A stretch of DNA of 64,000 bases, from NCBI RefSeq assembly GCF_001698225.1, contig NZ_CP016594.1, forward strand, positions 682,001 to 746,000, given 5' to 3'. Numbering within the stretch: the first letter of the stretch is position 1; every line of letters starts with the position of its first letter. The DNA comes from Gordonia terrae (GTDB taxonomy: Bacteria; Actinomycetota; Actinomycetes; Mycobacteriales; Mycobacteriaceae). The translations under genes were made by a program, and so were the position numbers. Positions 1 to 64,000 of the stretch are shown in pieces. Below the pieces are notes generated by a model, which was not told the origin of the DNA, made no database searches, and saw nothing but the letters and a program-made list of their open reading frames with translations.

Positions 1-1317
1 ATTAGGCCGCGTCAGGGTGATCACCCAAAGGTTCACACCAGATCGTCGAGACGACCGAAGACGAGGTGAACGAGTGTCATGATCTTTGTGGGCAACGACT
101 GGGCATCAGATCATCACGATGTGTGCGTGATGGATGAACACGGCACCACCCTGGCCACCCGCCGAATACCCGAGAACGCTGCCGGCGCCACCACCATGCA
201 TGAACTGATCGCCCGGTATGCCCAAGAGCCTGGCGAGGTAGTGATCGGGATCGAAACCGATCACGGCATGTGGGTCACCGCCCTGGTCGCCGCGGGCTAT
301 CAGGTGTACGCGATCAACCCGTTGTCGGTATCGCGGTACCGCGACCGCCACCATGTCGGGGGCACCAAATCCGATAAGGCTGACGCGAAAACGCTGGCTG
401 ACCTGGTGCGTACCGACCGGCACAACCATCGGCTCGTCGCCGCCGATACCGTCGCCGCGGACGCGATCACGGTGATGGCCCGCACGCACCAGAACCTGGT
501 GTGGGCGCGTTCAGCGCAACAGAATGTGTTGCGCTCCCAACTGGGCGCCTACTACCCGGCCGCGGTCGATGCCTTCGGCGGCGACCTCGCCCACAAAGAC
601 TGTCTGGCGGTGTTGCGTCGCGCTCCCACCCCACGACAGGGTGCGGCACTATCGGTCGCGGCGATCCGCTCGGCCCTGAAAAAGGGTGGCCGACAACGCA
701 ATACCGATACCCGTGCCCGCGACATCCAGCACGCCCTACGCGGTGGCGGCCATCTGGGCGCACCCGAGGCACTCACCGCCGCCTACGCGGCGACCGTGAC
801 AGCGACCGTGGAAATGCTGGCCGCTCTCAACACCCAGATCATCCAACTGGAAACCACTATGGCCCAGTCTTTTAGAGCGCATCCGGACGCCGAGATCTAC
901 CTGTCCATGCCCGGAGTCGGTGACATCACCGGCGCCCGGATGCTCGGCGAGTTCGGGGATGACCCCGAACGCTATGCCACCGCCAAGTCTCGCAGAAACT
1001 ATGCCGGCACCTCACCACGCACCATCGCCTCAGGCAAAGGGCACGTCGTGTTGGCCCGCCACATCCGCAACACCCGACTCAACGCCGCCGCACTGTGCAT
1101 GGCGCAAAGCGCTCTGACCGGTAGCCCCGGCGCCCGCGTCTACTACGACAGCCTCCGCGATCAGAAGAAGTCCCACACCCAAGCACTACGCGCGGTCGCC
1201 AACCGGCTCATCGGCATCCTCCACGGCTGCCTCACCCACCGCACCCACTACAACGAACACACCGCATGGAACCACCGCACACACCTCGCCGCTTGACACC
1301 TTGGACCCCTGGGATGT
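1..1317 (+). mobile_element. IS110-family insertion sequence, left end outside window
   Basis: The element is defined by its transposase at 79-1296. Its left end lies beyond the window. Positions 1-78 are non-coding and structured: a perfect palindrome GGGTGATCACCC at 15-26, then GTTCAC (32-37) able to pair with GTGAAC (66-71) around an inner TCGTC/GACGA hairpin. IS110 elements carry a guide (bridge/seek) RNA in a non-coding end, so this may be the 3' part of that RNA; that is inference. The right end is placed at about 1317 because homology to a chromosomal repeat found elsewhere in the window starts at 1318. No terminal inverted repeats are visible, as usual for the family. Confidence 0.7.
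79..1296 (+). CDS. IS110-family DEDD transposase
   Basis: This 405-residue protein is the recombinase of an IS110-type element, which moves DNA with an RNA-guided enzyme. The N-terminal RuvC-like half carries acidic residues expected of a DEDD domain (GNDWASDHH near residue 5, GIETDHG near residue 58). The C-terminal Transposase_20 half carries SMPGVGDITGARML (about residue 275) and YAGTSPRTIASGK (about residue 305-320), which holds the candidate catalytic serine. The length is full for the family and there is no frameshift, so it could be active. The start codon follows GAGGTGAACGAGTGTC. It has no operon partner. Confidence 0.93.
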   Translation: MIFVGNDWASDHHDVCVMDEHGTTLATRRIPENAAGATTMHELIARYAQEPGEVVIGIETDHGMWVTALVAAGYQVYAINPLSVSRYRDRHHVGGTKSDKADAKTLADLVRTDRHNHRLVAADTVAADAITVMARTHQNLVWARSAQQNVLRSQLGAYYPAAVDAFGGDLAHKDCLAVLRRAPTPRQGAALSVAAIRSALKKGGRQRNTDTRARDIQHALRGGGHLGAPEALTAAYAATVTATVEMLAALNTQIIQLETTMAQSFRAHPDAEIYLSMPGVGDITGARMLGEFGDDPERYATAKSRRNYAGTSPRTIASGKGHVVLARHIRNTRLNAAALCMAQSALTGSPGARVYYDSLRDQKKSHTQALRAVANRLIGILHGCLTHRTHYNEHTAWNHRTHLAA

Positions 1318-1358
1318 CTTCGTGGCTCGTCGCTATCGCTCCTCACACCTCAGGGACC
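1318..1358 (+). repeat. Intergenic repeat, copy adjoining the IS110 element
   Basis: The segment beginning CTTCGTGGCTCGTCGC and ending CACCTCAGGGAccA is nearly identical to copies at 46725-46767 and 30574-30614. Differences are CTCACACC for CTCGCACC and GGGACCA for GGGAGCA. It lies in the non-coding gap between the transposase and the flippase gene. Confidence 0.85.
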
Positions 1359-1447
1359 AGTGGGTGTGGTTCTTTCGGATCAGGGAGCACGTTGTCTACA
1401 GCCTCGCACCCAGTTTTGCGGCCTGGCAGGGCCGGACCAACGAACGG

Positions 1448-2725
1448 TCAGGCCCGCAGGACCCCGACGAGATGCGCGCCGATCCCGATCAGCGGACCGA
1501 CGACGAGGGCGACGCAGGTCCGGGTCGCGACGTCGAACGGCAGCAGGAGCATCGCAACTGCCACGAGGGTCGCCACCCACCAACCGGCCGCATACCAGCG
1601 GTGGGCGCCCGCGGCGATCGCGGCGGCGCCGGTCACCGTCAGCAGCGCCAGGCAGGTCGCGCCGAGTGTCAGGGCGGCCACGACCAGCCCGTCGAGATCG
1701 AAATCAGCCCCGAACACCGACCTCAGCAACCACGGACCGAGCAGCCACGCGGCGAGGACCCCCACCCCGCCGACCGCGGCGACGATCCCGAGTGGGACAC
1801 CGAGCGAGGCGAGCCGACGGTCCCGGCCATCGACGAATCGCGAGATCAGAACGCCCTGAAAGCTGTTGAGCGGCACCAGCAGCGGCGCGCGCGTCAGGGT
1901 GACGGCGAGGATCAGTGCACCGATCGTCCGGGTGTCGTCGGCGTCGGACCCGCCGCGCAGGTCGGTGGTGAGGTTGATGAGGACCGGGAACCCCATGACG
2001 AGGACGGCACTCGCCGCTGCGGCGGCCATCGCGGTCAGCGTGTTGACCGTCAGGCTCCGGGGCGGGATGTCGCCGGCAACGCCGATCGCGCGGCGGGCCG
2101 TTGCCGAGACCGCCAGGACCACGCACCACGACAGGGAACCGATGACGGTGACGACGAGGAACGCGGTGGTGCCCCAGCCGGCTGCCACCACGATCCCGGC
2201 ACCGGCGAGCCGGATCAGCGCGTCGATCGACAACAACATCGCGAACGACGACCAGTTCAGTCGTCCCGACAACGCGCCACACAGGTGGGCGTAGACCGCG
2301 AAGCTCGCCACGCCCACGGCGAGCAGCAGCACCGACAGTCCGCGGTCCGCGGTGAACACCCGGCCGCTCCACAGCGGTGACGACACCAGGACGAGAACGG
2401 CAAGGCCCACACCGATGCCCGTGTTCACCAGCAGCGGCCGCGACCGGGCGAGGCCCTCCGACGCCGCGGTTCGCACCGTTCGGGTGGTCTCCTGCAGCTG
2501 TCCGTTCTGCGCGCCGGTCACCAGCCCATACGCGGCCCAGAACACAGCGAACACGCCATAACCGACGGCGCCGAGATGGCGGGCCGCCAAGAGCAGGACG
2601 GCATATCCCGACGCAGCCGCGACAACCGTCGCGATCGTGACCCGACCCAGCGAACGGGCGGACATGTCACCGGACGGGACCGCCGCACTCGGGTCGGGAC
2701 CCGGCGTCGTCGGATCGGTCGTCAT
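1448..2725 (-). CDS. Polysaccharide/lipid flippase-like membrane protein (MATE/MOP superfamily)
   Basis: The 425-residue protein is strongly hydrophobic with about 12 predicted membrane segments after a short Pro/Asp-rich cytoplasmic tail. The first segment region (ATVVAAASGYAVLLLAARHLG, shared with an AVGYGVFAVFW stretch) resembles the start of Wzx-type oligosaccharide flippases and related MOP exporters. The substrate cannot be read from sequence. The ATG at 2725 sits 5 bp downstream of the stop of the M1 peptidase gene on the same strand, so the two are probably co-transcribed with the peptidase first. No glycosyltransferase lies immediately beside it. Confidence 0.7.
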   Translation of the reverse strand: MTTDPTTPGPDPSAAVPSGDMSARSLGRVTIATVVAAASGYAVLLLAARHLGAVGYGVFAVFWAAYGLVTGAQNGQLQETTRTVRTAASEGLARSRPLLVNTGIGVGLAVLVLVSSPLWSGRVFTADRGLSVLLLAVGVASFAVYAHLCGALSGRLNWSSFAMLLSIDALIRLAGAGIVVAAGWGTTAFLVVTVIGSLSWCVVLAVSATARRAIGVAGDIPPRSLTVNTLTAMAAAAASAVLVMGFPVLINLTTDLRGGSDADDTRTIGALILAVTLTRAPLLVPLNSFQGVLISRFVDGRDRRLASLGVPLGIVAAVGGVGVLAAWLLGPWLLRSVFGADFDLDGLVVAALTLGATCLALLTVTGAAAIAAGAHRWYAAGWWVATLVAVAMLLLPFDVATRTCVALVVGPLIGIGAHLVGVLRA

Positions 2726-2732
2726 CGAACGG

Positions 2733-4100
2733 TCAGGAGGGACCAGGGAACGGCGGCAGTTCGGGCGTGAACAGCCAGTCGTCCCAGAGTTGCTTGAGTG
2801 GCGTCGACGACTGGGTCGCGGCGAGCGCCATGAAGTCCTCGGTGGTCACCGAGCCGTAGCGGTGCTTGTCGGTCCATCGCTGCAAGAGTGCGAAGAAGTC
2901 CCCGTCGCCGAGGGTCAGCCGCAGTGCGTGCAGGGTGAGTGCGCCGCGCTTGTAGATCCAGTCGTCGAACATCTTGCGAGGGCCGGGATCGGCGAGTGGC
3001 ACACGCACCGGGGACGATTCGAGTTTCGCGTAGTAGTGACGCGCCCACTCGTCGGCGCTCCGGCCACCCGAGTGCTGACTCCACAGCCACTCGGCGTAAC
3101 AGGCGAAACCCTCGTGGAGCCAGATGTCGCGCCACCGGGCCGCGGTCACCGAGTTGCCGAACCACTGGTGTGCGAGTTCGTGGGCGATCAACCGCTCGGC
3201 ATGCCGGCTGCCATCACAGTGGTTCGCGCCGAAGGTGGAGAAACTCTGTGCCTCGATGGGGATCTCGAGCTCGTCATCGGTCACCACGACGGTGTACAGC
3301 GGGAAGGGATAGGGCCCGAACATCTCGATGAACGCCGAGACCATCTCGGTCTGCTTGCCGAAGTCGATGCCGAAGTTCTCCTCGAGGCGCGCGGGAACCA
3401 GACCCGAGACCGGAATCGGCTTGGACGCCAACGAGATCTGTTTGTACTGGCCGATCTGGATCGACGCCAGGTAGGTGGGCATCGGCTCCACCTGCTCGTA
3501 CACCCAGGTGGTGTGCGCGGCGCGGACACGTTTGGACTCCAGCACGCCGTTCGCCAGCGCGTGGTACGGGCTGTCGGTGGTGATCGAGATCCGGTACGGC
3601 GCCTTGGCGCTCGGGTGGTCATCGCACGGGAACCACGATGCCGCCCCGTTGGGTTGGTTCGCGCAGAGCGCACCGTCGGTCAGTTCCTCCCAGCCGACCT
3701 CGCCCCACGGGCCGCGGATCGGGTGGGGGCTGCCGTGGTACCGGACCGTGACGGTCATGGCTCCACCCGGGGGGAGCGGAGTGTCCGGCGTGATGGTCAG
3801 CTTGTGGTTCCGGTGCGAGTAGCGGGCGCGCTTGTCGTTCACCGACACCCGGTGCACCGAGAGCGAACTCGCCAGGTCGAGGGTGAAGCGTTTGAGCTCG
3901 GCGTACGACGTCGCGGTCAGGATCGCGGTGCCCTCGAGTCGGTTGCTGGCGACCTTGTATTCGAGCTCCAGGTCGTATCGGGAGATCCGATACCCCAGAT
4001 TGCCGTTGTCGGGCAGGTAAGGATCGAGGACGTCGGCGGGTGCTCCCAACACTGGTTGCCCGGAATTGCCCCGTGAACCCAGCCCAAACTTTCCCGGCAC
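2733..4100 (-). CDS. M1-family zinc metallopeptidase (short form)
   Basis: A 455-residue gluzincin. The zinc site is clear: HELAHQWFGNSVTAARW followed by WLHEGFACYAEWLW, giving HExxH plus the third ligand Glu. An N-terminal beta-rich domain (about 30-200) precedes the catalytic domain. The exopeptidase GxMEN motif typical of M1 aminopeptidases is replaced by IEAQSFSTFG just before the zinc site, so amino-terminal recognition may differ. It has about half the length of PepN, lacking the C-terminal helical domain. There is no signal peptide. It precedes the flippase gene with only 7 bp between them. Confidence 0.88.
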   Translation of the reverse strand: MPGKFGLGSRGNSGQPVLGAPADVLDPYLPDNGNLGYRISRYDLELEYKVASNRLEGTAILTATSYAELKRFTLDLASSLSVHRVSVNDKRARYSHRNHKLTITPDTPLPPGGAMTVTVRYHGSPHPIRGPWGEVGWEELTDGALCANQPNGAASWFPCDDHPSAKAPYRISITTDSPYHALANGVLESKRVRAAHTTWVYEQVEPMPTYLASIQIGQYKQISLASKPIPVSGLVPARLEENFGIDFGKQTEMVSAFIEMFGPYPFPLYTVVVTDDELEIPIEAQSFSTFGANHCDGSRHAERLIAHELAHQWFGNSVTAARWRDIWLHEGFACYAEWLWSQHSGGRSADEWARHYYAKLESSPVRVPLADPGPRKMFDDWIYKRGALTLHALRLTLGDGDFFALLQRWTDKHRYGSVTTEDFMALAATQSSTPLKQLWDDWLFTPELPPFPGPS

Positions 4101-4320
4101 TCTCGACTCCTACTCCGTTCTGCCCGGCGGGCTGACGTGCGGTCACGCGCTTCGACGAGTCGCGTCGGCGACGCGCTGCGACCGGTCACGAAGCGGTTGC
4201 GGTTGGGTGGTGATGTCTCGATTCTGCAGTTCACCCGCGACGGGGCGATGCTGTCCCGGACACTGAGAGAGTACCTGGCGGCGGCGCAACCGGCCCGCCC
4301 GATCGATCGAGGAGTGCGGA

Positions 4321-4746
4321 ATGAGCGGATTCGGTAGTGTGGCGCAGTTTCTCGCGCGCCTGATACTCGGCATCATCTTCATCGCCCACGGTTGGCAGAA
4401 GCTGTTCACGCAGGGTATGGATGCCACCAAGGTGGCCTTCGGGCCCGGCGGGATGGACGTGCCCTACCCGGAGCTGGCGGCCTATTACGCCACCTGGGTC
4501 GAGCTGATCGGCGGCATCCTGCTGATCCTCGGACTGCTGCTGCCGATCGTCGCGACCCTGCTGATCGCGGACATGATCGGTGCGATCGTCTTCGTGCACT
4601 GGGACGCCGGGTTCTGGAACATGGACGGCGGTTACGAGTGGCCGCTCGCGCTGATCGCGGGCCTGCTGGCGGTCGGGTACACGTCGGCGGGCCGGATGGG
4701 CGCCGACAGCTACATCATGCGGCGACGACGCCGAGACGTCGTCTGA
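4321..4746 (+). CDS. DoxX-family membrane protein
   Basis: A 141-residue four-helix membrane protein. The start MSGFGSVAQFLARLILGI and the FIAHGWQKL segment followed by ELIGGILLILGLLLPI are typical of DoxX. Family members have been linked to redox balance and membrane-associated oxidoreductase complexes, but the reaction here is unknown. The C-terminus is a short Arg-rich cytoplasmic tail (MRRRRRDVV). The gene stands alone, with about 220 bp of non-coding DNA upstream, and is convergent with the next gene (4 bp between stops). Confidence 0.88.
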   Translation: MSGFGSVAQFLARLILGIIFIAHGWQKLFTQGMDATKVAFGPGGMDVPYPELAAYYATWVELIGGILLILGLLLPIVATLLIADMIGAIVFVHWDAGFWNMDGGYEWPLALIAGLLAVGYTSAGRMGADSYIMRRRRRDVV

Positions 4747-4750
4747 CGGA

Positions 4751-5311
4751 TCAGGCGAAGGCCAGACCATCGATGGTGGCAGTGCTCGTCGACACCGCGC
4801 CGGTGTCGGCGAGGGCGGCCACGAGTCGTGCGATCGTCTCGCGTTCCTCCTCCGCGTGACGGAGGCCGACGCCGTCGATGAGACCGGGCGAGAGCAGGGC
4901 GAGGGGATCGGTGTCGTGCCGGTGGATGACCGCCGCGCCGAGGAGGCGTTGCGCCTGGCCCGGATCGGATTCCCAGAGCGCGTCGGCGGTGAGCAGGTAC
5001 AAGCGGACGGCCGGTGGGTACTCGTGGAGGTGCACGAGCGCCCAGGCCCAGTGCTTCGCGACATCCACCGTGTCGGCCTCGGCCCGCCCGTGCGTGCGCA
5101 CGTACTTGCCGTGCAACTCACGACACAGATGACTGGCGTCGGACCACAGCATGAGATGCGACATGCACCGGACGCAGTCGTGCACATTGGACAGGTACAT
5201 CACCGAATAGGGGCCCTCACGGCGCGACCTGATCTCGCGGAGCACGGAGAACTCGGCCAGCGCGTGGTCGTATTCACCGGCCGAGAGCAGCGCCTGGGCC
5301 TCGGCCTGCAT
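4751..5311 (-). CDS. Hypothetical protein, helical TPR-like
   Basis: About 186 residues, mostly predicted helix, with an ALLSAGEYDHALAEFSVLREI pattern reminiscent of one TPR hairpin and a Cys/His-containing middle (DCVRCMSHLML). No enzyme motif is recognised. The ATG at 5311 is preceded by AAAGGTGATCGAGGAA. An upstream in-frame GTG at 5410 would add 33 residues that do not look conserved. Convergent with the DoxX gene; divergent from the acidic protein gene. Confidence 0.55.
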   Translation of the reverse strand: MQAEAQALLSAGEYDHALAEFSVLREIRSRREGPYSVMYLSNVHDCVRCMSHLMLWSDASHLCRELHGKYVRTHGRAEADTVDVAKHWAWALVHLHEYPPAVRLYLLTADALWESDPGQAQRLLGAAVIHRHDTDPLALLSPGLIDGVGLRHAEEERETIARLVAALADTGAVSTSTATIDGLAFA

Positions 5312-5455
5312 TTCCTCGATCACCTTTGTGATTGTCGCCGATACCGCGATCCACCATGGCTCGTTTCGCCGAACCGGCCGGCGGTCGCGGCACACAAAGG
5401 ACCCACGCACCTGCGCGCCTGGCGGAGCAACCGACGGGCTGGCATCGTGGCAAGG

Positions 5456-5953
5456 ATGAAGGACGACATCGGTAGTACCCCGGAGGGCTCGGACGGCGAG
5501 TACAGCCTCGACGAGGACGATCAGCTCCAGCCCGAGGACACCCTCGACGACCGCGGGGTCGACGACGTCCTCGACGAGGGGTACTCACCGCCCGACTACG
5601 AGCCCAAGGGCGCGGTGCACGGGCTGACCTCCCGCGAGCAGGCCGAGGGGGAGACGCTCGACGAGAGGCTCGCCGAGGAGGAACCCGACGTCGGGGCGGT
5701 GGACCCGCTGGATGAGATCACCGCCGAGGAACGTTCTCGGACCGATTGGCGCGCACATGATTCCGACCGCGACGAAGAGTTCGAAGAGGACGACGAGGTC
5801 GGGGATACCCGAGCGGGTCGGCTGATCGCCCCGGATGCGGGCTCCGGCATCGACACCGAGGCCGAGGCGGTCGCCGAGGACGCCGGGATCGACGGTGCCG
5901 GGGCCTCCGCGGAAGAGGCTGCTGTGCACTACATCTCGGACGCCTCCGAGTAG
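5456..5953 (+). CDS. Acidic DUF5709-type protein
   Basis: A 165-residue, very acidic protein with no membrane segment. It contains the run SLDEDDQLQPEDTLDDRG, the segment SPPDYEPKG and the GLTSREQAEGETLDERLAEE region, with a C-terminal DTRAGRLI...EEAAVHYI block. This layout matches the actinobacterial DUF5709 family, whose function is unknown. The ATG follows GGCAAGG. It is flanked by a convergent mycolyltransferase gene 38 bp downstream. Confidence 0.8.
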   Translation: MKDDIGSTPEGSDGEYSLDEDDQLQPEDTLDDRGVDDVLDEGYSPPDYEPKGAVHGLTSREQAEGETLDERLAEEEPDVGAVDPLDEITAEERSRTDWRAHDSDRDEEFEEDDEVGDTRAGRLIAPDAGSGIDTEAEAVAEDAGIDGAGASAEEAAVHYISDASE

Positions 5954-5991
5954 GGGCGCCGACGGTCGGAGACCGAGCCCGCGCGGGGCGG

Positions 5992-6963
5992 TCAGAGGCC
6001 CGGCGAGAGTGCGGAATACAGGACGGGGATGTCGCGGGCCCAGTATGGCCAGGCGTGGGTGCCGACGGGTCGGAAGTGCGTGGCGGGGCGCAGTCCGGCG
6101 GCGCGCATCCGGGCGACGAAGTCCCGCGAGCATGTGTTCACCAGGCTCTCGAGTACCGCGCCGGTGGTGATCTTCTCGAGGCGGGAACGTCCCGGATCGA
6201 GCCTGGTCAGCCGGTCGAGGGGGCCGGGGGTGCCGGTCCCGGCGGCGATGAAGATGTGTTTGCCCTGCAGGGCGGACAGTCGACGCGCCGGGTCGTGGTC
6301 GGCCCACCCCGGCCCGTTCCAGGGGCCCCACATGTTCGTGGGGTCGCCACCGTCTCTGATGACGGCGGCGCGGATCTGCGACTCGTTGACCGGACCGGTG
6401 GTGGGAGGACAGCCGCTGATCGAACCGACGCCGGTGTAGAGCGCGGGGCGACGGGTCGCGAGTGTGAAGGCCGCTTGGCCGCCGGCGGACAGCCCGGCGA
6501 TCGCGTTTCTGCCGGTGCCGTGGAAGAGGCGGTCGACGAGTGGGGGGAGTTCGCGCGTCAGGAAGGTCTCCCACTGCGGGCGGCCGAACCTCGGGTCCGC
6601 GCGGTTCCAGTTCGTATAGAAGGCGCCCTGACCGCTCGGCATGACCACGTTGACCGTTTTGTTGCGGAAGTGGCGATCGGCGTGGGCTTCGGTGATCCAG
6701 TCGCTGACCGTTCCCTTGTGGCCGCCGCCGTCGAGGAGATAGAGCGTGCCGCGAGGGCCGCCGTGGGCCGGGTGCAGCACGGTGACCGGTACGTCTCGGC
6801 CCATGGCGGGGGAACGGATGAGCAGGTCGTGGCGATGCTCGTCGACCGCAACACTTCTCACCAGTGTCGCGGTCGGGGCCCCGGAGGCGACGCCCGGTGT
6901 GCACAGTGCCAGTGCCGCTGCGATGAGGGTGGCTGACAGGAGTCGCAGTCCTCCGGGTCTCAT
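5992..6963 (-). CDS. Secreted mycolyltransferase / antigen-85-type esterase
   Basis: A 323-residue alpha/beta hydrolase with an N-terminal signal peptide ending near GVASGAPTATL. The nucleophile elbow is GLSAGGQAAF (about residue 155) and the catalytic His lies in THAWPYWARD near the C-terminus. The YLLDGGGHKGTVSDWI and GAFYTNWNRAD segments fit the antigen 85 / corynebacterial mycolyltransferase family, which moves mycolic acids onto trehalose or arabinogalactan outside the membrane. Its ATG overlaps the stop of the SnoaL-like gene (ATGA), so it is the third gene of the operon controlled from 8731-8759. It is shorter than FbpA-type proteins. Confidence 0.82.
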   Translation of the reverse strand: MRPGGLRLLSATLIAAALALCTPGVASGAPTATLVRSVAVDEHRHDLLIRSPAMGRDVPVTVLHPAHGGPRGTLYLLDGGGHKGTVSDWITEAHADRHFRNKTVNVVMPSGQGAFYTNWNRADPRFGRPQWETFLTRELPPLVDRLFHGTGRNAIAGLSAGGQAAFTLATRRPALYTGVGSISGCPPTTGPVNESQIRAAVIRDGGDPTNMWGPWNGPGWADHDPARRLSALQGKHIFIAAGTGTPGPLDRLTRLDPGRSRLEKITTGAVLESLVNTCSRDFVARMRAAGLRPATHFRPVGTHAWPYWARDIPVLYSALSPGL

Positions 6964-7370
6964 CCCGGCAGCAGACCCAGCTGGCCGAGGAAGTCGAGCT
7001 GGTCGAAGTAGAGGTGCTCGGACACGAGTTCTGAACCTCGCACGCGGTAGGTTGCGCTCCACCGGAACGTCACGGACCTCCCGGTGGGGTCGACTGCGCC
7101 CTGCGGGCTCTGCAACACGCCGTCGTGGACCCCGGCGAAGACTCCCTCGACCGAGGCGTGTTCGGCGTCGACGACGTAGGAGTGAACGGTGAGCCGGCCG
7201 TCGGGGAACGCGTCCTGGAAGACCGACAGGAACCCGAGTACCTGGTCCCTCCCGGCGAATGATCCACCCGGCGCGATCAATTCGGCGTCGGACGACCACG
7301 GCTCGTCGTCGGGGGTGCGGGTGTTGAACGCGTCGATGTGCGCGTCGATCACTGTTCGTGCATCGGTCAT
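6960..7370 (-). CDS. SnoaL/NTF2-like protein
   Basis: A 136-residue single-domain protein with the NTF2-like layout: N-terminal helix (VIDAHIDAFNTRTPDDEPWSSD) and later strands ending FRWSATYRVRGSELVSEHLYFDQLDFLGQLGLL. SnoaL-like proteins are often small hydrolases, isomerases or ligand carriers; the substrate here is not evident. It sits 1 bp after the glycosyltransferase stop and overlaps the mycolyltransferase start, so it is the middle gene of a three-gene operon. Confidence 0.82.
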   Translation of the reverse strand: MTDARTVIDAHIDAFNTRTPDDEPWSSDAELIAPGGSFAGRDQVLGFLSVFQDAFPDGRLTVHSYVVDAEHASVEGVFAGVHDGVLQSPQGAVDPTGRSVTFRWSATYRVRGSELVSEHLYFDQLDFLGQLGLLPG

Positions 7371-7371
7371 G

Positions 7372-8718
7372 TCAGTGCTCCTCCTGGGTGTTGCCGCTCC
7401 GGGGTGTCGCCGGTCGGGTGGTTCTGTTCGCGGTGGTCAGGTCGGCGAGTTGGGTGGACACGACGCGTGCCGGGTCGTAGTCGGCGATGGCGCGCGCCAT
7501 GCGGGCGCATCTGCCGGTCAACTCGTCGTCGGCGAGGACGCTGGCGACCGCATCGGAGATCTGCCGGGGCGACGGTCGCCGGGTTCCGAGATCCACTCCG
7601 ACTCCGAAATGCCGTACACGGGCGGCGACTTCGGGTTTGTCCTCCCCGCCCGGCGCGACGACGACGGGCACCGAGTGGCTCAGCGCGTGCAGCACGCCGC
7701 CGTAACCGCCGTTGGTGATCATGACCGAGGTCCGCGGTAGGAGCGCGTCGTAGTCGAGGTATCGCGAGACGGTCGCGTTGCCGGTCGGGATCACCGACCG
7801 GGGATCTGCGCCGCCGGTGCTGACGACGACCCGGACGTCCATGTCGGCCAACCCCGTCAGCGTCGGTTCGACGAGTTGGGAGAAGTCGTGGTTGTCGAGC
7901 GTGCCCTGCGTGACATGCACGATCGGGCGGTCGTCGTCGAGCAACTCCGACCACCATGGTGGCATCGTCCGGGCGTCGTCCGGGGGCTGTGCACGTCGGT
8001 CGAGCACCGGCCCGGCGAACACGGTGTCGGCGGGCAGATCGGGCCGCGGGTACTCGAACTCGGCGGGACCCAGCTGGACGAATCTGTCGAATGCGCGGGA
8101 GAGGTCCAGGATGAAGTGGTCGAGCGAACCGCCGGCACCCCGGGCCAACTCTCGTGCACGTCGCTGTGTCGAGGCGAACAGGACGCGTCGGACCACAAGG
8201 TGTGCGAGTCGATTTCGCATTCTCCCGGCCGGGCCGTTCATGGGTCTGAGGCCGCTGTTGAACGGTGCCACATGGGGGCTCGTCTGCGCGAGCGGGATGG
8301 TGCCGAGACCGAGCACGGGCGGCCGCCGACTCGCGGGGCGCGACAACAACGGGATGATCCCGGCGAACGTGCCGTCGCACAGCACCGCACCGACGTCGTG
8401 ATCGCGGAGGGCGGAGTCCACCGCGCGGGCCTGGTCTGCGAGTGGGTCGATGAACGTGCACTGCACCTGGTATCGGGACAGGGTCAGCCCACGGTAGCGA
8501 TCACGATCGGGGGTGAAGCTGTCGGGATCGCGTTCGTCCAGGTCGGCCGTGCCGTCGAGCGGGTGAGGGATCATGCCCGCGGCGGCGACCTGGTCTGTGA
8601 AACGCGAACCGGTCACCACGATCACCGTGTGTCCCCGGTCGACCAGCGTGCGTCCGACGGCGATGACCGGTCCGACATGACCCGCCAGGGGCGTACTGCA
8701 CATCAGGTAGGTCGACAT
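7372..8718 (-). CDS. GT1-family (MGT-type) glycosyltransferase
   Basis: A 448-residue GT-B enzyme. The N-terminus (MSTYLMCSTPLAGHVGPVI) and the donor-site region (TNGGYGGVLHALSHSVP then VVVAPGGEDKPEVAARV) match UDP/dTDP-sugar glycosyltransferases acting on small hydrophobic acceptors such as macrolides or lipids. The acceptor is unknown. A strong ribosome site (GGAGG, 9 nt before ATG) lies directly beside a 29-bp palindrome at 8731-8759, and the divergent neighbour is a TetR regulator. Together with the SnoaL-like and mycolyltransferase genes it forms an inducible operon, perhaps for modifying or detoxifying a small molecule or for envelope glycolipids. Confidence 0.85.
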   Translation of the reverse strand: MSTYLMCSTPLAGHVGPVIAVGRTLVDRGHTVIVVTGSRFTDQVAAAGMIPHPLDGTADLDERDPDSFTPDRDRYRGLTLSRYQVQCTFIDPLADQARAVDSALRDHDVGAVLCDGTFAGIIPLLSRPASRRPPVLGLGTIPLAQTSPHVAPFNSGLRPMNGPAGRMRNRLAHLVVRRVLFASTQRRARELARGAGGSLDHFILDLSRAFDRFVQLGPAEFEYPRPDLPADTVFAGPVLDRRAQPPDDARTMPPWWSELLDDDRPIVHVTQGTLDNHDFSQLVEPTLTGLADMDVRVVVSTGGADPRSVIPTGNATVSRYLDYDALLPRTSVMITNGGYGGVLHALSHSVPVVVAPGGEDKPEVAARVRHFGVGVDLGTRRPSPRQISDAVASVLADDELTGRCARMARAIADYDPARVVSTQLADLTTANRTTRPATPRSGNTQEEH

Positions 8719-8730
8719 CCAGCCTCCGTA

Positions 8731-8759
8731 TATTCGATAGAGTCAGACTCTATCGAATA
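8731..8759. promoter_or_regulatory. 29-bp perfect palindrome, TetR-type operator
   Basis: Two 14-bp arms, TATTCGATAGAGTC and GACTCTATCGAATA, flank a single A at 8745. The palindrome is perfect over 28 positions. It lies 12 bp upstream of the glycosyltransferase start and about 150 bp upstream of the divergent TetR gene, which is the obvious candidate to bind it. Confidence 0.88.
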
Positions 8760-8912
8760 AGTGTTGGGGTTGCTGGGGAACGAGTGTTTGCGGGGTATCG
8801 TCACTGATCAGGCGCTATACCCGATGAGTGCCGCCCATCGCTCCCGCGGGGACGTTTGTCCACGCCGCGCTAGAATCGATGGAATTCGACACCAACCGTA
8901 GCGGAGGCCGGC

Positions 8913-9536
8913 ATGAGCAGACGCCCGTACACTCCGCGTAAACGTGCGATCAGCGCGGCGCACACGCGCTCGAGAATCCTGGATGCCGCCCAAGAGCTGT
9001 TCGTCGCCCAGGGGTATTCGCGGACCACGCTGCAGCAGGTCGCCGACCGGGCGGGTGTCGCCGTGGGCACCGTCCACCAGGCGGGTTCGAAGGCGTCGCT
9101 GATGATGGCGGTGCTCGAGCGGGGATTCACCGGCGACGAGAAGTTCGTCTCGCTACTCGAGCGGCCGGAGTTCATCGCGATCATGGAGGAGGCCGACACG
9201 GCCCGGGCCATCGACCGCTACCTCGACCACATACTTGCCGCGAACAGCCGGATCGCAGATCTGTGGCACGCCGCGACGCTCGCCGCGGATTCCGATCCGG
9301 CCATCGGGGAGCAGCTCGAACGGTCCGAACTCCGCCGGCTCGACGACGTGCACACCGGTTGTCACTGGTTCGCCCACCGCAGCCTCATCGAGGACACCGA
9401 GGTCGACGAGTTCGCGGACATCCTCAGCCATCTCACCAGCCCGGCCACGTATCGCTACTTCACCGTCGAACGGGGATGGACCCCCGCACGACTCAAGAAA
9501 TGGATGATCGTCAGTATCGAGGCCGCGATGCGGTGA
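8913..9536 (+). CDS. TetR-family transcriptional regulator
   Basis: A 207-residue regulator. The N-terminal DNA-binding domain is clear: RSRILDAAQELFVAQGYSRTT followed by QQVADRAGVAVGTVHQAGSKASLM. The usual TlYxHF of the recognition helix reads TVHQAG. The C-terminal domain is of unknown ligand specificity. The start ATG is preceded by CGGAGGCCGGC. It is divergent from the glycosyltransferase operon with an intervening operator palindrome, so repression of that operon is the likely role. Confidence 0.9.
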   Translation: MSRRPYTPRKRAISAAHTRSRILDAAQELFVAQGYSRTTLQQVADRAGVAVGTVHQAGSKASLMMAVLERGFTGDEKFVSLLERPEFIAIMEEADTARAIDRYLDHILAANSRIADLWHAATLAADSDPAIGEQLERSELRRLDDVHTGCHWFAHRSLIEDTEVDEFADILSHLTSPATYRYFTVERGWTPARLKKWMIVSIEAAMR

Positions 9537-9679
9537 CGACGCGTTCGTGGGTCGTCCGGTGTGGCTCGAACCATGCCGGCCCGTCAGTTCGGCCCTCCCC
9601 GGGGCGCCTCACTCCTGGATGGCTCGAGCAGGAATGCGGGGGTGCAGGGTCAGAGCGGATCTGTCGGCGGGTTGGCTCC

Positions 9680-10027
9680 TCAGCGCTGTTCGGCGCAGAC
9701 GGCGATGACGGTCAGCCCGTCGGGTCCGGCGCGTAGGCGACGGCGGGTCTGCAGATCGACGGAGATGAACTGGCCTGGCGCGATCGGCGTCGGTTCGTCG
9801 TCGACGACGACCCAGCCGCTGCCCGCGATGACGGCGTAGACGTCATCGTTGCGATCGTCGATGTGATCGTGGTCGACCGTTTCGGCGCCCGGTGGGAGCT
9901 CCACCTGGTAGACCTCGAAAGCCGTGACGTCGAGGGCCTCGCTGATGCGCCGGTCGAACGGGCTGGCTGCCGGATGCGGGCCGTGGCCGGCAGGCACCGA
10001 GGATGCGTGGACGATGACGTGACCCAT
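9680..10027 (-). CDS. Small cupin-domain protein
   Basis: A 115-residue single cupin. The metal-site motif reads VDHDHIDDRNDDVYAVIAG, matching HxHx(n)E/D-type cupin motif 1 with Asp and Asn substitutions, followed by PIAPGQFISVDLQ for motif 2. Likely a metal-binding sensor or small enzyme; no substrate evident. Stand-alone gene; the 143 bp upstream of its stop and 123 bp after its start hold no other gene. Confidence 0.78.
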   Translation of the reverse strand: MGHVIVHASSVPAGHGPHPAASPFDRRISEALDVTAFEVYQVELPPGAETVDHDHIDDRNDDVYAVIAGSGWVVVDDEPTPIAPGQFISVDLQTRRRLRAGPDGLTVIAVCAEQR

Positions 10028-10150
10028 GAACGCATGCTAATTGCCGGACGCTCACTTGGTCTCGCCGAGAACTCCACCACCCGTCGGACCCCGAAGCGAT
10101 TCGACGGAAAGCATTGCGGCGCAAGCGTTCCCGCGGAACTGAACCGTGCG

Positions 10151-10903
10151 CTAATCGGACGGCGGCGTCTGCTCCATGACCTGAGCGAGCGCCTCGACGA
10201 TCTTCCCCCGAACCGCTTCGGGGGTCAGGCCCAGTCCGCCGAGTGCGCCGGCCAGGCCGTCATCGGCGAACATGCCGAGAAGCAGGTGTTCGGTGCCGAT
10301 GTAGTTGTGGCCCAGCTCGACCGCGACGCCCACGGTCGACTCGAGTACCGCCTTGGCCGCCTCGTCATAGGGCACCACGCTGGTGGCCTCCGCGTCGGGG
10401 ATGTCCCGCGGACTCGGCACCAGCGGTGTGATCGCGGCCGTCCACGCGGCTGCGTCGACACCGAACTCGGACAACACCACGAAGACGAGAGACGTCGGCT
10501 CGGCGGTCAGGGACCGCGCGATATGGGCGGGGGTCACGTGTTCGGCCCGGTCCGCGGCCGCGCCTGCGTTGGCAGCCATGAGAACGTTCGCCGCGCGTGG
10601 GGTGAAGCGCGAGAACGGGTTGTCGTCGGCGGGGGCCTCGTCGCTGCTCGCCGTCGACACCCGGTCGACGAACCGCTTCTGGGCGGCCTGTTTGCTCACC
10701 CCCATGCTGGCGCCGATCGATGTCCAGGACGCGCCGGAGCGTCGTGCCTGGTCGACGAAATGGCCGATCAGGCTGTCGGCCACGTCGCCGAGATGCTGGG
10801 CGGCGAGGACGGCGTCCGACAGCTGATCCAGCGGGTCGTCGTGGACTTTTCGAATCGCGGTGATGAGGTCGTCGAGACGGATGGTGACAGGTGTATCAGG
10901 CAT
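10151..10903 (-). CDS. clpC2: ClpC2-like Clp_N repeat protein with N-terminal HTH
   Basis: A 250-residue protein. Residues about 1-80 carry an HTH (SWTSIGASMGVSKQAAQKRFV). The rest holds two Clp_N half-repeats (FTPRAANVLMAANAGAA...HVTPAHIARSL and AKAVLESTVGVAV...GHNYIGTEHLLLGMF). It has no AAA+ ATPase modules. Length and order match M. tuberculosis ClpC2 (Rv2667), reported to bind ClpC1-targeting antibiotics such as cyclomarin and to repress its own gene. Two GTCAACC-N3-GGTTGAC palindromes lie 3 and 31 bp upstream of the start codon and are the likely autoregulatory operators. Confidence 0.85.
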   Translation of the reverse strand: MPDTPVTIRLDDLITAIRKVHDDPLDQLSDAVLAAQHLGDVADSLIGHFVDQARRSGASWTSIGASMGVSKQAAQKRFVDRVSTASSDEAPADDNPFSRFTPRAANVLMAANAGAAADRAEHVTPAHIARSLTAEPTSLVFVVLSEFGVDAAAWTAAITPLVPSPRDIPDAEATSVVPYDEAAKAVLESTVGVAVELGHNYIGTEHLLLGMFADDGLAGALGGLGLTPEAVRGKIVEALAQVMEQTPPSD

Positions 10904-10905
10904 AC

Positions 10906-10922
10906 GTCAACCATAGGTTGAC
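10906..10922. promoter_or_regulatory. Operator palindrome 1 of the ClpC2-like gene
   Basis: GTCAACCATAGGTTGAC has 7-bp arms around a 3-bp spacer. It lies immediately upstream of the ClpC2-like start codon and is repeated 28 bp further upstream. Confidence 0.85.
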
Positions 10923-10933
10923 GACCGATTCCC

Positions 10934-10950
10934 GTCAACCCTTGGTTGAC
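10934..10950. promoter_or_regulatory. Operator palindrome 2 of the ClpC2-like gene
   Basis: GTCAACCCTTGGTTGAC has arms identical to the first palindrome. The centres are 28 bp apart, close to 2.7 helical turns, so two dimers could bind nearly the same face. Confidence 0.85.
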
Positions 10951-11072
10951 GAACCGCGGCGACCGGGGCGTTCGGCCGCGTTCGTTGACAGGATCGGAAA
11001 CCGTCGTGACGATGGATGCGGAGATCGGCGAAGACGTCGCCGGCGACTCCCTTCTTGCCACGGAGGATTCCA

Positions 11073-12395
11073 GTGAGCATCACCGAACCGTCGATCCGTC
11101 CCGAGTCCTCGCATGACGTGCCCGTGAACGGCGCGGCGTCGCCGACCCACAACTCGCGCACCGACGCCGCCCAGCGGTTCGTCGATGTCCGTGCGCTGAC
11201 CGACACGTTGGCATCGAGGCTGTCACCCGAGGATCAGACGCCGCAGTCGATGACCGAGGCCAGTCCCGCGAAATGGCATCGGGCACATGTGACCTGGTTC
11301 TTCGAGGAGTTCATCCTCCGGCAGGATCCCGGATACCGGGTCTACGACGAGTCCTTCCGTTACCTGTTCAACAGCTACTACGAGGCTGTCGGAGAACGAC
11401 ATCCGCGCCCCGATCGAGGCCTGGTCACCAGGCCGGGGGTGCGCGACGTGACCCGCTACCGCGAACACGTCGACGCTGCCATGGTCAGTCGGCTCGAGAG
11501 CGGGACTCTGGACGACGCGACCCTCGAGCTCGTCGAGTTGGGGTGCAATCACGAGCAGCAGCACCAGGAGCTTCTGCTCATGGACATCAAGCATCTGTTC
11601 TCCACGAACGTGTTCGCCCCGGTGTACGTCGATCGCGAACCGGACGAACCGGGCACGCCGAAACCGCTGGGCTGGCGGCGATTCGACGGCGGCGTCCAGG
11701 AGGTCGGTGCTCTGGGCAACGGGTTCTCCTATGACAACGAGGGGCCCCGGCACCGCGTCTACCTGGAGGACTTCGAGATCGCCGACCGCGCCGTGACGAA
11801 TGCGGACTGGCTGGAGTTCATGGCCGACGACGGCTACCGCCGTGCCGAGTTCTGGTTGTCCGACGGCTGGGCGAGGATCCGCGAGACCGGCTGGGACGCC
11901 CCGGGTTACTGGCGGAACGAGGCCGGGGCCGGGTCCACCGGCCGGGACGCGGAGTGGACCACCTACACGCTGTCCGGACGACGCCCCATCGTCCTCGACG
12001 AGCCCGTGCTGCATGTCTCGTTCTACGAGGCCGACGCATACGCGCGATGGGCGGGCGCACGATTGCCCACCGAGTTCGAGTGGGAGATCGCCGCGGCGTC
12101 GCTGGGCGACGAACGCGGAATGCTCCTCGATCCGCAGCGGTGTCACCCCGGTCGCGCGGGTGCGGCGATGGTCGGCGACGTCTGGGAGTGGACCGCGAGC
12201 GCCTACCTCCCGTACCCGGGTTTCGTGCCGGCCAACGGAGCGGTGGGGGAGTACAACGGCAAGTTCATGTCCGATCAGCACGTGCTGCGCGGTGCCGGTG
12301 CGGTGACCCCGGTCGGCCACGAGCGCATCACCTACCGGAACTTCTTCCCGGCACAGTCGCGCTGGGTCTTCTCGGGGCTGCGACTCGCCCGATGA
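11073..12395 (+). CDS. egtB: Ergothioneine biosynthesis sulfoxide synthase EgtB
   Basis: A 440-residue non-heme iron enzyme joining hercynine to a thiol donor (gamma-glutamylcysteine in mycobacteria). The DinB-like N-terminal domain supplies the iron ligands: His in KWHRAHVTWFFEE and the HxxxHxE in NHEQQHQELLLMD. The C-terminal FGE-sulfatase-like domain carries TNADWLEFMADDGY, GDVWEWTASAY and the end WVFSGLRLAR. A GTG start at 11073 is chosen because GGAGG lies 6 nt upstream; an in-frame upstream start at 11016 lacks this. Its stop overlaps the egtD start (ATGA). No egtC lies between egtB and egtD, unlike M. tuberculosis. Confidence 0.95.
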   Translation: MSITEPSIRPESSHDVPVNGAASPTHNSRTDAAQRFVDVRALTDTLASRLSPEDQTPQSMTEASPAKWHRAHVTWFFEEFILRQDPGYRVYDESFRYLFNSYYEAVGERHPRPDRGLVTRPGVRDVTRYREHVDAAMVSRLESGTLDDATLELVELGCNHEQQHQELLLMDIKHLFSTNVFAPVYVDREPDEPGTPKPLGWRRFDGGVQEVGALGNGFSYDNEGPRHRVYLEDFEIADRAVTNADWLEFMADDGYRRAEFWLSDGWARIRETGWDAPGYWRNEAGAGSTGRDAEWTTYTLSGRRPIVLDEPVLHVSFYEADAYARWAGARLPTEFEWEIAAASLGDERGMLLDPQRCHPGRAGAAMVGDVWEWTASAYLPYPGFVPANGAVGEYNGKFMSDQHVLRGAGAVTPVGHERITYRNFFPAQSRWVFSGLRLAR

Positions 12396-13372
12396 CCCTC
12401 GACAGCGACGCGAGCGTCGATTCTGGGACCACCACCGGCGGTCTTGCCGCCGACGCATTGTCCGGCCTGTGGCAGAACCCGCCGACCCTGCCGACCAAGT
12501 GGCTCTACGACAAGCGCGGCAGCAAGCTGTTCGACGAGATCACGCGGCTGGACGAGTACTACCCGACGCGCCGCGAGACCGCCATCCTCCGCGCACGATC
12601 CGCGGAGATCGCGGCGACGACCGGGGCGGCGGTCATCGTCGAACTCGGATCGGGCACCTCGACGAAGACGCGCCTGTTGCTCGACGCGTTCGACGCCGCG
12701 ATGGGCGCCGAGCAGCGCCTGACCTACGTTCCGGTCGACGTGAGCACCGAGATGCTCACCACCACTGCGAAAGTGCTCTCGGCCGACTATCCCGAGATCG
12801 ACGTCGTGCCGGTCGTCGCCGATTTCACCGAACCGGATCTCGAGCTGCCCGCGGCCGACGGGCCTCGGCTCGCGGTGTTCCTCGGGGGCACCATCGGGAA
12901 CTTCGTACCCGACGACCGCGCCGGGTTCTACCGACGGCTCGCGGCGTCACTCGCGCCCGGTGACTACTTCCTGCTCGGCACCGACCTCATCAAGGACACC
13001 GGGCGTCTGGTTGCCGCGTACGACGACCGGGCGGGTGTCACAGCGGATTTCAACCGCAACATGATCGAGGTGCTGCGCACCGGGCTCGATGCGCGCGGGC
13101 TCTACGTCGACGACTTCGAGCACATCGCGCGCTGGAATCCCGACGAGCACCGCATCGAGATGTGGTTGCGCGCCCGACGTGACGTCGATGCCTACTTCGG
13201 AGCGCTCGGCCGGTCATGGCGGGTGCCCGCGGGGACGGAGATCCACACCGAGATCAGCACCAAGTTCGAACCCGGTGCGCTGCAGAGCGAACTCGAGGCG
13301 TCCGGCCTGACCGTCGAGGCGACCTGGACCGACCCGGCCGGGGATTTTCAGCTCACCCTGACTCGGCGCTGA
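12392..13372 (+). CDS. egtD: L-histidine N-alpha-methyltransferase EgtD
   Basis: A 326-residue SAM-dependent enzyme that makes hercynine (trimethyl-histidine) from histidine, the first step of ergothioneine synthesis. Recognisable segments: PTKWLYDKRGSKLFDEIT and EYYPTRRE near the N-terminus, the SAM loop VELGSGTSTKT, FLGGTIGNF, and ISTKFEPGAL near the C-terminus. Length matches EgtD (about 320). It overlaps egtB by 4 bp. Its 3' end overlaps the convergent LLM oxidoreductase gene by 20 bp. Confidence 0.96.
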   Translation: MTLDSDASVDSGTTTGGLAADALSGLWQNPPTLPTKWLYDKRGSKLFDEITRLDEYYPTRRETAILRARSAEIAATTGAAVIVELGSGTSTKTRLLLDAFDAAMGAEQRLTYVPVDVSTEMLTTTAKVLSADYPEIDVVPVVADFTEPDLELPAADGPRLAVFLGGTIGNFVPDDRAGFYRRLAASLAPGDYFLLGTDLIKDTGRLVAAYDDRAGVTADFNRNMIEVLRTGLDARGLYVDDFEHIARWNPDEHRIEMWLRARRDVDAYFGALGRSWRVPAGTEIHTEISTKFEPGALQSELEASGLTVEATWTDPAGDFQLTLTRR

Positions 13373-14414
13373 GCAGTTCCCGCACGCGCGGGATGACCTG
13401 CGTCCCGTACAACTCGATGCTCCGCATCAGTTCGGCATGGCCGAGTGTCCCGTGCGAGTACTTCAGATCGAAGCGGCTCACACCCAGTGCGCGGACGGTG
13501 GATGCGATCTTGCGCGCGACCGTCTCGGGTGACCCGACGTAGAGCGAGCCCCCCGGTCCGGTCGAGCGTTCGAACTCGATGTGCGTGGGCGGCGGCCACC
13601 CGCGCTCGCGGCCGATGCGACCGACGTATTCGCGGTAGTGCGGCCACAACTCGTCGCGTGCCTGGGCGTCGGTCTCGGCGACATGGCCCGGCGAATGCAC
13701 GCCGACGGGCAACGGGGACTTGTCCATCTCGCGCAGGGCGCGGTGGTAGAGGTCGACGTACGGCTGGAACCGAAGCGGGTCGCCGCCGATGATCGCGAGC
13801 ATGAGGGGCAGCCCGTACGACGCGGCGCGCACCACCGATTCGGGGCTGCCGCCGACGGCGATCCACGTCGGCAGGGGTGGGTTCTCGAGTTCGGGGTAGA
13901 CCTCCTGCGCCTGCAGCGGTCCGCGCGTCGAACCCGACCACGACACGGGTCGGCCGGTGCGCAGTTCGGCGAACAGGGCGAGTTTGTCGCTGAACAACTC
14001 CTCGTAGTCGGAGAGGTCGAATCCGAACAGCGGGAACGACTCGGTGAACGATCCGCGACCGAGAATCACCTCCGCTCGTCCCGACGACAGGGCGTCGACC
14101 GTCGCGAATCGCTGGAAGACGCGGATCGGATCATCGGAGCTGAGCACGGTCACCGCTGAACCCAGGCGCATCCGGGTGGTGCGCGCCGCGATCGCGCCGA
14201 GCACGACCTCGGGTGCCGACACCGCGTAGTCGTCCCGGTGATGCTCACCGACACCGAGGAAGTCGACGCCCACCTCGTCGGCGAGTACGGCCTGCTCGAG
14301 CAGATCGCGGAGCGTCTGGGCGCCGGAACGCCGGGTGCCGTCGGCGTCGGCGGTGATGTCCCCGAACGTGTCGAGCCCGAGTTCGACGCCGGAGACCGCG
14401 GTGTGAGAGTTCAT
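13353..14414 (-). CDS. LLM-class flavin-dependent oxidoreductase
   Basis: A 353-residue luciferase-like monooxygenase with the TIM-barrel start LGLDTFGDI and the motifs GVGEHHRDDYAVSAP and GRAEVILGRGSF typical of bacterial LLM proteins that use FMN (or F420 in some actinobacteria). The substrate is unknown. The ATG at 14414 is preceded by AAGGGCGAC. The gene is convergent with egtD; nothing links it functionally to ergothioneine. Confidence 0.85.
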   Translation of the reverse strand: MNSHTAVSGVELGLDTFGDITADADGTRRSGAQTLRDLLEQAVLADEVGVDFLGVGEHHRDDYAVSAPEVVLGAIAARTTRMRLGSAVTVLSSDDPIRVFQRFATVDALSSGRAEVILGRGSFTESFPLFGFDLSDYEELFSDKLALFAELRTGRPVSWSGSTRGPLQAQEVYPELENPPLPTWIAVGGSPESVVRAASYGLPLMLAIIGGDPLRFQPYVDLYHRALREMDKSPLPVGVHSPGHVAETDAQARDELWPHYREYVGRIGRERGWPPPTHIEFERSTGPGGSLYVGSPETVARKIASTVRALGVSRFDLKYSHGTLGHAELMRSIELYGTQVIPRVRELLSAESG

Positions 14415-14605
14415 GTCGCCCTTCGCGGGTTGATGATCGAATGGGCGCGTGGTCGGAGGAGTCGCGCCCGCACTGTCCTCCCACACGATTTCACGGACAT
14501 CTTTCCAGTTCGTCAAGGTGTCCGGCCCGGTGCTGTGCAATGCTCATATCGGTTCATGTGCTCGGCGAGAACACTCCGATTCTTCTAGACAAGGGAGACA
14601 CTCCG

Positions 14606-14995
14606 ATGTGGGATTCATTCTGGGACTTCATCTGGTACACGATCGTCATCTTCGCGTTCGTCGCCTACTTGATCGTCCTGTGGCACATCATCAGCGACCT
14701 GTTCCGGGACAAGGCCGCCTCGGGCTGGCAGAAGGCGGCGTGGGTGATCTTCCTGATCGTCTTCCCATACCTCACCGCCATCGTGTACCTGCTGGCCAAG
14801 GGCAAGGGGATGGCCGAGCGTCAGCGTGAGGCCTACAGCCAGGCGAAGCAGGCCTCCGACGAGTACATCAAGTCCGTCGCCGGTACCTCGCCGACCCAGC
14901 AGATCACCGAGGCCAAGTCGCTCCTCGATTCGGGAGCCATCACGCCTCAGGAGTACGAACACCTGAAGAACAAGGCTCTCAGCGGCGCTGCCTGA
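14606..14995 (+). CDS. Small membrane protein with PLDc_N and SHOCT domains
   Basis: A 129-residue protein. Two membrane helices (FIWYTIVIFAFVAYLIVLW and AAWVIFLIVFPYLTAIVYLL) form a PLDc_N-type hairpin, followed by a helical linker and a C-terminal SHOCT motif (EAKSLLDSGAITPQEYEHLK). Such proteins are common in mycolate-containing actinobacteria, with unknown function. AAGGGAGA lies 8 nt before the ATG. It ends 15 bp before the ABC permease gene, and could be co-transcribed with it. Confidence 0.85.
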   Translation: MWDSFWDFIWYTIVIFAFVAYLIVLWHIISDLFRDKAASGWQKAAWVIFLIVFPYLTAIVYLLAKGKGMAERQREAYSQAKQASDEYIKSVAGTSPTQQITEAKSLLDSGAITPQEYEHLKNKALSGAA

Positions 14996-15010
14996 CCGCC
15001 GGGGGCGGGA

Positions 15011-15994
15011 GTGATCGGATACCTGTGCAGGCGCATCGCCACGTGGGCCGCACTGGTGTTCGTCGCGACCAATCTGACCTACTTTCTCGCGACGTGGTTT
15101 CTCGATCCGCGGTCGAACTACGCTCTCCGGCGACCGCCGTTGCCGGAGAGCGTGGTCGACGCCTCGCTCGAGACCTACAACCTGAACGACAAGACACCTC
15201 TCGTGGAGAGATGGTGGAACTGGCTGTCCGGGATTCTGCTCCACTGGAACTGGGGCTCCACCCCCGTCGGTGAGAGTGTCAACTCCGAGATCGGTTTCCG
15301 GCTGGTCTCGTCCGTGCAACTCCTCGCAGCGGCCACCGTGCTCTCGACGATCGCCGGAATCGCCCTGGGCGTGTACACCGCCCTCCGGCAGTACAAGGTG
15401 TCCGACCGGGTGTGGCAGTTCATCTCGATCGCGGCCATCAACCTGCCGGTCCCCGTGGTGGGCCTGGGGATCGTGCTGGCCGCGATCTCACTCAATCAGG
15501 GTGTCGGACACACGGTCGTCTACGTCTCGGGCGCGTCGAGCATCGACATCGACGGCTTCTTCCCGGTGCTCTTCGACCGCCTCCAGCACCTCATCTTGCC
15601 GACCATCACGCTCGTGATCGTGCAGTACGCCGGCCTGCACCTGCTGCAGCGATCCCTGGTGCTCGACACCGTGAACGCCGATTACGTCCGGACCGCGCGC
15701 GCCAAGGGGCTCACCCGCGGCGCCGCCGTCCGTCGGCATGCCCTGCGCACGGCCATCATCCCCGTCGCGGTCGGTGTCGCCTTCGCCATCCCGGCGGTGT
15801 TCACCGGTGCCGTACTCACCGAGACCATCTTCGGGTGGGAGGGCATGGGACGCTACTTCGTGACATCGATCAACACCAACGACGTCCACGGCGTCGTGGC
15901 CGTGGCCGCCTTCGGTGCCCTCGCGACGGCCGTCGGCGCCATTCTGGCGGACCTGGCAGTCGTCTATCTGGATCCGAGGGTGCGGGTGAACTGA
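15011..15994 (+). CDS. Peptide ABC transporter permease, DppB/OppB type
   Basis: A 327-residue inner-membrane permease with six predicted membrane segments. The EAA loop region reads VRTARAKGLTRGAAVRRHALRTAI and the C-terminus LTETIFGWEGMGRYF is typical of DppB/OppB. It starts with GTG. It is the first of four overlapping transporter genes (permease, permease, double ATPase, binding protein). Confidence 0.93.
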   Translation: MIGYLCRRIATWAALVFVATNLTYFLATWFLDPRSNYALRRPPLPESVVDASLETYNLNDKTPLVERWWNWLSGILLHWNWGSTPVGESVNSEIGFRLVSSVQLLAAATVLSTIAGIALGVYTALRQYKVSDRVWQFISIAAINLPVPVVGLGIVLAAISLNQGVGHTVVYVSGASSIDIDGFFPVLFDRLQHLILPTITLVIVQYAGLHLLQRSLVLDTVNADYVRTARAKGLTRGAAVRRHALRTAIIPVAVGVAFAIPAVFTGAVLTETIFGWEGMGRYFVTSINTNDVHGVVAVAAFGALATAVGAILADLAVVYLDPRVRVN

Positions 15995-15995
15995 C

Positions 15996-17021
15996 ATGAC
16001 GATGCTGCCTCCTGAACCGCGCGGTCGGAGTTCGGGACACCAGGACGCCACCGTGCCGATCATGGGCGAGGCCGGGGGCCTGCTGGCCGAATCCGACGCC
16101 ACGTCGGTGCCGGTGGCGCGGCGCCGGGCGGGGCGGACGAAGATCATCGCGACGCGCTACCGGCGAAACCGCTCCGCGATGCTCGGGCTGTTCATCTTCG
16201 GGTTGTTGGTGCTGTTCGCACTGTTCGGCGGGTTGCTCACGGCTTACTCCTACACCGACACCGACTTCCTCGCGATCGGGTTCCCGCCGACCTTCTCGGG
16301 ATCCGAAGGCGCGCACTGGTTCGGCACGAACGACGCGGGCAACGACCTGTACGCCCAGGTGGTCCACGGGCTCCGGCGGTCGCTGACGATCGCGCTGTCG
16401 GTGGCGATCGGGACCACCGCGATCGCAGCTGTGCTGGGCGGGTCGGCCGCGTATTTCGGCGGATGGGTGCAGCGGATCGTCCTGGGTGCGGTCTACCTGC
16501 TGCTCGTCGTGCCGACGTTCCTGATCCTCGCGCTGGTCTCGAACAGCACCGGGGGCGACTGGCGCTGGTTGATCGTCGTGCTCATCGCGTTCGGATGGAT
16601 GATGCTGGCCCGGGTCATCCATTCGCTCGCCACGACCGTGCGCGAACGCGACTACGTCACCGCCGCACACTATCTCGGGGTGTCGCCGGTGACGATCATC
16701 GGACGACACATCCTGCCCAACATCGCCTCGCTCCTCGTCGTCAACTTCGCGCTCGGCGTGGTGGCCACCGTCTTGGCCGAGACCGGTCTGTCCTTCCTCG
16801 GTTTCGGCGTCGAGATCCCCGACGTGACCCTGGGGTCGTTGCTGCAGGCCGGGGCGGGAACGCTGGCCGCCTCCCCGTGGCTGTTCTGGTTTCCGGCAGG
16901 GGTGTTGTCGTTGCTGACGGTGTCGATGGCGCTGATCGCCGACGGGTTGCGCGATGCCTTCGACCCGACCTCCCGGGCGTCGACCCGTCGACACCGTCCC
17001 ACCGATGAGGCCGGGCGATGA
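15996..17021 (+). CDS. Peptide ABC transporter permease, DppC/OppC type
   Basis: A 341-residue permease. An N-terminal cytoplasmic stretch precedes the first membrane segment (AMLGLFIFGLLVLFALF). The HWFGTNDAGNDLYAQVVHG segment and the EAA region (AAHYLGVSPVTIIGRHILPN) are hallmarks of OppC/DppC. It starts 1 bp after the DppB stop and overlaps the ATPase gene by ATGA, indicating strict co-translation. Confidence 0.93.
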   Translation: MTMLPPEPRGRSSGHQDATVPIMGEAGGLLAESDATSVPVARRRAGRTKIIATRYRRNRSAMLGLFIFGLLVLFALFGGLLTAYSYTDTDFLAIGFPPTFSGSEGAHWFGTNDAGNDLYAQVVHGLRRSLTIALSVAIGTTAIAAVLGGSAAYFGGWVQRIVLGAVYLLLVVPTFLILALVSNSTGGDWRWLIVVLIAFGWMMLARVIHSLATTVRERDYVTAAHYLGVSPVTIIGRHILPNIASLLVVNFALGVVATVLAETGLSFLGFGVEIPDVTLGSLLQAGAGTLAASPWLFWFPAGVLSLLTVSMALIADGLRDAFDPTSRASTRRHRPTDEAGR

Positions 17022-19168
17022 TCGGCGCGGTCGACTCCGCCGTGCAGCCGGCGGTCATCGAGGTCCGCGATCTGCGGGTGGACTTCGACACCGAGGCCGG
17101 CGCACTGAACGCGGTCCGCGGCCTCGACCTCGATCTCCGATCCGGTCGGACGACGGCGCTCGTGGGCGAATCGGGTTCGGGAAAGTCGGTGTCGGCGTTG
17201 GCCGTTCTCGGATTACTGCCCGATGCCGCGCGGGTCTCGGGTTCGGTGACCCTGCGCGGCCGGGAACTGGTGGGCCTGCCGGATCGGGATTTCTCGGCGA
17301 TCCGGGGTTCGGAGATCGCCATGGTGTTCCAGGACCCGCTGTCATCGCTCACGCCGGTGTTCACCGTCGGCGCCCAGATCTCCGAGGCCCTGCGCGCTCA
17401 CCGGCAGCTCTCCGGCAAGCAGGCGTGGGCACGAGCGGTCGAGTTGCTCGATCTCGTGGGCATCCCGGATCCGGCGCGGCGTGCCCGGTCCTTTCCGCAC
17501 GAATTGTCCGGCGGGATGAGGCAACGGGTGATGATCGCGATGGCCATCGCCAACGATCCCGCCGTGATCATCGCCGACGAACCGACCACCGCACTCGACG
17601 TCACGATCCAGGCGCAGATCCTCGAGGTCCTGCGCACCGCGCAGCGGGAGACCGGTGCCGCCATGCTGCTGATCACCCACGATCTGGGGGTGGTCGCCGG
17701 CACCGCCGACGACGTCGTGGTGATGTACGCCGGTCGGGCGGTCGAAACCGCGGATGTCGAACCGATATTCGTCCGTCCGCGGATGCCGTACACGATCGGT
17801 CTGCTGGGCGCGGTTCCGCGGGTCGACCGCCGAACCGACACGCTCACCCCGATCCCGGGTGCGCCACCGGCTCTCATCGATCTCGACGACGCCTGCCCGT
17901 TCGCACCGAGATGTCCACTCGCGGTCGACGACTGTCTGCGCGCCGAACCGGAACTGCGACCACTCGTGGGGGGCGGCGAGGGTGTCGAGGACGACATGGC
18001 TCCCGTGCACAGCGCCGCCTGCATCCGTGCCGACGAGATCGGAGCGGACGGGCGGCTCGGCGGAACCCCGGTGTTCGACGGACCGGTGTTCGACACGCCG
18101 GGGTTCGGTGCGCCGGCCCCTCGAGGCGACGAAGATCGTTCGTCAGCAACAGTTCTCGAGGTCGAACGGATGGTCAAGGTCTTTCCGCTCACCAGCGGCC
18201 TGCTTCGGCGCCGCGTCGGTTCGGTCCGCGCGGTCGACGGCATCTCCTTCGATGTACGACGCGGTGAGTCGTTGGCGATCGTCGGCGAATCGGGAAGCGG
18301 GAAGTCCACGACCCTGCTCGAGATCATGAACTTCGCCCAGCCGGCCGGCGTGATCCGCATCGGCGGCGTCGACCCGGCATCGGTCCGCTCGCGTGCCGCA
18401 CGAGCGCTCCGCCAGAAGGTGTCGATCGTCTTCCAAGACCCCTCGGACGCTCTCGATCCGCGCTTCACCGCCTTCGACATCGTCGCCGAACCACTCCGAG
18501 CGCTCGGCCACCCGAAGGCCGAGACCGAGCGCGCCGTCACCGATCTCATGCTTCGGGTGGGCCTCGACCCCGTCCACGCCGACCGGTTCCCGGCCGCGTT
18601 CTCGGGCGGGCAGAAACAGCGACTGGCCATCGCCCGGGCCCTGGCCACCGATCCGGAACTGATCATCCTCGACGAACCGCTGTCCGCGCTGGACGTCTCC
18701 GTGCAGGCCGACATCGTCAACCTCATCCGGCGGTTGCAGTCCGACGGTGACGTCGCCTACCTCGTCGTCGCGCACGACCTGTCGGTGGTGCGCCAGCTAG
18801 CGGACCGGATCGCGGTGATGTATCTCGGGGCGATCGCCGAAGAGGGGCCGACCGAACGCGTCTTCACCCGGCCGTTGCACCCCTACACACGGGCCCTGCT
18901 GTCGGCGGTCCCGATCCCCGACCCGCGAATCGAACGCGAGCGTCGGCCGATCGTGCTGAGGGGCGAACAACCCAGTCCCACCGAGGACATCGTCGGGTGC
19001 AGCTTCGCCGCCCGCTGCCCGTTGCACCGGGACCTCGACGACGCGCGACGCGAACGCTGCCGCTCGGTCGTCCCCCGATTGCGGACGACCGAGCAGGATC
19101 CGCACACCGATCACCGAGCGGCCTGCCACTTCGTGGAGCTCGACCCCGGCCCGGGGGGATCGACGTGA
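17018..19168 (+). CDS. Peptide ABC transporter ATPase, fused DppD-DppF type
   Basis: A 716-residue protein with two ABC ATPase modules. The first has Walker A GESGSGKS and signature [12 protein letters not shown], followed by the oligopeptide-transporter C-terminal domain with its Cys cluster ([14 protein letters not shown]). A Gly/Pro-rich linker (about 345-375) leads to the second module with [23 protein letters not shown] and another Cys cluster ([12 protein letters not shown]). The Cys clusters may hold an iron-sulfur centre, as reported for Dpp/Opp ATPases. One fused protein supplies both nucleotide-binding sites, as in mycobacterial OppD. Confidence 0.94.
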
Positions 19169-20817
19169 GACACTTCTGGATCCTGCTGTCGGTGGTGGTG
19201 ATCGCGGTCGGGTCCGTCGCGGGATGCGGTGCCGCGCTCGACACGTCAGCGGTGACCACCGACGGCGCGTCGCTGAATCCGCAGCCGCGCGAGAACCTCC
19301 GCGACGGGGGCAGTCTCACGACCGCCATCACCGAGGTGTCCGCCCAGTGGAACACCTTCCACGCCGACGCTTCGGCCTACACCCTGGCGCTGTGGCGGTG
19401 GTACAACCCGAATCTGGCCTACTTCTCACCGGACGGCGAGTATTCGCCCAACCCCGACTACCTCACCGATGTCCGCACCGAGACCGTCGACGGCGACACC
19501 GTGGTCACCTACACCATCAATCCGCGGGCGTTCTTCAACGACGGGACGCCCATCGACTATCGGGCCTTCGTCGAGACCTGGCGGACCAGTAGGGGAATCG
19601 ACGACCGATACATCGTGAGTTCGACCGACGGGTACAGCCAGATCGGCTCGGTCACCCGGGGGATCGACGACCGGCAGGCGGTCGTGCGGTTCGACGGCGT
19701 GTATGCGTGGCCGGACGGTCTGTTCAATCTGGTGCTTCATCCGAAGGCGACTTCCCCGGACACCTACAACAAGGGATACGTCACGAACCCGCACCCCGAA
19801 TGGGGAGCCGGGCCGTACACGATCGCGTCCTACGATCCGAACGCGGGAACGGTTGTGTTCGAGCGCAATCCGAAATGGTGGGGCAAGCCGGGCAAACTCG
19901 ACCGGCGGGTGTTCCGGCAGCTCGAGTCGCAGGCCGCACTCAACGCCTTCCAGAACGGTGAGATCGACGTCGCCGGAGTGGCGGCGAAGGATGCCCGTGC
20001 CCGCGTGCTGACCATGAACGGCATCGACATCCGGACGGCTGCCTCGCCTCAGCAGGCCCTGCTCGCGCTCAACCTGGACGCCCCGATCCTCGCCGATCGG
20101 ACCGTGCGCGAGGCGGTGATGACGGCGATCGACCGAGAAACACTGGCGCGCATCCGGTTCACCGGTCTCAACTACACCGAGGAACTTCCCGGATCGCTGT
20201 CGCTGTATCCGTTCCAACCCGGCTATCGGGACAACCTGGCCGGTGTGGTCTCCTACGACCCGGATCGCGCCTCGGGTCTGCTCGACCAGGCGGGGTGGCG
20301 CATCGGGGACGACGGCATCCGGACCCAGGACGGAGCGCGGCTGTCACTGACACTGCCGAATGTCGGCGACGACACCACCAGCGCCAACCTGTCACGCGCC
20401 CTGCAGGCGATCCTGGGCAAGGTCGGCATCGACCTCGTCGTGACCCAACGACCGTCATCGGACTTCTCGAAGGTCGTGGTGAACAAGGAGTTCGACCTGT
20501 TCATGATGGGCTTCTCCTCGAGCGATCCGTTCGGGATGGCCTATTTCTGTCAGGTCTGGTGCAGCGACTCGCAGTTCAACCCCGCGGGCGCGGGGACACC
20601 CGAGCTGGACGCGCAGATCGAGGCCATGTCGCAGATCGGGGACCCGACAGCACAGATAGCCGCCGGGAACCGGGTCGAACACGAGGCGTTCCAGCAGTTC
20701 TCGAACCTGCCACTGTTCAACGGTCCCGCCATGGTGGCGGTGAAGGAAGGGCTGGCGAACTACGGGGCGGGTCAGTTCTACATCGGCCCGATCGAGGACA
20801 TCGGCTGGGAGAAATGA
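19165..20817 (+). CDS. Peptide ABC transporter substrate-binding lipoprotein (SBP family 5)
   Basis: A 550-residue lipoprotein. The signal peptide ends at lipobox VAGC (Cys about residue 21). The SBP_bac_5 fold is shown by YTINPRAFFNDGTPIDYRAFVETW and GAGPYTIASYDPNAGTVVFERNPKWWG. A GTG start overlaps the ATPase stop (GTGA). It is the last gene of the transporter operon and presumably delivers peptides or peptide-like ligands to the DppBC pore. Convergent with thiD. Confidence 0.93.
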   Translation: MRHFWILLSVVVIAVGSVAGCGAALDTSAVTTDGASLNPQPRENLRDGGSLTTAITEVSAQWNTFHADASAYTLALWRWYNPNLAYFSPDGEYSPNPDYLTDVRTETVDGDTVVTYTINPRAFFNDGTPIDYRAFVETWRTSRGIDDRYIVSSTDGYSQIGSVTRGIDDRQAVVRFDGVYAWPDGLFNLVLHPKATSPDTYNKGYVTNPHPEWGAGPYTIASYDPNAGTVVFERNPKWWGKPGKLDRRVFRQLESQAALNAFQNGEIDVAGVAAKDARARVLTMNGIDIRTAASPQQALLALNLDAPILADRTVREAVMTAIDRETLARIRFTGLNYTEELPGSLSLYPFQPGYRDNLAGVVSYDPDRASGLLDQAGWRIGDDGIRTQDGARLSLTLPNVGDDTTSANLSRALQAILGKVGIDLVVTQRPSSDFSKVVVNKEFDLFMMGFSSSDPFGMAYFCQVWCSDSQFNPAGAGTPELDAQIEAMSQIGDPTAQIAAGNRVEHEAFQQFSNLPLFNGPAMVAVKEGLANYGAGQFYIGPIEDIGWEK

Positions 20818-20838
20818 CGGGAGCGACCGGACGGTCGG

Positions 20839-21756
20839 CTAGTCCGCGGGCCCCGCGCTCAGTCGCCACAACGGATTGACCGGGCCGTGGCCGGCACCCA
20901 GCGGATAGGCGGCGGCCAGGCAGCGCGTGACCCAACCCTTTCCGAAGCCGACCGCCTCGGGGACCGGGTAGCCGTGTGCGAGGGCGCTCGCGATCGCCGC
21001 GGCGAGGGTGTCGCCCGCGCCGTGGTCATGCGGGGTGTCGATCCGCTCATGACTGAGTTCGATGAACTGGTCACCGTCGTAGAGCAGGTCCGGGGACCGA
21101 TCCGACGTCCGCAGGTGCCCGCCCTTGACCAGGGCCCACCGCGGCCCGAGATCGAGCAGTGCCCTGGCGGCATCGCGCTGCGAATCGGCGTCGGTGACCT
21201 CGATCCCGGTGATCAAGCGGACCTCGTCCAGATTGGGTGTCACGACCGTGGCGAGGGGGAACAGCTTGTGACGCAACGTGTCGAGCGCGGAGTCGGCGAG
21301 CAGCTGGTTTCCGTGCATCGATGCGCACACCGGGTCGACCACCAGCGGGACGGATGCATCGCGGCCGATGCCGCTCGCGCCGCACTGCTCGACGATGGCC
21401 TCGATGATCGGTGCCGACGCGAGCATGCCGGTCTTCGCCGCGGCGACACCGATGTCACCGGCGACGGAGTCGATCTGCGCCGCCACGGTCTGCGGGGAGA
21501 TCTCTTCGAAACCGCTGACACCCAGCGAGTTCTGGACGGTCACCGCAGTCACCGCGACACACCCGTGCACCCCGAGCAGGGCGAAGGTGCGCATGTCGGC
21601 CTGGATTCCCGCACCACCGCCCGAATCCGATCCGGCGATGGTCAGGACCCGAACGGGAGCAGAACCGGGCTGTGCAACAGGGAGTTCCACGAAACCCTCG
21701 TCGAGCGTGCGTCGATGTCCGTCGACTGTGCGTTGTTCTGCGTCGACTGTGCGCAT
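20839..21756 (-). CDS. thiD: Hydroxymethylpyrimidine/phosphomethylpyrimidine kinase ThiD
   Basis: A 305-residue ribokinase-fold enzyme that phosphorylates HMP and HMP-P in thiamine synthesis. Motifs: [20 protein letters not shown] near residue 37, [13 protein letters not shown] (family usually DPVMVSKSG), and the anion hole [15 protein letters not shown]. The ATG at 21756 is preferred; an N-terminal extension of about 30 residues precedes the kinase fold. A TPP riboswitch lies on the same strand about 90 nt upstream, which fixes the gene in thiamine metabolism. Convergent with the ABC transporter operon. Confidence 0.93.
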
Positions 21757-21842
21757 CACTTCTCGCCAACCGTCTCGAGGGACAGGGATCCGGAATCGGC
21801 GGGTGCGCTGCTGTCGTATGTGGCGGATACAGGTGTACCCAT

Positions 21843-21942
21843 GGCTCAACTCCCTACGCCGGCATTACCCGGACAGGTTCGAGCGGTCGGCGACCGCCCG
21901 TCGCCATCTCAGCCCTCGGTCATCGTGAGAGCCCCCGCGGTG
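21843..21942 (-). promoter_or_regulatory. TPP (THI-box) riboswitch upstream of thiD
   Basis: Read on the minus strand, the segment contains GGGCTGAGATGGC followed by GACCGCTCGAACCTGTCC, then GGGTAATGCCGGCGTAGGGA. These match the conserved CUGAGA, GAACCUGA and GGGUAAUGCCxGCGxAGGGA blocks of the thiamine pyrophosphate aptamer. It lies about 90 nt before the thiD start codon, so high TPP should repress thiD, most likely at translation. Confidence 0.93.
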
Positions 21943-22066
21943 TGTAGTTGTCGTGCGTCCGCAACCCTACATCGCCCGACGAGACGGGCGGGCAGGGTGC
22001 GGCGAACCGTATCGATATGCGACAAACGAGCCATGGGGTCGGCAGTTACGGTTCCGTAAGGTACCG

Positions 22067-22082
22067 TGTGACCCGGATCACA
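22067..22082. promoter_or_regulatory. CRP/GlxR-type binding site
   Basis: TGTGACCCGGATCACA is a perfect match to the TGTGA-N6-TCACA consensus of CRP-family regulators (Rv3676 in M. tuberculosis, GlxR in Corynebacterium). Its centre is about 83 bp upstream of the GNAT start codon, and it also lies upstream of the divergent thiD leader. Confidence 0.8.
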
Positions 22083-22157
22083 GGCGGGTGTCATGTCGAG
22101 TCAGGGCGGCGCGCGCCGGTGGTCCGATGTCCGTGATCACGAGGTGAGGAGGGTCGG

Positions 22158-22505
22158 GTGCTCCGCAAGCATCGTCAGCGACCACCACAGTCGGCGAAGT
22201 CGATTCTGCAACAGATCTCGCAGGTGGTACACAACCCCGACCGCGACCGATTCGAACTCTGGGTGGCCGGCGATCTGGTCGGCGTTCTCGGCTACACGAC
22301 CGAGACGGCCGACGGTCAGACGACCATCACCGTGCTGCACACCGTGCTCTACGACGAGTACAGCGGACACGGTCTCGCCACCCGGCTCACCCGCACCGTC
22401 GTGCACTACACCCGCGAACAGGGCGCCCGGCTGCGTCCGGTGTGCACGTTCACCAAGCGCTACCTCGACAGCCATCCCGGGATCGTCACCCTCGCTCCGG
22501 TGTGA
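22158..22505 (+). CDS. Small GNAT-fold acetyltransferase (Acetyltransf_CG type)
   Basis: A 115-residue protein starting with GTG. It has the short YidJ-like GNAT layout: a beta-strand pair (FELWVAGDLVGVLGYTT), HTVLYDEYSGHGLATRLTRTVVHYTREQG containing the acetyl-CoA loop (YSGHGLA), and the C-terminal CTFTKRYLDSHP. Members acetylate small molecules or protein termini; the substrate is unknown. A CRP-type site lies upstream. Convergent with the salicyl-AMP ligase gene. Confidence 0.8.
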   Translation: MLRKHRQRPPQSAKSILQQISQVVHNPDRDRFELWVAGDLVGVLGYTTETADGQTTITVLHTVLYDEYSGHGLATRLTRTVVHYTREQGARLRPVCTFTKRYLDSHPGIVTLAPV

Positions 22506-22518
22506 GGGGTGCGCCGGC

Positions 22519-24177
22519 TCAGTCGGCGAGCAGGGTCTCGCGCAGCACCTTCTTGTCGATCTTGCCGACCGCGGTCACCGGGAGGGTGGTCACGATCCGC
22601 ACCGCGTCGGGCAGTTTGAACGAGGCGAGTCCGCGCTCGGCGAGGAACGTGCGGATGGTCGCGAGCTCCAGCGGCTGGGCCGGGGGGTGCTCATGCGAGA
22701 GCACCACGGCGGCGCAGATCTTCTCCCCGAGTGCGTCGTCGGGTAGGCCGACCACCGCCACCTGTCGGACCGAGTCGTGGGCGAGGAGGTTCTCCTCGAC
22801 GTCGTCGGCAGCGACGTTCTCGCCGGCTCGGACGATGGTGTCCTTGATGCGGCCGGTCACCGCGAGGTGGCCCGACGGCAGCCTCGTCACCTTGTCGCCG
22901 GAGCGATAGAAACCGTCCGGCGTGAAGGACTTCTCGTTGTGGGCTGCGGCCCGGTAGTAACCGCGGATCGTGTACGGCCCACGCACCAGGAGTTCACCTT
23001 CCGTGCCATCGGGGACGTCGTCGCCGTCCTCGTCGACCACGCGCACCTCGTCGAGCTCCGACATCGGCGAACCCTGCACCTGGTGAACAAGCTCGCGCGG
23101 TTCATCGAGACGGGTGTAGCAGATCAGACCCTCGGCCATCCCGAACACCTGCTGCGCGACGGGGCCGAGTGCGGCGTCGAGGGCGACGGCGTCGGGCTGG
23201 GCCAACTTGGCGCCGCCGACCTGCAGCAGGCGCAGCGAGCTGATGTCGGCGGGTTCCCACTCGGTCGCCGCGCACCAGAGTTGCGCGAGGGCGGGGACGA
23301 GCGAGGTCACCGTGATGCGGTGTCGCTCGATCAGGTCGAAGGTGTTGTCCGGGCTGGGGTTGTCGGCGAAGACGATGTGCCCGCCGACGCCGACCACGCC
23401 GAGGATGCCCGGGCAGCTCAACGGGAAGTTGTGTGCTGCGGGCAGCGCGACGAGGTAGGTGTCGTCGGCGGTTAGGCCGGCGATGCCCGCCGACAGTCGC
23501 GCGTTGAGGTCATAGTCGTCGTGGGTGCGGGCGATCAGTTTCGGCAGGCCGGTGGTTCCCCCCGAGACCAGGAACAGCGCAGGCAGGCCGGGGTCGGGGC
23601 CGTCGGGGAGCGCGGTCGCGGCGGGGTCGGCGTCGGGCAGCGCCGCGAACCGGCCGGGATCGCCGGAGATGAAGACCTGCGCGACGTCGGGCACCCGCGA
23701 CTGCAGTTCGGCCGCGAGGTCGCGGAAGTCGAACCCCCGGCGGTCGTCCTCACCGATGTAGGCGACCGCCCCCGAGCCGGTCGCGAGATGGGCGATCTCG
23801 GTGATCCGATGCGCCGGCAGTGTCATCACCGGCACGACACCCGCGCGTAGGAGGCCGAACAGGGTCACGGCGAAGTCGAGGGAGTTGTTGAGCTGCAGGA
23901 CGACCCGTTGGGCGGGCCGCAGACCGGCGTCGACGAAACCGGCGGCCCGGCGCAGGGTGGCGGCGCGGAACTCGGCGTAGGTGAGCGTTCGCGGACCGTC
24001 GGCGGAGGCGTCGGTCACCGCCGGCGCATCGGGGGAGCGCTCGGCCGCGACGTCGAGGGCCGCGAACAGCGGGCGGCCGAGGAACACACCCGCGTCCCGG
24101 TATCGCTGGGCCTGTGCATCGGTGTGGGGGGAGAAACCGTCGAGCAGATCGGTCACGTGGTCGAGGTGCGTCGGCAT
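22519..24177 (-). CDS. mbtA: Salicyl-AMP ligase (MbtA/DhbE family)
   Basis: About 552 residues. It activates an aryl acid with ATP and loads it onto the aryl carrier domain of an NRPS. Motifs: nucleotide loop LFLVSGGTTGLPKLIARTH, aryl-acid site AHNFPLSCPG, QQVFGMAEGLICYTRLDEP, and hinge/C-domain GHLAVTGRIKDTIVRAGEN with catalytic Lys in AVGKIDKK. A Cys where DHB-specific enzymes have Ser in the PLxxPG motif fits salicylate rather than 2,3-dihydroxybenzoate. The ATG at 24177 is chosen; an in-frame TTG at 24189 is possible, and neither has a good ribosome site. Two candidate iron boxes separate it from the divergent salicylate synthase gene. Confidence 0.92.
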   Translation of the reverse strand: MPTHLDHVTDLLDGFSPHTDAQAQRYRDAGVFLGRPLFAALDVAAERSPDAPAVTDASADGPRTLTYAEFRAATLRRAAGFVDAGLRPAQRVVLQLNNSLDFAVTLFGLLRAGVVPVMTLPAHRITEIAHLATGSGAVAYIGEDDRRGFDFRDLAAELQSRVPDVAQVFISGDPGRFAALPDADPAATALPDGPDPGLPALFLVSGGTTGLPKLIARTHDDYDLNARLSAGIAGLTADDTYLVALPAAHNFPLSCPGILGVVGVGGHIVFADNPSPDNTFDLIERHRITVTSLVPALAQLWCAATEWEPADISSLRLLQVGGAKLAQPDAVALDAALGPVAQQVFGMAEGLICYTRLDEPRELVHQVQGSPMSELDEVRVVDEDGDDVPDGTEGELLVRGPYTIRGYYRAAAHNEKSFTPDGFYRSGDKVTRLPSGHLAVTGRIKDTIVRAGENVAADDVEENLLAHDSVRQVAVVGLPDDALGEKICAAVVLSHEHPPAQPLELATIRTFLAERGLASFKLPDAVRIVTTLPVTAVGKIDKKVLRETLLAD

Positions 24178-24200
24178 GAGTTCATTCAAACACAGCCAGG

Positions 24201-24219
24201 ATAGGGTAACCTTACCGGT
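24201..24219. promoter_or_regulatory. Candidate IdeR/DtxR iron box
   Basis: ATAGGGTAACCTTACCGGT matches 13 of 19 positions of TWAGGTWAGSCTWACCTWA by hand alignment. It is 24 bp upstream of the salicyl-AMP ligase ATG and likely represses it in iron-replete cells. Confidence 0.7.
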
Positions 24220-24265
24220 CGATGCGGGACGGTGGGCCCGCTCTCGACCGTGGGGGGTTGTTTGA

Positions 24266-24284
24266 TTAGGCTGCCCTAAGCTTC
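24266..24284. promoter_or_regulatory. Candidate IdeR/DtxR iron box
   Basis: TTAGGCTGCCCTAAGCTTC matches 14 of 19 positions of the IdeR consensus. It lies 50 bp before the salicylate synthase start codon, where it would control the mbtI-led operon. Confidence 0.75.
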
Positions 24285-24333
24285 CCTATGATCATCGGTG
24301 CTTGAGTGCATCACGACCGGAGGAACGAAGGAC

Positions 24334-25674
24334 ATGTCGCTGACAACCGAATCGCACGCCGCGCAGTTCGTCGACCTGCTCGCGCCCGCCTCGCCGCTGG
24401 GTGAGTCCGATGCTGCGCGGATCACGGCCGCCTGGGCGGGTTCCGGCGAGTTCGGCGATCATGTCGTCTACGAGCGCGACCGGCGATGGACCTTCGCGGC
24501 CGGGGTGCGTGCTCGTGTGGTCGTGACGCGGAGCGAGGTCATCGTCGACGATCAGGGTGACCGGACGACGACGCCGTGGCGCGGCGACCCCGCCGACGCG
24601 CTCGCTGCCGCGACCGCTTCGTTGTCGATCCCGGACTGGCGCGTCTACGGCTGGGTCGGCTTCGACTTCTGCGCGCCCTATCACGGCATCCTCGACCGCG
24701 TCCCGGAGGACACCGTCCTGGCGCACCTCATCGTCCCCGAGTTCGAGGTGACCGTCGATGCCGAGGGCGTCGACACCGGCGCCGTCGACGCCGATCGTGC
24801 CCGTCGTCTTCTCGAGATCGCCTCGCAGGCAACTGTTTCGGCAGAGTCGCGACCGGTGGATGTCCAGGCGGACCCCGACGACTACCGGGGGCGGGTGGCG
24901 ACTGCGGTCGCCGAGATCGAAGCCGGCCGGTATCAGAAGGTGATCCTCTCCCGCGCCGTCGACATCCCGTTCGACGTGGACATCCCCGCGACCTACGCGC
25001 GCGGCCGGGCCGACAACAATCCCGCCCGCAGCTATCTGCTCTCGCTCGGCGACCTCCAGGCCGCCGGATTCAGCCCCGAGCTCGTCGTCGCGGTGCATGA
25101 CGACCGGACGGTGGTCACCGAACCGCTCGCCGGGACAAGGGCTTTCGGTATCTCGGCGGATCAGGACGCGGCGGCGCGCGCCGACCTCCTCTCCGATGCG
25201 AAGGAGATCGCCGAGCACGCCATGTCGGTGCGGGCATGCTTCGACGAGATCTCGTCGATCGCAGCGGACGACACCACCGCGGTGAGCGAGTTCATGGAGG
25301 TCCGCGAACGAGGCAGCGTCCAGCACCTGGCCTCGACCGTCCGCGGCACCCTCGCTGCTCACGAATCACCCTGGCGTGCACTCGAAGTCGTCTTCCCGTC
25401 GATCACCGCGTCGGGGATCCCCAAGACCCCGGCGGTGGAGGCGATCGACCGCCTCGAGCCGCGGCGTCGTGGCCTGTACTCCGGCGCCATCCTCACCGCG
25501 GCATCGACGGGCGAACTCGAGGCCACCCTTGCGCTGCGCACCATCTTCTCCTCCGGAGACGGCGCGTGGCTGCGTGCCGGCGCCGGGATCGTCGCGCAGT
25601 CCACGCCGGAGCGCGAGTTCACCGAGACCTGCGAAAAACTCGGCAGCGTCGCCCCGTACGTGGTCCCGCGCTGA
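24334..25674 (+). CDS. mbtI: Salicylate synthase (MbtI family)
   Basis: A 446-residue chorismate-utilising enzyme that turns chorismate into salicylate via isochorismate. Key segments: AGRYQKVILSRAVDIPF, whose Lys matches the general base Lys205 of MbtI, VTEPLAGTRAFG, MEVRERGSVQHLASTVRG, FPSITASGIPKTPAVEAI and the metal-site end REFTETCEKLGSVAPY. It aligns over its whole length with MbtI/YbtS salicylate synthases rather than EntC-type isochorismate synthases, and no EntA or EntB homologue is nearby. The ATG at 24334 follows GGAGG at 24319-24323. First gene of an operon with the ACP, acyl-ACP dehydrogenase and WS/DGAT genes. Confidence 0.93.
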   Translation: MSLTTESHAAQFVDLLAPASPLGESDAARITAAWAGSGEFGDHVVYERDRRWTFAAGVRARVVVTRSEVIVDDQGDRTTTPWRGDPADALAAATASLSIPDWRVYGWVGFDFCAPYHGILDRVPEDTVLAHLIVPEFEVTVDAEGVDTGAVDADRARRLLEIASQATVSAESRPVDVQADPDDYRGRVATAVAEIEAGRYQKVILSRAVDIPFDVDIPATYARGRADNNPARSYLLSLGDLQAAGFSPELVVAVHDDRTVVTEPLAGTRAFGISADQDAAARADLLSDAKEIAEHAMSVRACFDEISSIAADDTTAVSEFMEVRERGSVQHLASTVRGTLAAHESPWRALEVVFPSITASGIPKTPAVEAIDRLEPRRRGLYSGAILTAASTGELEATLALRTIFSSGDGAWLRAGAGIVAQSTPEREFTETCEKLGSVAPYVVPR

Positions 25675-25719
25675 TCACCCGATACTTTCGACCGAACACC
25701 CCATCTCAGGAGTCACCAC

Positions 25720-25968
25720 ATGTCCGACCACATCACCGAAGCCCTGCGCGGCATCCTCGAAGAAGACCTCGACCTCTCGCTGGGAGACGTCAGCCGCGAC
25801 GCGAAGCTGATCGACGACCTGGGACTGGATTCGGTGGCGTTCGCCATCGGTGTGGTGGCGATCGAGGAGCGGCTCGGCGTGAAGCTGTCCGAGCGGGAGC
25901 TCTTCGAGTCCAAGACCGTCGGTGACCTCGAAGACCTCATCCGGTCGAAGGCCGGCACCCCGGCCTGA
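25720..25968 (+). CDS. mbtL: Acyl carrier protein (MbtL-like)
   Basis: An 82-residue carrier protein with the phosphopantetheine site LGLDSVAFA (Ser about residue 37) and acidic helices. By position between salicylate synthase and an acyl-ACP dehydrogenase it corresponds to MbtL, which carries the fatty acyl chain of mycobactin. The acyl chain would be loaded by the FAAL at 44117 and desaturated by the next gene. A poor ribosome site (CAGGAG) lies 9 nt before the ATG. Confidence 0.88.
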
Positions 25969-25982
25969 GACGGAGAGTCGAC

Positions 25983-27164
25983 ATGAGTGTGGACACACCG
26001 GTGCAGACGTACGCCGAATTGCTCGACGCCGCGTTCGACGAGCGGGTGACGTCGTGGACGGCGCAGGCCGAACAGGATCACCGGTTCCCGCGGCCCCTTC
26101 TCGAGCACCTCGGCTCCGAAGGTGTCTTCGTCCGTAAGTGGGAGGACCGCAAGTTCACCGACCTCCACGATCATTTCGCGCTCGGCGCCCACCTCGGCGC
26201 GCTCGGCTCCGCGGCGATCGGGGTGGGGGTGAGCCTGCACGACTCGGCGATCGCCATCCTCCGCCGCTTCGGCCGCAACGACTACCTCAAGGACCTCGCC
26301 CAGCGTGCGCTGACCGCCGAGACCGTGCTCTGCATCGGGGCCTCCGAAGAGCAGGGCGGCTCGGATCTGCAGAACTCCGAGACCCGGATCTTCCCGGAGA
26401 ACGACGGCTTCCGCGTCGTCGGACACAAGAAGTTCGTGTCGCTCTCGCCGATCGCGGATCACGTGTTCGTGGTCTGCCGTGGCGTCGACGACGGTCCTGA
26501 TCTGGGCGGCAACGTGGCCCTCGCCGCGGTGCCGATCGAGTCGGTCACGGTGGGTGAGCCGTACCAGAAGCTGGGCGCCGGGCCGCTCGACACCGCCCCG
26601 GTCACGATCGATGCCTGGATCCCGGAAGAGGCGCTGATCGCGCGGCCGGGGACCGGCCTGGCCATCATCAGCTGGGGGCTGGCGCACGAGCGGTACTCGG
26701 TGGCCGCCCAGATCGCCGCCGCCTGCGAGGTCATGATCGGGGTGACGCTCGCCCGGATGATGGAGCGCACCCAGTTCGGCAAGAAGCTCTACGACCACCA
26801 GGCGCTGCGCCTGCGCGTGGCGGACCTGCAGGCCAGGGTCGACGTTCTGCGGTACGCACTCGCCGGCGTCGCCGCCGAGGGCAAGATCAACCTGCGCACC
26901 GCCGCGGCGCTGAAGGCGACGGCCGCCAATCTCGGTGAGGAGGTCGCGTCGGAGTGCCTGCACATCTTCGGCGGGATCGGTTACCTCGAGACCGAGACCC
27001 CGATCGGCCGGTGGTGGCGGGACATGAAGCTGGCCCGCGTCGGGGGCGGCACCGATGAGGTGCTGTGGGAACTCGTCGCGGCAGCGATGAAGCCCGACAC
27101 CGAGCGTTACCAGGCCATGTTCATCGATTCGGAGCTACACCGGCCGGGCTCGTCCGCGTCCTGA
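25983..27164 (+). CDS. mbtN: Acyl-ACP dehydrogenase (MbtN/FadE14-like)
   Basis: A 393-residue flavoprotein of the acyl-CoA dehydrogenase fold: N-terminal helical domain, the [19 protein letters not shown] segment at the flavin/substrate face, [20 protein letters not shown], and the C-terminal [21 protein letters not shown]. In mycobactin synthesis MbtN introduces the alpha,beta double bond of the acyl chain on MbtL. It begins 14 bp after the ACP gene, supporting the same role. Confidence 0.88.
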
Positions 27165-27204
27165 GAAGCATCCGAACATCCACTCCCACCCAGGCGGTCC
27201 TCCC

Positions 27205-28512
27205 ATGAACAGCCCAGCCGGCCAGGCCCCGGTCGACGCACGCGTCACCGAACTCGCGCCTCCCGACCACACCTACCTGCACATGGACAAGGCCGGTGCG
27301 CCGATGCACTGGTCGATGATCCTGCAGCTCGAGGGCGGCGGCGACGTGCTCGGCCTCGATGCGGTGCGGGAGCGGGTCCGCGAACGATCCGGGCTGTTCG
27401 AGATCTTTCGGCTGGGAATCCGTAACGGGCGCTGGCGCAAGCCCGAGGTGGTGCTCGCCGACGACAGCTGGGACGCCGGCGAGCACGTGACCGAACTGGG
27501 GTTCACCGACCGGGCGCACCTGCAACGTCGGGTGGCGAAGCTCCTCGAGTCGCCACTGCCTCGCCCGCGCCCGTTCTGGGACATCACGCTGTTCACTCCG
27601 TCGGCCGGCGCCGAGGGCGTCGGGCAGTGGGTCCTGCTGCGGGTACACCACAGCGTTTCCGACGGCATCGCGGGCGCGGCGTTCGCCGCACTCCTCGCCG
27701 ACGGCGAACCCGAGGACCTGGCCGAGTTCGAGCGGTTCGCGACCAGCCCTCGATTCCGGATCAGCGGCATCGATCCCGAGGAACTCGCCGAGGCGAAGGC
27801 CGCCTACGGTGATCAGCACGCGGCCGGCGGTGGCAAGAAGCGGGCCTGGCCGGCGCTCACCAAGTCGGGCGAGCGGGAGTACGCACTCGTCGATGCCTCG
27901 ACCCGAGACCTGCGCAAGGCGGCCAAACGCAACGATGCGACGGTCCACGAGTTCCTGCTCGCCGCCATCGGACGGGCGATCAGCCTCAACCCGCCGACGA
28001 GTCCACAGGCGGACGTCGTCCGCGTGACCCTGCCCGTGACCCTCGACGACGGATTCCGCCACACCGGTAACGCGGTGTCCGTGGCGCTCCTCAACCTGCT
28101 TGGCAACGAGCCCGATCTCACACGCCAGATCGACCGCGCGCGAAGCGAACTCGAGACGATCGCGAGACGGAAGCCGGAGCTGTACCTGGCCGCGGCCGAC
28201 GACCTGCCGCGCGCACCGCTGTGGGGTCTGCAGCGCGCGATCGTGAACGCGTCGATGTCCCACATGCACCCCGACATCCACATCGGCATCAACCCCGGCT
28301 TCTCCCGGGTGCGGTCGGTGCTGGGGCAGTCGATCGTCACCCTGACGCCGCTGTCGCCGCTCGCGGGCTACTCGCTGTCGGTGACGACGTTGATCCTCGG
28401 ACACACCACGACGTTCGGCGTCGTGACCGATGCGCAGGCACTGCCCGGTTACGCCGACCGCTTCGTGGCGACGCTCGGTGAAGTACTGCGGGAGGCCCTC
28501 CCGTCGACCTGA
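27205..28512 (+). CDS. WS/DGAT-family acyltransferase-like protein
   Basis: A 435-residue protein of the wax ester synthase / diacylglycerol acyltransferase fold, itself related to NRPS condensation domains. The HHxxxDG catalytic motif is intact (VHHSVSDGIAG, about residue 150). The usual PLWD is FWDITLF, and the C-terminal NVPGP motif is degenerate (GINPGFSRV). Co-transcribed with the ACP and acyl-ACP dehydrogenase 40 bp upstream. WS/DGAT enzymes normally make storage lipids, but here an acyl transfer during siderophore assembly is plausible. It could alternatively be an unrelated lipid enzyme that became iron-regulated. Confidence 0.8.
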   Translation: MNSPAGQAPVDARVTELAPPDHTYLHMDKAGAPMHWSMILQLEGGGDVLGLDAVRERVRERSGLFEIFRLGIRNGRWRKPEVVLADDSWDAGEHVTELGFTDRAHLQRRVAKLLESPLPRPRPFWDITLFTPSAGAEGVGQWVLLRVHHSVSDGIAGAAFAALLADGEPEDLAEFERFATSPRFRISGIDPEELAEAKAAYGDQHAAGGGKKRAWPALTKSGEREYALVDASTRDLRKAAKRNDATVHEFLLAAIGRAISLNPPTSPQADVVRVTLPVTLDDGFRHTGNAVSVALLNLLGNEPDLTRQIDRARSELETIARRKPELYLAAADDLPRAPLWGLQRAIVNASMSHMHPDIHIGINPGFSRVRSVLGQSIVTLTPLSPLAGYSLSVTTLILGHTTTFGVVTDAQALPGYADRFVATLGEVLREALPST

Positions 28513-28525
28513 CGGGGGTGCAAGC

Positions 28526-28544
28526 TTAGGCTTGCCTTGTCATC
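28526..28544. promoter_or_regulatory. Candidate IdeR/DtxR iron box
   Basis: TTAGGCTTGCCTTGTCATC matches 13 of 19 positions of the IdeR consensus. It lies in the 107-bp gap between the WS/DGAT stop and the MTB12-like gene, about 80 bp before the latter's start. Confidence 0.6.
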
Positions 28545-28619
28545 CGATGTCCGAGGGCTGCAAGATACAGGTGGCCGTCGGCTCGGCGGGGGCGAAGACA
28601 TACACGGAGAAAGATCAAC

Positions 28620-29468
28620 ATGAGCAACGACGTCAACTACCAGGACCCGTCGGCGGTCGACTACCAATCCGGGGTCGATTACCGCGAACCGGATGCGGGT
28701 TCGTCGCGTCGGTCGGGCGGGGTCAGCATCCCGACCGTGCTGGCGTCGGCAGGCGTCGCCGCCATCATCTCCGCGATCGTCGTGACGATCGGCGTGGTGG
28801 GCATCGTGGTGAGCGAGCGTAACGATTCCGCCACCGCCGCCCAGCCGACCGTCGTCAACCTCGGTGCCGCGCAGACGGCGCTGCCCCAGCAGGGCATCGC
28901 GGGCCAGCAGCCGGGCGCGGTCCCGGGCCAGCCCGCACCCGCCGGGGCGCCGGCCGCCGGAGCGCCCGCAGCGGCCCCGACGGAGAACGTGCCCGAAGGC
29001 GGCGGCGCGATCGGCGGACCGGTCGGCCCTCCCGGTGAGGGAGCTGGTCAGGCCCCGGCACCGGCGCCGGCACCGGGCACCACGGCCGCGCCGCAGCAGA
29101 CCGTGGCCGCCGGGCCCACTGCGCTGACCCCGGGACAGCTCAACACCAAGGTCCGGATCGTCATGAACTCCAACGGCAGCCGCGCCGCCCGGGCCGCCGA
29201 ACTCGAAGGCGGTGAGCGTGCGCTCCGCCAGATCGACCTCGTCGCCCGTGCGATCACGACCTACGGCAACGTCGGGCTGAGTTACCAGATGGTCGGGCCG
29301 GTCCAGGTCAGTGGCAACACGCTGACCGCGCCGCTGCAGATCAGCGTGGTCGGCCGCGGAAGCCAGAACCGGTCGATGACGTTCGTGTGGAGCGGCAACA
29401 AGTGGAAGCTGTCCAACCGAAGCGTCTGCACCATAGCGGGATTCGTCCTGCTGCCCTGCTCGCTCTGA
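28620..29468 (+). CDS. Membrane-anchored protein with MTB12-like C-terminal domain
   Basis: A 282-residue protein: acidic cytoplasmic N-terminus (about 1-35), one membrane helix (TVLASAGVAAIISAIVVTIG), a long Ala/Pro/Gly-rich linker (about 85-165), and a C-terminal domain (LTPGQLNTKVRIVMNSNG to the end) resembling the low-molecular-weight antigen MTB12/CFP-2 family. The domain ends in two Cys (SVCTIAGFVLLPC). Function is unknown. An iron box upstream and a siderophore-binding lipoprotein downstream suggest a cell-surface role in iron uptake or siderophore export. Confidence 0.7.
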   Translation: MSNDVNYQDPSAVDYQSGVDYREPDAGSSRRSGGVSIPTVLASAGVAAIISAIVVTIGVVGIVVSERNDSATAAQPTVVNLGAAQTALPQQGIAGQQPGAVPGQPAPAGAPAAGAPAAAPTENVPEGGGAIGGPVGPPGEGAGQAPAPAPAPGTTAAPQQTVAAGPTALTPGQLNTKVRIVMNSNGSRAARAAELEGGERALRQIDLVARAITTYGNVGLSYQMVGPVQVSGNTLTAPLQISVVGRGSQNRSMTFVWSGNKWKLSNRSVCTIAGFVLLPCSL

Positions 29469-29532
29469 CGGCCGGGCACACACTCTGTCCGGTCCGCCGG
29501 ACGACATCGACACTCCATTGGGGGATCTTCAC

Positions 29533-30507
29533 GTGACTTCACGACATCGCCTGGGCGCTCTCGTCGCGAGCGCACTCCTGTTCGCGGGCCTGCTGGCCGG
29601 TTGCTCGAGCTCGGATGACGAATCCGCGGGCGGCTCCGTCCAACTCAATCTCCCGGACGGCAGGCAGGTCACCATCCCGGACACCCCGGAGCGGATCGTC
29701 ACACTGGGTGACCAGTGGACCGACGTCGTGTTGTCGTTCGGTGAGACGCCGGTCGGTTACTACGACTACTCGAAGTCGGCGACCGGCGAGATGCAGCCCT
29801 GGTACGGCCAGAAGCTGGCCGATGCCACGTTCGTCGACCCCACCAAGGGTGACGACGCGACGACCATCGCCACACTGAACCCCGATCTGATCTTCGCACC
29901 GGGTTTCGCGTCGGACAGCCCGGAGTTCGAACAGATCTCGAAGCTGGCGCCGACGGTGAACGCCATCAGCGACCAGGAAATCGACCCCTGGCAGGACATG
30001 GTCACCGTGATGGGCACGGTGCTGCACGATCCGGAGAAGGCGAAGTCGATCATCGACGACACCAACGGCAAGATCGCGGCGGTGTCCGAGGAGTACCCGG
30101 GTCTGAAGGGCAAGACCTACGCGTTCGCCTTCATGTACGGCCCCGATCAGCTGTCGGTTCTCGGTGACGAGAACGACGGTGCCGGAAAGCTGTTCACCCA
30201 GCTCGGCATGAAGATGGCCCCCAAGCTGGTCGCCGAGTACCAGCGGACCGGGCAGCCGCGGTTCGGTCTGAGCACCGAGAACATCCCGATGCTCGACGCC
30301 GACGTGCTCGTCGTGGCCACCGCCACCCCCGAGCAGGCGGAGACCCTGCGGTCGCTTCCCGGATACAAGAACCTGAAGGCGGTCAAGGACAACGCCGTCA
30401 CGTTCATGACCCAGTCGCAGATCACCGGCCTCAACGCGCCGACGCCGAACTCGATCCCCTACGTCCTCGATCTGCTCAAGCCGTCCTTCGCCGCGGCGTC
30501 CAACTGA
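29533..30507 (+). CDS. Siderophore ABC transporter substrate-binding lipoprotein (FepB/FecB type)
   Basis: A 324-residue lipoprotein with lipobox LLAGC (Cys about residue 23) after a standard signal peptide. The helical-backbone binding fold is shown by TIPDTPERIVTLGDQWTDVVLSFG and TIATLNPDLIFAPGF. Such proteins deliver ferric siderophores to FecCD-type permeases; no permease or ATPase gene is in the window. GTG start with GGGGGA about 8 nt upstream. Followed by a strong terminator at 30518-30556. Confidence 0.9.
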   Translation: MTSRHRLGALVASALLFAGLLAGCSSSDDESAGGSVQLNLPDGRQVTIPDTPERIVTLGDQWTDVVLSFGETPVGYYDYSKSATGEMQPWYGQKLADATFVDPTKGDDATTIATLNPDLIFAPGFASDSPEFEQISKLAPTVNAISDQEIDPWQDMVTVMGTVLHDPEKAKSIIDDTNGKIAAVSEEYPGLKGKTYAFAFMYGPDQLSVLGDENDGAGKLFTQLGMKMAPKLVAEYQRTGQPRFGLSTENIPMLDADVLVVATATPEQAETLRSLPGYKNLKAVKDNAVTFMTQSQITGLNAPTPNSIPYVLDLLKPSFAAASN

Positions 30508-30517
30508 TCTCCGTCTG

Positions 30518-30556
30518 ACGAACTCGCCCTCCGCGGAAAGCGGAGGGCGAGTTCGT
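30518..30556 (+). terminator. Strong intrinsic-type terminator after the siderophore-binding protein gene
   Basis: A perfect 17-bp stem (ACGAACTCGCCCTCCGC with GCGGAGGGCGAGTTCGT) closes a GGAAA loop 11 bp after the stop codon and is followed by TTCC. Confidence 0.88.
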
Positions 30557-30573
30557 TTCCGGGGCACCGGCCC

Positions 30574-30757
30574 CTTCGAGGCTCGTCGCTATCGCTCCTC
30601 GCACCTCAGGGAGCAGAGGGGGGCTCGTCGACCTCGACGCGCTCCTTCGTCGCTCACTCGGCCCGGCGGCTAACGCTCCTCGCACCTCAGGGAGCAGAGG
30701 GTGCCCCCTGCTGGTTGAGCAGGCGACGAGCGCAGCGAGGAGCCGTGTCGAAGCCAC
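30574..30757. repeat. Intergenic repeat cluster
   Basis: This stretch lies in the 314-bp gap 30508-30821, which holds no gene. It contains CTTCGAGGCTCGTCGCTATC...CACCTCAGGGAGCAG (30574-30616), a partial copy AACGCTCCTCGCACCTCAGG (30672-30691 and onward) and a second repeat type, TGGTTGAGCAGGCGACGAGC to GTGTCGAAGCC (30712-30755). The first type recurs at 1318 and around 46.7 kb. Confidence 0.8.
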
Positions 30758-30778
30758 TTCGCAACCCCATGAACGACA

Positions 30779-30809
30779 ACGGCCCGACCCGCGAGGCGGA
30801 TCGGGCCGT
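30779..30809 (-). terminator. Probable terminator of the siderophore biosynthesis operon
   Basis: ACGGCCCGA and TCGGGCCGT pair around an inner CCGC/GCGG, with one mismatch, 13 bp past the stop of the N-hydroxylase gene on the minus strand. It may act in both directions. Confidence 0.7.
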
Positions 30810-30821
30810 GGGCAGGGTCGA

Positions 30822-32141
30822 CTAGGGAGCGACGATGTCGTCGTCGTCCGCGGCGCCGAAGCTGGTGAACGCGGTGTGCTTGGGCAACCGGTAGGCCTCT
30901 CGGCCCAGAACCGTGTTGAGGATGCGCGCGTTGCGGACGGCGCCGATGTCGAGGTTCGGGGCCGAGACGCCGTGCGCGTGCTCCTCGGCGTTGGCGACGA
31001 AGATCCGGTTGGTCAGGGCGTCGTCGGTCTCGATCTCGTGGTTGGCGCCGATGACGAGCCGTCCACGGGAATCGCGATGCAGCGCAGACTCGATCGGAGC
31101 GAGGAAGTCCGCCTTGCGCGCCTGGTATCCGGTGCTGGCGATGACCATGTCGGTGGTGTGGGCCAGTTCGGAACCGGTGTCGAGGTGGCGGCCGCGCACC
31201 CGGAGCTTGCCGTCGGCGAGGGTGTCGACGCCGTCGACCTCGACCGAGATCCGCAGCTGCACCGGGTTGAGCTTGTCCTGCAACTGACGCCGGTACAGCA
31301 GGTCGTGGAGCCGCTCGAGCGAGTCGGTGGAGATTCCCTTGTGGAACTGCCAGTGCTGCGGGCGGACCCGGTCACGTGCGGCCTCGGGAAGACTGTGGAA
31401 GTAGTCCATGTAGGCCGGCGTGGTCATCTCCAGCGACAGCTTCGTGAAGTCCAGGGGTGCGAACCATGGTGTGCGCGTCCACCATCGCACGGCGGGGCCG
31501 CCGCGCAGGTTGGCCTCGAGCAGATCGATGACGATCTCGGCACCCGACTGGCCGGATCCGACGACCGTGACGGTGTCGGCGGCCAGCGCCTTCTCCTGGT
31601 TGAACAGGTAGTCGGAACTGTGGACCACGGCCGGCGACTCCGACGAGAGTGCTTGCGGGATGAAGGGTTCGGTGCCGATCCCGACCACCACGTGACGCGC
31701 GATCACCGTCGAGGAGCTCGTCGGTGTGTGCATGGTCACCCGGAAGGCATCGGCCTCGGCGTCCCATGTCACCTCGTCGACGGTGGTGCTCCACCGGAGT
31801 GAGTCGAGCCGGGACACGCACCAGAGGAGGTAGGCCTCGTACTCGATGCGCGTCGGAAAGAAGTCCTCGCGCACCAGGAATCGGTACATGCGATCGACGT
31901 CGGCCATGTAGTTCAGGAACGACAGCGGGTGGGTCGGATCGACGAGCGTCACCAGATCGGACAGGAAGCTCACCTGCAGGGTGGCATCGTCGAACATCAG
32001 GCCCGGGTGCCACCGGAACTCGTCGCGTGAGTCGACGACGAGGAGGTTCACGTCGTCGAGCGTCGAGGCGAGCGCGGCGAGGCCCAGATTGAACGGGCCG
32101 CAACCGATCGCCAATACGTCTACGTTCTCAACAGAGTTCAT
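30822..32141 (-). CDS. Amine/lysine N-monooxygenase (IucD/MbtG/DesB family)
   Basis: A 439-residue class B flavin monooxygenase that N-hydroxylates a primary amine to build hydroxamate groups. Motifs: FAD site AIGCGPFNLGLAAL at the N-terminus, WHPGLMFDDATLQVSFLSDLV, NADPH site VVGSGQSGAEI (about residue 195), and ASTGYQ near residue 335. It could act on lysine (MbtG, IucD) or on a diamine (DesB). Because its start overlaps the stop of a PLP decarboxylase gene (ATGA), a decarboxylated substrate such as cadaverine is favoured. Last gene of the minus-strand operon. Confidence 0.93.
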   Translation of the reverse strand: MNSVENVDVLAIGCGPFNLGLAALASTLDDVNLLVVDSRDEFRWHPGLMFDDATLQVSFLSDLVTLVDPTHPLSFLNYMADVDRMYRFLVREDFFPTRIEYEAYLLWCVSRLDSLRWSTTVDEVTWDAEADAFRVTMHTPTSSSTVIARHVVVGIGTEPFIPQALSSESPAVVHSSDYLFNQEKALAADTVTVVGSGQSGAEIVIDLLEANLRGGPAVRWWTRTPWFAPLDFTKLSLEMTTPAYMDYFHSLPEAARDRVRPQHWQFHKGISTDSLERLHDLLYRRQLQDKLNPVQLRISVEVDGVDTLADGKLRVRGRHLDTGSELAHTTDMVIASTGYQARKADFLAPIESALHRDSRGRLVIGANHEIETDDALTNRIFVANAEEHAHGVSAPNLDIGAVRNARILNTVLGREAYRLPKHTAFTSFGAADDDDIVAP

Positions 32142-33682
32142 TCGGACACTCTCACCATTTCTTCACTGTATGTTCCCGCGCCGGGTGCGGCGGTGCCTTC
32201 GGACTCCACCTCGAGGGCGACGCGGAGGAGTTCGTCGAACAGTTCGTCGATGTCGCTCTCCGAGGTCTCCGGGTTGAGGAGGGTCAGCTTCAGGCAGGTC
32301 TGTGGCTCGTCCTCGCCCGGGATCCGGACCTGGGTACGGCCGATGAGGGCCTTGCCGTCGGCGATGAGGCGGCGCCGCAGTTCACCGTTGACCGCGTCGA
32401 GATCGGTGCACCGGTAGCGGAACACGACGGTCGTCAGCGTGACCGGCGCGATGAGTTCGAGCTGCAGTTCGGTGGCGACACGCTGTTCGGCGTACAGCGC
32501 GAGGTCGTTGCACTTGTCGAGCATCTCCCCGAGGGTGCTGCGCCCGTAGGCGAGCAGGGTGGTCGCGACCTTGAGGACGTCCGGACGCCGGGTCGTCTGG
32601 AGGGTCTGACCGAGGAGTCCGCTGTATCCGGCCTCCACGTCGTCGTCGGGATTGAGGTATGCCACCGAGCGATTCAGGGACACGAAGCGATCGGCGTCGG
32701 ACAGGAGCATGAGGCTCGCAGCGGCGGGCTGCCAGCCGACCTTGTGCAGGTCCAGGGTGACCGAGTCGGCGCGTTCGACGCCGGCGAGCAACCCGGCGAG
32801 GCGGTCGGAGAACAGCGAACCGAAACCGTATGCGGCATCGACGTGCATCCAGATCTCATGACGCTCGGCGATGTCGGCGATCTCCCCGAGCGGGTCGACG
32901 GTGCCGAAGTCGGTGGTGCCCGCGGTGGCGACGATCGCCAGTGGGGTGGCGGTGCCGGAGTCCCGGATCGCTGCCTCGAGGGCCTCCGGGATCATCCGGT
33001 GGTGTGAATCGACGTCGACCGGGATGACCGCGGACTCGCCCAGACCCAGTGCCGCGCAGGCACGATGGACCGAGAAGTGGGCGACCCGCGAACAGAAGAC
33101 GACGGGGCGATGCAGTGCGCCGACGCCGTGATGACGCACGTCCACACCGTGACGCGCGGCGGTGTGATCGCGGGCGATCATGAGCGCCAGCAGGTTCGAG
33201 ATCGATCCGCCGGGACTGAAGACACCGCCGGCATGCTCGCCGAAGCCGGCCATGCGGGCCAGTGACTGCACGGTCCAGGTCTCGAGCGCGAGCGTGGCCG
33301 GACCCGAATCGTAGGTGTCGAGTGAGGCATTGGTCGCCGATGCGAGGGCGTCCGCGGCAACCGCCACCGACAGCGGAGCGGGCTGCAGATGTGCCGCGGC
33401 CATGGGGTGGGTGAGGTCGAGACCGAACTCGGCCACCAGGCGAGCGAGCCGGGTCAGTGCCTCCGATTCGCCGATGCCGGTCTCGGGAATCCCGTGCGGA
33501 CCGAGCAGTGCCGTCACGCCGCCGAGTACAGCCACGGGGTCGCCGCTCGGCAGCGGGGCGCCGTGGTGATCGTCGCTGACCGCGGCGGCGACCTCGGTCA
33601 GGCCTCGGCCGACGTCGGCCCAACCGTGACCGGGACGGGCGAATCGCGAGGCACCCCAGACGGACTGGTGGTCTTCGGACAC
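32138..33682 (-). CDS. PLP-dependent amino acid decarboxylase (group II, DesA/RhbB-like)
   Basis: A 514-residue enzyme. The PLP Lys is in LDLHKVGWQPAAA (about residue 320), preceded by VATAGTTDFGTVDPLGEI and MHVDAAYGFGSL, and by FSPGGSISNLLAL for cofactor phosphate binding. In siderophore clusters this family makes cadaverine from lysine (DesA) or 1,3-diaminopropane from diaminobutyrate (RhbB); sequence alone does not separate them. Starts with GTG after AAGGGGGAACTCA, 50 bp after the condensation-domain gene. Its stop overlaps the N-hydroxylase start. Confidence 0.9.
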   Translation of the reverse strand: MSEDHQSVWGASRFARPGHGWADVGRGLTEVAAAVSDDHHGAPLPSGDPVAVLGGVTALLGPHGIPETGIGESEALTRLARLVAEFGLDLTHPMAAAHLQPAPLSVAVAADALASATNASLDTYDSGPATLALETWTVQSLARMAGFGEHAGGVFSPGGSISNLLALMIARDHTAARHGVDVRHHGVGALHRPVVFCSRVAHFSVHRACAALGLGESAVIPVDVDSHHRMIPEALEAAIRDSGTATPLAIVATAGTTDFGTVDPLGEIADIAERHEIWMHVDAAYGFGSLFSDRLAGLLAGVERADSVTLDLHKVGWQPAAASLMLLSDADRFVSLNRSVAYLNPDDDVEAGYSGLLGQTLQTTRRPDVLKVATTLLAYGRSTLGEMLDKCNDLALYAEQRVATELQLELIAPVTLTTVVFRYRCTDLDAVNGELRRRLIADGKALIGRTQVRIPGEDEPQTCLKLTLLNPETSESDIDELFDELLRVALEVESEGTAAPGAGTYSEEMVRVSE

Positions 33683-33732
33683 TGAGTTCCCCCTTGTTGA
33701 CTCTGGCGCGCGATGGCGCGGCGGCAGGCCGG

Positions 33733-35235
33733 TCATCCGGCGGTGCCCTTCTGCGGAACGCGCTCGGCGAGGATTTCGAGGAGCGCGGAGACGGAGTGGT
33801 GCAACGACGTCGGGATCAGGTCGACGAGCGTGGTGAGCACGGCGGTGGCTCGGTCGGCCATCTCGTCGGGGACGATTCCCGGCTGGTGATCGACCTCGAC
33901 GTGGGTGCTGTCGTCGTCGGCCTCGAAGGCGATCGAGAGCGGATAGTTCGCGATCCCGTTGAAGACCGACCGGCAGGTGACCGGCGCGTCGGCGGGTTGC
34001 GGGATACCGCGCAGCGGCGCGGGTCGGACCGACGCCATGATCTCGATGACGGGGAACCGTCCACCCTGCTGTCGCAACGCGGTGAGAACCGGCCCGAAGT
34101 CGGTGCCGGAGTGTTCCATCGACCGGTAGATGACCGAACCCGCTTCGCGGAGGGCCTGTTCGACGGTGGCGTCGGGGTCGACGCGGAACCGCATCGGGAT
34201 GATGTTGCCGCAGTAGCCGACGTCCTGCGGTGCCTGCTCGCGCCGACGATTGTCCGCCGGCACCACCAGGACGTGGTCCGCGGCGCCGGTCAGTGCGTAC
34301 GACGCCAGCGAGCAGACCCCGATCAGAAGTGCGTTGGGCGTTGCCCCGACGGTCTGGGCCACCCGCCCGAAGGCGGACAGCGAGTCGGCCGCCACCGGGG
34401 CGGCGGCCTTGATCCCGTCGCGGTCGTCCATCGGTGACAGCCAGCTGTCGGCGGCGCTCTCCGTGGGCAGCTCGCCGGTGAGCGGGTAGCGGACATCGTC
34501 GGCAGCCCAGGTCGCGATCGCATGCCGCACCGCGCTGTTCGCTGCTTCCGCGGCCGCCGCGGGGTCGGGCGTCTCCGGTCGGGCGTCCGCGGTGACGTCT
34601 CCCGGCCACGAACCCGACACCAGGGTGCCCAGGAGCAGGGGCCATGACGTGTCGTCGACCGCGAGGTGGTGGACCACCAGGATCATCGTGACGTTCCCGT
34701 CCGACCCCGAGACACGCATGCGCAGTGGGACTTCCGAGTGGAGATCGAACGGTGTCCGGGTGAGCGCGGTGGCTGTGGCGTCGACATCGTCACCGGCGTC
34801 GCTCACAGCCGAGTCCGTCGGTCCCCAGGTCCACACCGATCGCGAGGCGTCCCACGAGCCCGCGCGCGGCACCTCGCGGCGGCTCGGCGTGCCCGCATCG
34901 TCGACCTCGACCACCGAGCGCACCACCCGGAACCGGTCGACGAGCAGCTCGGCGGCGGCGACGACCGAACCGAGCGTCCGGCGTCCGCCGAACTCCAGCA
35001 CGAGTCCGATGTTGTGCGACAACGATTCCGGGTCCAGTTCATAGATCCGCCACATCCGGCGTTCGGCGATGCCGAACTCGCCGAACGGCACAGTCGCCTC
35101 GGGTCGAGTGTCACCGGCGCCGGGAGCGGAGCGAGCGGGCCGAAGGTCACCGGCGCCGGGAGCGGGCCGAATGTCACCGGCCTGCGCGAGCCGACGACGC
35201 AGGAGCGTGAGGCGCGCTTCGGTCAACGCGGGCAT
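33733..35235 (-). CDS. Stand-alone NRPS condensation-domain protein
   Basis: A 500-residue free-standing condensation domain with no adenylation or carrier domain. The active-site motif reads [12 protein letters not shown], so HHxxxDG has Asp for the final Gly. Other C-domain landmarks are [19 protein letters not shown] near residue 50 and [10 protein letters not shown] in the C-terminal half. The N-terminal 45 residues include a Gly/Pro/Ala tandem repeat (APGAGDxRPA). Like VibH in vibriobactin assembly it may join a carrier-bound acyl chain to a soluble amine. Its start overlaps the acylase stop by 13 bp. Confidence 0.85.
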
Positions 35236-37571
35236 GGTTCCCTCTCGGTCGATGTGGCGGCGGTCGGCGTCGACGCAGCCGCGGCCATGGCGTGCAGGGT
35301 GTCCCAGTCGCGGACGACCTCGACCAGCTCGCCCGTCGCCCACTGGGCAGCCTGGTCCTGGAAGTGTTCGGATCGGGGATCGCCGCTCACGCCCAGCGGG
35401 ACGATCCAGCGACTTGCGCTGCGATCGGCGAGATCCCACACATAGCGTGCCGCGGCACCGGTGATGCACAGGTGTGTGCCGACCGCCGCGGCGTTGGCGA
35501 AGACGCTCTCGGCGTCGCCGGCCAGGGGCAGCGGTGTCGGACGCAGCGTGGCGAACAGGTCCGGGTACTGCGGCGATGCGCCGACCAGGTCGAACCCGTG
35601 GATGGGGGCGAGGCGGTGGACGCTGCCCCAGGTGGGTGTCGAACCGAAGCCGGCGACGCGGGCCACCACGGCGTCGAGTGCCGCCACCGCGACGGCCTCG
35701 ATGTCGATGCCGATCCCCGCCGTGTTGGCGACCACGGACGTCAGTGCGGTGGCCAGCCGGGGTTCGGGCACGAACCAGGGCTGGAACACCGCCGGGAATC
35801 CGTGCGGCCCGCGGAGCGGGGCGAGGATGTCGGTGTTCGCCACCCCCAGGACGAGTTGGGTACGGAACTCGGCGTACAGATACGCATCGGTGCTGTCGGC
35901 GGCCATCGAACGGTCCCACGCCACCAGCCGCTGCCGGACATCCTCGGCCGCGGCGTTGTCGGCGCGTACGCGGGACAGCAACTCCTGGACGACGGTCGCC
36001 TGCTCGAGGCGCACGTCGGAGTGGATGTCGGCACAGTCGGCCGGACTCACCGAATCGAGATCGTCGAGCCGCGCGGCGATACGGTCGGCGCGGAACGGTT
36101 CGACGCACTCGCTCGTGAGCGGTTGCAGCGCAGGCACGTCCGACATCCGCTGGTTGGCGGTGACGGTGATGCCCGTGGAACGGAGTGTCGCGTCGAAGTC
36201 CGGATCGCCGAGCGAGCCGCGTTCGTATCCGCGCCACTGGTAGCGCTCGTCCCAGCCGGGCACCGGCAACCAGTAGTTCTCGGGCGCACGGACCGGTACT
36301 CGGCCGGCCACATGGGTGGCGACGGTGCCGTCGGCGTGGGCGATCACCGCGCGGTTGACCGGCTCGACCCAGTTGACGAGCGCGGCCTCGACGTCGGCGA
36401 CCGTGCTCGCGAACAGCAGATCCAGCGGCGCGTCGAAGGAGACGTCTTCCGAGAGCAGGGGTGACCGGATGCTCATCGCGAACGAGTCCTCGGGGCCGCC
36501 GAACACGACAGCACCGTTCGGGGTGGTGATCACCTGTGTCGCCACGGGTTCGGCACCCCGGACCAGGATGGTCTCGGTGCTGACCCGGGCCGGCACCCGG
36601 CTACCCCCCGGCACCTCGACCAGCAGTGTGCCCGTCTCGTCGCGCGTCAACCGCTCGAGGAAGAGATCCTGATAGTCGCCCATGGCGTTGGTGATGCCCC
36701 AGGCGATGTCGTCGCCCTGGCAGAAGTGGGGGACCCCGGGTACGCCCGCGAAGGCGAACCCGGCCATGTCGAATGCGTCGAGGGGTCCGGTGGAGGCGAG
36801 ATGGAACTGCTGATAGATGCCCGGCAGCTCGAGGAAGCGATGGGGGTCACCGGCGACGATCGGCGCGCCGGTCGAGCTCCGCTCCGCGGAGACGCCCCAT
36901 GCGTTGCTGCCCGACATCGGATCACCGAGGTCGACTGCGGGGGAGGGCTGTTCGGGGGACACCGGCCGGGTGATCGCCAGGATCTCGTCGAGGAACGCCT
37001 CGTCGGGCATCGCGGGCATCGTGGGGTCGGTCTCTCGTGTCTCGAAGTCCCAGAATCGCAACGCGTCCAGACCGAGCGTGCGGCAGGCGTGCAGCCGGAA
37101 CAGTTTCGTCGTGAACCGTCCGAACAGCACGTGGTGCATGATGAACACCGAGATCGGTGTCCACGGGCGCCACGGTTGCGGACGATGCGCGAGCGCCTCG
37201 AGTTCCGGTGCCGCAGCAGAGGTGTCGGGGTCGTCGAGGGTGCTGTTCACCCCGGCCGCATAGGCGGCGACGAGATCTCGGGTCCGGGCGGAGGATGCGT
37301 CGAAGATCCGTCTGGCCGCGGCATCGAGCTGTGCCCGGCGGGCGAAGGTGTCCCACTCCACGCACGAGGCCCCGAAGACCTCGGCGGTGCGTCCTTCGGC
37401 GCGCAACCGCATGAACTCGATCTGCCAGCGCCGGTCCTCACCGCATGCCCGACCCTGTCCGTACAGGACGGCCGCCGGGTCGGCCCCGCGGACGTGCGGG
37501 ATGCCGTGGCCGTCGCGCAGGATCTCCACGTCCGGTCCCGCGCCACTGTGGGTGGCGGTCATGTCCATCAC
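35223..37571 (-). CDS. Penicillin-acylase-type Ntn hydrolase, cytosolic
   Basis: A 782-residue S45-family proenzyme. The autoprocessing junction is visible in [11 protein letters not shown]: cleavage before Ser would give an N-terminal nucleophile Ser, followed by [21 protein letters not shown]. The oxyanion/processing residues lie in VTANQRMSD. The alpha part is about 215 residues. There is no signal peptide, whereas PvdQ, the acylase that removes the fatty acyl group in pyoverdine maturation, is periplasmic. The start is GTG 37571 or ATG 37568; it overlaps the NIS synthetase stop. Probable roles are amide hydrolysis or acyl exchange on a siderophore intermediate. Confidence 0.88.
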
Positions 37572-39382
37572 CGGCCCCTCTGCGACGCAATCGGATTGGC
37601 GAGCCGGTGACCGGCATCGATCAGTGATGCGTAGGAGTCCTCGATGTCGACCATGCGTTTGTTGTTGCGCAGCTGCAGGCCGTTCATGTGCACCGCGCCG
37701 AACTCCGGCGCGAACAGATCCCAGCGGGTGAACCGGTCCTCGAGTTCGGGATGGGCGGCCACGAACTCGTGCAGGCTCTCACCGACCAGCGACCAGAACT
37801 CGCCGTCGTCGACGATGCCGTGTGTGTGCAGGACCGCGGCGAGGGGGCGCAGGAAGTCGTCGAAGACATCCGACAGCACGCCCAGGTTGCGGATCTCGTC
37901 CGGCTCGGTCGTCCGGACCCGTGCGCAGCTCTCGGGGAGGCCCTGGGCCTCCCCGAACACCGACACCTCCTCGCCGATGTCCTTGAGGATGGCGCGCACC
38001 GGGATGCCGTCGGCGAGTACCAGGATGAGGTTCTCGCCGTGCGGGGAGAACTTCAGCTCATATCGGTAGAGCAGATAGGCGATGGGATGGAGATAGGTCC
38101 GCAGGTAGCGGCGGATCCACTCCGTCGCCGGGACACCCGATCGCTCGATGAACGCGCCGACGAGTGGTTCACCCAGGTGATCGACGTGGAGCAGCGCGGC
38201 CATGGTCGACAACTGCTCATCGGCGGCCGTCAGCGGCACCGGGCTCTGTCGCCACAGCGCCGACAGGATCTTGCGGTACTCCGATCCCGGCTGGGTGATC
38301 GGCGTGAAAGTCGGGCTGCGGTAACCGATCGCCGCGACCTCGAAGATCATCTCGAACCCGATCGCCGCGAGGTACTGGTCGTCGGCCACGAGTCCGCGGA
38401 CCCAGTTGTTGATCAGCGGTGTCGTACGCATGTAGTCGGCGGACATCCCGCGCGTGAAGCCCATGTTCACGATCGACAGCGCGACCTTCACGTAATTGCG
38501 GGTCGGCGTGGTCGAGTTGAACACCGTGCGGATCGACTGCTGGGCCTGGTAGAGGTCGGGACTCGTGCCGACCTCGACGATGCGACGGCCCGCGATGTCG
38601 GCGGAGTACAGCTTCCGTACCTTCTCGACCCACTGCCAGGGGTGTACCGGCAGATAGCGGTAATCAGCGGGGTCACAACCGGCTTCGCGCAGCGCCGAGT
38701 CGAACCCCGCCACCGTCTCGGCACCGAGCTCGTCGACGAGCAGTGTGTCGTAGTCGATGTCGCTCACGGTGGCGACATCGCAATCCTCGCGACGAGCAGC
38801 CAGCCAGACGAGCCGGAAATGGTTGCCGACCTCGGGAGCGTAACGCTCGATGTCCTCGGAACTGAAGCCCAGTCGGCCCGCGTTGGCCACGATGCACGGA
38901 TGGCCCTCGGTCATCGTCGCCTCGATGGTCTGGAAGTCGGCGTGCGCGAGATCGGTTGCCGGAATGCGGCGTTCGTCCGGACGGTCGGCGCTGATCGCCA
39001 GGGTGTTGATGAACTCCTCGAGGTATTCCGGCAGGGCCTGGGGCCCGATCCCCAGGAACGGGGCGAGGTCGACGATCATCGCGACCGCGTCGATCGGGAG
39101 TTCGTCGCCACCCCGCACACGACGCAACGACGACTCGTCGATCGCCCAGCTGTCCAGGGCGAGCCGGTCGGCGCGGAAGTGGTAGTCGGTGAGACCGTCG
39201 GCGGAGGAGACGACGTAACCGTCGCCGCTCGCGACCGGGTGGAGGGCCCGCTCGTGCGAGAACTCGGCGAGGATCTTCGTCGCGATCCTGGTGTGATACG
39301 TCTGGCGATGGCTTCGCGCACCCGACCCCCCGGCCGTGCGCGTCGCGAATTCCTGAATGGTCCCGATGTCCTGGAGAGTCAA
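37568..39382 (-). CDS. NIS siderophore synthetase (IucA/IucC family, DesD-like)
   Basis: A 604-residue ATP-dependent amide-forming synthetase. N-terminal IucA/IucC landmarks include [28 protein letters not shown] and [13 protein letters not shown]; the centre has [20 protein letters not shown] and NNWVRGL, closely reminiscent of DesD; the C-terminal FhuF-like part includes [15 protein letters not shown]. DesD condenses N-hydroxy-N-succinyl-cadaverine units. The start is TTG at 39382, 4 bp after the acyltransferase stop, suggesting translational coupling. A single NIS enzyme is present. Confidence 0.93.
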
Positions 39383-39386
39383 CGAT

Positions 39387-39995
39387 CTACGCCCCCAGGT
39401 CCGTGACCTCGACCGGTCCGACGGACTTGCCGTTGTCGGTCACCGCGAGGAAATCGGCGCGGGTGCAGTAACTCAGGTGAGCGGTCTTGTTCCCGACGGG
39501 ATAGTCGCCGTCGACGCGGAAGCCGACACTCGCGTTGAGACGGTGCACGGCTTTGTTGCGGACATCGGGCTCTACGACGACGCGCGCGGCGCCGACCTCC
39601 AGGATCGCGGTACGCATGATGTGCAGCATCACCGCGCCGGTGAAACCGGGCAGTGCCTGTTCGGCGTGCGCGACCAGGAGATGCATGCCGATGTCACCGT
39701 CGGCGGGCACGTAACCGCTGGCCGGGTCGGCGAGTTCACTGGCGGCCGGGTCGTAGAGCTCGAACAGGAACTGCGGACGCCCGTCGTGGTAGCCCAGGCG
39801 CATCCCGTACGGGGTACCGGCCGTCGCCTCGGCCGAATCGCGAATCATCTTCTCCACATCGGTGACCGAGCTGTCGAGCATGTCCCAGTACTTGGCCTTG
39901 GGGTGGGTCAGCCATTCGTGCACGGTCGCGGCGTGCGACACGTCGTCGAGGTCGACCGAGTTCAGGTCGTAGGTCGGTGCGGAGGAAATGGTCAT
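39387..39995 (-). CDS. Hydroxamate acyltransferase (IucB/MbtK/DesC GNAT type)
   Basis: A 202-residue acyltransferase of the siderophore GNAT family. Typical features are the N-terminal [31 protein letters not shown], a conserved His in [10 protein letters not shown], and the acetyl-CoA region [19 protein letters not shown] with [20 protein letters not shown]. It would acylate the N-hydroxyamine, using acetyl-, succinyl- or long-chain acyl donors (CoA or ACP); the donor cannot be read. It lies 58 bp after the NRPS gene and just before the NIS synthetase. Confidence 0.9.
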
Positions 39996-40053
39996 GATGC
40001 CTTTGCTCTGGGTGGTGGTCTGCTGTTGTGGCCGGAGGAGGTGCCGGATGCGG

Positions 40054-43000
40054 TCAGCTGCGCGCGATCTCGGCCTCCACCTGTTCGTCGGTGAGGTGTA
40101 TGACGTCGAGGAAGGTCTGCGCCACGAAGGATGCGCGTTCCCCGCCGAGCTCGGTGAGCCGTCCGGCGAGACCCGCGATGGTCCGCTGGGTGAAGATGTC
40201 CGCGACCGAGAGGCCGGGTGCGTCGAGCCACTGGCGCACCAGCGCGACCACCCGGGTGGCCTGGACGGAATCCCCGCCGAGAGAGATGAAGTCCTCGGTG
40301 ACGCTCGCCGGCGGGGCGGGCAGGACCTCGCCGAAGATCACCGCGAGGGCTTCTTCCACCGGGCCGCGAGGTGTGACGGCCTCGAGCGGGTCGTCGTCGG
40401 TGTCGGTGCCGGCGGCGATGGCCTTGCGGTCGTGTTTGCCGTTCGGCGTCAGCGGGAACCGGTCCAGGACCGCGACGGAACGCGGGACCATGTGTGGCGG
40501 CAGGGTTTCGGTCAACCGGGCGCGCAGGCCGGCGTCGTCGTCGGTCGCCCCGGCAGTGAGCACGACCGCCGCGCGTAGGTCCCGGCCGTCGGACCACGCG
40601 ACCGCCGAGCCCACCCCGTTCAGGCCCAGGAGGCCGGCCTCGACCTCACCGAGTTCGACGCGATATCCACGGATTTTGACCATGTGGTCGGCGCGACCGA
40701 GGAAGTCCAGGAAGCCGCCGGGTAGGTAGCGCGCGAGATCACCGGTGCGGTACCAGCGTTGACCCTCGTGCTCGACGAAGCGGTCGGCGGTGCGTTCCGG
40801 ATCGCCCCGGTACCCGTCGGCCACCCCGGCCCCGCCGATCCACAGTTCGCCCGGTACGAGGTCGGGCCGGTCGCGACCGGCGTCGTCGACGATTCGGCAG
40901 CGGACGCCGCGCAACGGTATTCCGTACGGTACGAACGCCATTCCGGCCGGGACGGCATCGGCTTCGCAGATGGTGGAGTGGATGGCCGTCTCGGTGGTCC
41001 CGCCGAGACCGGCGACGCGACAATCCGGCAGTTGCGCCGCGACACGGTCGAGCAGTGACACATCGACCTTGTCGCCGCCCATGATGATCATCCGCAGCGA
41101 CGAGGGCAGGGGCGCGAGGTCGAGGAGCATGCCGAGGATCGACGGCACGCAGTTGAGCACACTGACCGACTGTTCGCCGAGCAGTCGCACCCAGTCGTCG
41201 ACCTTGGTCTGCTCGTCGTCGCCCGGCACGACGACGGCGCCGCCCACGGTCAGCAATCCGAAGATGTCGAAGACGGAGAGATCGAATTCCAGCGACGACA
41301 CCTGCAGGCTGCGGTCGCCTGCCCCGATCGCGTACCGGTCGACGAGGTCGGTGATGGTCGCCACCGCGGCGCGATGCGGAACCTGCACGCCCTTGGGCAG
41401 GCCGGTCGAGCCGGAGGTGAACAGTACGTAGGCGAGGTCGTCGGTGGCCACCGCGATCGGCTCGGTCGGCTCGGCGAGCCGGGCGTCGTCGAGCGTGAGC
41501 ACGGTGCCGGCGGTGGGTTCCCAGGCCGCGGGATCGGTGGTGAGAACAGCGGCGGGAGTGGCGACGTCGAGGATGCGCTCGCGGCGTGCCCGGGGCTGTG
41601 TGGGGGCGATCGGGACGTAGGCGGCGCCGGCGGCGAGGACTCCCAGCGCCGCGACGACCTGGTCGCCGCCCTTGGGTAGATGGACGATCACCGTGTCGCC
41701 GGACGCGACACCAGCCGCGACAAGTGCGCCGGCGACGCGCCGGGCTTCCTCGGCCAACTCGGCGTGGGTCCAGGTACGTGCATCGGACACGACGGCCGGC
41801 GCGTCGTCGTGCTCGGCGGCCCGGGCGAAGAAGGTTCCGTGCAGGGTCCCGTCGAAGGTGTCGGTGACCGGCAGTGGGCCTTCCACCGAGAGTCGCTGTG
41901 CGCGAACCTCCGCGCTGATCGGCGACGGTGCGGGCGCATCCCATTCGCCGTCGACGAGGAGTCCGAGAAGCCGGACGTAGTGGTCGAACATCGAACGCGC
42001 AGTGGAGAGTCGGAGATCAGAGGCGCGGACGTCCCAGTTGAGGAGGAGGCCACCGGCCACCTCGGTCACCTGGGCGTCGAGAAGGACCTGCGGGCCCTGC
42101 GACACGATCCAGGACGGATCTCCCAGCACGTCGGTCGCCTGCTGGGAGAAGAGGTCTCCCAGTCCCAGTGCGCTGGTGAACACGATCGGCGAGACAACGG
42201 GCTCGCCACGGTGGCGGCTCAGTTCGCGCAGCACGTCCAGGCCGCTCATCGAACCGTGCGCGGCGGCCTCGTGCATCGACGACCGCATCGACCGTGCTCG
42301 CTCGGCGAGTGTGGCCGGCGCGCTCAGGTCGACACCCACGAGGATCGACGAGGTGAAGTCGCCGACCACGCGCTCGACGTCCGGGTGCACCTGGGGTCGG
42401 TCGAACAGCGGCACGGTGATCAGGAAACACGGTGTGGCCGAATGTGTTCCGACTGCCTCGGCGAACACCGCGGCGACCGCCGCCGCCGGGGTGACCCCGC
42501 GTCGGTGTGCGTGCTCCTCGAGCCGTTTCCAGTCCGAGGCGGACACCGAATGGTGCAGGCGGACACTGTGCGGCTCGACCTCACCGCGCGCCGCGCGCTC
42601 GTCGAGCGGGAGCTCGGGCGGTCCGGGGAGCGTGGGAATGCGTTCGCGCCACCAGGTCACGTCGTCGTCGAGGATCTCGCGGGACGTGCGATCCGCGGTG
42701 ATCGTCGCGAAGGTCACGCCGAGCTCGGGCAGGGTCTCACCGCGGTATAGGCGAGCGAAGTCGTCGACGAGTACCCGGTAGCTCATCGCGTCCGCGGCGA
42801 TCATGTCGACGTCGAGGTGGACACGGGCCGAGTTCGCCGGCAGCAGACTCAGTTCGGCGCGGATGACCGCTCCTTCGTCGACCGGCAGCGTGCGGTGTGT
42901 GCCGTCGGCGCGCTTCGCGGCCAGGATCTGCTCGACCATCTCTGCCGAATGGGACCGGAGATCATGCACGGCAATGGCTTCCGGGTGCGCCGGGCCGATC

Positions 43001-43740
43001 TCCTGGGTGCCGTCGGGGAGCACGCGGACGCGCAGCATCGGGTGGCGCTCCATCAGCGCGGACATGGCCGCGGCGAAGCGTTCGGGATCGACGTCGGAAC
43101 CGTCGAACTCGATGTAGAGGTGTGCCGCGACGTTGCCGAAGGCGTGACTGTCCGATCGCCCGATCCAGTAGGCGTGCTGCATCGGGGCGAGGGGGAACGG
43201 TCCGGTGGTCGCTTCGGACACCGGTGACGAGGAGTCGTCGTCGGCGATCGGTGCCGATGCGCCGCCCAGCAGTGCTGCCCAGGCGGTGATGGTCGGTTGT
43301 GCGGCGAGGCGGGCGAAGTCGATGTCGATGCCGCGTTTGCGCCAGGTGCCGGCGAGTCGCATCATCCGCAGGGAATCGAGTCCCTGGGCGATGAGGTCCT
43401 GGTCTGGGTCGAGCGACTCGGGAGAGACGCCCAGCGCGGTGCCCACCTCGGCGCGGATGTCCGGTGTGGTCGTGTCCACCTCGGCGTCACCGGTGGCAGC
43501 GAGAAGGAGTGGTGCCCAGGCGGTGATGGTCGGTTGTGCGGCGAGGCGGGCGAAGTCGATGTCGATGCCGCGTTTGCGCCAGGTGCCGGCGAGTCGCATC
43601 ATCCGCAGGGAATCGAGTCCCTGGGCGATGAGATCCTGCTCCGGGTCGATCGACTCGGGCGTCAGGCCGAGGGCCCCGGCCACCTCGGCGACGATGTCGG
43701 CCATGGTGGCAAGGTCCGTGGTCTGGGAATTCGTGGCCAT
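40054..43740 (-). CDS. NRPS, ArCP-ArCP-Cy-A-PCP (MbtB-like with doubled aryl carrier)
   Basis: A 1228-residue synthetase. Two aryl carrier domains come first (attachment Ser44 and Ser123, both in [11 protein letters not shown]), then a heterocyclisation domain (about 180-620, with DMIAADAMS fitting DxxxxDxxS at D312/D317/S320), an adenylation domain (about 640-1125, [24 protein letters not shown]) and a PCP (ISLGGDSVQ, about 1170). This is the phenyloxazoline/thiazoline synthase plan of MbtB: salicylate on ArCP is joined to Ser, Thr or Cys and cyclised. No thioesterase, so release needs another enzyme. ATG at 43740 is chosen (AGAGG upstream). First gene of a roughly 13-kb operon to 30822. Confidence 0.93.
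43276..43395 (-). repeat. 120-bp direct repeat, second aryl carrier domain copy
   Basis: These 120 bases are identical to 43513-43632. The offset is 237 bp, exactly 79 codons. The repeat encodes most of the second ArCP, including attachment Ser123. Confidence 0.97.
43513..43632 (-). repeat. 120-bp direct repeat, first aryl carrier domain copy
   Basis: Identical to 43276-43395 and in frame. It encodes most of the first ArCP including Ser44. Sequence outside the repeat (linkers and N-terminal helices) has diverged, which suggests local gene conversion rather than one very recent duplication. Confidence 0.97.
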
Positions 43741-43798
43741 CAGCCGGCGTGCCTCTCGCAGTTCGGTGACATGGTTACTCAGGCTGGGGAACCCGCAT

Positions 43799-43817
43799 TT
43801 AGGGTAGGTTATACTAA
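43799..43817. promoter_or_regulatory. Candidate IdeR/DtxR iron box
   Basis: TTAGGGTAGGTTATACTAA matches 15 of 19 consensus positions. A second, weaker register overlaps it (TAGGTTATACTAACTAA), so two dimers may bind. It lies about 60 bp before the NRPS start. Confidence 0.78.
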
Positions 43818-43877
43818 CTAACCGCTCTGCCCAATCCCTGGGCATGCCGGCGAGAGAGCCCCACGAGCCGACGCGAA

Positions 43878-43896
43878 TTAGGTTAGCCTAAGTTGG
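43878..43896. promoter_or_regulatory. Candidate IdeR/DtxR iron box
   Basis: TTAGGTTAGCCTAAGTTGG matches 15 of 19 consensus positions, with the first 14 bases perfect. It lies midway between the divergent genes. Confidence 0.82.
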
Positions 43897-43970
43897 CTCC
43901 GAACGTCCCATCGGATGATGTGAATCACGCTGCGCCACCGACAGGATCTGGGTCTTGTGTCCTAGAAAGA

Positions 43971-43989
43971 TTAGGCTACCCTACCCAAA
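43971..43989. promoter_or_regulatory. Candidate IdeR/DtxR iron box
   Basis: TTAGGCTACCCTACCCAAA matches 15 of 19 consensus positions. It lies about 130 bp before the FAAL start codon. Confidence 0.75.
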
Positions 43990-44116
43990 TGACGCGAACG
44001 TTCATGTTCGCCGGACCGGCGGTCGAGACGACACGCGGGACGACCCCTCGGTCGCCGACACGACCGAAGGCTTTGACACGACCGACGCCACATGCTGGCG
44101 AGAACGGGAAACGAGA

Positions 44117-45766
44117 ATGTCGCAGAACAGCGTGATCCTGGAGGAATCGGGCTCGACCAATGCGTTGGCGGCCACCGTTCGTGAGGCGATGCTGGCGGGA
44201 GACACGAGCCTCTCCGTCCTGGACTCCGATACCGGCGAGTGGGTGACGGCACCATGGCGCGAGGTCCACGCCCGCGCCGAGCAGATCGCCGTCCAACTGC
44301 TCGCCGACAGCGAACTGCACGAGCCGCAGGCCCTCGGCCTGATCGGGGACCCCACGGTGGATCTGATCGCCGCCATCCAGGGCGCGTGGCTCGCCGGCGT
44401 TCCGGTCACCATCCTGCCGGGTCCGATCCGAGGGGCGGACGAGGAGCGGTGGGCGCAGAACACCTACCAGCGGTACGTCTCGATCGGCGTCGGCACCGTC
44501 CTCGGCAGCGGCACCCAGCTCGACCTGCTGACCAAGGTCGAGGGACGGCTGCACATCGCCCGCGTGGCCGAATACGGCCTGGGCGCAGACACCACCGACT
44601 TCGTCGCGCGCAATGTCAACGGCAACACCATCGCCGTCCTCCAGGGAACCGCCGGTTCGACCGGCGACCCGAAGACCGTCGCCCTCACGGCGTCGGCCGT
44701 CTACTCGAACGCCATCGAACTGGTCAGCCGGCTCGGCCTCCACCGCACCCGCGACACCGGATTCAGTTGGTTGCCGCTCTATCACGACATGGGTCTGATG
44801 TTCCTGCTCGCCGGAATGACCACCGGCATCCCGGCCTACATCGTGCCCAACACCGCCTTCGCCGCGGCGCCCTTCAAGTGGATGCAGTGGCTCACCGAGA
44901 CCAAGACGACCGTCACTGCTGCGCCGAACTTCGCCTACGACATCCTCGGGCGCTACGGCAAGCTGCTGCGCGACATCGACCTGTCGAATCTGCGCGTCGC
45001 GATCAGTGGCGGAGAGCCGATCGACGCCGACGCGTTCGACAAGTTCCTCGAGGCGACCGCGCCGTTCGGCTTCGATCGGTCCGCCGCCGCACCCGCCTAC
45101 GGAATGGCTGAATCCGCGTGCGCGGTGACGATGCCCGCGGTCGGCGAGGGCGTGCACTACGACGAGGTCACCGTGACCCCGCCCGGCGGTGGCGAGCCCA
45201 TTCGCCGCCGGTACGCGATCCTCGGTAAACCGCTGGGCGGCATGCAGGTTCGCATCGTCGAGCCGAATGTCGACGTCCCGGTGATCGACGGGCGCAACGT
45301 CGGGCACGTGGAGATCCGCGGTGCGTCGATGATGCGCGGCTACCTCGGCGACGCGGATCTCGGTGCGGGTGAATGGTTCTCGACCGGCGACCTCGGTTAC
45401 CTGGTCGACGACCGGCTGGTGATCTGTGGACGGGCCAAGGAGGTCATCATCGTCGCCGGCCGCAACCTGTTCCCGATCGAGATCGAACGTGCAGCCGCCG
45501 AGGTGGCCGGGGTGCGTCGTGGTGGCGTCGTGGCGATGGCCCGAGGTGAGGGATCGTCCCGTCCGGGCCTCGTGATCCTCGCCGAGTACAAGGGTTCCGA
45601 TCCGGACACCGCGCGCGCCGAGGTCAACTCCGAAGTCGCATCGGCGTGCGGGATCATGCCCGCCGAGGTGATCTTCGTCGCGCCGGATTCGGTGCCCCGC
45701 ACCACATCCGGAAAGATCCGCCGGCTCGAGACCCGTCAGATGGTCGAGAACGGCACCTTCGAGTAG
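44117..45766 (+). CDS. mbtM: Fatty-acyl-AMP ligase (MbtM/FadD33-like FAAL)
   Basis: A 549-residue adenylating enzyme that activates a fatty acid and passes it to an ACP. Motifs: VLQGTAGSTGDPKTVALT (nucleotide loop), FSWLPLYHDMGLMF, AAPAYGMAESACAVTMP followed by extra sequence before RYAILGKPLGG, ending WFSTGDLGYLVDDRLVICGR and RTTSGKIRR. The LPLYHDMGL motif and the extra segment after the A5 motif mark it as FAAL rather than FACL. With the ACP and dehydrogenase at 25.7-27.2 kb it forms the lipid-tail set of a mycobactin-like pathway. The ATG at 44117 is downstream of an iron box. Confidence 0.9.
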   Translation: MSQNSVILEESGSTNALAATVREAMLAGDTSLSVLDSDTGEWVTAPWREVHARAEQIAVQLLADSELHEPQALGLIGDPTVDLIAAIQGAWLAGVPVTILPGPIRGADEERWAQNTYQRYVSIGVGTVLGSGTQLDLLTKVEGRLHIARVAEYGLGADTTDFVARNVNGNTIAVLQGTAGSTGDPKTVALTASAVYSNAIELVSRLGLHRTRDTGFSWLPLYHDMGLMFLLAGMTTGIPAYIVPNTAFAAAPFKWMQWLTETKTTVTAAPNFAYDILGRYGKLLRDIDLSNLRVAISGGEPIDADAFDKFLEATAPFGFDRSAAAPAYGMAESACAVTMPAVGEGVHYDEVTVTPPGGGEPIRRRYAILGKPLGGMQVRIVEPNVDVPVIDGRNVGHVEIRGASMMRGYLGDADLGAGEWFSTGDLGYLVDDRLVICGRAKEVIIVAGRNLFPIEIERAAAEVAGVRRGGVVAMARGEGSSRPGLVILAEYKGSDPDTARAEVNSEVASACGIMPAEVIFVAPDSVPRTTSGKIRRLETRQMVENGTFE

Positions 45767-45821
45767 ATCCGATTTTCCGTGGGGCGTCGTGTCATCCCGG
45801 CGGCCACGAGAATGACAGTGT

Positions 45822-45849
45822 CTCTCCGGCCCGTCACCGGGCCGGGGAG
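45822..45849 (+). other. Hairpin between FAAL and siderophore-interacting protein genes
   Basis: CTCTCCGGCCCG and CGGGCCGGGGAG form a 12-bp stem (one G-U pair) around TCAC, 22 bp before the next ATG. There is no T tract. It could slow transcription or stabilise the mRNA; a simple leader structure is equally possible. Confidence 0.5.
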
Positions 45850-45870
45850 GCGCTGTAGAGAGGTTCAGGT

Positions 45871-46617
45871 ATGAGCGAGGTATCGACCAAGGGTCGTGGC
45901 TGGCAGGGCGCGGTCATGAAGATCCTGGGTGGCGATGACTTCACCTTCACCGTCACCGCGAAGGAGTCGGTGACCGACCACTATCTGCGACTTCATTTCG
46001 ATGGTGGCGGGCTCCTCGCCGACTCCACGGTCCACCCCACCATGTGGGTTCGACTGTGGTTCGCCGACGGCGGCAAGATGCATCAGCGCGGATACACGCT
46101 GGTCGATCCCGACCCGTCGACGGACACCTTCGACATCGAGTTCGCCATCCACGACGGCACCGCGGCGCGGTGGGCCCGGGACGCGCAGGCGGGGGACACC
46201 ATCGGTGCCACCCTGATGGGCTCGAAGTTCGCGATCCCCGAGCCCGCCCCGGTGGGCTGGCTCATCGCCGGCGACACCGCTTCGCTTCCCGCGATCAACT
46301 CCTTGCTGGACACGCTCGGGAACTCCGGTGCTGGAGCGACCATCTGGTTCGAGTACCAGCACGAGAGCGACAAGTCATTGCCGCTGCGACTCCGCGATCA
46401 CGACACGGTCCACTGGATCGCGCGCGGGGCGGACGGTGGCGCTCTCGTCGACGCGGTTCGGTCCGCCGCCTTCGATGCCACGGACCATTTCGGTTGGGTG
46501 GCCCTCGATTCGGTGAGCACGCGCGCAGTCGCTGGATCGTTCAAGGCCGACTTCGGGCTTCCCAAGAAGTCGGTGAAGTCCCAGGCGTATTGGATCGTCG
46601 GGAAGTCGTTCGCCTGA
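45871..46617 (+). CDS. Siderophore-interacting FAD-binding protein (ViuB/SIP family)
   Basis: A 248-residue flavoprotein that reduces imported ferric siderophores to release iron. The FAD-binding RxYT-type motif is HQRGYTLVDPD (about residue 70), followed by WLIAGDTASLPAINSLLDTL for the nicotinamide/SIP domain and the C-terminal KSQAYWIVGKSF. It lies 104 bp after the FAAL gene on the same strand, making it the catabolic partner of the biosynthetic locus. No iron box is visible directly in front of it, so it may depend on readthrough from the FAAL promoter. Confidence 0.9.
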   Translation: MSEVSTKGRGWQGAVMKILGGDDFTFTVTAKESVTDHYLRLHFDGGGLLADSTVHPTMWVRLWFADGGKMHQRGYTLVDPDPSTDTFDIEFAIHDGTAARWARDAQAGDTIGATLMGSKFAIPEPAPVGWLIAGDTASLPAINSLLDTLGNSGAGATIWFEYQHESDKSLPLRLRDHDTVHWIARGADGGALVDAVRSAAFDATDHFGWVALDSVSTRAVAGSFKADFGLPKKSVKSQAYWIVGKSFA

Positions 46618-46630
46618 GTCGACCATCTCA

Positions 46631-46812
46631 TGCTCCCTGAGGTGCGAGCGAAGCGAGCCCCATTGCTCCCTGAGGTGCGAGCGAAGCGAGCCACGAAGGG
46701 GCTCGCAACGCATCTCGCTGCGCCCTTCGTGGCTCGTCGCTATCGCTCCTCGCACCTCAGGGAGCATGGGGAGGCTCGCACCTCAGGGGGCAGCGGGAGC
46801 TCGCACCTCGGG
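46631..46812. repeat. Inverted and direct intergenic repeat cluster
   Basis: Two direct copies of TGCTCCCTGAGGTGCGAGCG (46631 and 46664) are followed by an inverted copy (CCCTTCGTGGCTCGTCGC at 46723, ending AGGGAGCA at 46767). Arms 46664-46700 and 46722-46767 can form a large hairpin with 14-bp and 18-bp perfect segments. Two degraded copies of CTCGCACCTCAGG follow at 46774 and 46800. The cluster fills the gap between the SIP and exonuclease genes and may also terminate both convergent transcripts. Confidence 0.88.
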
Positions 46813-46824
46813 ATGGGCTGAGTT

Positions 46825-47613
46825 TCACTCCGCGACCTCGAAGACCACCGGGGCGTGATCGCTGGCGCCCTTCGCCTTTCGCGCGTCGCGCCCGATGTGG
46901 GCGCCCATGATGCGGGTGTCGAGGGCGGGTGAGCAGAACGCGTAGTCGATGCGCATGCCCTCGTTGCGGGGGAAGCGCAGCTGGGTGTAGTCCCAGAAGG
47001 TGAACCCGGGCGCGTACGGGAGGGCCGAGTCGACGAGGCCGGCGTCCAGAAATCCCTGTACGGCTGCCCGTTCGGGCGGGGTGACGTGTGTGCGACCGTC
47101 GAAGTACTCGCGATCCCACACGTCGTCGTCGGTCTGCGCGACGTTCCAGTCGCCCGCGAGCATCAGTTCGGCGGCCGGGTCGTGCGCCAGCCGCAGGGTG
47201 ATGTGGTTGCGCAGCGCGTCGAGCCACGCGAGCTTGTAGCTGTAGTGCGGGTCATCGGGGGTCCGGCCGTTGGGCACGTACAGGCTCCAGACGCGAACGC
47301 CGTTGCAGCGCGCGGAGATCGAGCGAGCCTCCCGGATCGGCTGGCCGTCGACCGGATGCGTCGGCACGCCGTCGAAGGCGATCTCGACCTCGTCGAGCCC
47401 GACCCGCGAGGCGATCGCGACGCCGTTGTAGGCGCCCTGTCCGACATGCGCGACGTCGTACCCGGCGGCGAGGAAGCTCATCAGCGGGAACGCGTCGTCG
47501 TGGCACTTGGTCTCCTGCAAGGCCAGTACATCCACGTCGGCGCCCTCCGCCCAGGCGACGACGGACTCCGACCGGGCGCGGATCGAATTCACGTTCCAGG
47601 TGGCGATTCTCAT
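46825..47613 (-). CDS. xthA: Exodeoxyribonuclease III
   Basis: A 262-residue AP endonuclease/exonuclease of DNA base-excision repair. The start MRIATWNVNSIRAR supplies the metal-site Asn, LALQETKC the metal-binding Glu, LAGDWNVA the catalytic Asp/Asn, and KGASDHAPVVFEV the Asp-His pair. Full family length. Overlaps the GNAT stop by ATGA. The gene order xthA, GNAT, def on one strand equals Rv0427c-Rv0429c of M. tuberculosis. Confidence 0.95.
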   Translation of the reverse strand: MRIATWNVNSIRARSESVVAWAEGADVDVLALQETKCHDDAFPLMSFLAAGYDVAHVGQGAYNGVAIASRVGLDEVEIAFDGVPTHPVDGQPIREARSISARCNGVRVWSLYVPNGRTPDDPHYSYKLAWLDALRNHITLRLAHDPAAELMLAGDWNVAQTDDDVWDREYFDGRTHVTPPERAAVQGFLDAGLVDSALPYAPGFTFWDYTQLRFPRNEGMRIDYAFCSPALDTRIMGAHIGRDARKAKGASDHAPVVFEVAE

Positions 47614-48620
47614 CGGCCGCCCCCCGGCGCGACCGGCAGGTCCGGCGTGACATACCGATAGGTGTGGTGCAATCCGAATCCGAGGCGGCGGTACCAGGAC
47701 CCGGCCGACCGGTTGTCGGACTCGACCTGCAGGTAGACCGCCTCGGCGCCGCGGTTCACCCCCCAGGCCGTCAGTGCCGCAACCACATCGGAGGCCAGTC
47801 CGCCTCCTCGCCGGCTCGGCTCGGTCCACAGTGCGGTCAATCCCAGCCATCGGCGCCCGTCCGGTGCCTCGGTCACCGAGCCCCGCCCGATCGCTGCCGT
47901 GTCGCCGATGGTCGCGAAGGTCAGCGGGCCGTCCCCGGCGGTCACGACATCGGCGGCCGCATCGGGCTGCCGAGACGCACGCCCGGTGGCGTACGCGCCC
48001 AGCCATCCGGCGTCCGGCGCGTTCTCGAGTCGGACAGGGCGCGAGGCGTTCTCGCCGATGCGCGCGTGCAGGGCGGCGAGGTCGGCCGTCAACATCTGCA
48101 CCTCGACCCCGGGATTCCCGACCCCGGGATTCTCGGCGACGGCGGTCGGCGGGATGAGCCGGTCCGGCAGGGCGAGCAGCGCGGGGAGGTCGCGATCGGC
48201 GTACCACGCGCCGATGCGTCGCAGGGTCGATGCGTCCGGACGAGCGTGTCGCTCGAGGGGCACCGCCGAGTTCGCGCGCCTGCTGAATCCGTGCCCGGCC
48301 CGCAGGAACCAACCGTCGACCCACTCGCTGTCGACGCCGGGCCAGGCGGCGGCGGCAGCCCACTCGAGGTTCCGGATCTCGTTGTTGCGCACGGGTTTCG
48401 CCGACAGCAGGCGCACCGACGTGATGGCCGCGAACGGGATCGACAACTCTTCGTCGTCGCGTCGTATCCGCACGGGGTCGGCGTCGTCGAGCAGGACGCC
48501 GGTCACGTCGGACCGGGCCGCCGCGGGATCGCCCCGCCAGTCGGCGGGGGTGGAATCGCCCAGCCGGTACCGGACGACCACGCGGTCACCGATGACCGCA
48601 CCCGACAATGAGACCTCCAC
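47610..48620 (-). CDS. GNAT-family acetyltransferase (Rv0428c-like)
   Basis: A 336-residue protein: an N-terminal beta-barrel-like segment (VVVRYRLGD to FAAITSVRLL), a middle helical region, and a C-terminal GNAT domain with ALWTEPSRRGGGLASDVVAALTAWG (acetyl-CoA loop RRGGGLA) and VYLQVESDNRSAGSWYRRLGF. Substrate unknown. It sits between xthA and def, as Rv0428c does. Confidence 0.88.
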   Translation of the reverse strand: MEVSLSGAVIGDRVVVRYRLGDSTPADWRGDPAAARSDVTGVLLDDADPVRIRRDDEELSIPFAAITSVRLLSAKPVRNNEIRNLEWAAAAAWPGVDSEWVDGWFLRAGHGFSRRANSAVPLERHARPDASTLRRIGAWYADRDLPALLALPDRLIPPTAVAENPGVGNPGVEVQMLTADLAALHARIGENASRPVRLENAPDAGWLGAYATGRASRQPDAAADVVTAGDGPLTFATIGDTAAIGRGSVTEAPDGRRWLGLTALWTEPSRRGGGLASDVVAALTAWGVNRGAEAVYLQVESDNRSAGSWYRRLGFGLHHTYRYVTPDLPVAPGGGR

Positions 48621-48634
48621 GCGCGAAAGCGAGA

Positions 48635-49237
48635 TCAGTCGTCGTCGTGGCCGAACGGGTCGGCGACCTCGCCGGGCGTCCAGGTCAACCCCGGCACGCC
48701 CCAGTTGTTCCGCTTGATCGCCTTCTTCGCGGCACGGGCGTTGCGCCCCACCAGGACGTCGACGTAGAGGAAGCCGTCGAGGTGGCCGACCTCGTGCTGG
48801 AGCATGCGGGCGAAGAACCCCTCGCCCTCGATGACGACCTCGGCGCCGGTCCGGTCGACCCCGGTGACGCGCGCCCAGTCGGCGCGGCCGGTGGGGAACT
48901 GCTCGCCCGGTACCGACAGGCAGCCCTCGTCGTTGTCGTCGGGATCCGGCATGGTCTCGGGGATCTCGGACGTCTCGAGGACCGGGTTGATGACCTCGCC
49001 GCGCCGGCGAGCCGACGACCGGTCGCCGTCGGGGCAGTCGTAGACGAACATGCGGGAGCCGACGCCCACCTGGTTGGCGGCGAGGCCCACGCCGTGGGCG
49101 GCGTCCATGGTCTCGTACATGTCGTCGAGGAGACCGACGACCTCGTCGGACGGACGGCCGTCCGCGTCGAGGGGGACCGGAGTGGTCGGCTGGTGCAGGA
49201 CCGGCTCGCCCACGATGCAGATCGGGAGAATCGCCAT
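48635..49237 (-). CDS. def: Peptide deformylase
   Basis: About 200 residues. It removes the formyl group from nascent protein N-termini. All three family motifs are present: [18 protein letters not shown] (Cys metal ligand) and [10 protein letters not shown] (HExxH). The ATG at 49237 is chosen because AAGGTGAG precedes it at good spacing; an upstream GTG at 49246 would add three residues. Lies 14 bp before the GNAT gene on the same strand. Confidence 0.95.
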
Positions 49238-49257
49238 GGCGCTCACCTTAGCGCTGC

Positions 49258-50109
49258 TCAGGGCGCAGGAACGACGCCGGGTACGGCGTCGCGGATGGCG
49301 TCACCGGCGGGGCCGGGAATGCCGGGGAAGAGCGTCGACTGCCAGTCGAAGCTGTCGACCGGCTCGGTCACCACGGCGCCGGCGCACGACCCGCGCAGGG
49401 AGGCCCGCACATCGGCGATGATCGCCGGGTCACGCATCTCGATGGTGTGGTCGAAGCCGGTGTTCGCGAGGGGGACCGGTGAATAGGCGCGGCACTGTGC
49501 GGTCCCGTCGAGGCGGCCGTCGGTCCATTCGCCGTCGCTCTGCACCACCGAGTAGCGAGTGGGGCCGGGGGCGTCGGGACCACGGTTGAGGGCGGTGACC
49601 GCGTCGGCGTACATGCAGGTGTCGTACCCGCCGTCGCGCGGCTGAGCGCACCCGCCGGGTGAGCCGTACTGGGCCGTGCCGATCGCCACGTACTCGTCGA
49701 CGACGGCGGACCCGCCGAGGAACTTCAGGTAGTGCCGGGCGCCGAGCCCGCCTGCGCTGTGGGCGACGATGCCGATGGACGACGCCTTGCCGACGAAGGG
49801 CTCGACCGTCCGTTGGATGAGCTTCGCATCCGATGCGACGTCGCGACCCCCGGCGTGCGCGTACACCACGGTGTTCCCGTCGGCGCGGATCGCGTCGGCG
49901 AGCGGACGGAACGTCTCCTCGTTCTGTGCATCGCCCGCGTAGAGCTGCTGACCGGGCACGATGACGACGACCCGATCGGCGGGCGCCGCGCCGGCGGCCG
50001 CGGGGAGTGCGGTTGCCGCCGAAGCGATCGCGATCGCCGACGCCAGGGCGACGAGAGCGCCGCCGAGTGGTCGACGGGGCCGTGCGGTCCCGGATACAAC
50101 TGTCGTCAT
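49258..50109 (-). CDS. Secreted lipase, class 2 (EstA/Lipase_2 type)
   Basis: A 283-residue secreted alpha/beta hydrolase. The signal peptide ends near AAGAAPADR. The nucleophile elbow is [27 protein letters not shown] near residue 230 probably holds the catalytic His. GGGGGC lies before the ATG at 50109, and a candidate iron box lies 43 bp further upstream. In the M. tuberculosis order (def then Rv0430) no such gene is found here, so it is an insertion into an otherwise conserved block. Substrate could be triglyceride or another ester. Confidence 0.82.
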
Positions 50110-50151
50110 CTCTGTGCCCCCGATCGATGGCATCCCCGGTCGGGAGATGTG

Positions 50152-50170
50152 TAAGGGGAGCCTAACAGTG
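50152..50170. promoter_or_regulatory. Candidate IdeR/DtxR iron box upstream of the lipase gene
   Basis: TAAGGGGAGCCTAACAGTG matches 14 of 19 positions of the IdeR consensus, centred about 52 bp before the lipase ATG. It is outside the siderophore locus. Confidence 0.5.
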
Positions 50171-50369
50171 GGCGCCGTCACCCGGATCGTGCGGAGTGCG
50201 GGCCGTGGCGAGTCACAGCGCGATCGGACCGGTCCGCCGTGGTTAGATTGTCTGCGAACCACACCGCTGTCATTCGTCGTCGTGAGGCGACGTCCGCATC
50301 CGCATCGCCCAGCGAATCGGTGCACGTCAGCGGAGGTGTGAGGTCGTTGACTGTATCTGAGGGAGTGAG

Positions 50370-50741
50370 ATGGACAGCGCAGCTGCGCGTAGCCAGAAAC
50401 AGGGCGATCAACCCACCCCCGACACGAACGCCGGAATCGGGGCGGACGGGACCGCCGCGCCGCTCGATCCGCACGAAGTCGGCGCGGACGGACTGACCCG
50501 TCGCGAACACGACATCCTCGCGTTCGAGCGGCAGTGGTGGAAGTACGCCGGTGCCAAAGAAGAAGCGATCAAAGAGCTGTTCGGGTTGTCGGCGACGCGG
50601 TACTACCAGGTGCTCAACGCGCTGGTCGACCGTCCCGAGGCGCTCGCAGCCGATCCGATGCTCGTCAAACGGCTGCGCCGTCTGCGGGCAACACGACAGA
50701 AAGCCCGCGCGGCGCGTCGTCTGGGCTTCGAGATCACCTGA
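50370..50741 (+). CDS. DUF3263 protein (Rv0430-like)
   Basis: A 123-residue small basic protein. The conserved core LTRREHDILAFERQWWKYAGAKEEAIKELF and SATRYYQVLNALVDRPEAL is the DUF3263 signature, with an HTH-like arrangement, and a basic C-terminal tail (RLRRLRATRQKARAARR). Probably DNA-binding, unproven. It directly precedes the LytR_C gene, as Rv0430 precedes Rv0431. Confidence 0.88.
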   Translation: MDSAAARSQKQGDQPTPDTNAGIGADGTAAPLDPHEVGADGLTRREHDILAFERQWWKYAGAKEEAIKELFGLSATRYYQVLNALVDRPEALAADPMLVKRLRRLRATRQKARAARRLGFEIT

Positions 50742-50785
50742 CACGCTGAACCCGGTCGCCGTCCCACGGTGCGTTAAGGTCGTCG

Positions 50786-51274
50786 GTGATGAATGCAGAC
50801 CGTGAGCCCAATCGCCTTCCGCTGCGCGCGGGGGCGATGATGCTCTTCGCAGTCGCCGTCGTCTTCATCGGCCTCGGCTGGCATTCCGCGGCGACCGCGG
50901 GGAACGACTCGCCGACGACCGAGGCCGCGACGACCGTGTCATCGACGCCCACCTCGACGTCGCCGTCCACCAGTGCGGTATCGACCGGCAAGCGGCTGTG
51001 CGTGATCAATGCCGGTCAGGTCGCGGGCCTGGCCTCGGACGTGACCGAGCTGCTCCAGGCCAAGGGTTATCAGATGGCCGAACCCGGCAACTACACCGCG
51101 GGCGGGTTCAGCGAGAACACGATCTTCCACGAGGACGACACGGACAAGGCCCAGGCCGACGAGGTGGCGGAGGCGCTGGGCGGGACGGTCGCCGTCGAGG
51201 AGCGTCCGACGTCGTTCACGCGCTGCCGGGGCGGTATCCCCGTCGTCGTGGTGACCGCGGTCAGCGGCGCGTGA
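50786..51274 (+). CDS. Membrane-anchored LytR_C-domain protein (Rv0431/VirR-like)
   Basis: A 162-residue protein with one N-terminal membrane helix (GAMMLFAVAVVFIGLGW), a Thr/Ser-rich extracytoplasmic linker and a C-terminal LytR_C domain (VINAGQVAGLASDVTELLQAKGY to GGIPVVVVTA). Its M. tuberculosis equivalent, VirR, affects vesicle release and cell-wall remodelling. Start codon GTG 50786 or ATG 50789, both suitably placed after AAGG at 50776-50779. Confidence 0.87.
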   Translation: MMNADREPNRLPLRAGAMMLFAVAVVFIGLGWHSAATAGNDSPTTEAATTVSSTPTSTSPSTSAVSTGKRLCVINAGQVAGLASDVTELLQAKGYQMAEPGNYTAGGFSENTIFHEDDTDKAQADEVAEALGGTVAVEERPTSFTRCRGGIPVVVVTAVSGA

Positions 51275-51393
51275 GCGGTCGTGAGATGACACCGCGTACG
51301 TGACGCCGATGCCGAAGCATCCCTGGCCCCGAGAACCCGCCCGACCGACAACGCTTGATCCTGAAAATCATTGTCCGCCAAACAAGGAGTGAC

Positions 51394-52074
51394 ATGTCCG
51401 GACGTTCCAAACTCGCCGCGCCCCGCGCCCTCGCCGCGCTGGTCTCCGCGGGACTGATCGGCGTGGCACTGGCCGGGTGTAGTCCCGACCAGGAGCCCAC
51501 GGATGTCCCGGGCACGACGCCGCCTGTCGTCAGCGACGCGCCCCTTCCGCCCGGCGCCGAAGACGACGTGGACAGCGAGCCCAGCGGTCAGATCGCCGTC
51601 GCCGAGATCAAGGACACCTCCGGCGACGTCGTCGGCCAGGCCACCATCACCGCGGCCTCCGAGACCGCCGAGCCGGTCACCATCAACGTCCGCGTCACCG
51701 CGGGTGACCTGCCCGCCGGGTTCCACGGCATGCACATCCACGAGAACGGCACCTGCGACGCGGGCGCCGGCGGTTCGCAGGCGTTCACGTCCGCGGGCGG
51801 GCACCTGCAGGTCGACGGCAACACCAGCCACCCCTCCAGCGGCGACCTGATCTCGATCAACATCCTCGAGGATCACACCGGCCGGACGGTCACGACGACC
51901 GACGCCGTGAACCTCCAGCAGCTGATCGGCAAGTCGATCATGATCCACGAGAAGCCGGACAATTTCGGCAACATCCCGGCCGACAAGTACCCGGGCGGCG
52001 CGAACCCCGACACCCTGAAGACCGGCGACGCCGGCGCCCGTATCGCGTGCGGTGTCATCGAAGAGCAGAGCTAG
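51394..52074 (+). CDS. sodC: Cu/Zn superoxide dismutase lipoprotein
   Basis: A 226-residue lipoprotein (lipobox ALAGC) with the SodC fold. FHGMHIHENGTC supplies two copper-ligand His residues, FTSAGGHLQV the bridging His, and SIMIHEKPDNFGN the last copper His. The zinc loop is short (HLQVDGNTSHPSSGDL), as in mycobacterial SodC enzymes, which are reported to lack zinc, so zinc occupancy is doubtful. AAGGAGTGAC precedes the ATG. It corresponds to Rv0432 in the conserved block. Confidence 0.92.
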   Translation: MSGRSKLAAPRALAALVSAGLIGVALAGCSPDQEPTDVPGTTPPVVSDAPLPPGAEDDVDSEPSGQIAVAEIKDTSGDVVGQATITAASETAEPVTINVRVTAGDLPAGFHGMHIHENGTCDAGAGGSQAFTSAGGHLQVDGNTSHPSSGDLISINILEDHTGRTVTTTDAVNLQQLIGKSIMIHEKPDNFGNIPADKYPGGANPDTLKTGDAGARIACGVIEEQS

Positions 52075-52106
52075 GCGTCCTGGCACCGTCCGAGGCCGCC
52101 ACGCAC

Positions 52107-53234
52107 ATGGCACCGATCGAGTTCGACGGGTCACCGACCCCCACCCTCGGGGTCGAATGGGAATTCGCCCTGACCGACAAGGTGACCGGCGACCTGTCGA
52201 ACTCGGCCGCGGCGCTCTTCGCCGCCGTCGGTGACCACCACCCCGACTTCGCGGGCAAGATCCACAAGGAACTGCTGCGCAACACCGTCGAGCTGGTGAC
52301 CGGGATCTGCCGGACCACGGGTGAGGCGATCGCCGACCTCACCGGCACGCTGGGGGTGGTACGCGGGCTGACCGAGGAACTCGGCGTCGATCTGTACGGC
52401 GCGGGTACGCATCCGTTCGCGGAGTATTCGACCCAGCTGCTCACCGAGGGGCACCGATACGCGGAGCTGATCGAACGCACCCAGTGGTGGGGTCGGCAGA
52501 TGCTGATCTGGGGCGTGCACGTCCACGTCGGGATCAGCCACCGCGACAAGGTGTTACCCATCCTCGACGCGCTCCTGAACTACTATCCGCACCTGCTCGC
52601 GCTCTCGTCATCGTCGCCGATGTGGGCCGGCCAGGACACCGGATACGCGAGCAACCGCGCGATGATGTTCCAGCAACTCCCGACAGCGGGGTTGCCGTTC
52701 CAGTTCCGGACGTGGGAGCAGTTCGAGAACTTCGTCGCCGATCAGAAGACGACCGGCATCATCGACCACCTCAACGAGATCCGTTGGGACATCCGGCCTT
52801 CGCCGCATCTCGGCACCATCGAGGTGCGAGTCTGCGACGGCATGACCAACCTCGGTGAGCTGTCGGCGATCGTCGCGCTCATCCACTGCCTCGTCGTCGA
52901 CCTCGACCGTCGGTTCTCGGCGGGGGATACGCTGCCGACGATGGCTCCCTGGCTCGTCCAGGAGAACAAGTGGCGGGCGGCTCGATACGGACTCGATGCC
53001 ATCGTCATCCTCGACGCGGACTGCACCGAGGAACTGGTGACCGACGATCTCGCCGCGCTCCTCGAGCGTCTCGAACCCATTGCGCGCGAACTCGATTGCG
53101 TCGACGAGCTCGCCGGCGTCGAGCGCATCATGGCGCAGGGGGCCAGCTACCAGCGCCAGCGCGCGGTGCATCGTCGGACCGCGTCCCTGCGCGAGGTGGT
53201 CGCGTCGGTGGTCGGCGAACTCGACGCTCCCTGA
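52107..53234 (+). CDS. Carboxylate-amine ligase, YbdK / glutamate-cysteine ligase 2 family
   Basis: A 375-residue enzyme of the GCS2 ATP-grasp-like superfamily. The start TLGVEWEFALTD, the VHVHVGISHRDK segment and EVRVCDGMTN are the hallmark metal/ATP regions of YbdK proteins. YbdK has weak glutamate-cysteine ligase activity, and its natural substrate is unsettled. It follows sodC by 32 bp as Rv0433 follows Rv0432. It should not be taken as the ergothioneine enzyme EgtA, which belongs to a different M. tuberculosis locus (Rv3704c). Confidence 0.88.
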   Translation: MAPIEFDGSPTPTLGVEWEFALTDKVTGDLSNSAAALFAAVGDHHPDFAGKIHKELLRNTVELVTGICRTTGEAIADLTGTLGVVRGLTEELGVDLYGAGTHPFAEYSTQLLTEGHRYAELIERTQWWGRQMLIWGVHVHVGISHRDKVLPILDALLNYYPHLLALSSSSPMWAGQDTGYASNRAMMFQQLPTAGLPFQFRTWEQFENFVADQKTTGIIDHLNEIRWDIRPSPHLGTIEVRVCDGMTNLGELSAIVALIHCLVVDLDRRFSAGDTLPTMAPWLVQENKWRAARYGLDAIVILDADCTEELVTDDLAALLERLEPIARELDCVDELAGVERIMAQGASYQRQRAVHRRTASLREVVASVVGELDAP

Positions 53235-53268
53235 CCCGGTCGGATCGAGGTCGTCCCGGGACTCGAGG

Positions 53269-53658
53269 TCAGAGGGCCAGGCCGATGGCGAGTACGAGGA
53301 TCGCAAGGGCCGGAACGACTCCCTGCTTGAGTGCGGCCGCGATCTTGTCGGGGCTCGACACGGCGAGCACGAGTGCGGCGGCCGCCATCGACGCCGTGCC
53401 GGTGATGACGAGCGTCGCGCCGATCGCGGTGGACCCGCCGATGACGAAGGCGATCCCGACGAACACGGCGATCGCGAGGAACAGGTTGTAGAACCCCTGG
53501 TTGAACGCGAGTTCTTGCTGCGCACTCGCCTGTTCCACCGTTCCGGTGCCGAATGTCGCGCGTGCACGCTTGCTCGTCCACGCGATGGACTCCAGATAGA
53601 AGATGACGACGTGGACGAGCGCCGCGATCGCGGCGAGCACCAGACCTGCGATGACCAT
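53269..53658 (-). CDS. DUF1304-family membrane protein
   Basis: A 129-residue protein with four predicted membrane helices. Helix 1 is MVIAGLVLAAIAALVHVVIF. The conserved core WTSKRARATFGTGTVEQASAQQELAFNQGFYNLFLA identifies DUF1304, a family without known function. AGGAG lies before the ATG. It is divergent from a TetR regulator 97 bp away, which may regulate it. Confidence 0.87.
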   Translation of the reverse strand: MVIAGLVLAAIAALVHVVIFYLESIAWTSKRARATFGTGTVEQASAQQELAFNQGFYNLFLAIAVFVGIAFVIGGSTAIGATLVITGTASMAAAALVLAVSSPDKIAAALKQGVVPALAILVLAIGLAL

Positions 53659-53755
53659 TTCTGTACTCCTCGTTGTCGACGGCCGGCCGGAGCCATAGTG
53701 TTCCGACCGGTCTAAAATACCGAAGGGCGACGAGAGAGAGGCGGGTGGGCCGCGG

Positions 53756-54370
53756 ATGGGACGGATCCAGGAGTTCGACACCACGGAGGTCGTCCGGGCC
53801 GCCCGCGGGATCTTCTGGCAGCGGGGATACGAGAGCGCGTCCCTGCCCGACCTGGAACGGGCGACCGGAATCGGGCGATCGAGTCTCTATCACGCCTTCG
53901 GGTCGAAGCGAGGTCTCTTCGATGCGGCCGTACAGAGCTACCTCGACGAGGTGGTCCGCCCCCGGTTGCGTCCGCTGACCGGCAGCACCATCACGCCGGA
54001 CGCCGTCGAGGACTACCTGAACGGGCTGCGATCGTCGCTGACCGACGACACGTCCCCGGCTCGTGAGGGTTGCCTGCTCATCAACACCGCAGGCGCCCCC
54101 ATCGGGCGCGACGCCGACGTGGCCCGGACCATCGCCGGGTATCGCGAGGAGTTGCGGGGTGCCGTGGGGGCCGGTGTGCGGGCGAGCGCACCCGCGCTGA
54201 GCGACGCCCGACAGGCTGCACTCGCCGACGCCGTGTCGGCGCTGGTCATCGCCGCGCTCGCACTCGTGCGGGTCGTTCCCGAGGAAGCGGCCCGGGGCCT
54301 CGACACCGCCGTCGCGCTGGTCCGTGAGGGGCGTCGGACGGCCGGTTCGCAGTCAGTCGCGGTCCGGTGA
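53756..54370 (+). CDS. TetR/AcrR-family transcriptional regulator
   Basis: A 204-residue regulator. The DNA-binding domain reads VVRAARGIFWQRGYESASLPDLERATGIGRSSLYHAFGSKRGLF, a clean TetR HTH. The C-terminal part (EDYLNGLRSSL, EGCLLINTAGA) resembles the YcdC/TetR_C subgroup. The gene faces away from the DUF1304 gene, making that the most likely target; no obvious palindrome was found between them. Its 3' end overlaps the convergent mrpG by 18 bp. Confidence 0.9.
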   Translation: MGRIQEFDTTEVVRAARGIFWQRGYESASLPDLERATGIGRSSLYHAFGSKRGLFDAAVQSYLDEVVRPRLRPLTGSTITPDAVEDYLNGLRSSLTDDTSPAREGCLLINTAGAPIGRDADVARTIAGYREELRGAVGAGVRASAPALSDARQAALADAVSALVIAALALVRVVPEEAARGLDTAVALVREGRRTAGSQSVAVR

Positions 54371-54685
54371 CTCCATGTCCCGCTGATCGATGAGGCCATC
54401 ACGCGCCCGCTGTTCCTGATACGCCAGCCGGCCGATCCGATGCGCCACGACGGGTGCGGTGATCAGGGCGAAGAGCCCGGCGAGAACGAGCATCCCGCTG
54501 TCGACGTTGTCGCCGAGCCGCAGGACCGCACCGAGCAGGATGAGCAGAAGGCCGAAGGTCTGCGGTTTGGTGGCCGCATGCATGCGGCTCAGGGTGTCCG
54601 GGAAGCGGACGAGACCGATCGCGGCGGTGACCGCCATCAGGCAGCCGGTGAGGAGCAGCGTCGCGCTGATGATGTCGATGATCAT
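54353..54685 (-). CDS. mrpG: Multisubunit Na+/H+ antiporter subunit G
   Basis: A 110-residue membrane protein with three helices and the MnhG/PhaG core IGLVRFPDTLSRMHAATKPQTFGLLLIL. Subunit G is needed for Mrp antiporter assembly. Its start overlaps the mrpF stop (ATGA). Last gene of the mrp operon. Confidence 0.92.
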   Translation of the reverse strand: MIIDIISATLLLTGCLMAVTAAIGLVRFPDTLSRMHAATKPQTFGLLLILLGAVLRLGDNVDSGMLVLAGLFALITAPVVAHRIGRLAYQEQRARDGLIDQRDMESPDRD

Positions 54686-54945
54686 GTCTGGTCGTCCCGT
54701 ACTCGGAATCGCGCGATCGCGACCGATCCGACGAAGCTGAGCAGAGCCAGGGCCACGATCGCCGGGACGACCGTCGAATCGCGGCTGAACGCGGCCCACG
54801 TCCCCAGACCGCACATGCACAGCGCGATGAGCACGTCGAGCGCCACGAGCCGGTCCAGCGTGGTCGGACCGCGCAGGATCCGGACCATCGTCAGCACCGT
54901 GGCGACGAGCAGCATGGCTGCCGCGATCGTCCACACGTAGCTCAT
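54682..54945 (-). CDS. mrpF: Multisubunit Na+/H+ antiporter subunit F
   Basis: An 87-residue protein with three membrane helices and the MnhF motif VRILRGPTTLDRLVALDVL. Overlaps the neighbouring mrpE and mrpG genes by 4 bp each, as expected for one polycistronic unit. Confidence 0.93.
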   Translation of the reverse strand: MSYVWTIAAAMLLVATVLTMVRILRGPTTLDRLVALDVLIALCMCGLGTWAAFSRDSTVVPAIVALALLSFVGSVAIARFRVRDDQT

Positions 54946-55805
54946 GAGTCCCCCCGTTCCGTCTCGGCTGGTCGGTGGTCCGGCTCGGGCGCATCGGCGG
55001 AGTCCGTGGTCGAGGACGCCGTGTCGACCGAGCGGTCCACCGAGCGGACGTGGTGGAAGTCCTCGTCGATGCCGTGGAACGGACTCGGGTGCCATTCGCT
55101 GTCGCGCTCGAACGCCTTGATGAACATGCGCTCGACGTAGGCGACCTGATCGTAGAAGGCGCGGACCTTCTTCTCCGATCGGACATCGAAGACGTGAACG
55201 TAGAGCATCCGGCGGCGGTGGTCGATCTCCAGGACCATGGTGCCCGGCACCAGGTTCAGGTAGTCGACGGCCAGCGTCAGCACCATGTCGGACTTGATCG
55301 CGACGCGCACCCGGACGACCGCACCGAGCGGTGGGCGGCCCGGACGGATGGCCATCCACCCGATCTGCACACTCGACACGAAGAAGTCGACGATCAGGCG
55401 GAACACGAGCTGCAGCACCGACAGCGGATGGATGCGGCCCTCGACCGGGACCCGCGGCAACGGCAACACCGTCAGCACCAGCGTCGCCAGCACCACGCCA
55501 CCGATCACATTGGCCCAGGAGAGCGTGCCCCACAACAGAACCCAGACGAAGGTCAACCACGCGATGGTCCACAACCGGACCGCGACCTCACGACCGTCGC
55601 CACCCAGCCACCTCGGCAGGCGGGTGTGCGTCCGCAGCCAGACCAGCGCGCCGACGAAGTGCCAGAAGACGAACAGCAGCGACACCCGCCACACGTTGAT
55701 GACGAGGGACAGGACCGGCCCCTTGGTCGAGACCACCGGTGAGCGGCGCCTCGGCGAGTCGCCCGATCCCCGGTCGCGTTCGCTCGCGCGTTCCTCGGCG
55801 CTCAT
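54942..55805 (-). CDS. mrpE: Multisubunit Na+/H+ antiporter subunit E, extended
   Basis: A 287-residue subunit. The MnhE core spans about residues 60-230 (WLTFVWVLLWGTLSWANVIGG, then FRLIVDFFVSSVQIGWMAI and LNLVPGTMVLEID). Usual MrpE proteins have about 160 residues; this one has about 30 extra N-terminal charged residues and a C-terminal tail of about 55 residues rich in Asp, Ser and Thr. Overlaps mrpD and mrpF starts/stops by 4 bp. Confidence 0.9.
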   Translation of the reverse strand: MSAEERASERDRGSGDSPRRRSPVVSTKGPVLSLVINVWRVSLLFVFWHFVGALVWLRTHTRLPRWLGGDGREVAVRLWTIAWLTFVWVLLWGTLSWANVIGGVVLATLVLTVLPLPRVPVEGRIHPLSVLQLVFRLIVDFFVSSVQIGWMAIRPGRPPLGAVVRVRVAIKSDMVLTLAVDYLNLVPGTMVLEIDHRRRMLYVHVFDVRSEKKVRAFYDQVAYVERMFIKAFERDSEWHPSPFHGIDEDFHHVRSVDRSVDTASSTTDSADAPEPDHRPAETERGDS

Positions 55806-57418
55806 CGGGAACCACCTTCGCCCAGCACCGCGTCGACGTAGACGGCACGGTCGACGACGTCGGTCGCCGCATGGTCGGTGAAGTCGAAGATCGGTCCCGC
55901 CCACAGCGTCAGGACGAGTCCCGCCGCCACCATCGCCATCGTCGGCAGCACCATCATCACGGGCATGCGGCCGACGTCCTCGCGGTCGGAGAAGGCGGCG
56001 TCGTCGGCGCTCTCGTCGATGAGTGCGGAGGGGCCCTTGTCGGCGAGCTCGCCTTCGGGGGCGTCGGCGCGCGGCCGCCAGAAGCCCTTGGTCCAGATGC
56101 GGGCCATGACGTAGAGCGTGAGGAGGCTGGTGACCACCGAGCCGGCGACGAGAATCCAGGCCAGCACGGACCCGTCCTGGGTGCCGGCCTCGAGGAGTGC
56201 GACCTTGCCGATGAAGCCGGAGAACGGCGGGATGCCGCCGAGGTTCAGCGCGGGCACCAGGAACAGCACGGCCAGCAGTGGACTGGCGATGAGTCCGCCG
56301 AGTCGGCGGAGCGACGCCGAGCCGGCTTGCCGTTCGATCAGTCCGACGACCAGGAAGAGGGTCGTCTGCACGAGGATGTGGTGGGCGACGTAGTAGATCG
56401 CCGCCGACATCCCGAGGTCGGAGGACAGCGCGATGCCGAAGATCATGTAGCCGATGTGGCTGACGAGGGTGAAGGACAGCAGCCGTTTGATGTCGGCCTG
56501 GGCGATCGCGCCGAAGATGCCCACGAGCATCGTCAACAGTCCGGCGACCAGCATCACCGTGTCCATCGAGCCGCCGGGGAACAGCAGTGAGTGCGCGCGC
56601 ACGATCGCGTAGACGCCGACCTTGGTGAGCAGACCGGCGAACACGGCGGTGACCGGTGCCGGAGCGGTGGGGTAGGAGTCGGGCAGCCAGGTCGACAGCG
56701 GGAACACCGCGGCCTTGATGCCGAACGCGACGAGCAACACCGCGAACAGCGCGTTGCGGGTCCCGTCGGGGACGTCGTCGAGGCGGACGGCCATCTCGGC
56801 GAGGTTCAGGGTGCCGGTGGTGGCGTAGGCGAACGCGATGCCCGCCAGGAAGATCAGCGACGACACCATCGAGACCATCACGTACGAGGCGCCCGCACGG
56901 ACGCGCTCGGCACTGGCACCCAGGGTGAGTAGCACGTAACTCGCGGTCAGCAGGATCTCGAACGAGACGTACAGGTTGAACAGATCGCCGGCGAGGAACG
57001 CGTTGCACACGCCGGCGGTCAGGATCAGATAGGTCGGCAGGAAGATCGACGTCGGCTGCTGCGCCGTGCCGTCCCGGATACCCTGACCGATCGCGTAGAC
57101 GATGACGCACAGCAGCACGATCGTCGACACGACGAGCATGAGCGCCGCGAGCTGATCGACGACCAGCGTGATGCCGAGTGGTCCATTGGGTTTGCCCTTG
57201 TCGCCCCACCCGCCGATCGCGACCGCGAAGGTGCCGTGGCGATCGGTGAGGTAGAGCATGATGCACGACGCCACGAAAGCGACCGTGATGGCGACGATCG
57301 ACACGAATCGCTGGATCTTGGGACTGCGTCCGAGCAACAGCGAGATGGCGGCGGCGCCCAGCGGCACGAGGGTGGGCAGGGTGATCAGGACCGGAATCCA
57401 CGACTCTTGCGGGGTCAT
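55802..57418 (-). CDS. mrpD: Multisubunit Na+/H+ antiporter subunit D
   Basis: A 538-residue NuoN/NuoM-like proton-translocating subunit with about 14 membrane helices. Conserved segments are GIKAAVFPLSTWLPDSYPTAPAPVTA, with the functional Lys, and SFTLVSHIGYMIFGIAL. It is one of two antiporter-like subunits in Mrp complexes. A cytoplasmic loop near residue 465-490 is charged. Confidence 0.94.
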   Translation of the reverse strand: MTPQESWIPVLITLPTLVPLGAAAISLLLGRSPKIQRFVSIVAITVAFVASCIMLYLTDRHGTFAVAIGGWGDKGKPNGPLGITLVVDQLAALMLVVSTIVLLCVIVYAIGQGIRDGTAQQPTSIFLPTYLILTAGVCNAFLAGDLFNLYVSFEILLTASYVLLTLGASAERVRAGASYVMVSMVSSLIFLAGIAFAYATTGTLNLAEMAVRLDDVPDGTRNALFAVLLVAFGIKAAVFPLSTWLPDSYPTAPAPVTAVFAGLLTKVGVYAIVRAHSLLFPGGSMDTVMLVAGLLTMLVGIFGAIAQADIKRLLSFTLVSHIGYMIFGIALSSDLGMSAAIYYVAHHILVQTTLFLVVGLIERQAGSASLRRLGGLIASPLLAVLFLVPALNLGGIPPFSGFIGKVALLEAGTQDGSVLAWILVAGSVVTSLLTLYVMARIWTKGFWRPRADAPEGELADKGPSALIDESADDAAFSDREDVGRMPVMMVLPTMAMVAAGLVLTLWAGPIFDFTDHAATDVVDRAVYVDAVLGEGGSR

Positions 57419-58209
57419 CGGTCACCCCCGTCCTCGTCGGCATGCTTCTTCTTGTCCGGCCCGACCACGTCGCGGTCCGGCATCTCGTGCTGGTCGATGA
57501 CGGCGGGGTCGGCGTCGTCCTCGCCGGACCCGTCGGGAGGTGCGGTGGCAGCCTTTTGTCCCACCTCATCCGGACCGAGTTCGCCTGGTCCGTACACATC
57601 CGGCCCCGCCTCGCGGGCGGCGCTCTGCTCGGTGGTCTCGGGGTCCGGTTCTTCCTCCGCGCCGCCGATCTCGTCGACGACGTCGGAGTCGGTCGGCATG
57701 ATGTCGGTCTCGTACAGCGCGGCCTGGCGGGCGGCGGCCTGCTCCGGGGTCAGGGGATTGCCCTTGTCGTCGAAGTAGTCGCCGGTGGGCGTGTCCGAGT
57801 GGGTCAGCGGATCGTCGCTGCGGTCGCGGTCGGGCGCCGTGCCCAGTGAGCCGCTGAGGATCTTGACGTCCTCCTCGTCGTCCTCGACGTCGTCGTCGTC
57901 GCGGTTGATCACGAACAACCGGTAGACCAGTGCGAGCACGAAGGCGGCGACGCCCATCATGATGACGATCGCCGTCAGGACCATGCCCTGGGCGAGTGGA
58001 TCGGCGTCGGACGCGCGGTTCTCCGACGAGCGGCCCATGATCGGCGGATTCCCCATGCCGCCGGACACGACGATGATCATCAGGTTGAGCGCGTTGCCGA
58101 CGAGCAGGAGTCCGAACAGCATCCGGACCAGGCTGCGTTCCATCAGCAGGTACACCCCGCACGCCGCCATCGCGCCGACGACCAGCATCAGCGGGAGATT
58201 GGTGGTCAT
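57415..58209 (-). CDS. mrpC: Multisubunit Na+/H+ antiporter subunit C with long acidic tail
   Basis: A 264-residue subunit. Residues 1-115 are a standard NuoK-like MrpC (MLVVGAMAACGVYLLMERSLVRMLFG, then DPLAQGMVLTAIVIMMGVAAF). Residues about 118-264 form a hydrophilic, Asp/Glu/Pro-rich tail not found in typical MrpC (about 110-120 residues). The tail is in frame and has no membrane helix, so it should lie on the cytoplasmic side. Overlaps mrpA and mrpD by 4 bp. Confidence 0.92.
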   Translation of the reverse strand: MTTNLPLMLVVGAMAACGVYLLMERSLVRMLFGLLLVGNALNLMIIVVSGGMGNPPIMGRSSENRASDADPLAQGMVLTAIVIMMGVAAFVLALVYRLFVINRDDDDVEDDEEDVKILSGSLGTAPDRDRSDDPLTHSDTPTGDYFDDKGNPLTPEQAAARQAALYETDIMPTDSDVVDEIGGAEEEPDPETTEQSAAREAGPDVYGPGELGPDEVGQKAATAPPDGSGEDDADPAVIDQHEMPDRDVVGPDKKKHADEDGGDR

Positions 58210-61200
58210 CGGCTCACCTGCCCGCCGGCCGCGTTCGCTGCCTCGCCGGTGGTGTCACCGGTGGCGGCGCCGCTGCTCGAGGTGCCACCGTCGGAGTCAC
58301 TGATCCGCGCCGCGGTGCGGGCGATGGTGGTCTCCACGTCGAGCCGCGCGCCGAGACTGCGCAGCACGTCGAGCACGAGACCGACCACGATCAGGTAGAT
58401 GCCGAGATCGAAGAACAGAGCGGTGACGAACTTGATGTCGCCGAGGACGGGCACGGTGACCTCGAAGACCGCCGACGACAGCGCGGGCGCACCGAGGAAC
58501 ATCGAGACGATCGCAGTCGTCGCGGAGACGGCGAGGCCGGCACCCAGGATGCGGCCGGGTTCGATCGGCAGGGCTTCCCCGAGTTCGTAGCGTCCGCCCG
58601 CGAGGTAGCGCAGCACGAGCGCGAGACCCATGGTCAGGCCACCCGCGAAACCGCCGCCCGGCGCATTGTGACCGGCGTAGAAGAAGTAGATCGACAGCAC
58701 CACCATCGTCGGGAACAGCAGGCGGGTCGTGGCCTCCAGCACCATCGACCGGTGGCGCGGGTCGCGCAACCCGGAACCGAGCAGCCACGTGGTGCGGTCC
58801 GGTGGGACATGATCGTCGTCGTCCCCGTTGTCGCCGGCCTGCAACCGGGCGGCATCGGCCACGCGCGGCGCGGCCCCGAACCGGCGGTTGCGGAAGACCA
58901 TCGATGCCACGCCCGTGGCGGCCGCGATGAGCACCGAGACCTCGCCGAGGGTGTCCCAGGCGCGGATGTCGACGAGCAGGACGTTGACCGCGTTGGCGCC
59001 GTGGCCGAAGTCGTAGGCGGCCTCCGGGAGATCGACGTGAAGCGGTTCGGTCGAACGTGCCGACGCCGCGAACAGGCCGATGAGCACCAGCATGGCGCCG
59101 AAGGCGAGCCCGATCAGGGCGCGCAGCGGCTTGAACCCGGTGGCGTGACGCTTCTCCGGTTCGGCGGGCAGCTTGCGCAGCACGAGCACGAAGATGACCA
59201 GGGTCAGTGTCTCCACCAGGAACTGGGTGAGTGCGAGGTCCGGTGCGCCGTACAGCGCGAAGAGCATCGCGCAGCCGTAACCGGTGATGCCGACGACGAG
59301 CGTGGCCGCCAGGCGGTTGCGGAGGAGGACGGCGGACAGCGACGCGGCGACGATGCAGCCGCCGATCACCCATTGGACCGGGGTGGCGGTGTAGTCGATG
59401 CTCAACCGATCGCGAGCACCGGCGAACAGGACGATCGTCGGCAGCAGGATCGCGGTGCACAGGATGACGCCCTGTGTGACCGGCAGCGAACCGCGCTGGG
59501 TGTTGCGGGTCAGCAGCAGCGACAAGGTGTCGGCGCCGCGCAGCGTCGCGTCGTAGATGCGGTCGGCGTTCACCAGCGGGCGGAAGCCGAAGACCCGGTC
59601 ACGAACACGCCGGACGCCGAGGAACAGCGCAGCTCCGCCGACGATGACGATGATCGAGAAGACGACGGGCAGGCCGAACCCGTGCCACAGCGCGAGATGC
59701 TCGAGTTCGTGCCCGTAACCGTTGAGGGTCTCCGCATACGGTTCGAAGAGGCCGCCGAGCTGGGGACTGAACACGCCTGCCGCCACACCGGCAGCGGCGA
59801 GGGCGACCGGCGAGAAGTAGAACGGCCACGTCGGCGGGTGCATCTTGGCGACCGCCGGACTCGGGGTGTTGCGTACCTTGCGGCCGAACGCGCCCCACAG
59901 GAAGCGGAGCGTGTAGGCGCAGGTGATGATCGAGCCGACCAGCAGGACGATGTCGACGGCATGCGCCTGCCAGGAGACGAATGCACCGGTCTCCCACACC
60001 GACGCGAAGGCCGTCTCCTTGCCGACGAATCCGAGGGTGATCGGGATGCCGGCCATACTCGCCCCGGCCACGGCGGCCGTGACGGCCAGTCCCGGGAGTC
60101 GATGACCGAGGCGGGCGAGCTTGCGGACATCGCGGGTACCCGTCGAGTGGTCGATGATGCCGACGACCATGAACAGCGACGCCTTGAACAGAGCGTGTGC
60201 GACCAGCATGGCGATGCCGGCCATGGCGACGTTCGCGTCGCCGATGCCGACGAGCACCGCCATGAAACCGAGTTGCGACACGGTGCCGAACGCCAGGATG
60301 AGTTTGAGGTCGAGTTCACGCAACGAACGCCACCCGCCGAGCACCATCGTCACCAGGCCGAGTCCGACCACGGCGACCTGCCAGCTGATCGTCACCGAGA
60401 ACGCGGGGGCCAACCGGGCGATGAGGTAGATGCCCGCCTTGACCATCGCCGCCGCGTGCAGGTAGGCGCTGACCGGGGTGGGCGCGGCCATCGCGCCGGG
60501 CAGCCAGAAGTGGAACGGGACGATGGCCGACTTGGTGAGGGCGCCGATGAGCAGGAGCACGACCGCGATGTCGACGTAGACGCCGGTGGGCGGGGCCGAG
60601 ATGATCTCGGACAGCAGGTAGGTGCCCGACCGCTCGCCGAGCATGATGATGCCGACGAGCATCGCCAGACCGCCGAAGGTGGTGACCAGCAGGGCCTGCG
60701 TGGCGGATCGTCGAGCCGTCGCGCGCACCCCGTAGAAGCCGACGAGCATGAACGAGAGCACGGTGGTGAGCTCCCAGAACACGTAGAGCACGAGCATGTT
60801 GTCGGAGATGACTAGGCCGAACATGGCCGCGGCGAAGGCGACCATCTCGCCGCCGAACACCGCGACCCGGGGGCGGGCGTCGTCGAAGTAGTGGGCGCAG
60901 TAGCAGAGCACGAGCGCGCCGACCCCGAGGATGAGTACCGACAGGATCGCCGTCAGGGTGTCGAATCGGGTGACGATGTCCATCTGGAGCGATGGAACCC
61001 AGCTGACCGTCTCGACCCGGGCGGCGGCCGCGTCGGCCGGCGGCCAGTTGGCGATCACCCAGATCAGACCACCGAGCGGCGCGAGCGCGAGGACGTAGAA
61101 ACCGCGGGTGCCCATCCAGTGGATGACTGCGGGCGCGACGAGTGCGCACACTGCCAACGCAGCCAACACAGTGATCAAAAGGGCACTCCGTCTTTCTCCC

Positions 61201-61223
61201 GGCGGGGTGTCACGGGCGAACAC
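58206..61223 (-). CDS. mrpA: Multisubunit Na+/H+ antiporter fused subunits A and B
   Basis: About 990-1005 residues. The N-terminal NuoL-like half carries FAAAMFGLVISDNMLVLYVFWELTT and SAIVPFHFWLPGAMAAPTPVSAYLHAA. It is followed by MbhD/MbhE-like segments (ALYGAPDLALTQFLVETLTLVIFVLVLRK; VNVLLVDIRAWDTLGE) and a C-terminal MrpB domain (NAPGGGFAGGLTMGLALVLRYLAGG). The complex exchanges Na+ or K+ for H+ across the membrane. The start is uncertain: GTG 61223 or TTG 61178, the latter with GGAG 8 nt upstream. First gene of the operon. Confidence 0.93.
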   Translation of the reverse strand: MFARDTPPGERRSALLITVLAALAVCALVAPAVIHWMGTRGFYVLALAPLGGLIWVIANWPPADAAAARVETVSWVPSLQMDIVTRFDTLTAILSVLILGVGALVLCYCAHYFDDARPRVAVFGGEMVAFAAAMFGLVISDNMLVLYVFWELTTVLSFMLVGFYGVRATARRSATQALLVTTFGGLAMLVGIIMLGERSGTYLLSEIISAPPTGVYVDIAVVLLLIGALTKSAIVPFHFWLPGAMAAPTPVSAYLHAAAMVKAGIYLIARLAPAFSVTISWQVAVVGLGLVTMVLGGWRSLRELDLKLILAFGTVSQLGFMAVLVGIGDANVAMAGIAMLVAHALFKASLFMVVGIIDHSTGTRDVRKLARLGHRLPGLAVTAAVAGASMAGIPITLGFVGKETAFASVWETGAFVSWQAHAVDIVLLVGSIITCAYTLRFLWGAFGRKVRNTPSPAVAKMHPPTWPFYFSPVALAAAGVAAGVFSPQLGGLFEPYAETLNGYGHELEHLALWHGFGLPVVFSIIVIVGGAALFLGVRRVRDRVFGFRPLVNADRIYDATLRGADTLSLLLTRNTQRGSLPVTQGVILCTAILLPTIVLFAGARDRLSIDYTATPVQWVIGGCIVAASLSAVLLRNRLAATLVVGITGYGCAMLFALYGAPDLALTQFLVETLTLVIFVLVLRKLPAEPEKRHATGFKPLRALIGLAFGAMLVLIGLFAASARSTEPLHVDLPEAAYDFGHGANAVNVLLVDIRAWDTLGEVSVLIAAATGVASMVFRNRRFGAAPRVADAARLQAGDNGDDDDHVPPDRTTWLLGSGLRDPRHRSMVLEATTRLLFPTMVVLSIYFFYAGHNAPGGGFAGGLTMGLALVLRYLAGGRYELGEALPIEPGRILGAGLAVSATTAIVSMFLGAPALSSAVFEVTVPVLGDIKFVTALFFDLGIYLIVVGLVLDVLRSLGARLDVETTIARTAARISDSDGGTSSSGAATGDTTGEAANAAGGQVSR

Positions 61224-61251
61224 CCGCGGTCGCTACTTTACCGTTGCCCGT

Positions 61252-61680
61252 ATGTTCCGGTTCGACTGGCTCCGGCGTACCGCCGTCATCACCGCTGCTG
61301 TCCTGCTGGTATTCGGCCTCGTCGCGGGGTGCGCGGACGAGGAACAGGCCGGTCCGGACGGCGTCCCGCTGCCGTCGGACTTCCCGGTCACCCAGGTGCC
61401 GCTCATCGACGGCCACGTGCTCTCCGCCGGGGGCAGCCGCTCCGACGGCTGGGAGGTCACGGTGCAGGGTCCGGTGAATGCCGGCAACCAGCTCGAGGCC
61501 GCGACCGACACACTGGCCGAGGCGGGCTTCGCCGAGTCGCACCGCTCGACCGAGGGCGGCCAGTCGGTGGTCGTGATGTCGGCGACCAAGGAGGGTGCAA
61601 CCTACTGGGTCCAGATCGGCGCGTCCCCACAGGCCGCGGGCGGCGGCTCGTCGGTCTTCTATCTGGTCAACGTGGAGTAG
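61252..61680 (+). CDS. Hypothetical lipoprotein
   Basis: A 142-residue lipoprotein with signal peptide RRTAVITAAVLLVFGLVAGC (lipobox VAGC at about residue 27). The mature part is small and mixed alpha/beta (DGWEVTVQGPVNAGNQLEAATDTLAEAGF; YWVQIGASPQAAGGGSSVFYLVNVE). No known domain is recognised. It diverges from the mrp operon. Confidence 0.75.
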   Translation: MFRFDWLRRTAVITAAVLLVFGLVAGCADEEQAGPDGVPLPSDFPVTQVPLIDGHVLSAGGSRSDGWEVTVQGPVNAGNQLEAATDTLAEAGFAESHRSTEGGQSVVVMSATKEGATYWVQIGASPQAAGGGSSVFYLVNVE

Positions 61681-61700
61681 CGCGCACCGCGGGGGTGCCA

Positions 61701-62534
61701 TCACGACGTTCGGCTGTGGTCCACGATCGCTATCGGGCAGCGCGTGCGATGCTGCGCCGCGCGTGCGACCGATCCCGCCCAGGCGGCGAAGGCGCTCCCT
61801 GCGCGTGGTCGGGTGACGACGAGCAACGACGCCTGCGGAACCGCCTCCCCGACGGCCCGGGACGGGTTGCCGTTGACCAGTTGCAGCGTCGTGGCGCAAC
61901 CGGGGAAGCGCCGACGCCACGGTTCGAGCAGCGCGTCGGCCCGCGCGTACACGGACTCGATCTGGGCAGGGGGAGCCGCGTCGGGTATCGCACACACCAC
62001 CGCCACCGCGTTGCCCGTGCCACCGGCGTACTCGAACGCGGTCGACAGGGCGAGGTCGGAAGGGGCGTCGACGTCGAGCGCGGCGACGACCGGACCGCCG
62101 GTTGCGAGGTTGCCGTACGGGACGGTCACGACGGTGCAGTGCGAGCGCCCCGAGAGCGCGGAGCTGATGCTTCCGGTGGTGAGACGCTCGATCAGTCCGG
62201 GCCGGTGATGACCCACGACCATCAGATCGACCTGGCTCGACAAGCGCGTGAGGAGCGGGATCGCGAAGTCGTGCTCGACGACGGTGTCGATGCGCAGGCC
62301 GGGATGGTGTGCGCCGAGGCGGCTGGCCACCGCGGACAGGTGGTCGACCGCTGCCCGCCGCGTGGCGGTCACGTCGAAGTCGAGCTCGAACTCGCTGAGA
62401 GGTTGCAGCGCCCCGGCGGCCGCGAATCCGTGGATCAACACCAAGCGGTCCCCGATGCGGGCCGAGGCGGCCGCCCAGCGGGCGGCCGCCTCGGATTCGG
62501 GACTCAGGTCCACCCCGACGGCGATGGTGTTCAT
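61701..62534 (-). CDS. Tandem universal stress protein (two UspA domains)
   Basis: A 277-residue protein with two Usp folds. The first (about 1-145) starts MNTIAVGVDLSPESEAAARWAA and has the ATP-binding segment VVGHHRPGLIERLTTGSISSALSGRSHCTVVTV. The second (about 150-277) starts VVAALDVDAPSDLALSTAFEYA, with a degenerate nucleotide loop (RPRAGSAFAAWAGSVARAAQHRTRCPIAIV). Mycobacterial relatives respond to hypoxia and stress. Its ATG overlaps the MFS gene stop (ATGA), so the two are co-transcribed. Confidence 0.88.
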   Translation of the reverse strand: MNTIAVGVDLSPESEAAARWAAASARIGDRLVLIHGFAAAGALQPLSEFELDFDVTATRRAAVDHLSAVASRLGAHHPGLRIDTVVEHDFAIPLLTRLSSQVDLMVVGHHRPGLIERLTTGSISSALSGRSHCTVVTVPYGNLATGGPVVAALDVDAPSDLALSTAFEYAGGTGNAVAVVCAIPDAAPPAQIESVYARADALLEPWRRRFPGCATTLQLVNGNPSRAVGEAVPQASLLVVTRPRAGSAFAAWAGSVARAAQHRTRCPIAIVDHSRTS

Positions 62535-64000
62535 CGCGTGCGGGTGGGGTCGCCCGTTCGCGTGTCGGCGACGGACCCGGTGACGTCTTCCTGCGGTCCC
62601 TCGGCGGGGGCGAAAGCCTGCGGCGCCGATGCGGCGATGGCTGCCTCCTCCGCGCGCCGTTCCTCGTCGCTGCTCATCGTCTTGAGGGCGACCTCCTTGA
62701 TGAGCGTGATGGCGATGAAGCTCAGCGCCGCCATGACTGCCGCGACCAGGAAGATCCGGGCCGTTCCGTCGCCGTACGCACCGCGGACGATGGCCGCGAT
62801 CGGAGCCGGCAGCTCGTTCAGATTGGCCAGGCCGGCCGCGCCGCCACCGGTCTGTCCGGACCCGATGCCCAGGGCCCCGAGACCCTTGGCGATGAGATCG
62901 GTGACGTGGTTGGACAGGATCGCACCGAGCACCGACACACCTGCGGCGCCGCCGAGTGAGCGGAAGAAGGTGACCGTCGAGGTCGCCGCGCCGAGGTTGT
63001 CCGGGCTGACGTTGTTCTGCACCGCGAGAACCAGGTTCTGCATCGTCATGCCCATGCCGCAGCCGAGAACGAACAGGAATGCACCGACCAGGACCATGTC
63101 CGTGTGCGCGTCGATCGTCGCGAGCAGGCCGAAGCCGATCGTCATCATCGCGGCACCGGCGACGAGGAATCGCTTCCACCGTCCGTACCGGGTGATCAGG
63201 TTGCCGGAGACGGTCGCCGACAGCATCGAACCGATGACCATCGGGAGGGTCAGCAGGCCGGCCGCGGTGGGCGAGTACCCGCGGGCGATCTGGAAGTACT
63301 GGCCGAGGAAGACCGCGCCGCCGAAGAGAGCGACACCGACGCCGATGCTGGCGAGGGTCGCCAGGGCGGTGGTGCGATCCCGGAAGATGTGCAGCGGGAT
63401 GATCGGGCTGGACACCTTCGACTCGACGACGACCGCGGCGACGAGCAGCGCCACACCGAGCGCGACGAGCCCGTACGAGGTCAGCGACGCCCAGTCGAAG
63501 TTCTTACCGGCCAGCGTGACCCAGATCAGCAGGGTGCTGACACCGGAGGCGATGAGCGCGGCGCCGAGGTAGTCGATGCTGACCTTCTTGCGCACGACCG
63601 GAACATTCAGCGTGCGCTGGATGACGACGAGGGCGAGGACGGCGAGCGGGACGCAGACGTAGAACGTCCAGCGCCAGCCGAGCCAACTGGTGTCGACGAC
63701 GACGCCGCCGATGAGCGGACCGGCAACGGTCGCAACCGACATCACCGCGGCCATCGGGCCCTGGTACCGGCCGCGTTCGCGCGGGCTGAACATCGTCGCG
63801 ACGACGATGACGACCAGCGCCTGCAGACCGCCGAGGCCCAGACCCTGGATGACGCGGAAGCCGATCAGCATGTCGACCGAGGTGGAGAGTCCGGCGAGGA
63901 CCGAACCCAGGGTGAACAGGAACAGGGCGCCCTGCACCAGCAGCTTCTTGCTGACCAGGTCGGCGAACTTGCCCCAGATGGGCGTGGTCGCGGTCGACGC
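62531..64000 (-). CDS. MFS drug-efflux transporter, DHA2 (EmrB/QacA) type, 5' end outside window
   Basis: At least 490 residues; the N-terminus lies beyond the window. The visible part includes PIWGKFADLVSKK (MFS motif A form), MLIGFRVIQGLGLGGLQALVVIVVA, and GPLIGGVVVDTSWLGWRWTFYVCVPL (motif C region), typical of 14-helix DHA2 exporters. The C-terminal cytoplasmic tail is charged and ends DPTRTR. The exported compound is unknown. Co-transcribed with the universal stress protein gene. Confidence 0.92.
   Translation of the reverse strand, partial: ASTATTPIWGKFADLVSKKLLVQGALFLFTLGSVLAGLSTSVDMLIGFRVIQGLGLGGLQALVVIVVATMFSPRERGRYQGPMAAVMSVATVAGPLIGGVVVDTSWLGWRWTFYVCVPLAVLALVVIQRTLNVPVVRKKVSIDYLGAALIASGVSTLLIWVTLAGKNFDWASLTSYGLVALGVALLVAAVVVESKVSSPIIPLHIFRDRTTALATLASIGVGVALFGGAVFLGQYFQIARGYSPTAAGLLTLPMVIGSMLSATVSGNLITRYGRWKRFLVAGAAMMTIGFGLLATIDAHTDMVLVGAFLFVLGCGMGMTMQNLVLAVQNNVSPDNLGAATSTVTFFRSLGGAAGVSVLGAILSNHVTDLIAKGLGALGIGSGQTGGGAAGLANLNELPAPIAAIVRGAYGDGTARIFLVAAVMAALSFIAITLIKEVALKTMSSDEERRAEEAAIAASAPQAFAPAEGPQEDVTGSVADTRTGDPTRTR

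What the first reader, a model, noticed from the sequence alone, without database searches (positions are those of the whole stretch)
22519..46617. Hybrid mycobactin/desferrioxamine-type siderophore gene cluster
Seen: salicylate synthase, salicyl-AMP ligase, ArCP-ArCP-Cy-A-PCP NRPS, FAAL, ACP and acyl-ACP dehydrogenase (mycobactin logic) share one iron-boxed locus with a PLP decarboxylase, amine N-hydroxylase, IucB/MbtK acyltransferase and DesD-like NIS synthetase (desferrioxamine logic), plus a stand-alone C domain. Known: nocardichelins, as I recall, combine a salicyl-oxazoline with N-hydroxycadaverine/succinate units and a fatty acyl tail. Inference: the product is a nocardichelin-like lipidated mixed-ligand siderophore made by joining an NRPS half and an NIS half. 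I know of no firmly described gene set with exactly this layout.
Basis: partly seen in the sequence, partly recalled or inferred. Interest (0 to 1): 0.88.

Follow-up and report, generated by a model that had tools for sequence, protein, structure and literature searches.

The report
Gordonia nocardichelin-type siderophore gene cluster
This stretch of a Gordonia-like chromosome holds the genes for an iron-scavenging molecule that joins a salicylate cap, two desferrioxamine-type units and a fatty tail; it is a close relative of the nocardichelin gene cluster reported in 2025, so it is real but not new in kind.

Summary
In detail: window 22519-46617 is one iron-boxed locus combining a salicyl-oxazoline NRPS half, a desferrioxamine-type (NIS) half and mycobactin-type lipid genes. 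The nocardichelin-like product reading is well supported. The NIS and GNAT proteins are closest in the PDB to NcdF and NcdE. Printed stretches of both are identical to proteins of a Nocardia-like genome (G021) whose locus has counterparts of twelve genes here. The claim that no such gene set is described does not hold: a 2025 ACS Chem Biol paper on nocardichelin biosynthesis (seen only as a reference) and a 2025 PLoS Biol proposal for Gordonia rubripertincta CWB2 (passages) exist. The inferred building blocks reproduce published nocardichelin formulas. Seven core genes occur in 28 of 28 related loci chosen by NIS similarity; the C-domain, ACP, WS/DGAT, FAAL and salicylate genes occur in 0 of 74 desferrioxamine-type loci. 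Which enzyme attaches the fatty tail is open; the WS/DGAT protein is my candidate.

The parts
22519..24189 (-). salicyl-AMP ligase (MbtA/EntE type)
   Evidence: PF00501, TIGR02275 565 bits below its cut-off of 724
24196..24279 (.). two iron-box-like sites between the divergent salicyl-AMP ligase and salicylate synthase genes
   Evidence: 14 of 19 at 24196 and 15 of 19 at 24261
24334..25674 (+). salicylate synthase (MbtI type)
   Evidence: TIGR03494 486 bits, cut-off 325; the only one of 5 matches in the genome that is over the cut-off
25720..25968 (+). acyl carrier protein (MbtL-like role inferred)
   Evidence: NF004533 97 bits, cut-off 72; PF00550
25983..27164 (+). acyl-ACP dehydrogenase (MbtN type)
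   Evidence: NF037942 604 bits, cut-off 700; PF00441
27205..28512 (+). WS/DGAT-family acyltransferase with HHSVSDG; candidate fatty-acyl N-transferase
   Evidence: PF03007, TIGR02946 99 bits, below its cut-off of 310, motif
28620..29468 (+). secreted or membrane-anchored protein, WKL-lipoprotein-like
   Evidence: NF053527 55 bits, cut-off 105; no Pfam match
29533..30507 (+). FecB-type siderophore-binding lipoprotein
   Evidence: PF01497, scanned as 29518-30507
30822..32141 (-). diamine N-hydroxylase (DesB-like)
   Evidence: PF13434 344 bits; nearest PDB chains 6xbb (a monooxygenase), 5o8p (desferrioxamine pathway) and 7us3 (putrescine N-hydroxylase)
32138..33733 (-). PLP decarboxylase (DesA-like; lysine to cadaverine inferred); start approximate
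   Evidence: PF00282; best PDB chain 5o5c, desferrioxamine decarboxylase
33733..35220 (-). stand-alone condensation domain, HHLAVDD active-site motif; start approximate
   Evidence: PF00668 65 bits; motif read in the alignment
35223..37571 (-). DesG-like penicillin amidase family protein
   Evidence: PF01804 485 bits; PDB 35sz alpha and beta chains matched, beta start aligned to residue 222, sequence ..SGSN..
37568..39382 (-). NIS synthetase (DesD/NcdF type)
   Evidence: PF04183 and PF06276; best PDB chain 9nom NcdF 868 bits, then DesD 569 bits
39387..39995 (-). GNAT acyltransferase (DesC/NcdE type)
   Evidence: PF13523; best PDB chain 9nij NcdE
40054..43845 (-). NRPS ArCP-ArCP-Cy-A-PCP, no thioesterase domain found; the true start is probably inside this ORF
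   Evidence: GLDSL twice, DMIAADAMS (Cy motif), GGDSV; ArCP repeats 79 aa apart, 61 of 85 residues identical
43799..43989 (.). three iron-box-like sites around the divergent NRPS and FAAL starts (the first lies inside the longest NRPS ORF)
   Evidence: 15 of 19 at 43799, 43878 and 43971
44150..45766 (+). fatty acyl-AMP ligase (MbtM type); the ORF opens at 43955, start approximate
   Evidence: NF004510 712 bits, cut-off 621
45871..46617 (+). siderophore-interacting protein (ferric-siderophore reductase)
   Evidence: PF04954 and PF08021

Best explanation
This is a Gordonia ortholog of the nocardichelin (ncd) gene cluster; it builds one lipidated hexadentate siderophore from an NRPS half and an NIS half. 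Inferred route: salicylate synthase makes salicylate; the ligase loads it on the ArCPs; Cy-A-PCP adds serine (or threonine) and closes an oxazoline. The decarboxylase and N-hydroxylase make N-hydroxycadaverine. The GNAT succinylates one copy. The FAAL, ACP and MbtN-like dehydrogenase prepare an unsaturated fatty acyl-ACP, and an acyltransferase (my candidate is the WS/DGAT protein) puts the fatty acyl on a second copy. The NIS synthetase joins the succinyl unit to the amine of the lipidated unit, and the stand-alone C domain transfers the salicyl-oxazoline from the PCP to the remaining amine, which also releases the product. The DesG-like amidase probably recycles succinylated monomer so that enough is lipidated. 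Shown here: gene identities, orthology, co-conservation, iron boxes, formula balance. Inferred: each step, the order and the product.
For: All domains were found. NIS and GNAT are nearest to the PDB chains NcdF and NcdE. Printed NcdF (306 aa) and NcdE (188 aa) stretches are 100% identical to genome G021, whose locus holds counterparts of the window's SalAMP, SalSyn, NRPS, GNAT, NIS, amidase, C, PLP decarboxylase, N-hydroxylase, ACP, acyl-ACP dehydrogenase and WS/DGAT genes at 52-76% identity, with NRPS-GNAT-NIS-amidase-C-PLPdc-NOH in the same order. Salicylate + Ser + 2 N-hydroxycadaverine + succinate + C16:1, C14:1 or C18:1 acid gives exactly the nocardichelin A, B and C42 formulas (formulas from passages of PMC6467163; arithmetic). 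Core genes NIS, GNAT, PLPdc, NOH, C, amidase and NRPS occur in 28 of 28 related loci chosen by NIS similarity (57% or more); ACP and WS/DGAT in 24 of 28, the other four being stretches that reach a contig end. Among 74 loci with NIS at 51% identity or less (flanks of at most 10 kb, full in 54), 0 have C, ACP, WS/DGAT, SalAMP, SalSyn or FAAL hits and 1 has an NRPS hit. The hybrid NIS proteins form one side of a branch (100/100; 31 against 25 rows). The genome has one NIS, one PF13523 GNAT over the cut-off, one salicylate synthase over the cut-off and one strong Lys/Orn-type hydroxylase (344 bits, next 53).
Against: No metabolite data for this strain. The A-domain pocket, read by hand against recalled codes, is DLFNIGLIH(K): by my count 7 of 10 like the recalled Cys code, 6 of 10 like Thr, 4 of 10 like Ser, so serine rests on the formula balance, not the code. 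The FAAL is only 33% identical to the G021 FAAL and the SIP 36%, so these two may not be orthologs. In 8 of the 28 relatives the NRPS is only 45-46% identical and salicylate synthase was not found, so not all relatives make the same compound. Acyl-CoA dehydrogenase hits also occur in 29 of the 74 desferrioxamine-type loci (their identities were not examined), so that gene is not a clean marker. Fisk et al. 2025 could not be read. Decarboxylation of lysine rather than ornithine is inferred.
Confidence: 0.9

Rival explanations
1. The locus makes nocardichelins and also desferrioxamines (DFO B or E) from the shared NIS half, as proposed in print for Gordonia rubripertincta CWB2.
For: [quoted passage not shown] The NIS is DesD-related.
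Against: This genome has only one PF13523 GNAT over the cut-off, while the paper points to a distinct GCN5-related acetyltransferase in CWB2. The hybrid NIS proteins lie apart from the DFO-type loci sampled.
Confidence: 0.4
2. Two independent pathways happen to be neighbours: a DFO-type NIS pathway and a separate salicyl-oxazoline (mycobactin-like) pathway.
For: Each half has homologs that work alone elsewhere (recalled); 73 of 74 DFO-type loci show no hit to the NRPS.
Against: NIS-half and NRPS-half core genes co-occur in 28 of 28 relatives, in one gene run. The genome has no second strong Lys/Orn-type hydroxylase, which a mycobactin would need. The C domain is interleaved with NIS-half genes and would otherwise lack an obvious substrate.
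Confidence: 0.05
3. The single GNAT does both acylations (succinyl and fatty acyl, as MbtK does for the fatty acyl in mycobactin), and the WS/DGAT protein has another role.
For: MbtK chains are distant PDB relatives of the GNAT (E 1e-6). MbtK transfers acyl chains in the mycobactin pathway (recalled).
Against: WS/DGAT is kept with an intact HHxxxDG in 24 of 24 hybrid loci that do not reach a contig end and gave no hit in 74 DFO-type loci. It lies next to the MbtN-like gene in 13 and next to the ACP gene in 11 loci. It is the lowest-scoring but one of the genome's seven WS/DGAT matches, as if specialised.
Confidence: 0.35

Closest known systems
Nocardichelin (ncd) gene cluster of Nocardia; PDB chains NcdE and NcdF; Fisk et al. 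2025, ACS Chem Biol 20:1435 (title seen only in a reference list)
   Same: Counterparts of the salicylate, NRPS, GNAT, NIS, amidase, C, decarboxylase, hydroxylase, ACP, acyl-ACP dehydrogenase and WS/DGAT genes, with the same order for seven of them
   Different: 52-76% protein identity; duplicated ArCP (one GLDSL in G021, two here); FAAL and SIP that are not clear orthologs of the G021 ones; added FecB-like and lipoprotein-like genes
Gordonia rubripertincta CWB2 DFO/nocardichelin locus (PLoS Biol 2025, PMC12161575)
   Same: Same genus by inference; DFO genes, a DesG homolog, salicylate synthase and NRPS in one locus; proposed to make nocardichelins
   Different: The paper mentions a further distinct acetyltransferase; its gene table and figure were not available to me
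Desferrioxamine pathway (DesABCD, with DesG)
   Same: Decarboxylase, N-hydroxylase, GNAT and NIS logic
   Different: No C, ACP, FAAL or WS/DGAT hits within at most 10 kb of the NIS in 74 DFO-type loci, and 1 NRPS hit
Mycobactin pathway (MbtA, I, L, M, N, B)
   Same: Salicylate loading, Cy-A-PCP and the fatty-acyl genes
   Different: No PKS or MbtE/F-like NRPS among the locus ORFs scanned; the hydroxylase is of the diamine type rather than MbtG-like

Membership tests
Nocardichelin (ncd)-type NRPS-NIS cluster | NIS and GNAT of the NcdF/NcdE type | tested here: met
   best PDB matches; same side of a 100/100 branch as G021
Nocardichelin (ncd)-type NRPS-NIS cluster | salicylate synthase, aryl ligase and ArCP-Cy-A-PCP in the same locus | tested here: met
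Nocardichelin (ncd)-type NRPS-NIS cluster | stand-alone C domain to join the halves | tested here: met
   HHLAVDD in place of HHxxxDG
Nocardichelin (ncd)-type NRPS-NIS cluster | product is salicyl-oxazoline, two N-hydroxycadaverine, succinate and unsaturated fatty acyl | not testable with these tools
   only the formula balance of published compounds
Nocardichelin (ncd)-type NRPS-NIS cluster | orthologous FAAL | tested here: inconclusive
   33% to the G021 FAAL but 712 bits to the MbtM model
Desferrioxamine (DesABCD) cluster | NIS within the DFO-type DesD group | tested here: not met
   the 25 DFO-type rows (24 of the 74 loci plus G368) and the hybrid rows are separated by one branch, 100/100
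Mycobactin cluster | MbtG-type amino acid N-hydroxylase | tested here: not met
   169 bits to MbtG against 306-319 bits to chains named monooxygenase, desferrioxamine-pathway monooxygenase and putrescine N-hydroxylase
Mycobactin cluster | MbtE/F lysine NRPS modules and MbtC/D PKS | tested here: inconclusive
   none among the locus ORFs scanned; the rest of the genome was not searched for PKS, and its other NRPS genes were not typed

The most novel reading that the evidence does not exclude
A WS/DGAT-family enzyme, a family known for making wax esters and triacylglycerol, has been recruited as an ACP-dependent N-acyltransferase that lipidates N-hydroxycadaverine. The neighbouring DesG-like amidase frees succinylated monomer for it, so the pair replaces the DesG-DesH acetyl-capping pair of desferrioxamine B. 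Relatives swap the aryl cap while this core stays fixed.
Probability: 0.45. Interest if true: 0.45.

Novelty: new member of a known kind. Interest (0 to 1): 0.27.

Why it matters
It places the hybrid NRPS-NIS siderophore pathway firmly in Gordonia: 22 of 59 genomes of the genus, this one included, carry the NIS, and the other 21 all carry the seven core genes. That gives ready strains for testing how an NRPS thioester and an NIS product are joined by a stand-alone C domain, and which enzyme adds the lipid. The kind of system itself is already in print.

Tried and rejected
A strict 19-mer iron-box search and a form with free positions found nothing; a looser 14-mer shaped after looking at the sequence found 8 matches (5 places, both strands) against 0.15 expected, so I repeated the test with the recalled 19-mer consensus and a Markov null. 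An AlphaFold model of the NIS from nine sequences was poor (mean pLDDT 50.7), so no fold search was made. The A-domain code script read the last position (K517) one residue too early and printed G; the sequence there reads TPNGK. Paper searches for WS DGAT with siderophore, hydroxamate and acyltransferase, for NIS synthetase hybrids in Nocardia and for N-hydroxycadaverine with oxazoline found none. Separate-pathway and plain mycobactin or plain desferrioxamine readings were considered and rated low.
Full report
What is there. The window is G000:C1:682001-746000 of a 5.70-Mb single-contig genome. The nearest named NIS relative is G. amicalis at 81% (which may leave out records near the window's genome). 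The listed genes were found by Pfam and NCBIfam scans of chosen ORFs and all lie within the stated coordinates. Iron-box-like sites sit upstream of the two divergent gene pairs; one of them (43799) falls in the first codons of the longest NRPS ORF, whose true start is probably further in.

The gene between the C domain and the NIS synthetase is a penicillin amidase family protein (PF01804, 485 bits), the family of DesG. PLoS Biol 2025 (passages read) reports that desG inactivation cuts DFO B about 1000-fold in Streptomyces coelicolor and proposes that DesG removes succinate from N-hydroxy-N-succinylcadaverine. Next to the MbtN-like gene lies a WS/DGAT-family protein with an intact HHSVSDG. A FecB-type binding protein and a lipoprotein-like protein complete the set.

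Identity with a known system. The best PDB match of the NIS is 'NcdF, a non-ribosomal independent siderophore synthetase' (868 bits; DesD 569 bits) and of the GNAT is NcdE. The printed NcdF stretch (306 residues) and NcdE stretch (188 residues) are 100% identical to genome G021. G021's locus contains SalAMP, SalSyn, SIP, NRPS, GNAT, NIS, amidase, C, PLP decarboxylase, hydroxylase, ACP, acyl-ACP dehydrogenase, WS/DGAT and a FAAL, in that order; FecB-like and lipoprotein-like genes were not found there, and its FAAL and SIP are only 33% and 36% identical to those here. [quoted passage not shown] 2025), which I saw only as a reference in PMC13036778. PMC12161575 independently proposes nocardichelin synthesis for the G. 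rubripertincta CWB2 locus (its S7 table and S8 figure were not seen).

Formula check. PMC6467163 (passages) gives nocardichelin A C40H65N5O8, B C38H61N5O8 and a further C42H69N5O8, detected in a Gordonia strain. Salicylate, serine, two N-hydroxycadaverines and succinate, less six waters, leave C16H30O2, C14H26O2 and C18H34O2: even monounsaturated fatty acids, as an MbtN-like dehydrogenase would make. With threonine the remainders are odd-numbered. This fits the gene set but does not prove the product in this strain.

Comparative evidence. The NIS is in 22 of 59 genomes of the genus. I compared 28 loci chosen because their NIS is 57% or more identical: 21 genus relatives, six Nocardia-like genomes and Williamsia herbipolensis (L061). 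A ninth genome in the first batch, G368 (NIS 47%), has a plain DFO-type locus and serves as contrast. NIS, GNAT, PLP decarboxylase, hydroxylase, C, amidase and NRPS are in 28 of 28, though in 8 of them the NRPS is only 45-46% identical; ACP and WS/DGAT are in 24 of 28, the four misses (G399, G421, G401, G424) being stretches that reach a contig end. Salicylate synthase is found in 14 of 28, the same four being unknown and 10 showing none in the stretch fetched, so the aryl part varies. Two further named loci, Nocardia puris (L058) and N. harenae (L059), also show the seven core genes within 10-kb flanks; L058 shows no WS/DGAT hit in that stretch. In these, within flanks of at most 10 kb (full in 54), C, ACP, WS/DGAT, SalAMP, SalSyn, FAAL and the lipoprotein-like gene gave 0 hits, NRPS 1, FecB 1, amidase 7, SIP 29 and the acyl-CoA dehydrogenase 29 (identities not examined). 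In a tree of 56 NIS proteins the 31 hybrid rows are one side of a branch with 100/100 support; the other side is 24 of the 74 loci plus G368.

Mechanism. Shown: the parts, their orthology, their co-conservation and the single copies in this genome of NIS, PF13523 GNAT over the cut-off (a second match of 24.5 bits is under it) and salicylate synthase over the cut-off. The hydroxylase is the only strong PF13434 match (344 bits; the other 18 are 20 to 53 bits). Inferred: the route given under best explanation. Two hydroxamate acylations are needed but only one such GNAT is present. The WS/DGAT protein, present in 24 of 24 loci that do not reach a contig end, with no hit in the 74 DFO-type loci, and much weaker as a WS/DGAT match (50 bits) than five of the genome's other six (164-260 bits), is the likeliest second acyltransferase. 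The stand-alone C domain keeps the catalytic His as HHLAVDD; with no thioesterase found on the NRPS, transfer to the amine of the NIS product would also release the chain.

Novelty. The kind of system is published; this is a further member in Gordonia. I found no account of a WS/DGAT protein in siderophore lipidation in one search aimed at it; no search was aimed at variation of the aryl cap. The key paper could not be read, so no claim of first description is made.

Noticed in passing
L183:6116-11950 (genome G418) and the loci of G433, G411, G449, G285, G081: Six Gordonia relatives keep the hybrid core but show no salicylate synthase in the stretch fetched. G418 has instead an aryl-AMP ligase (42%), a stand-alone adenylation domain, a PigA/RedW-like dehydrogenase (177 bits, cut-off 500) and a second acyl-CoA dehydrogenase-like protein, which suggests a pyrrole-2-carboxyl cap.
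   Followed up: partly
window 28620-29468: A proline/alanine-rich secreted or anchored protein with a WKL-lipoprotein-like C-terminus lies beside the FecB gene here and in 13 of the compared loci; its siderophore role is unknown.
   Followed up: partly
window 43260-43755 (NRPS N-terminus): Tandem ArCPs 79 aa apart, 61 of 85 residues identical; 10 of the 12 closest Gordonia loci (window included) have two GLDSL carriers, G399 and G401 have one.
   Followed up: partly
L044:7595-13159 (genome G060; likewise G345): Two Nocardia-like relatives carry an extra large NRPS (1854 aa in G060) and a separate 59-60% Cy-containing NRPS fragment besides a 46% NRPS, so their cap probably differs again.
   Followed up: no
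G000:C1:4322545-4382237 and 3214801-3248030: Very large NRPS open frames (up to 13451 aa) elsewhere in the same genome.
   Followed up: no
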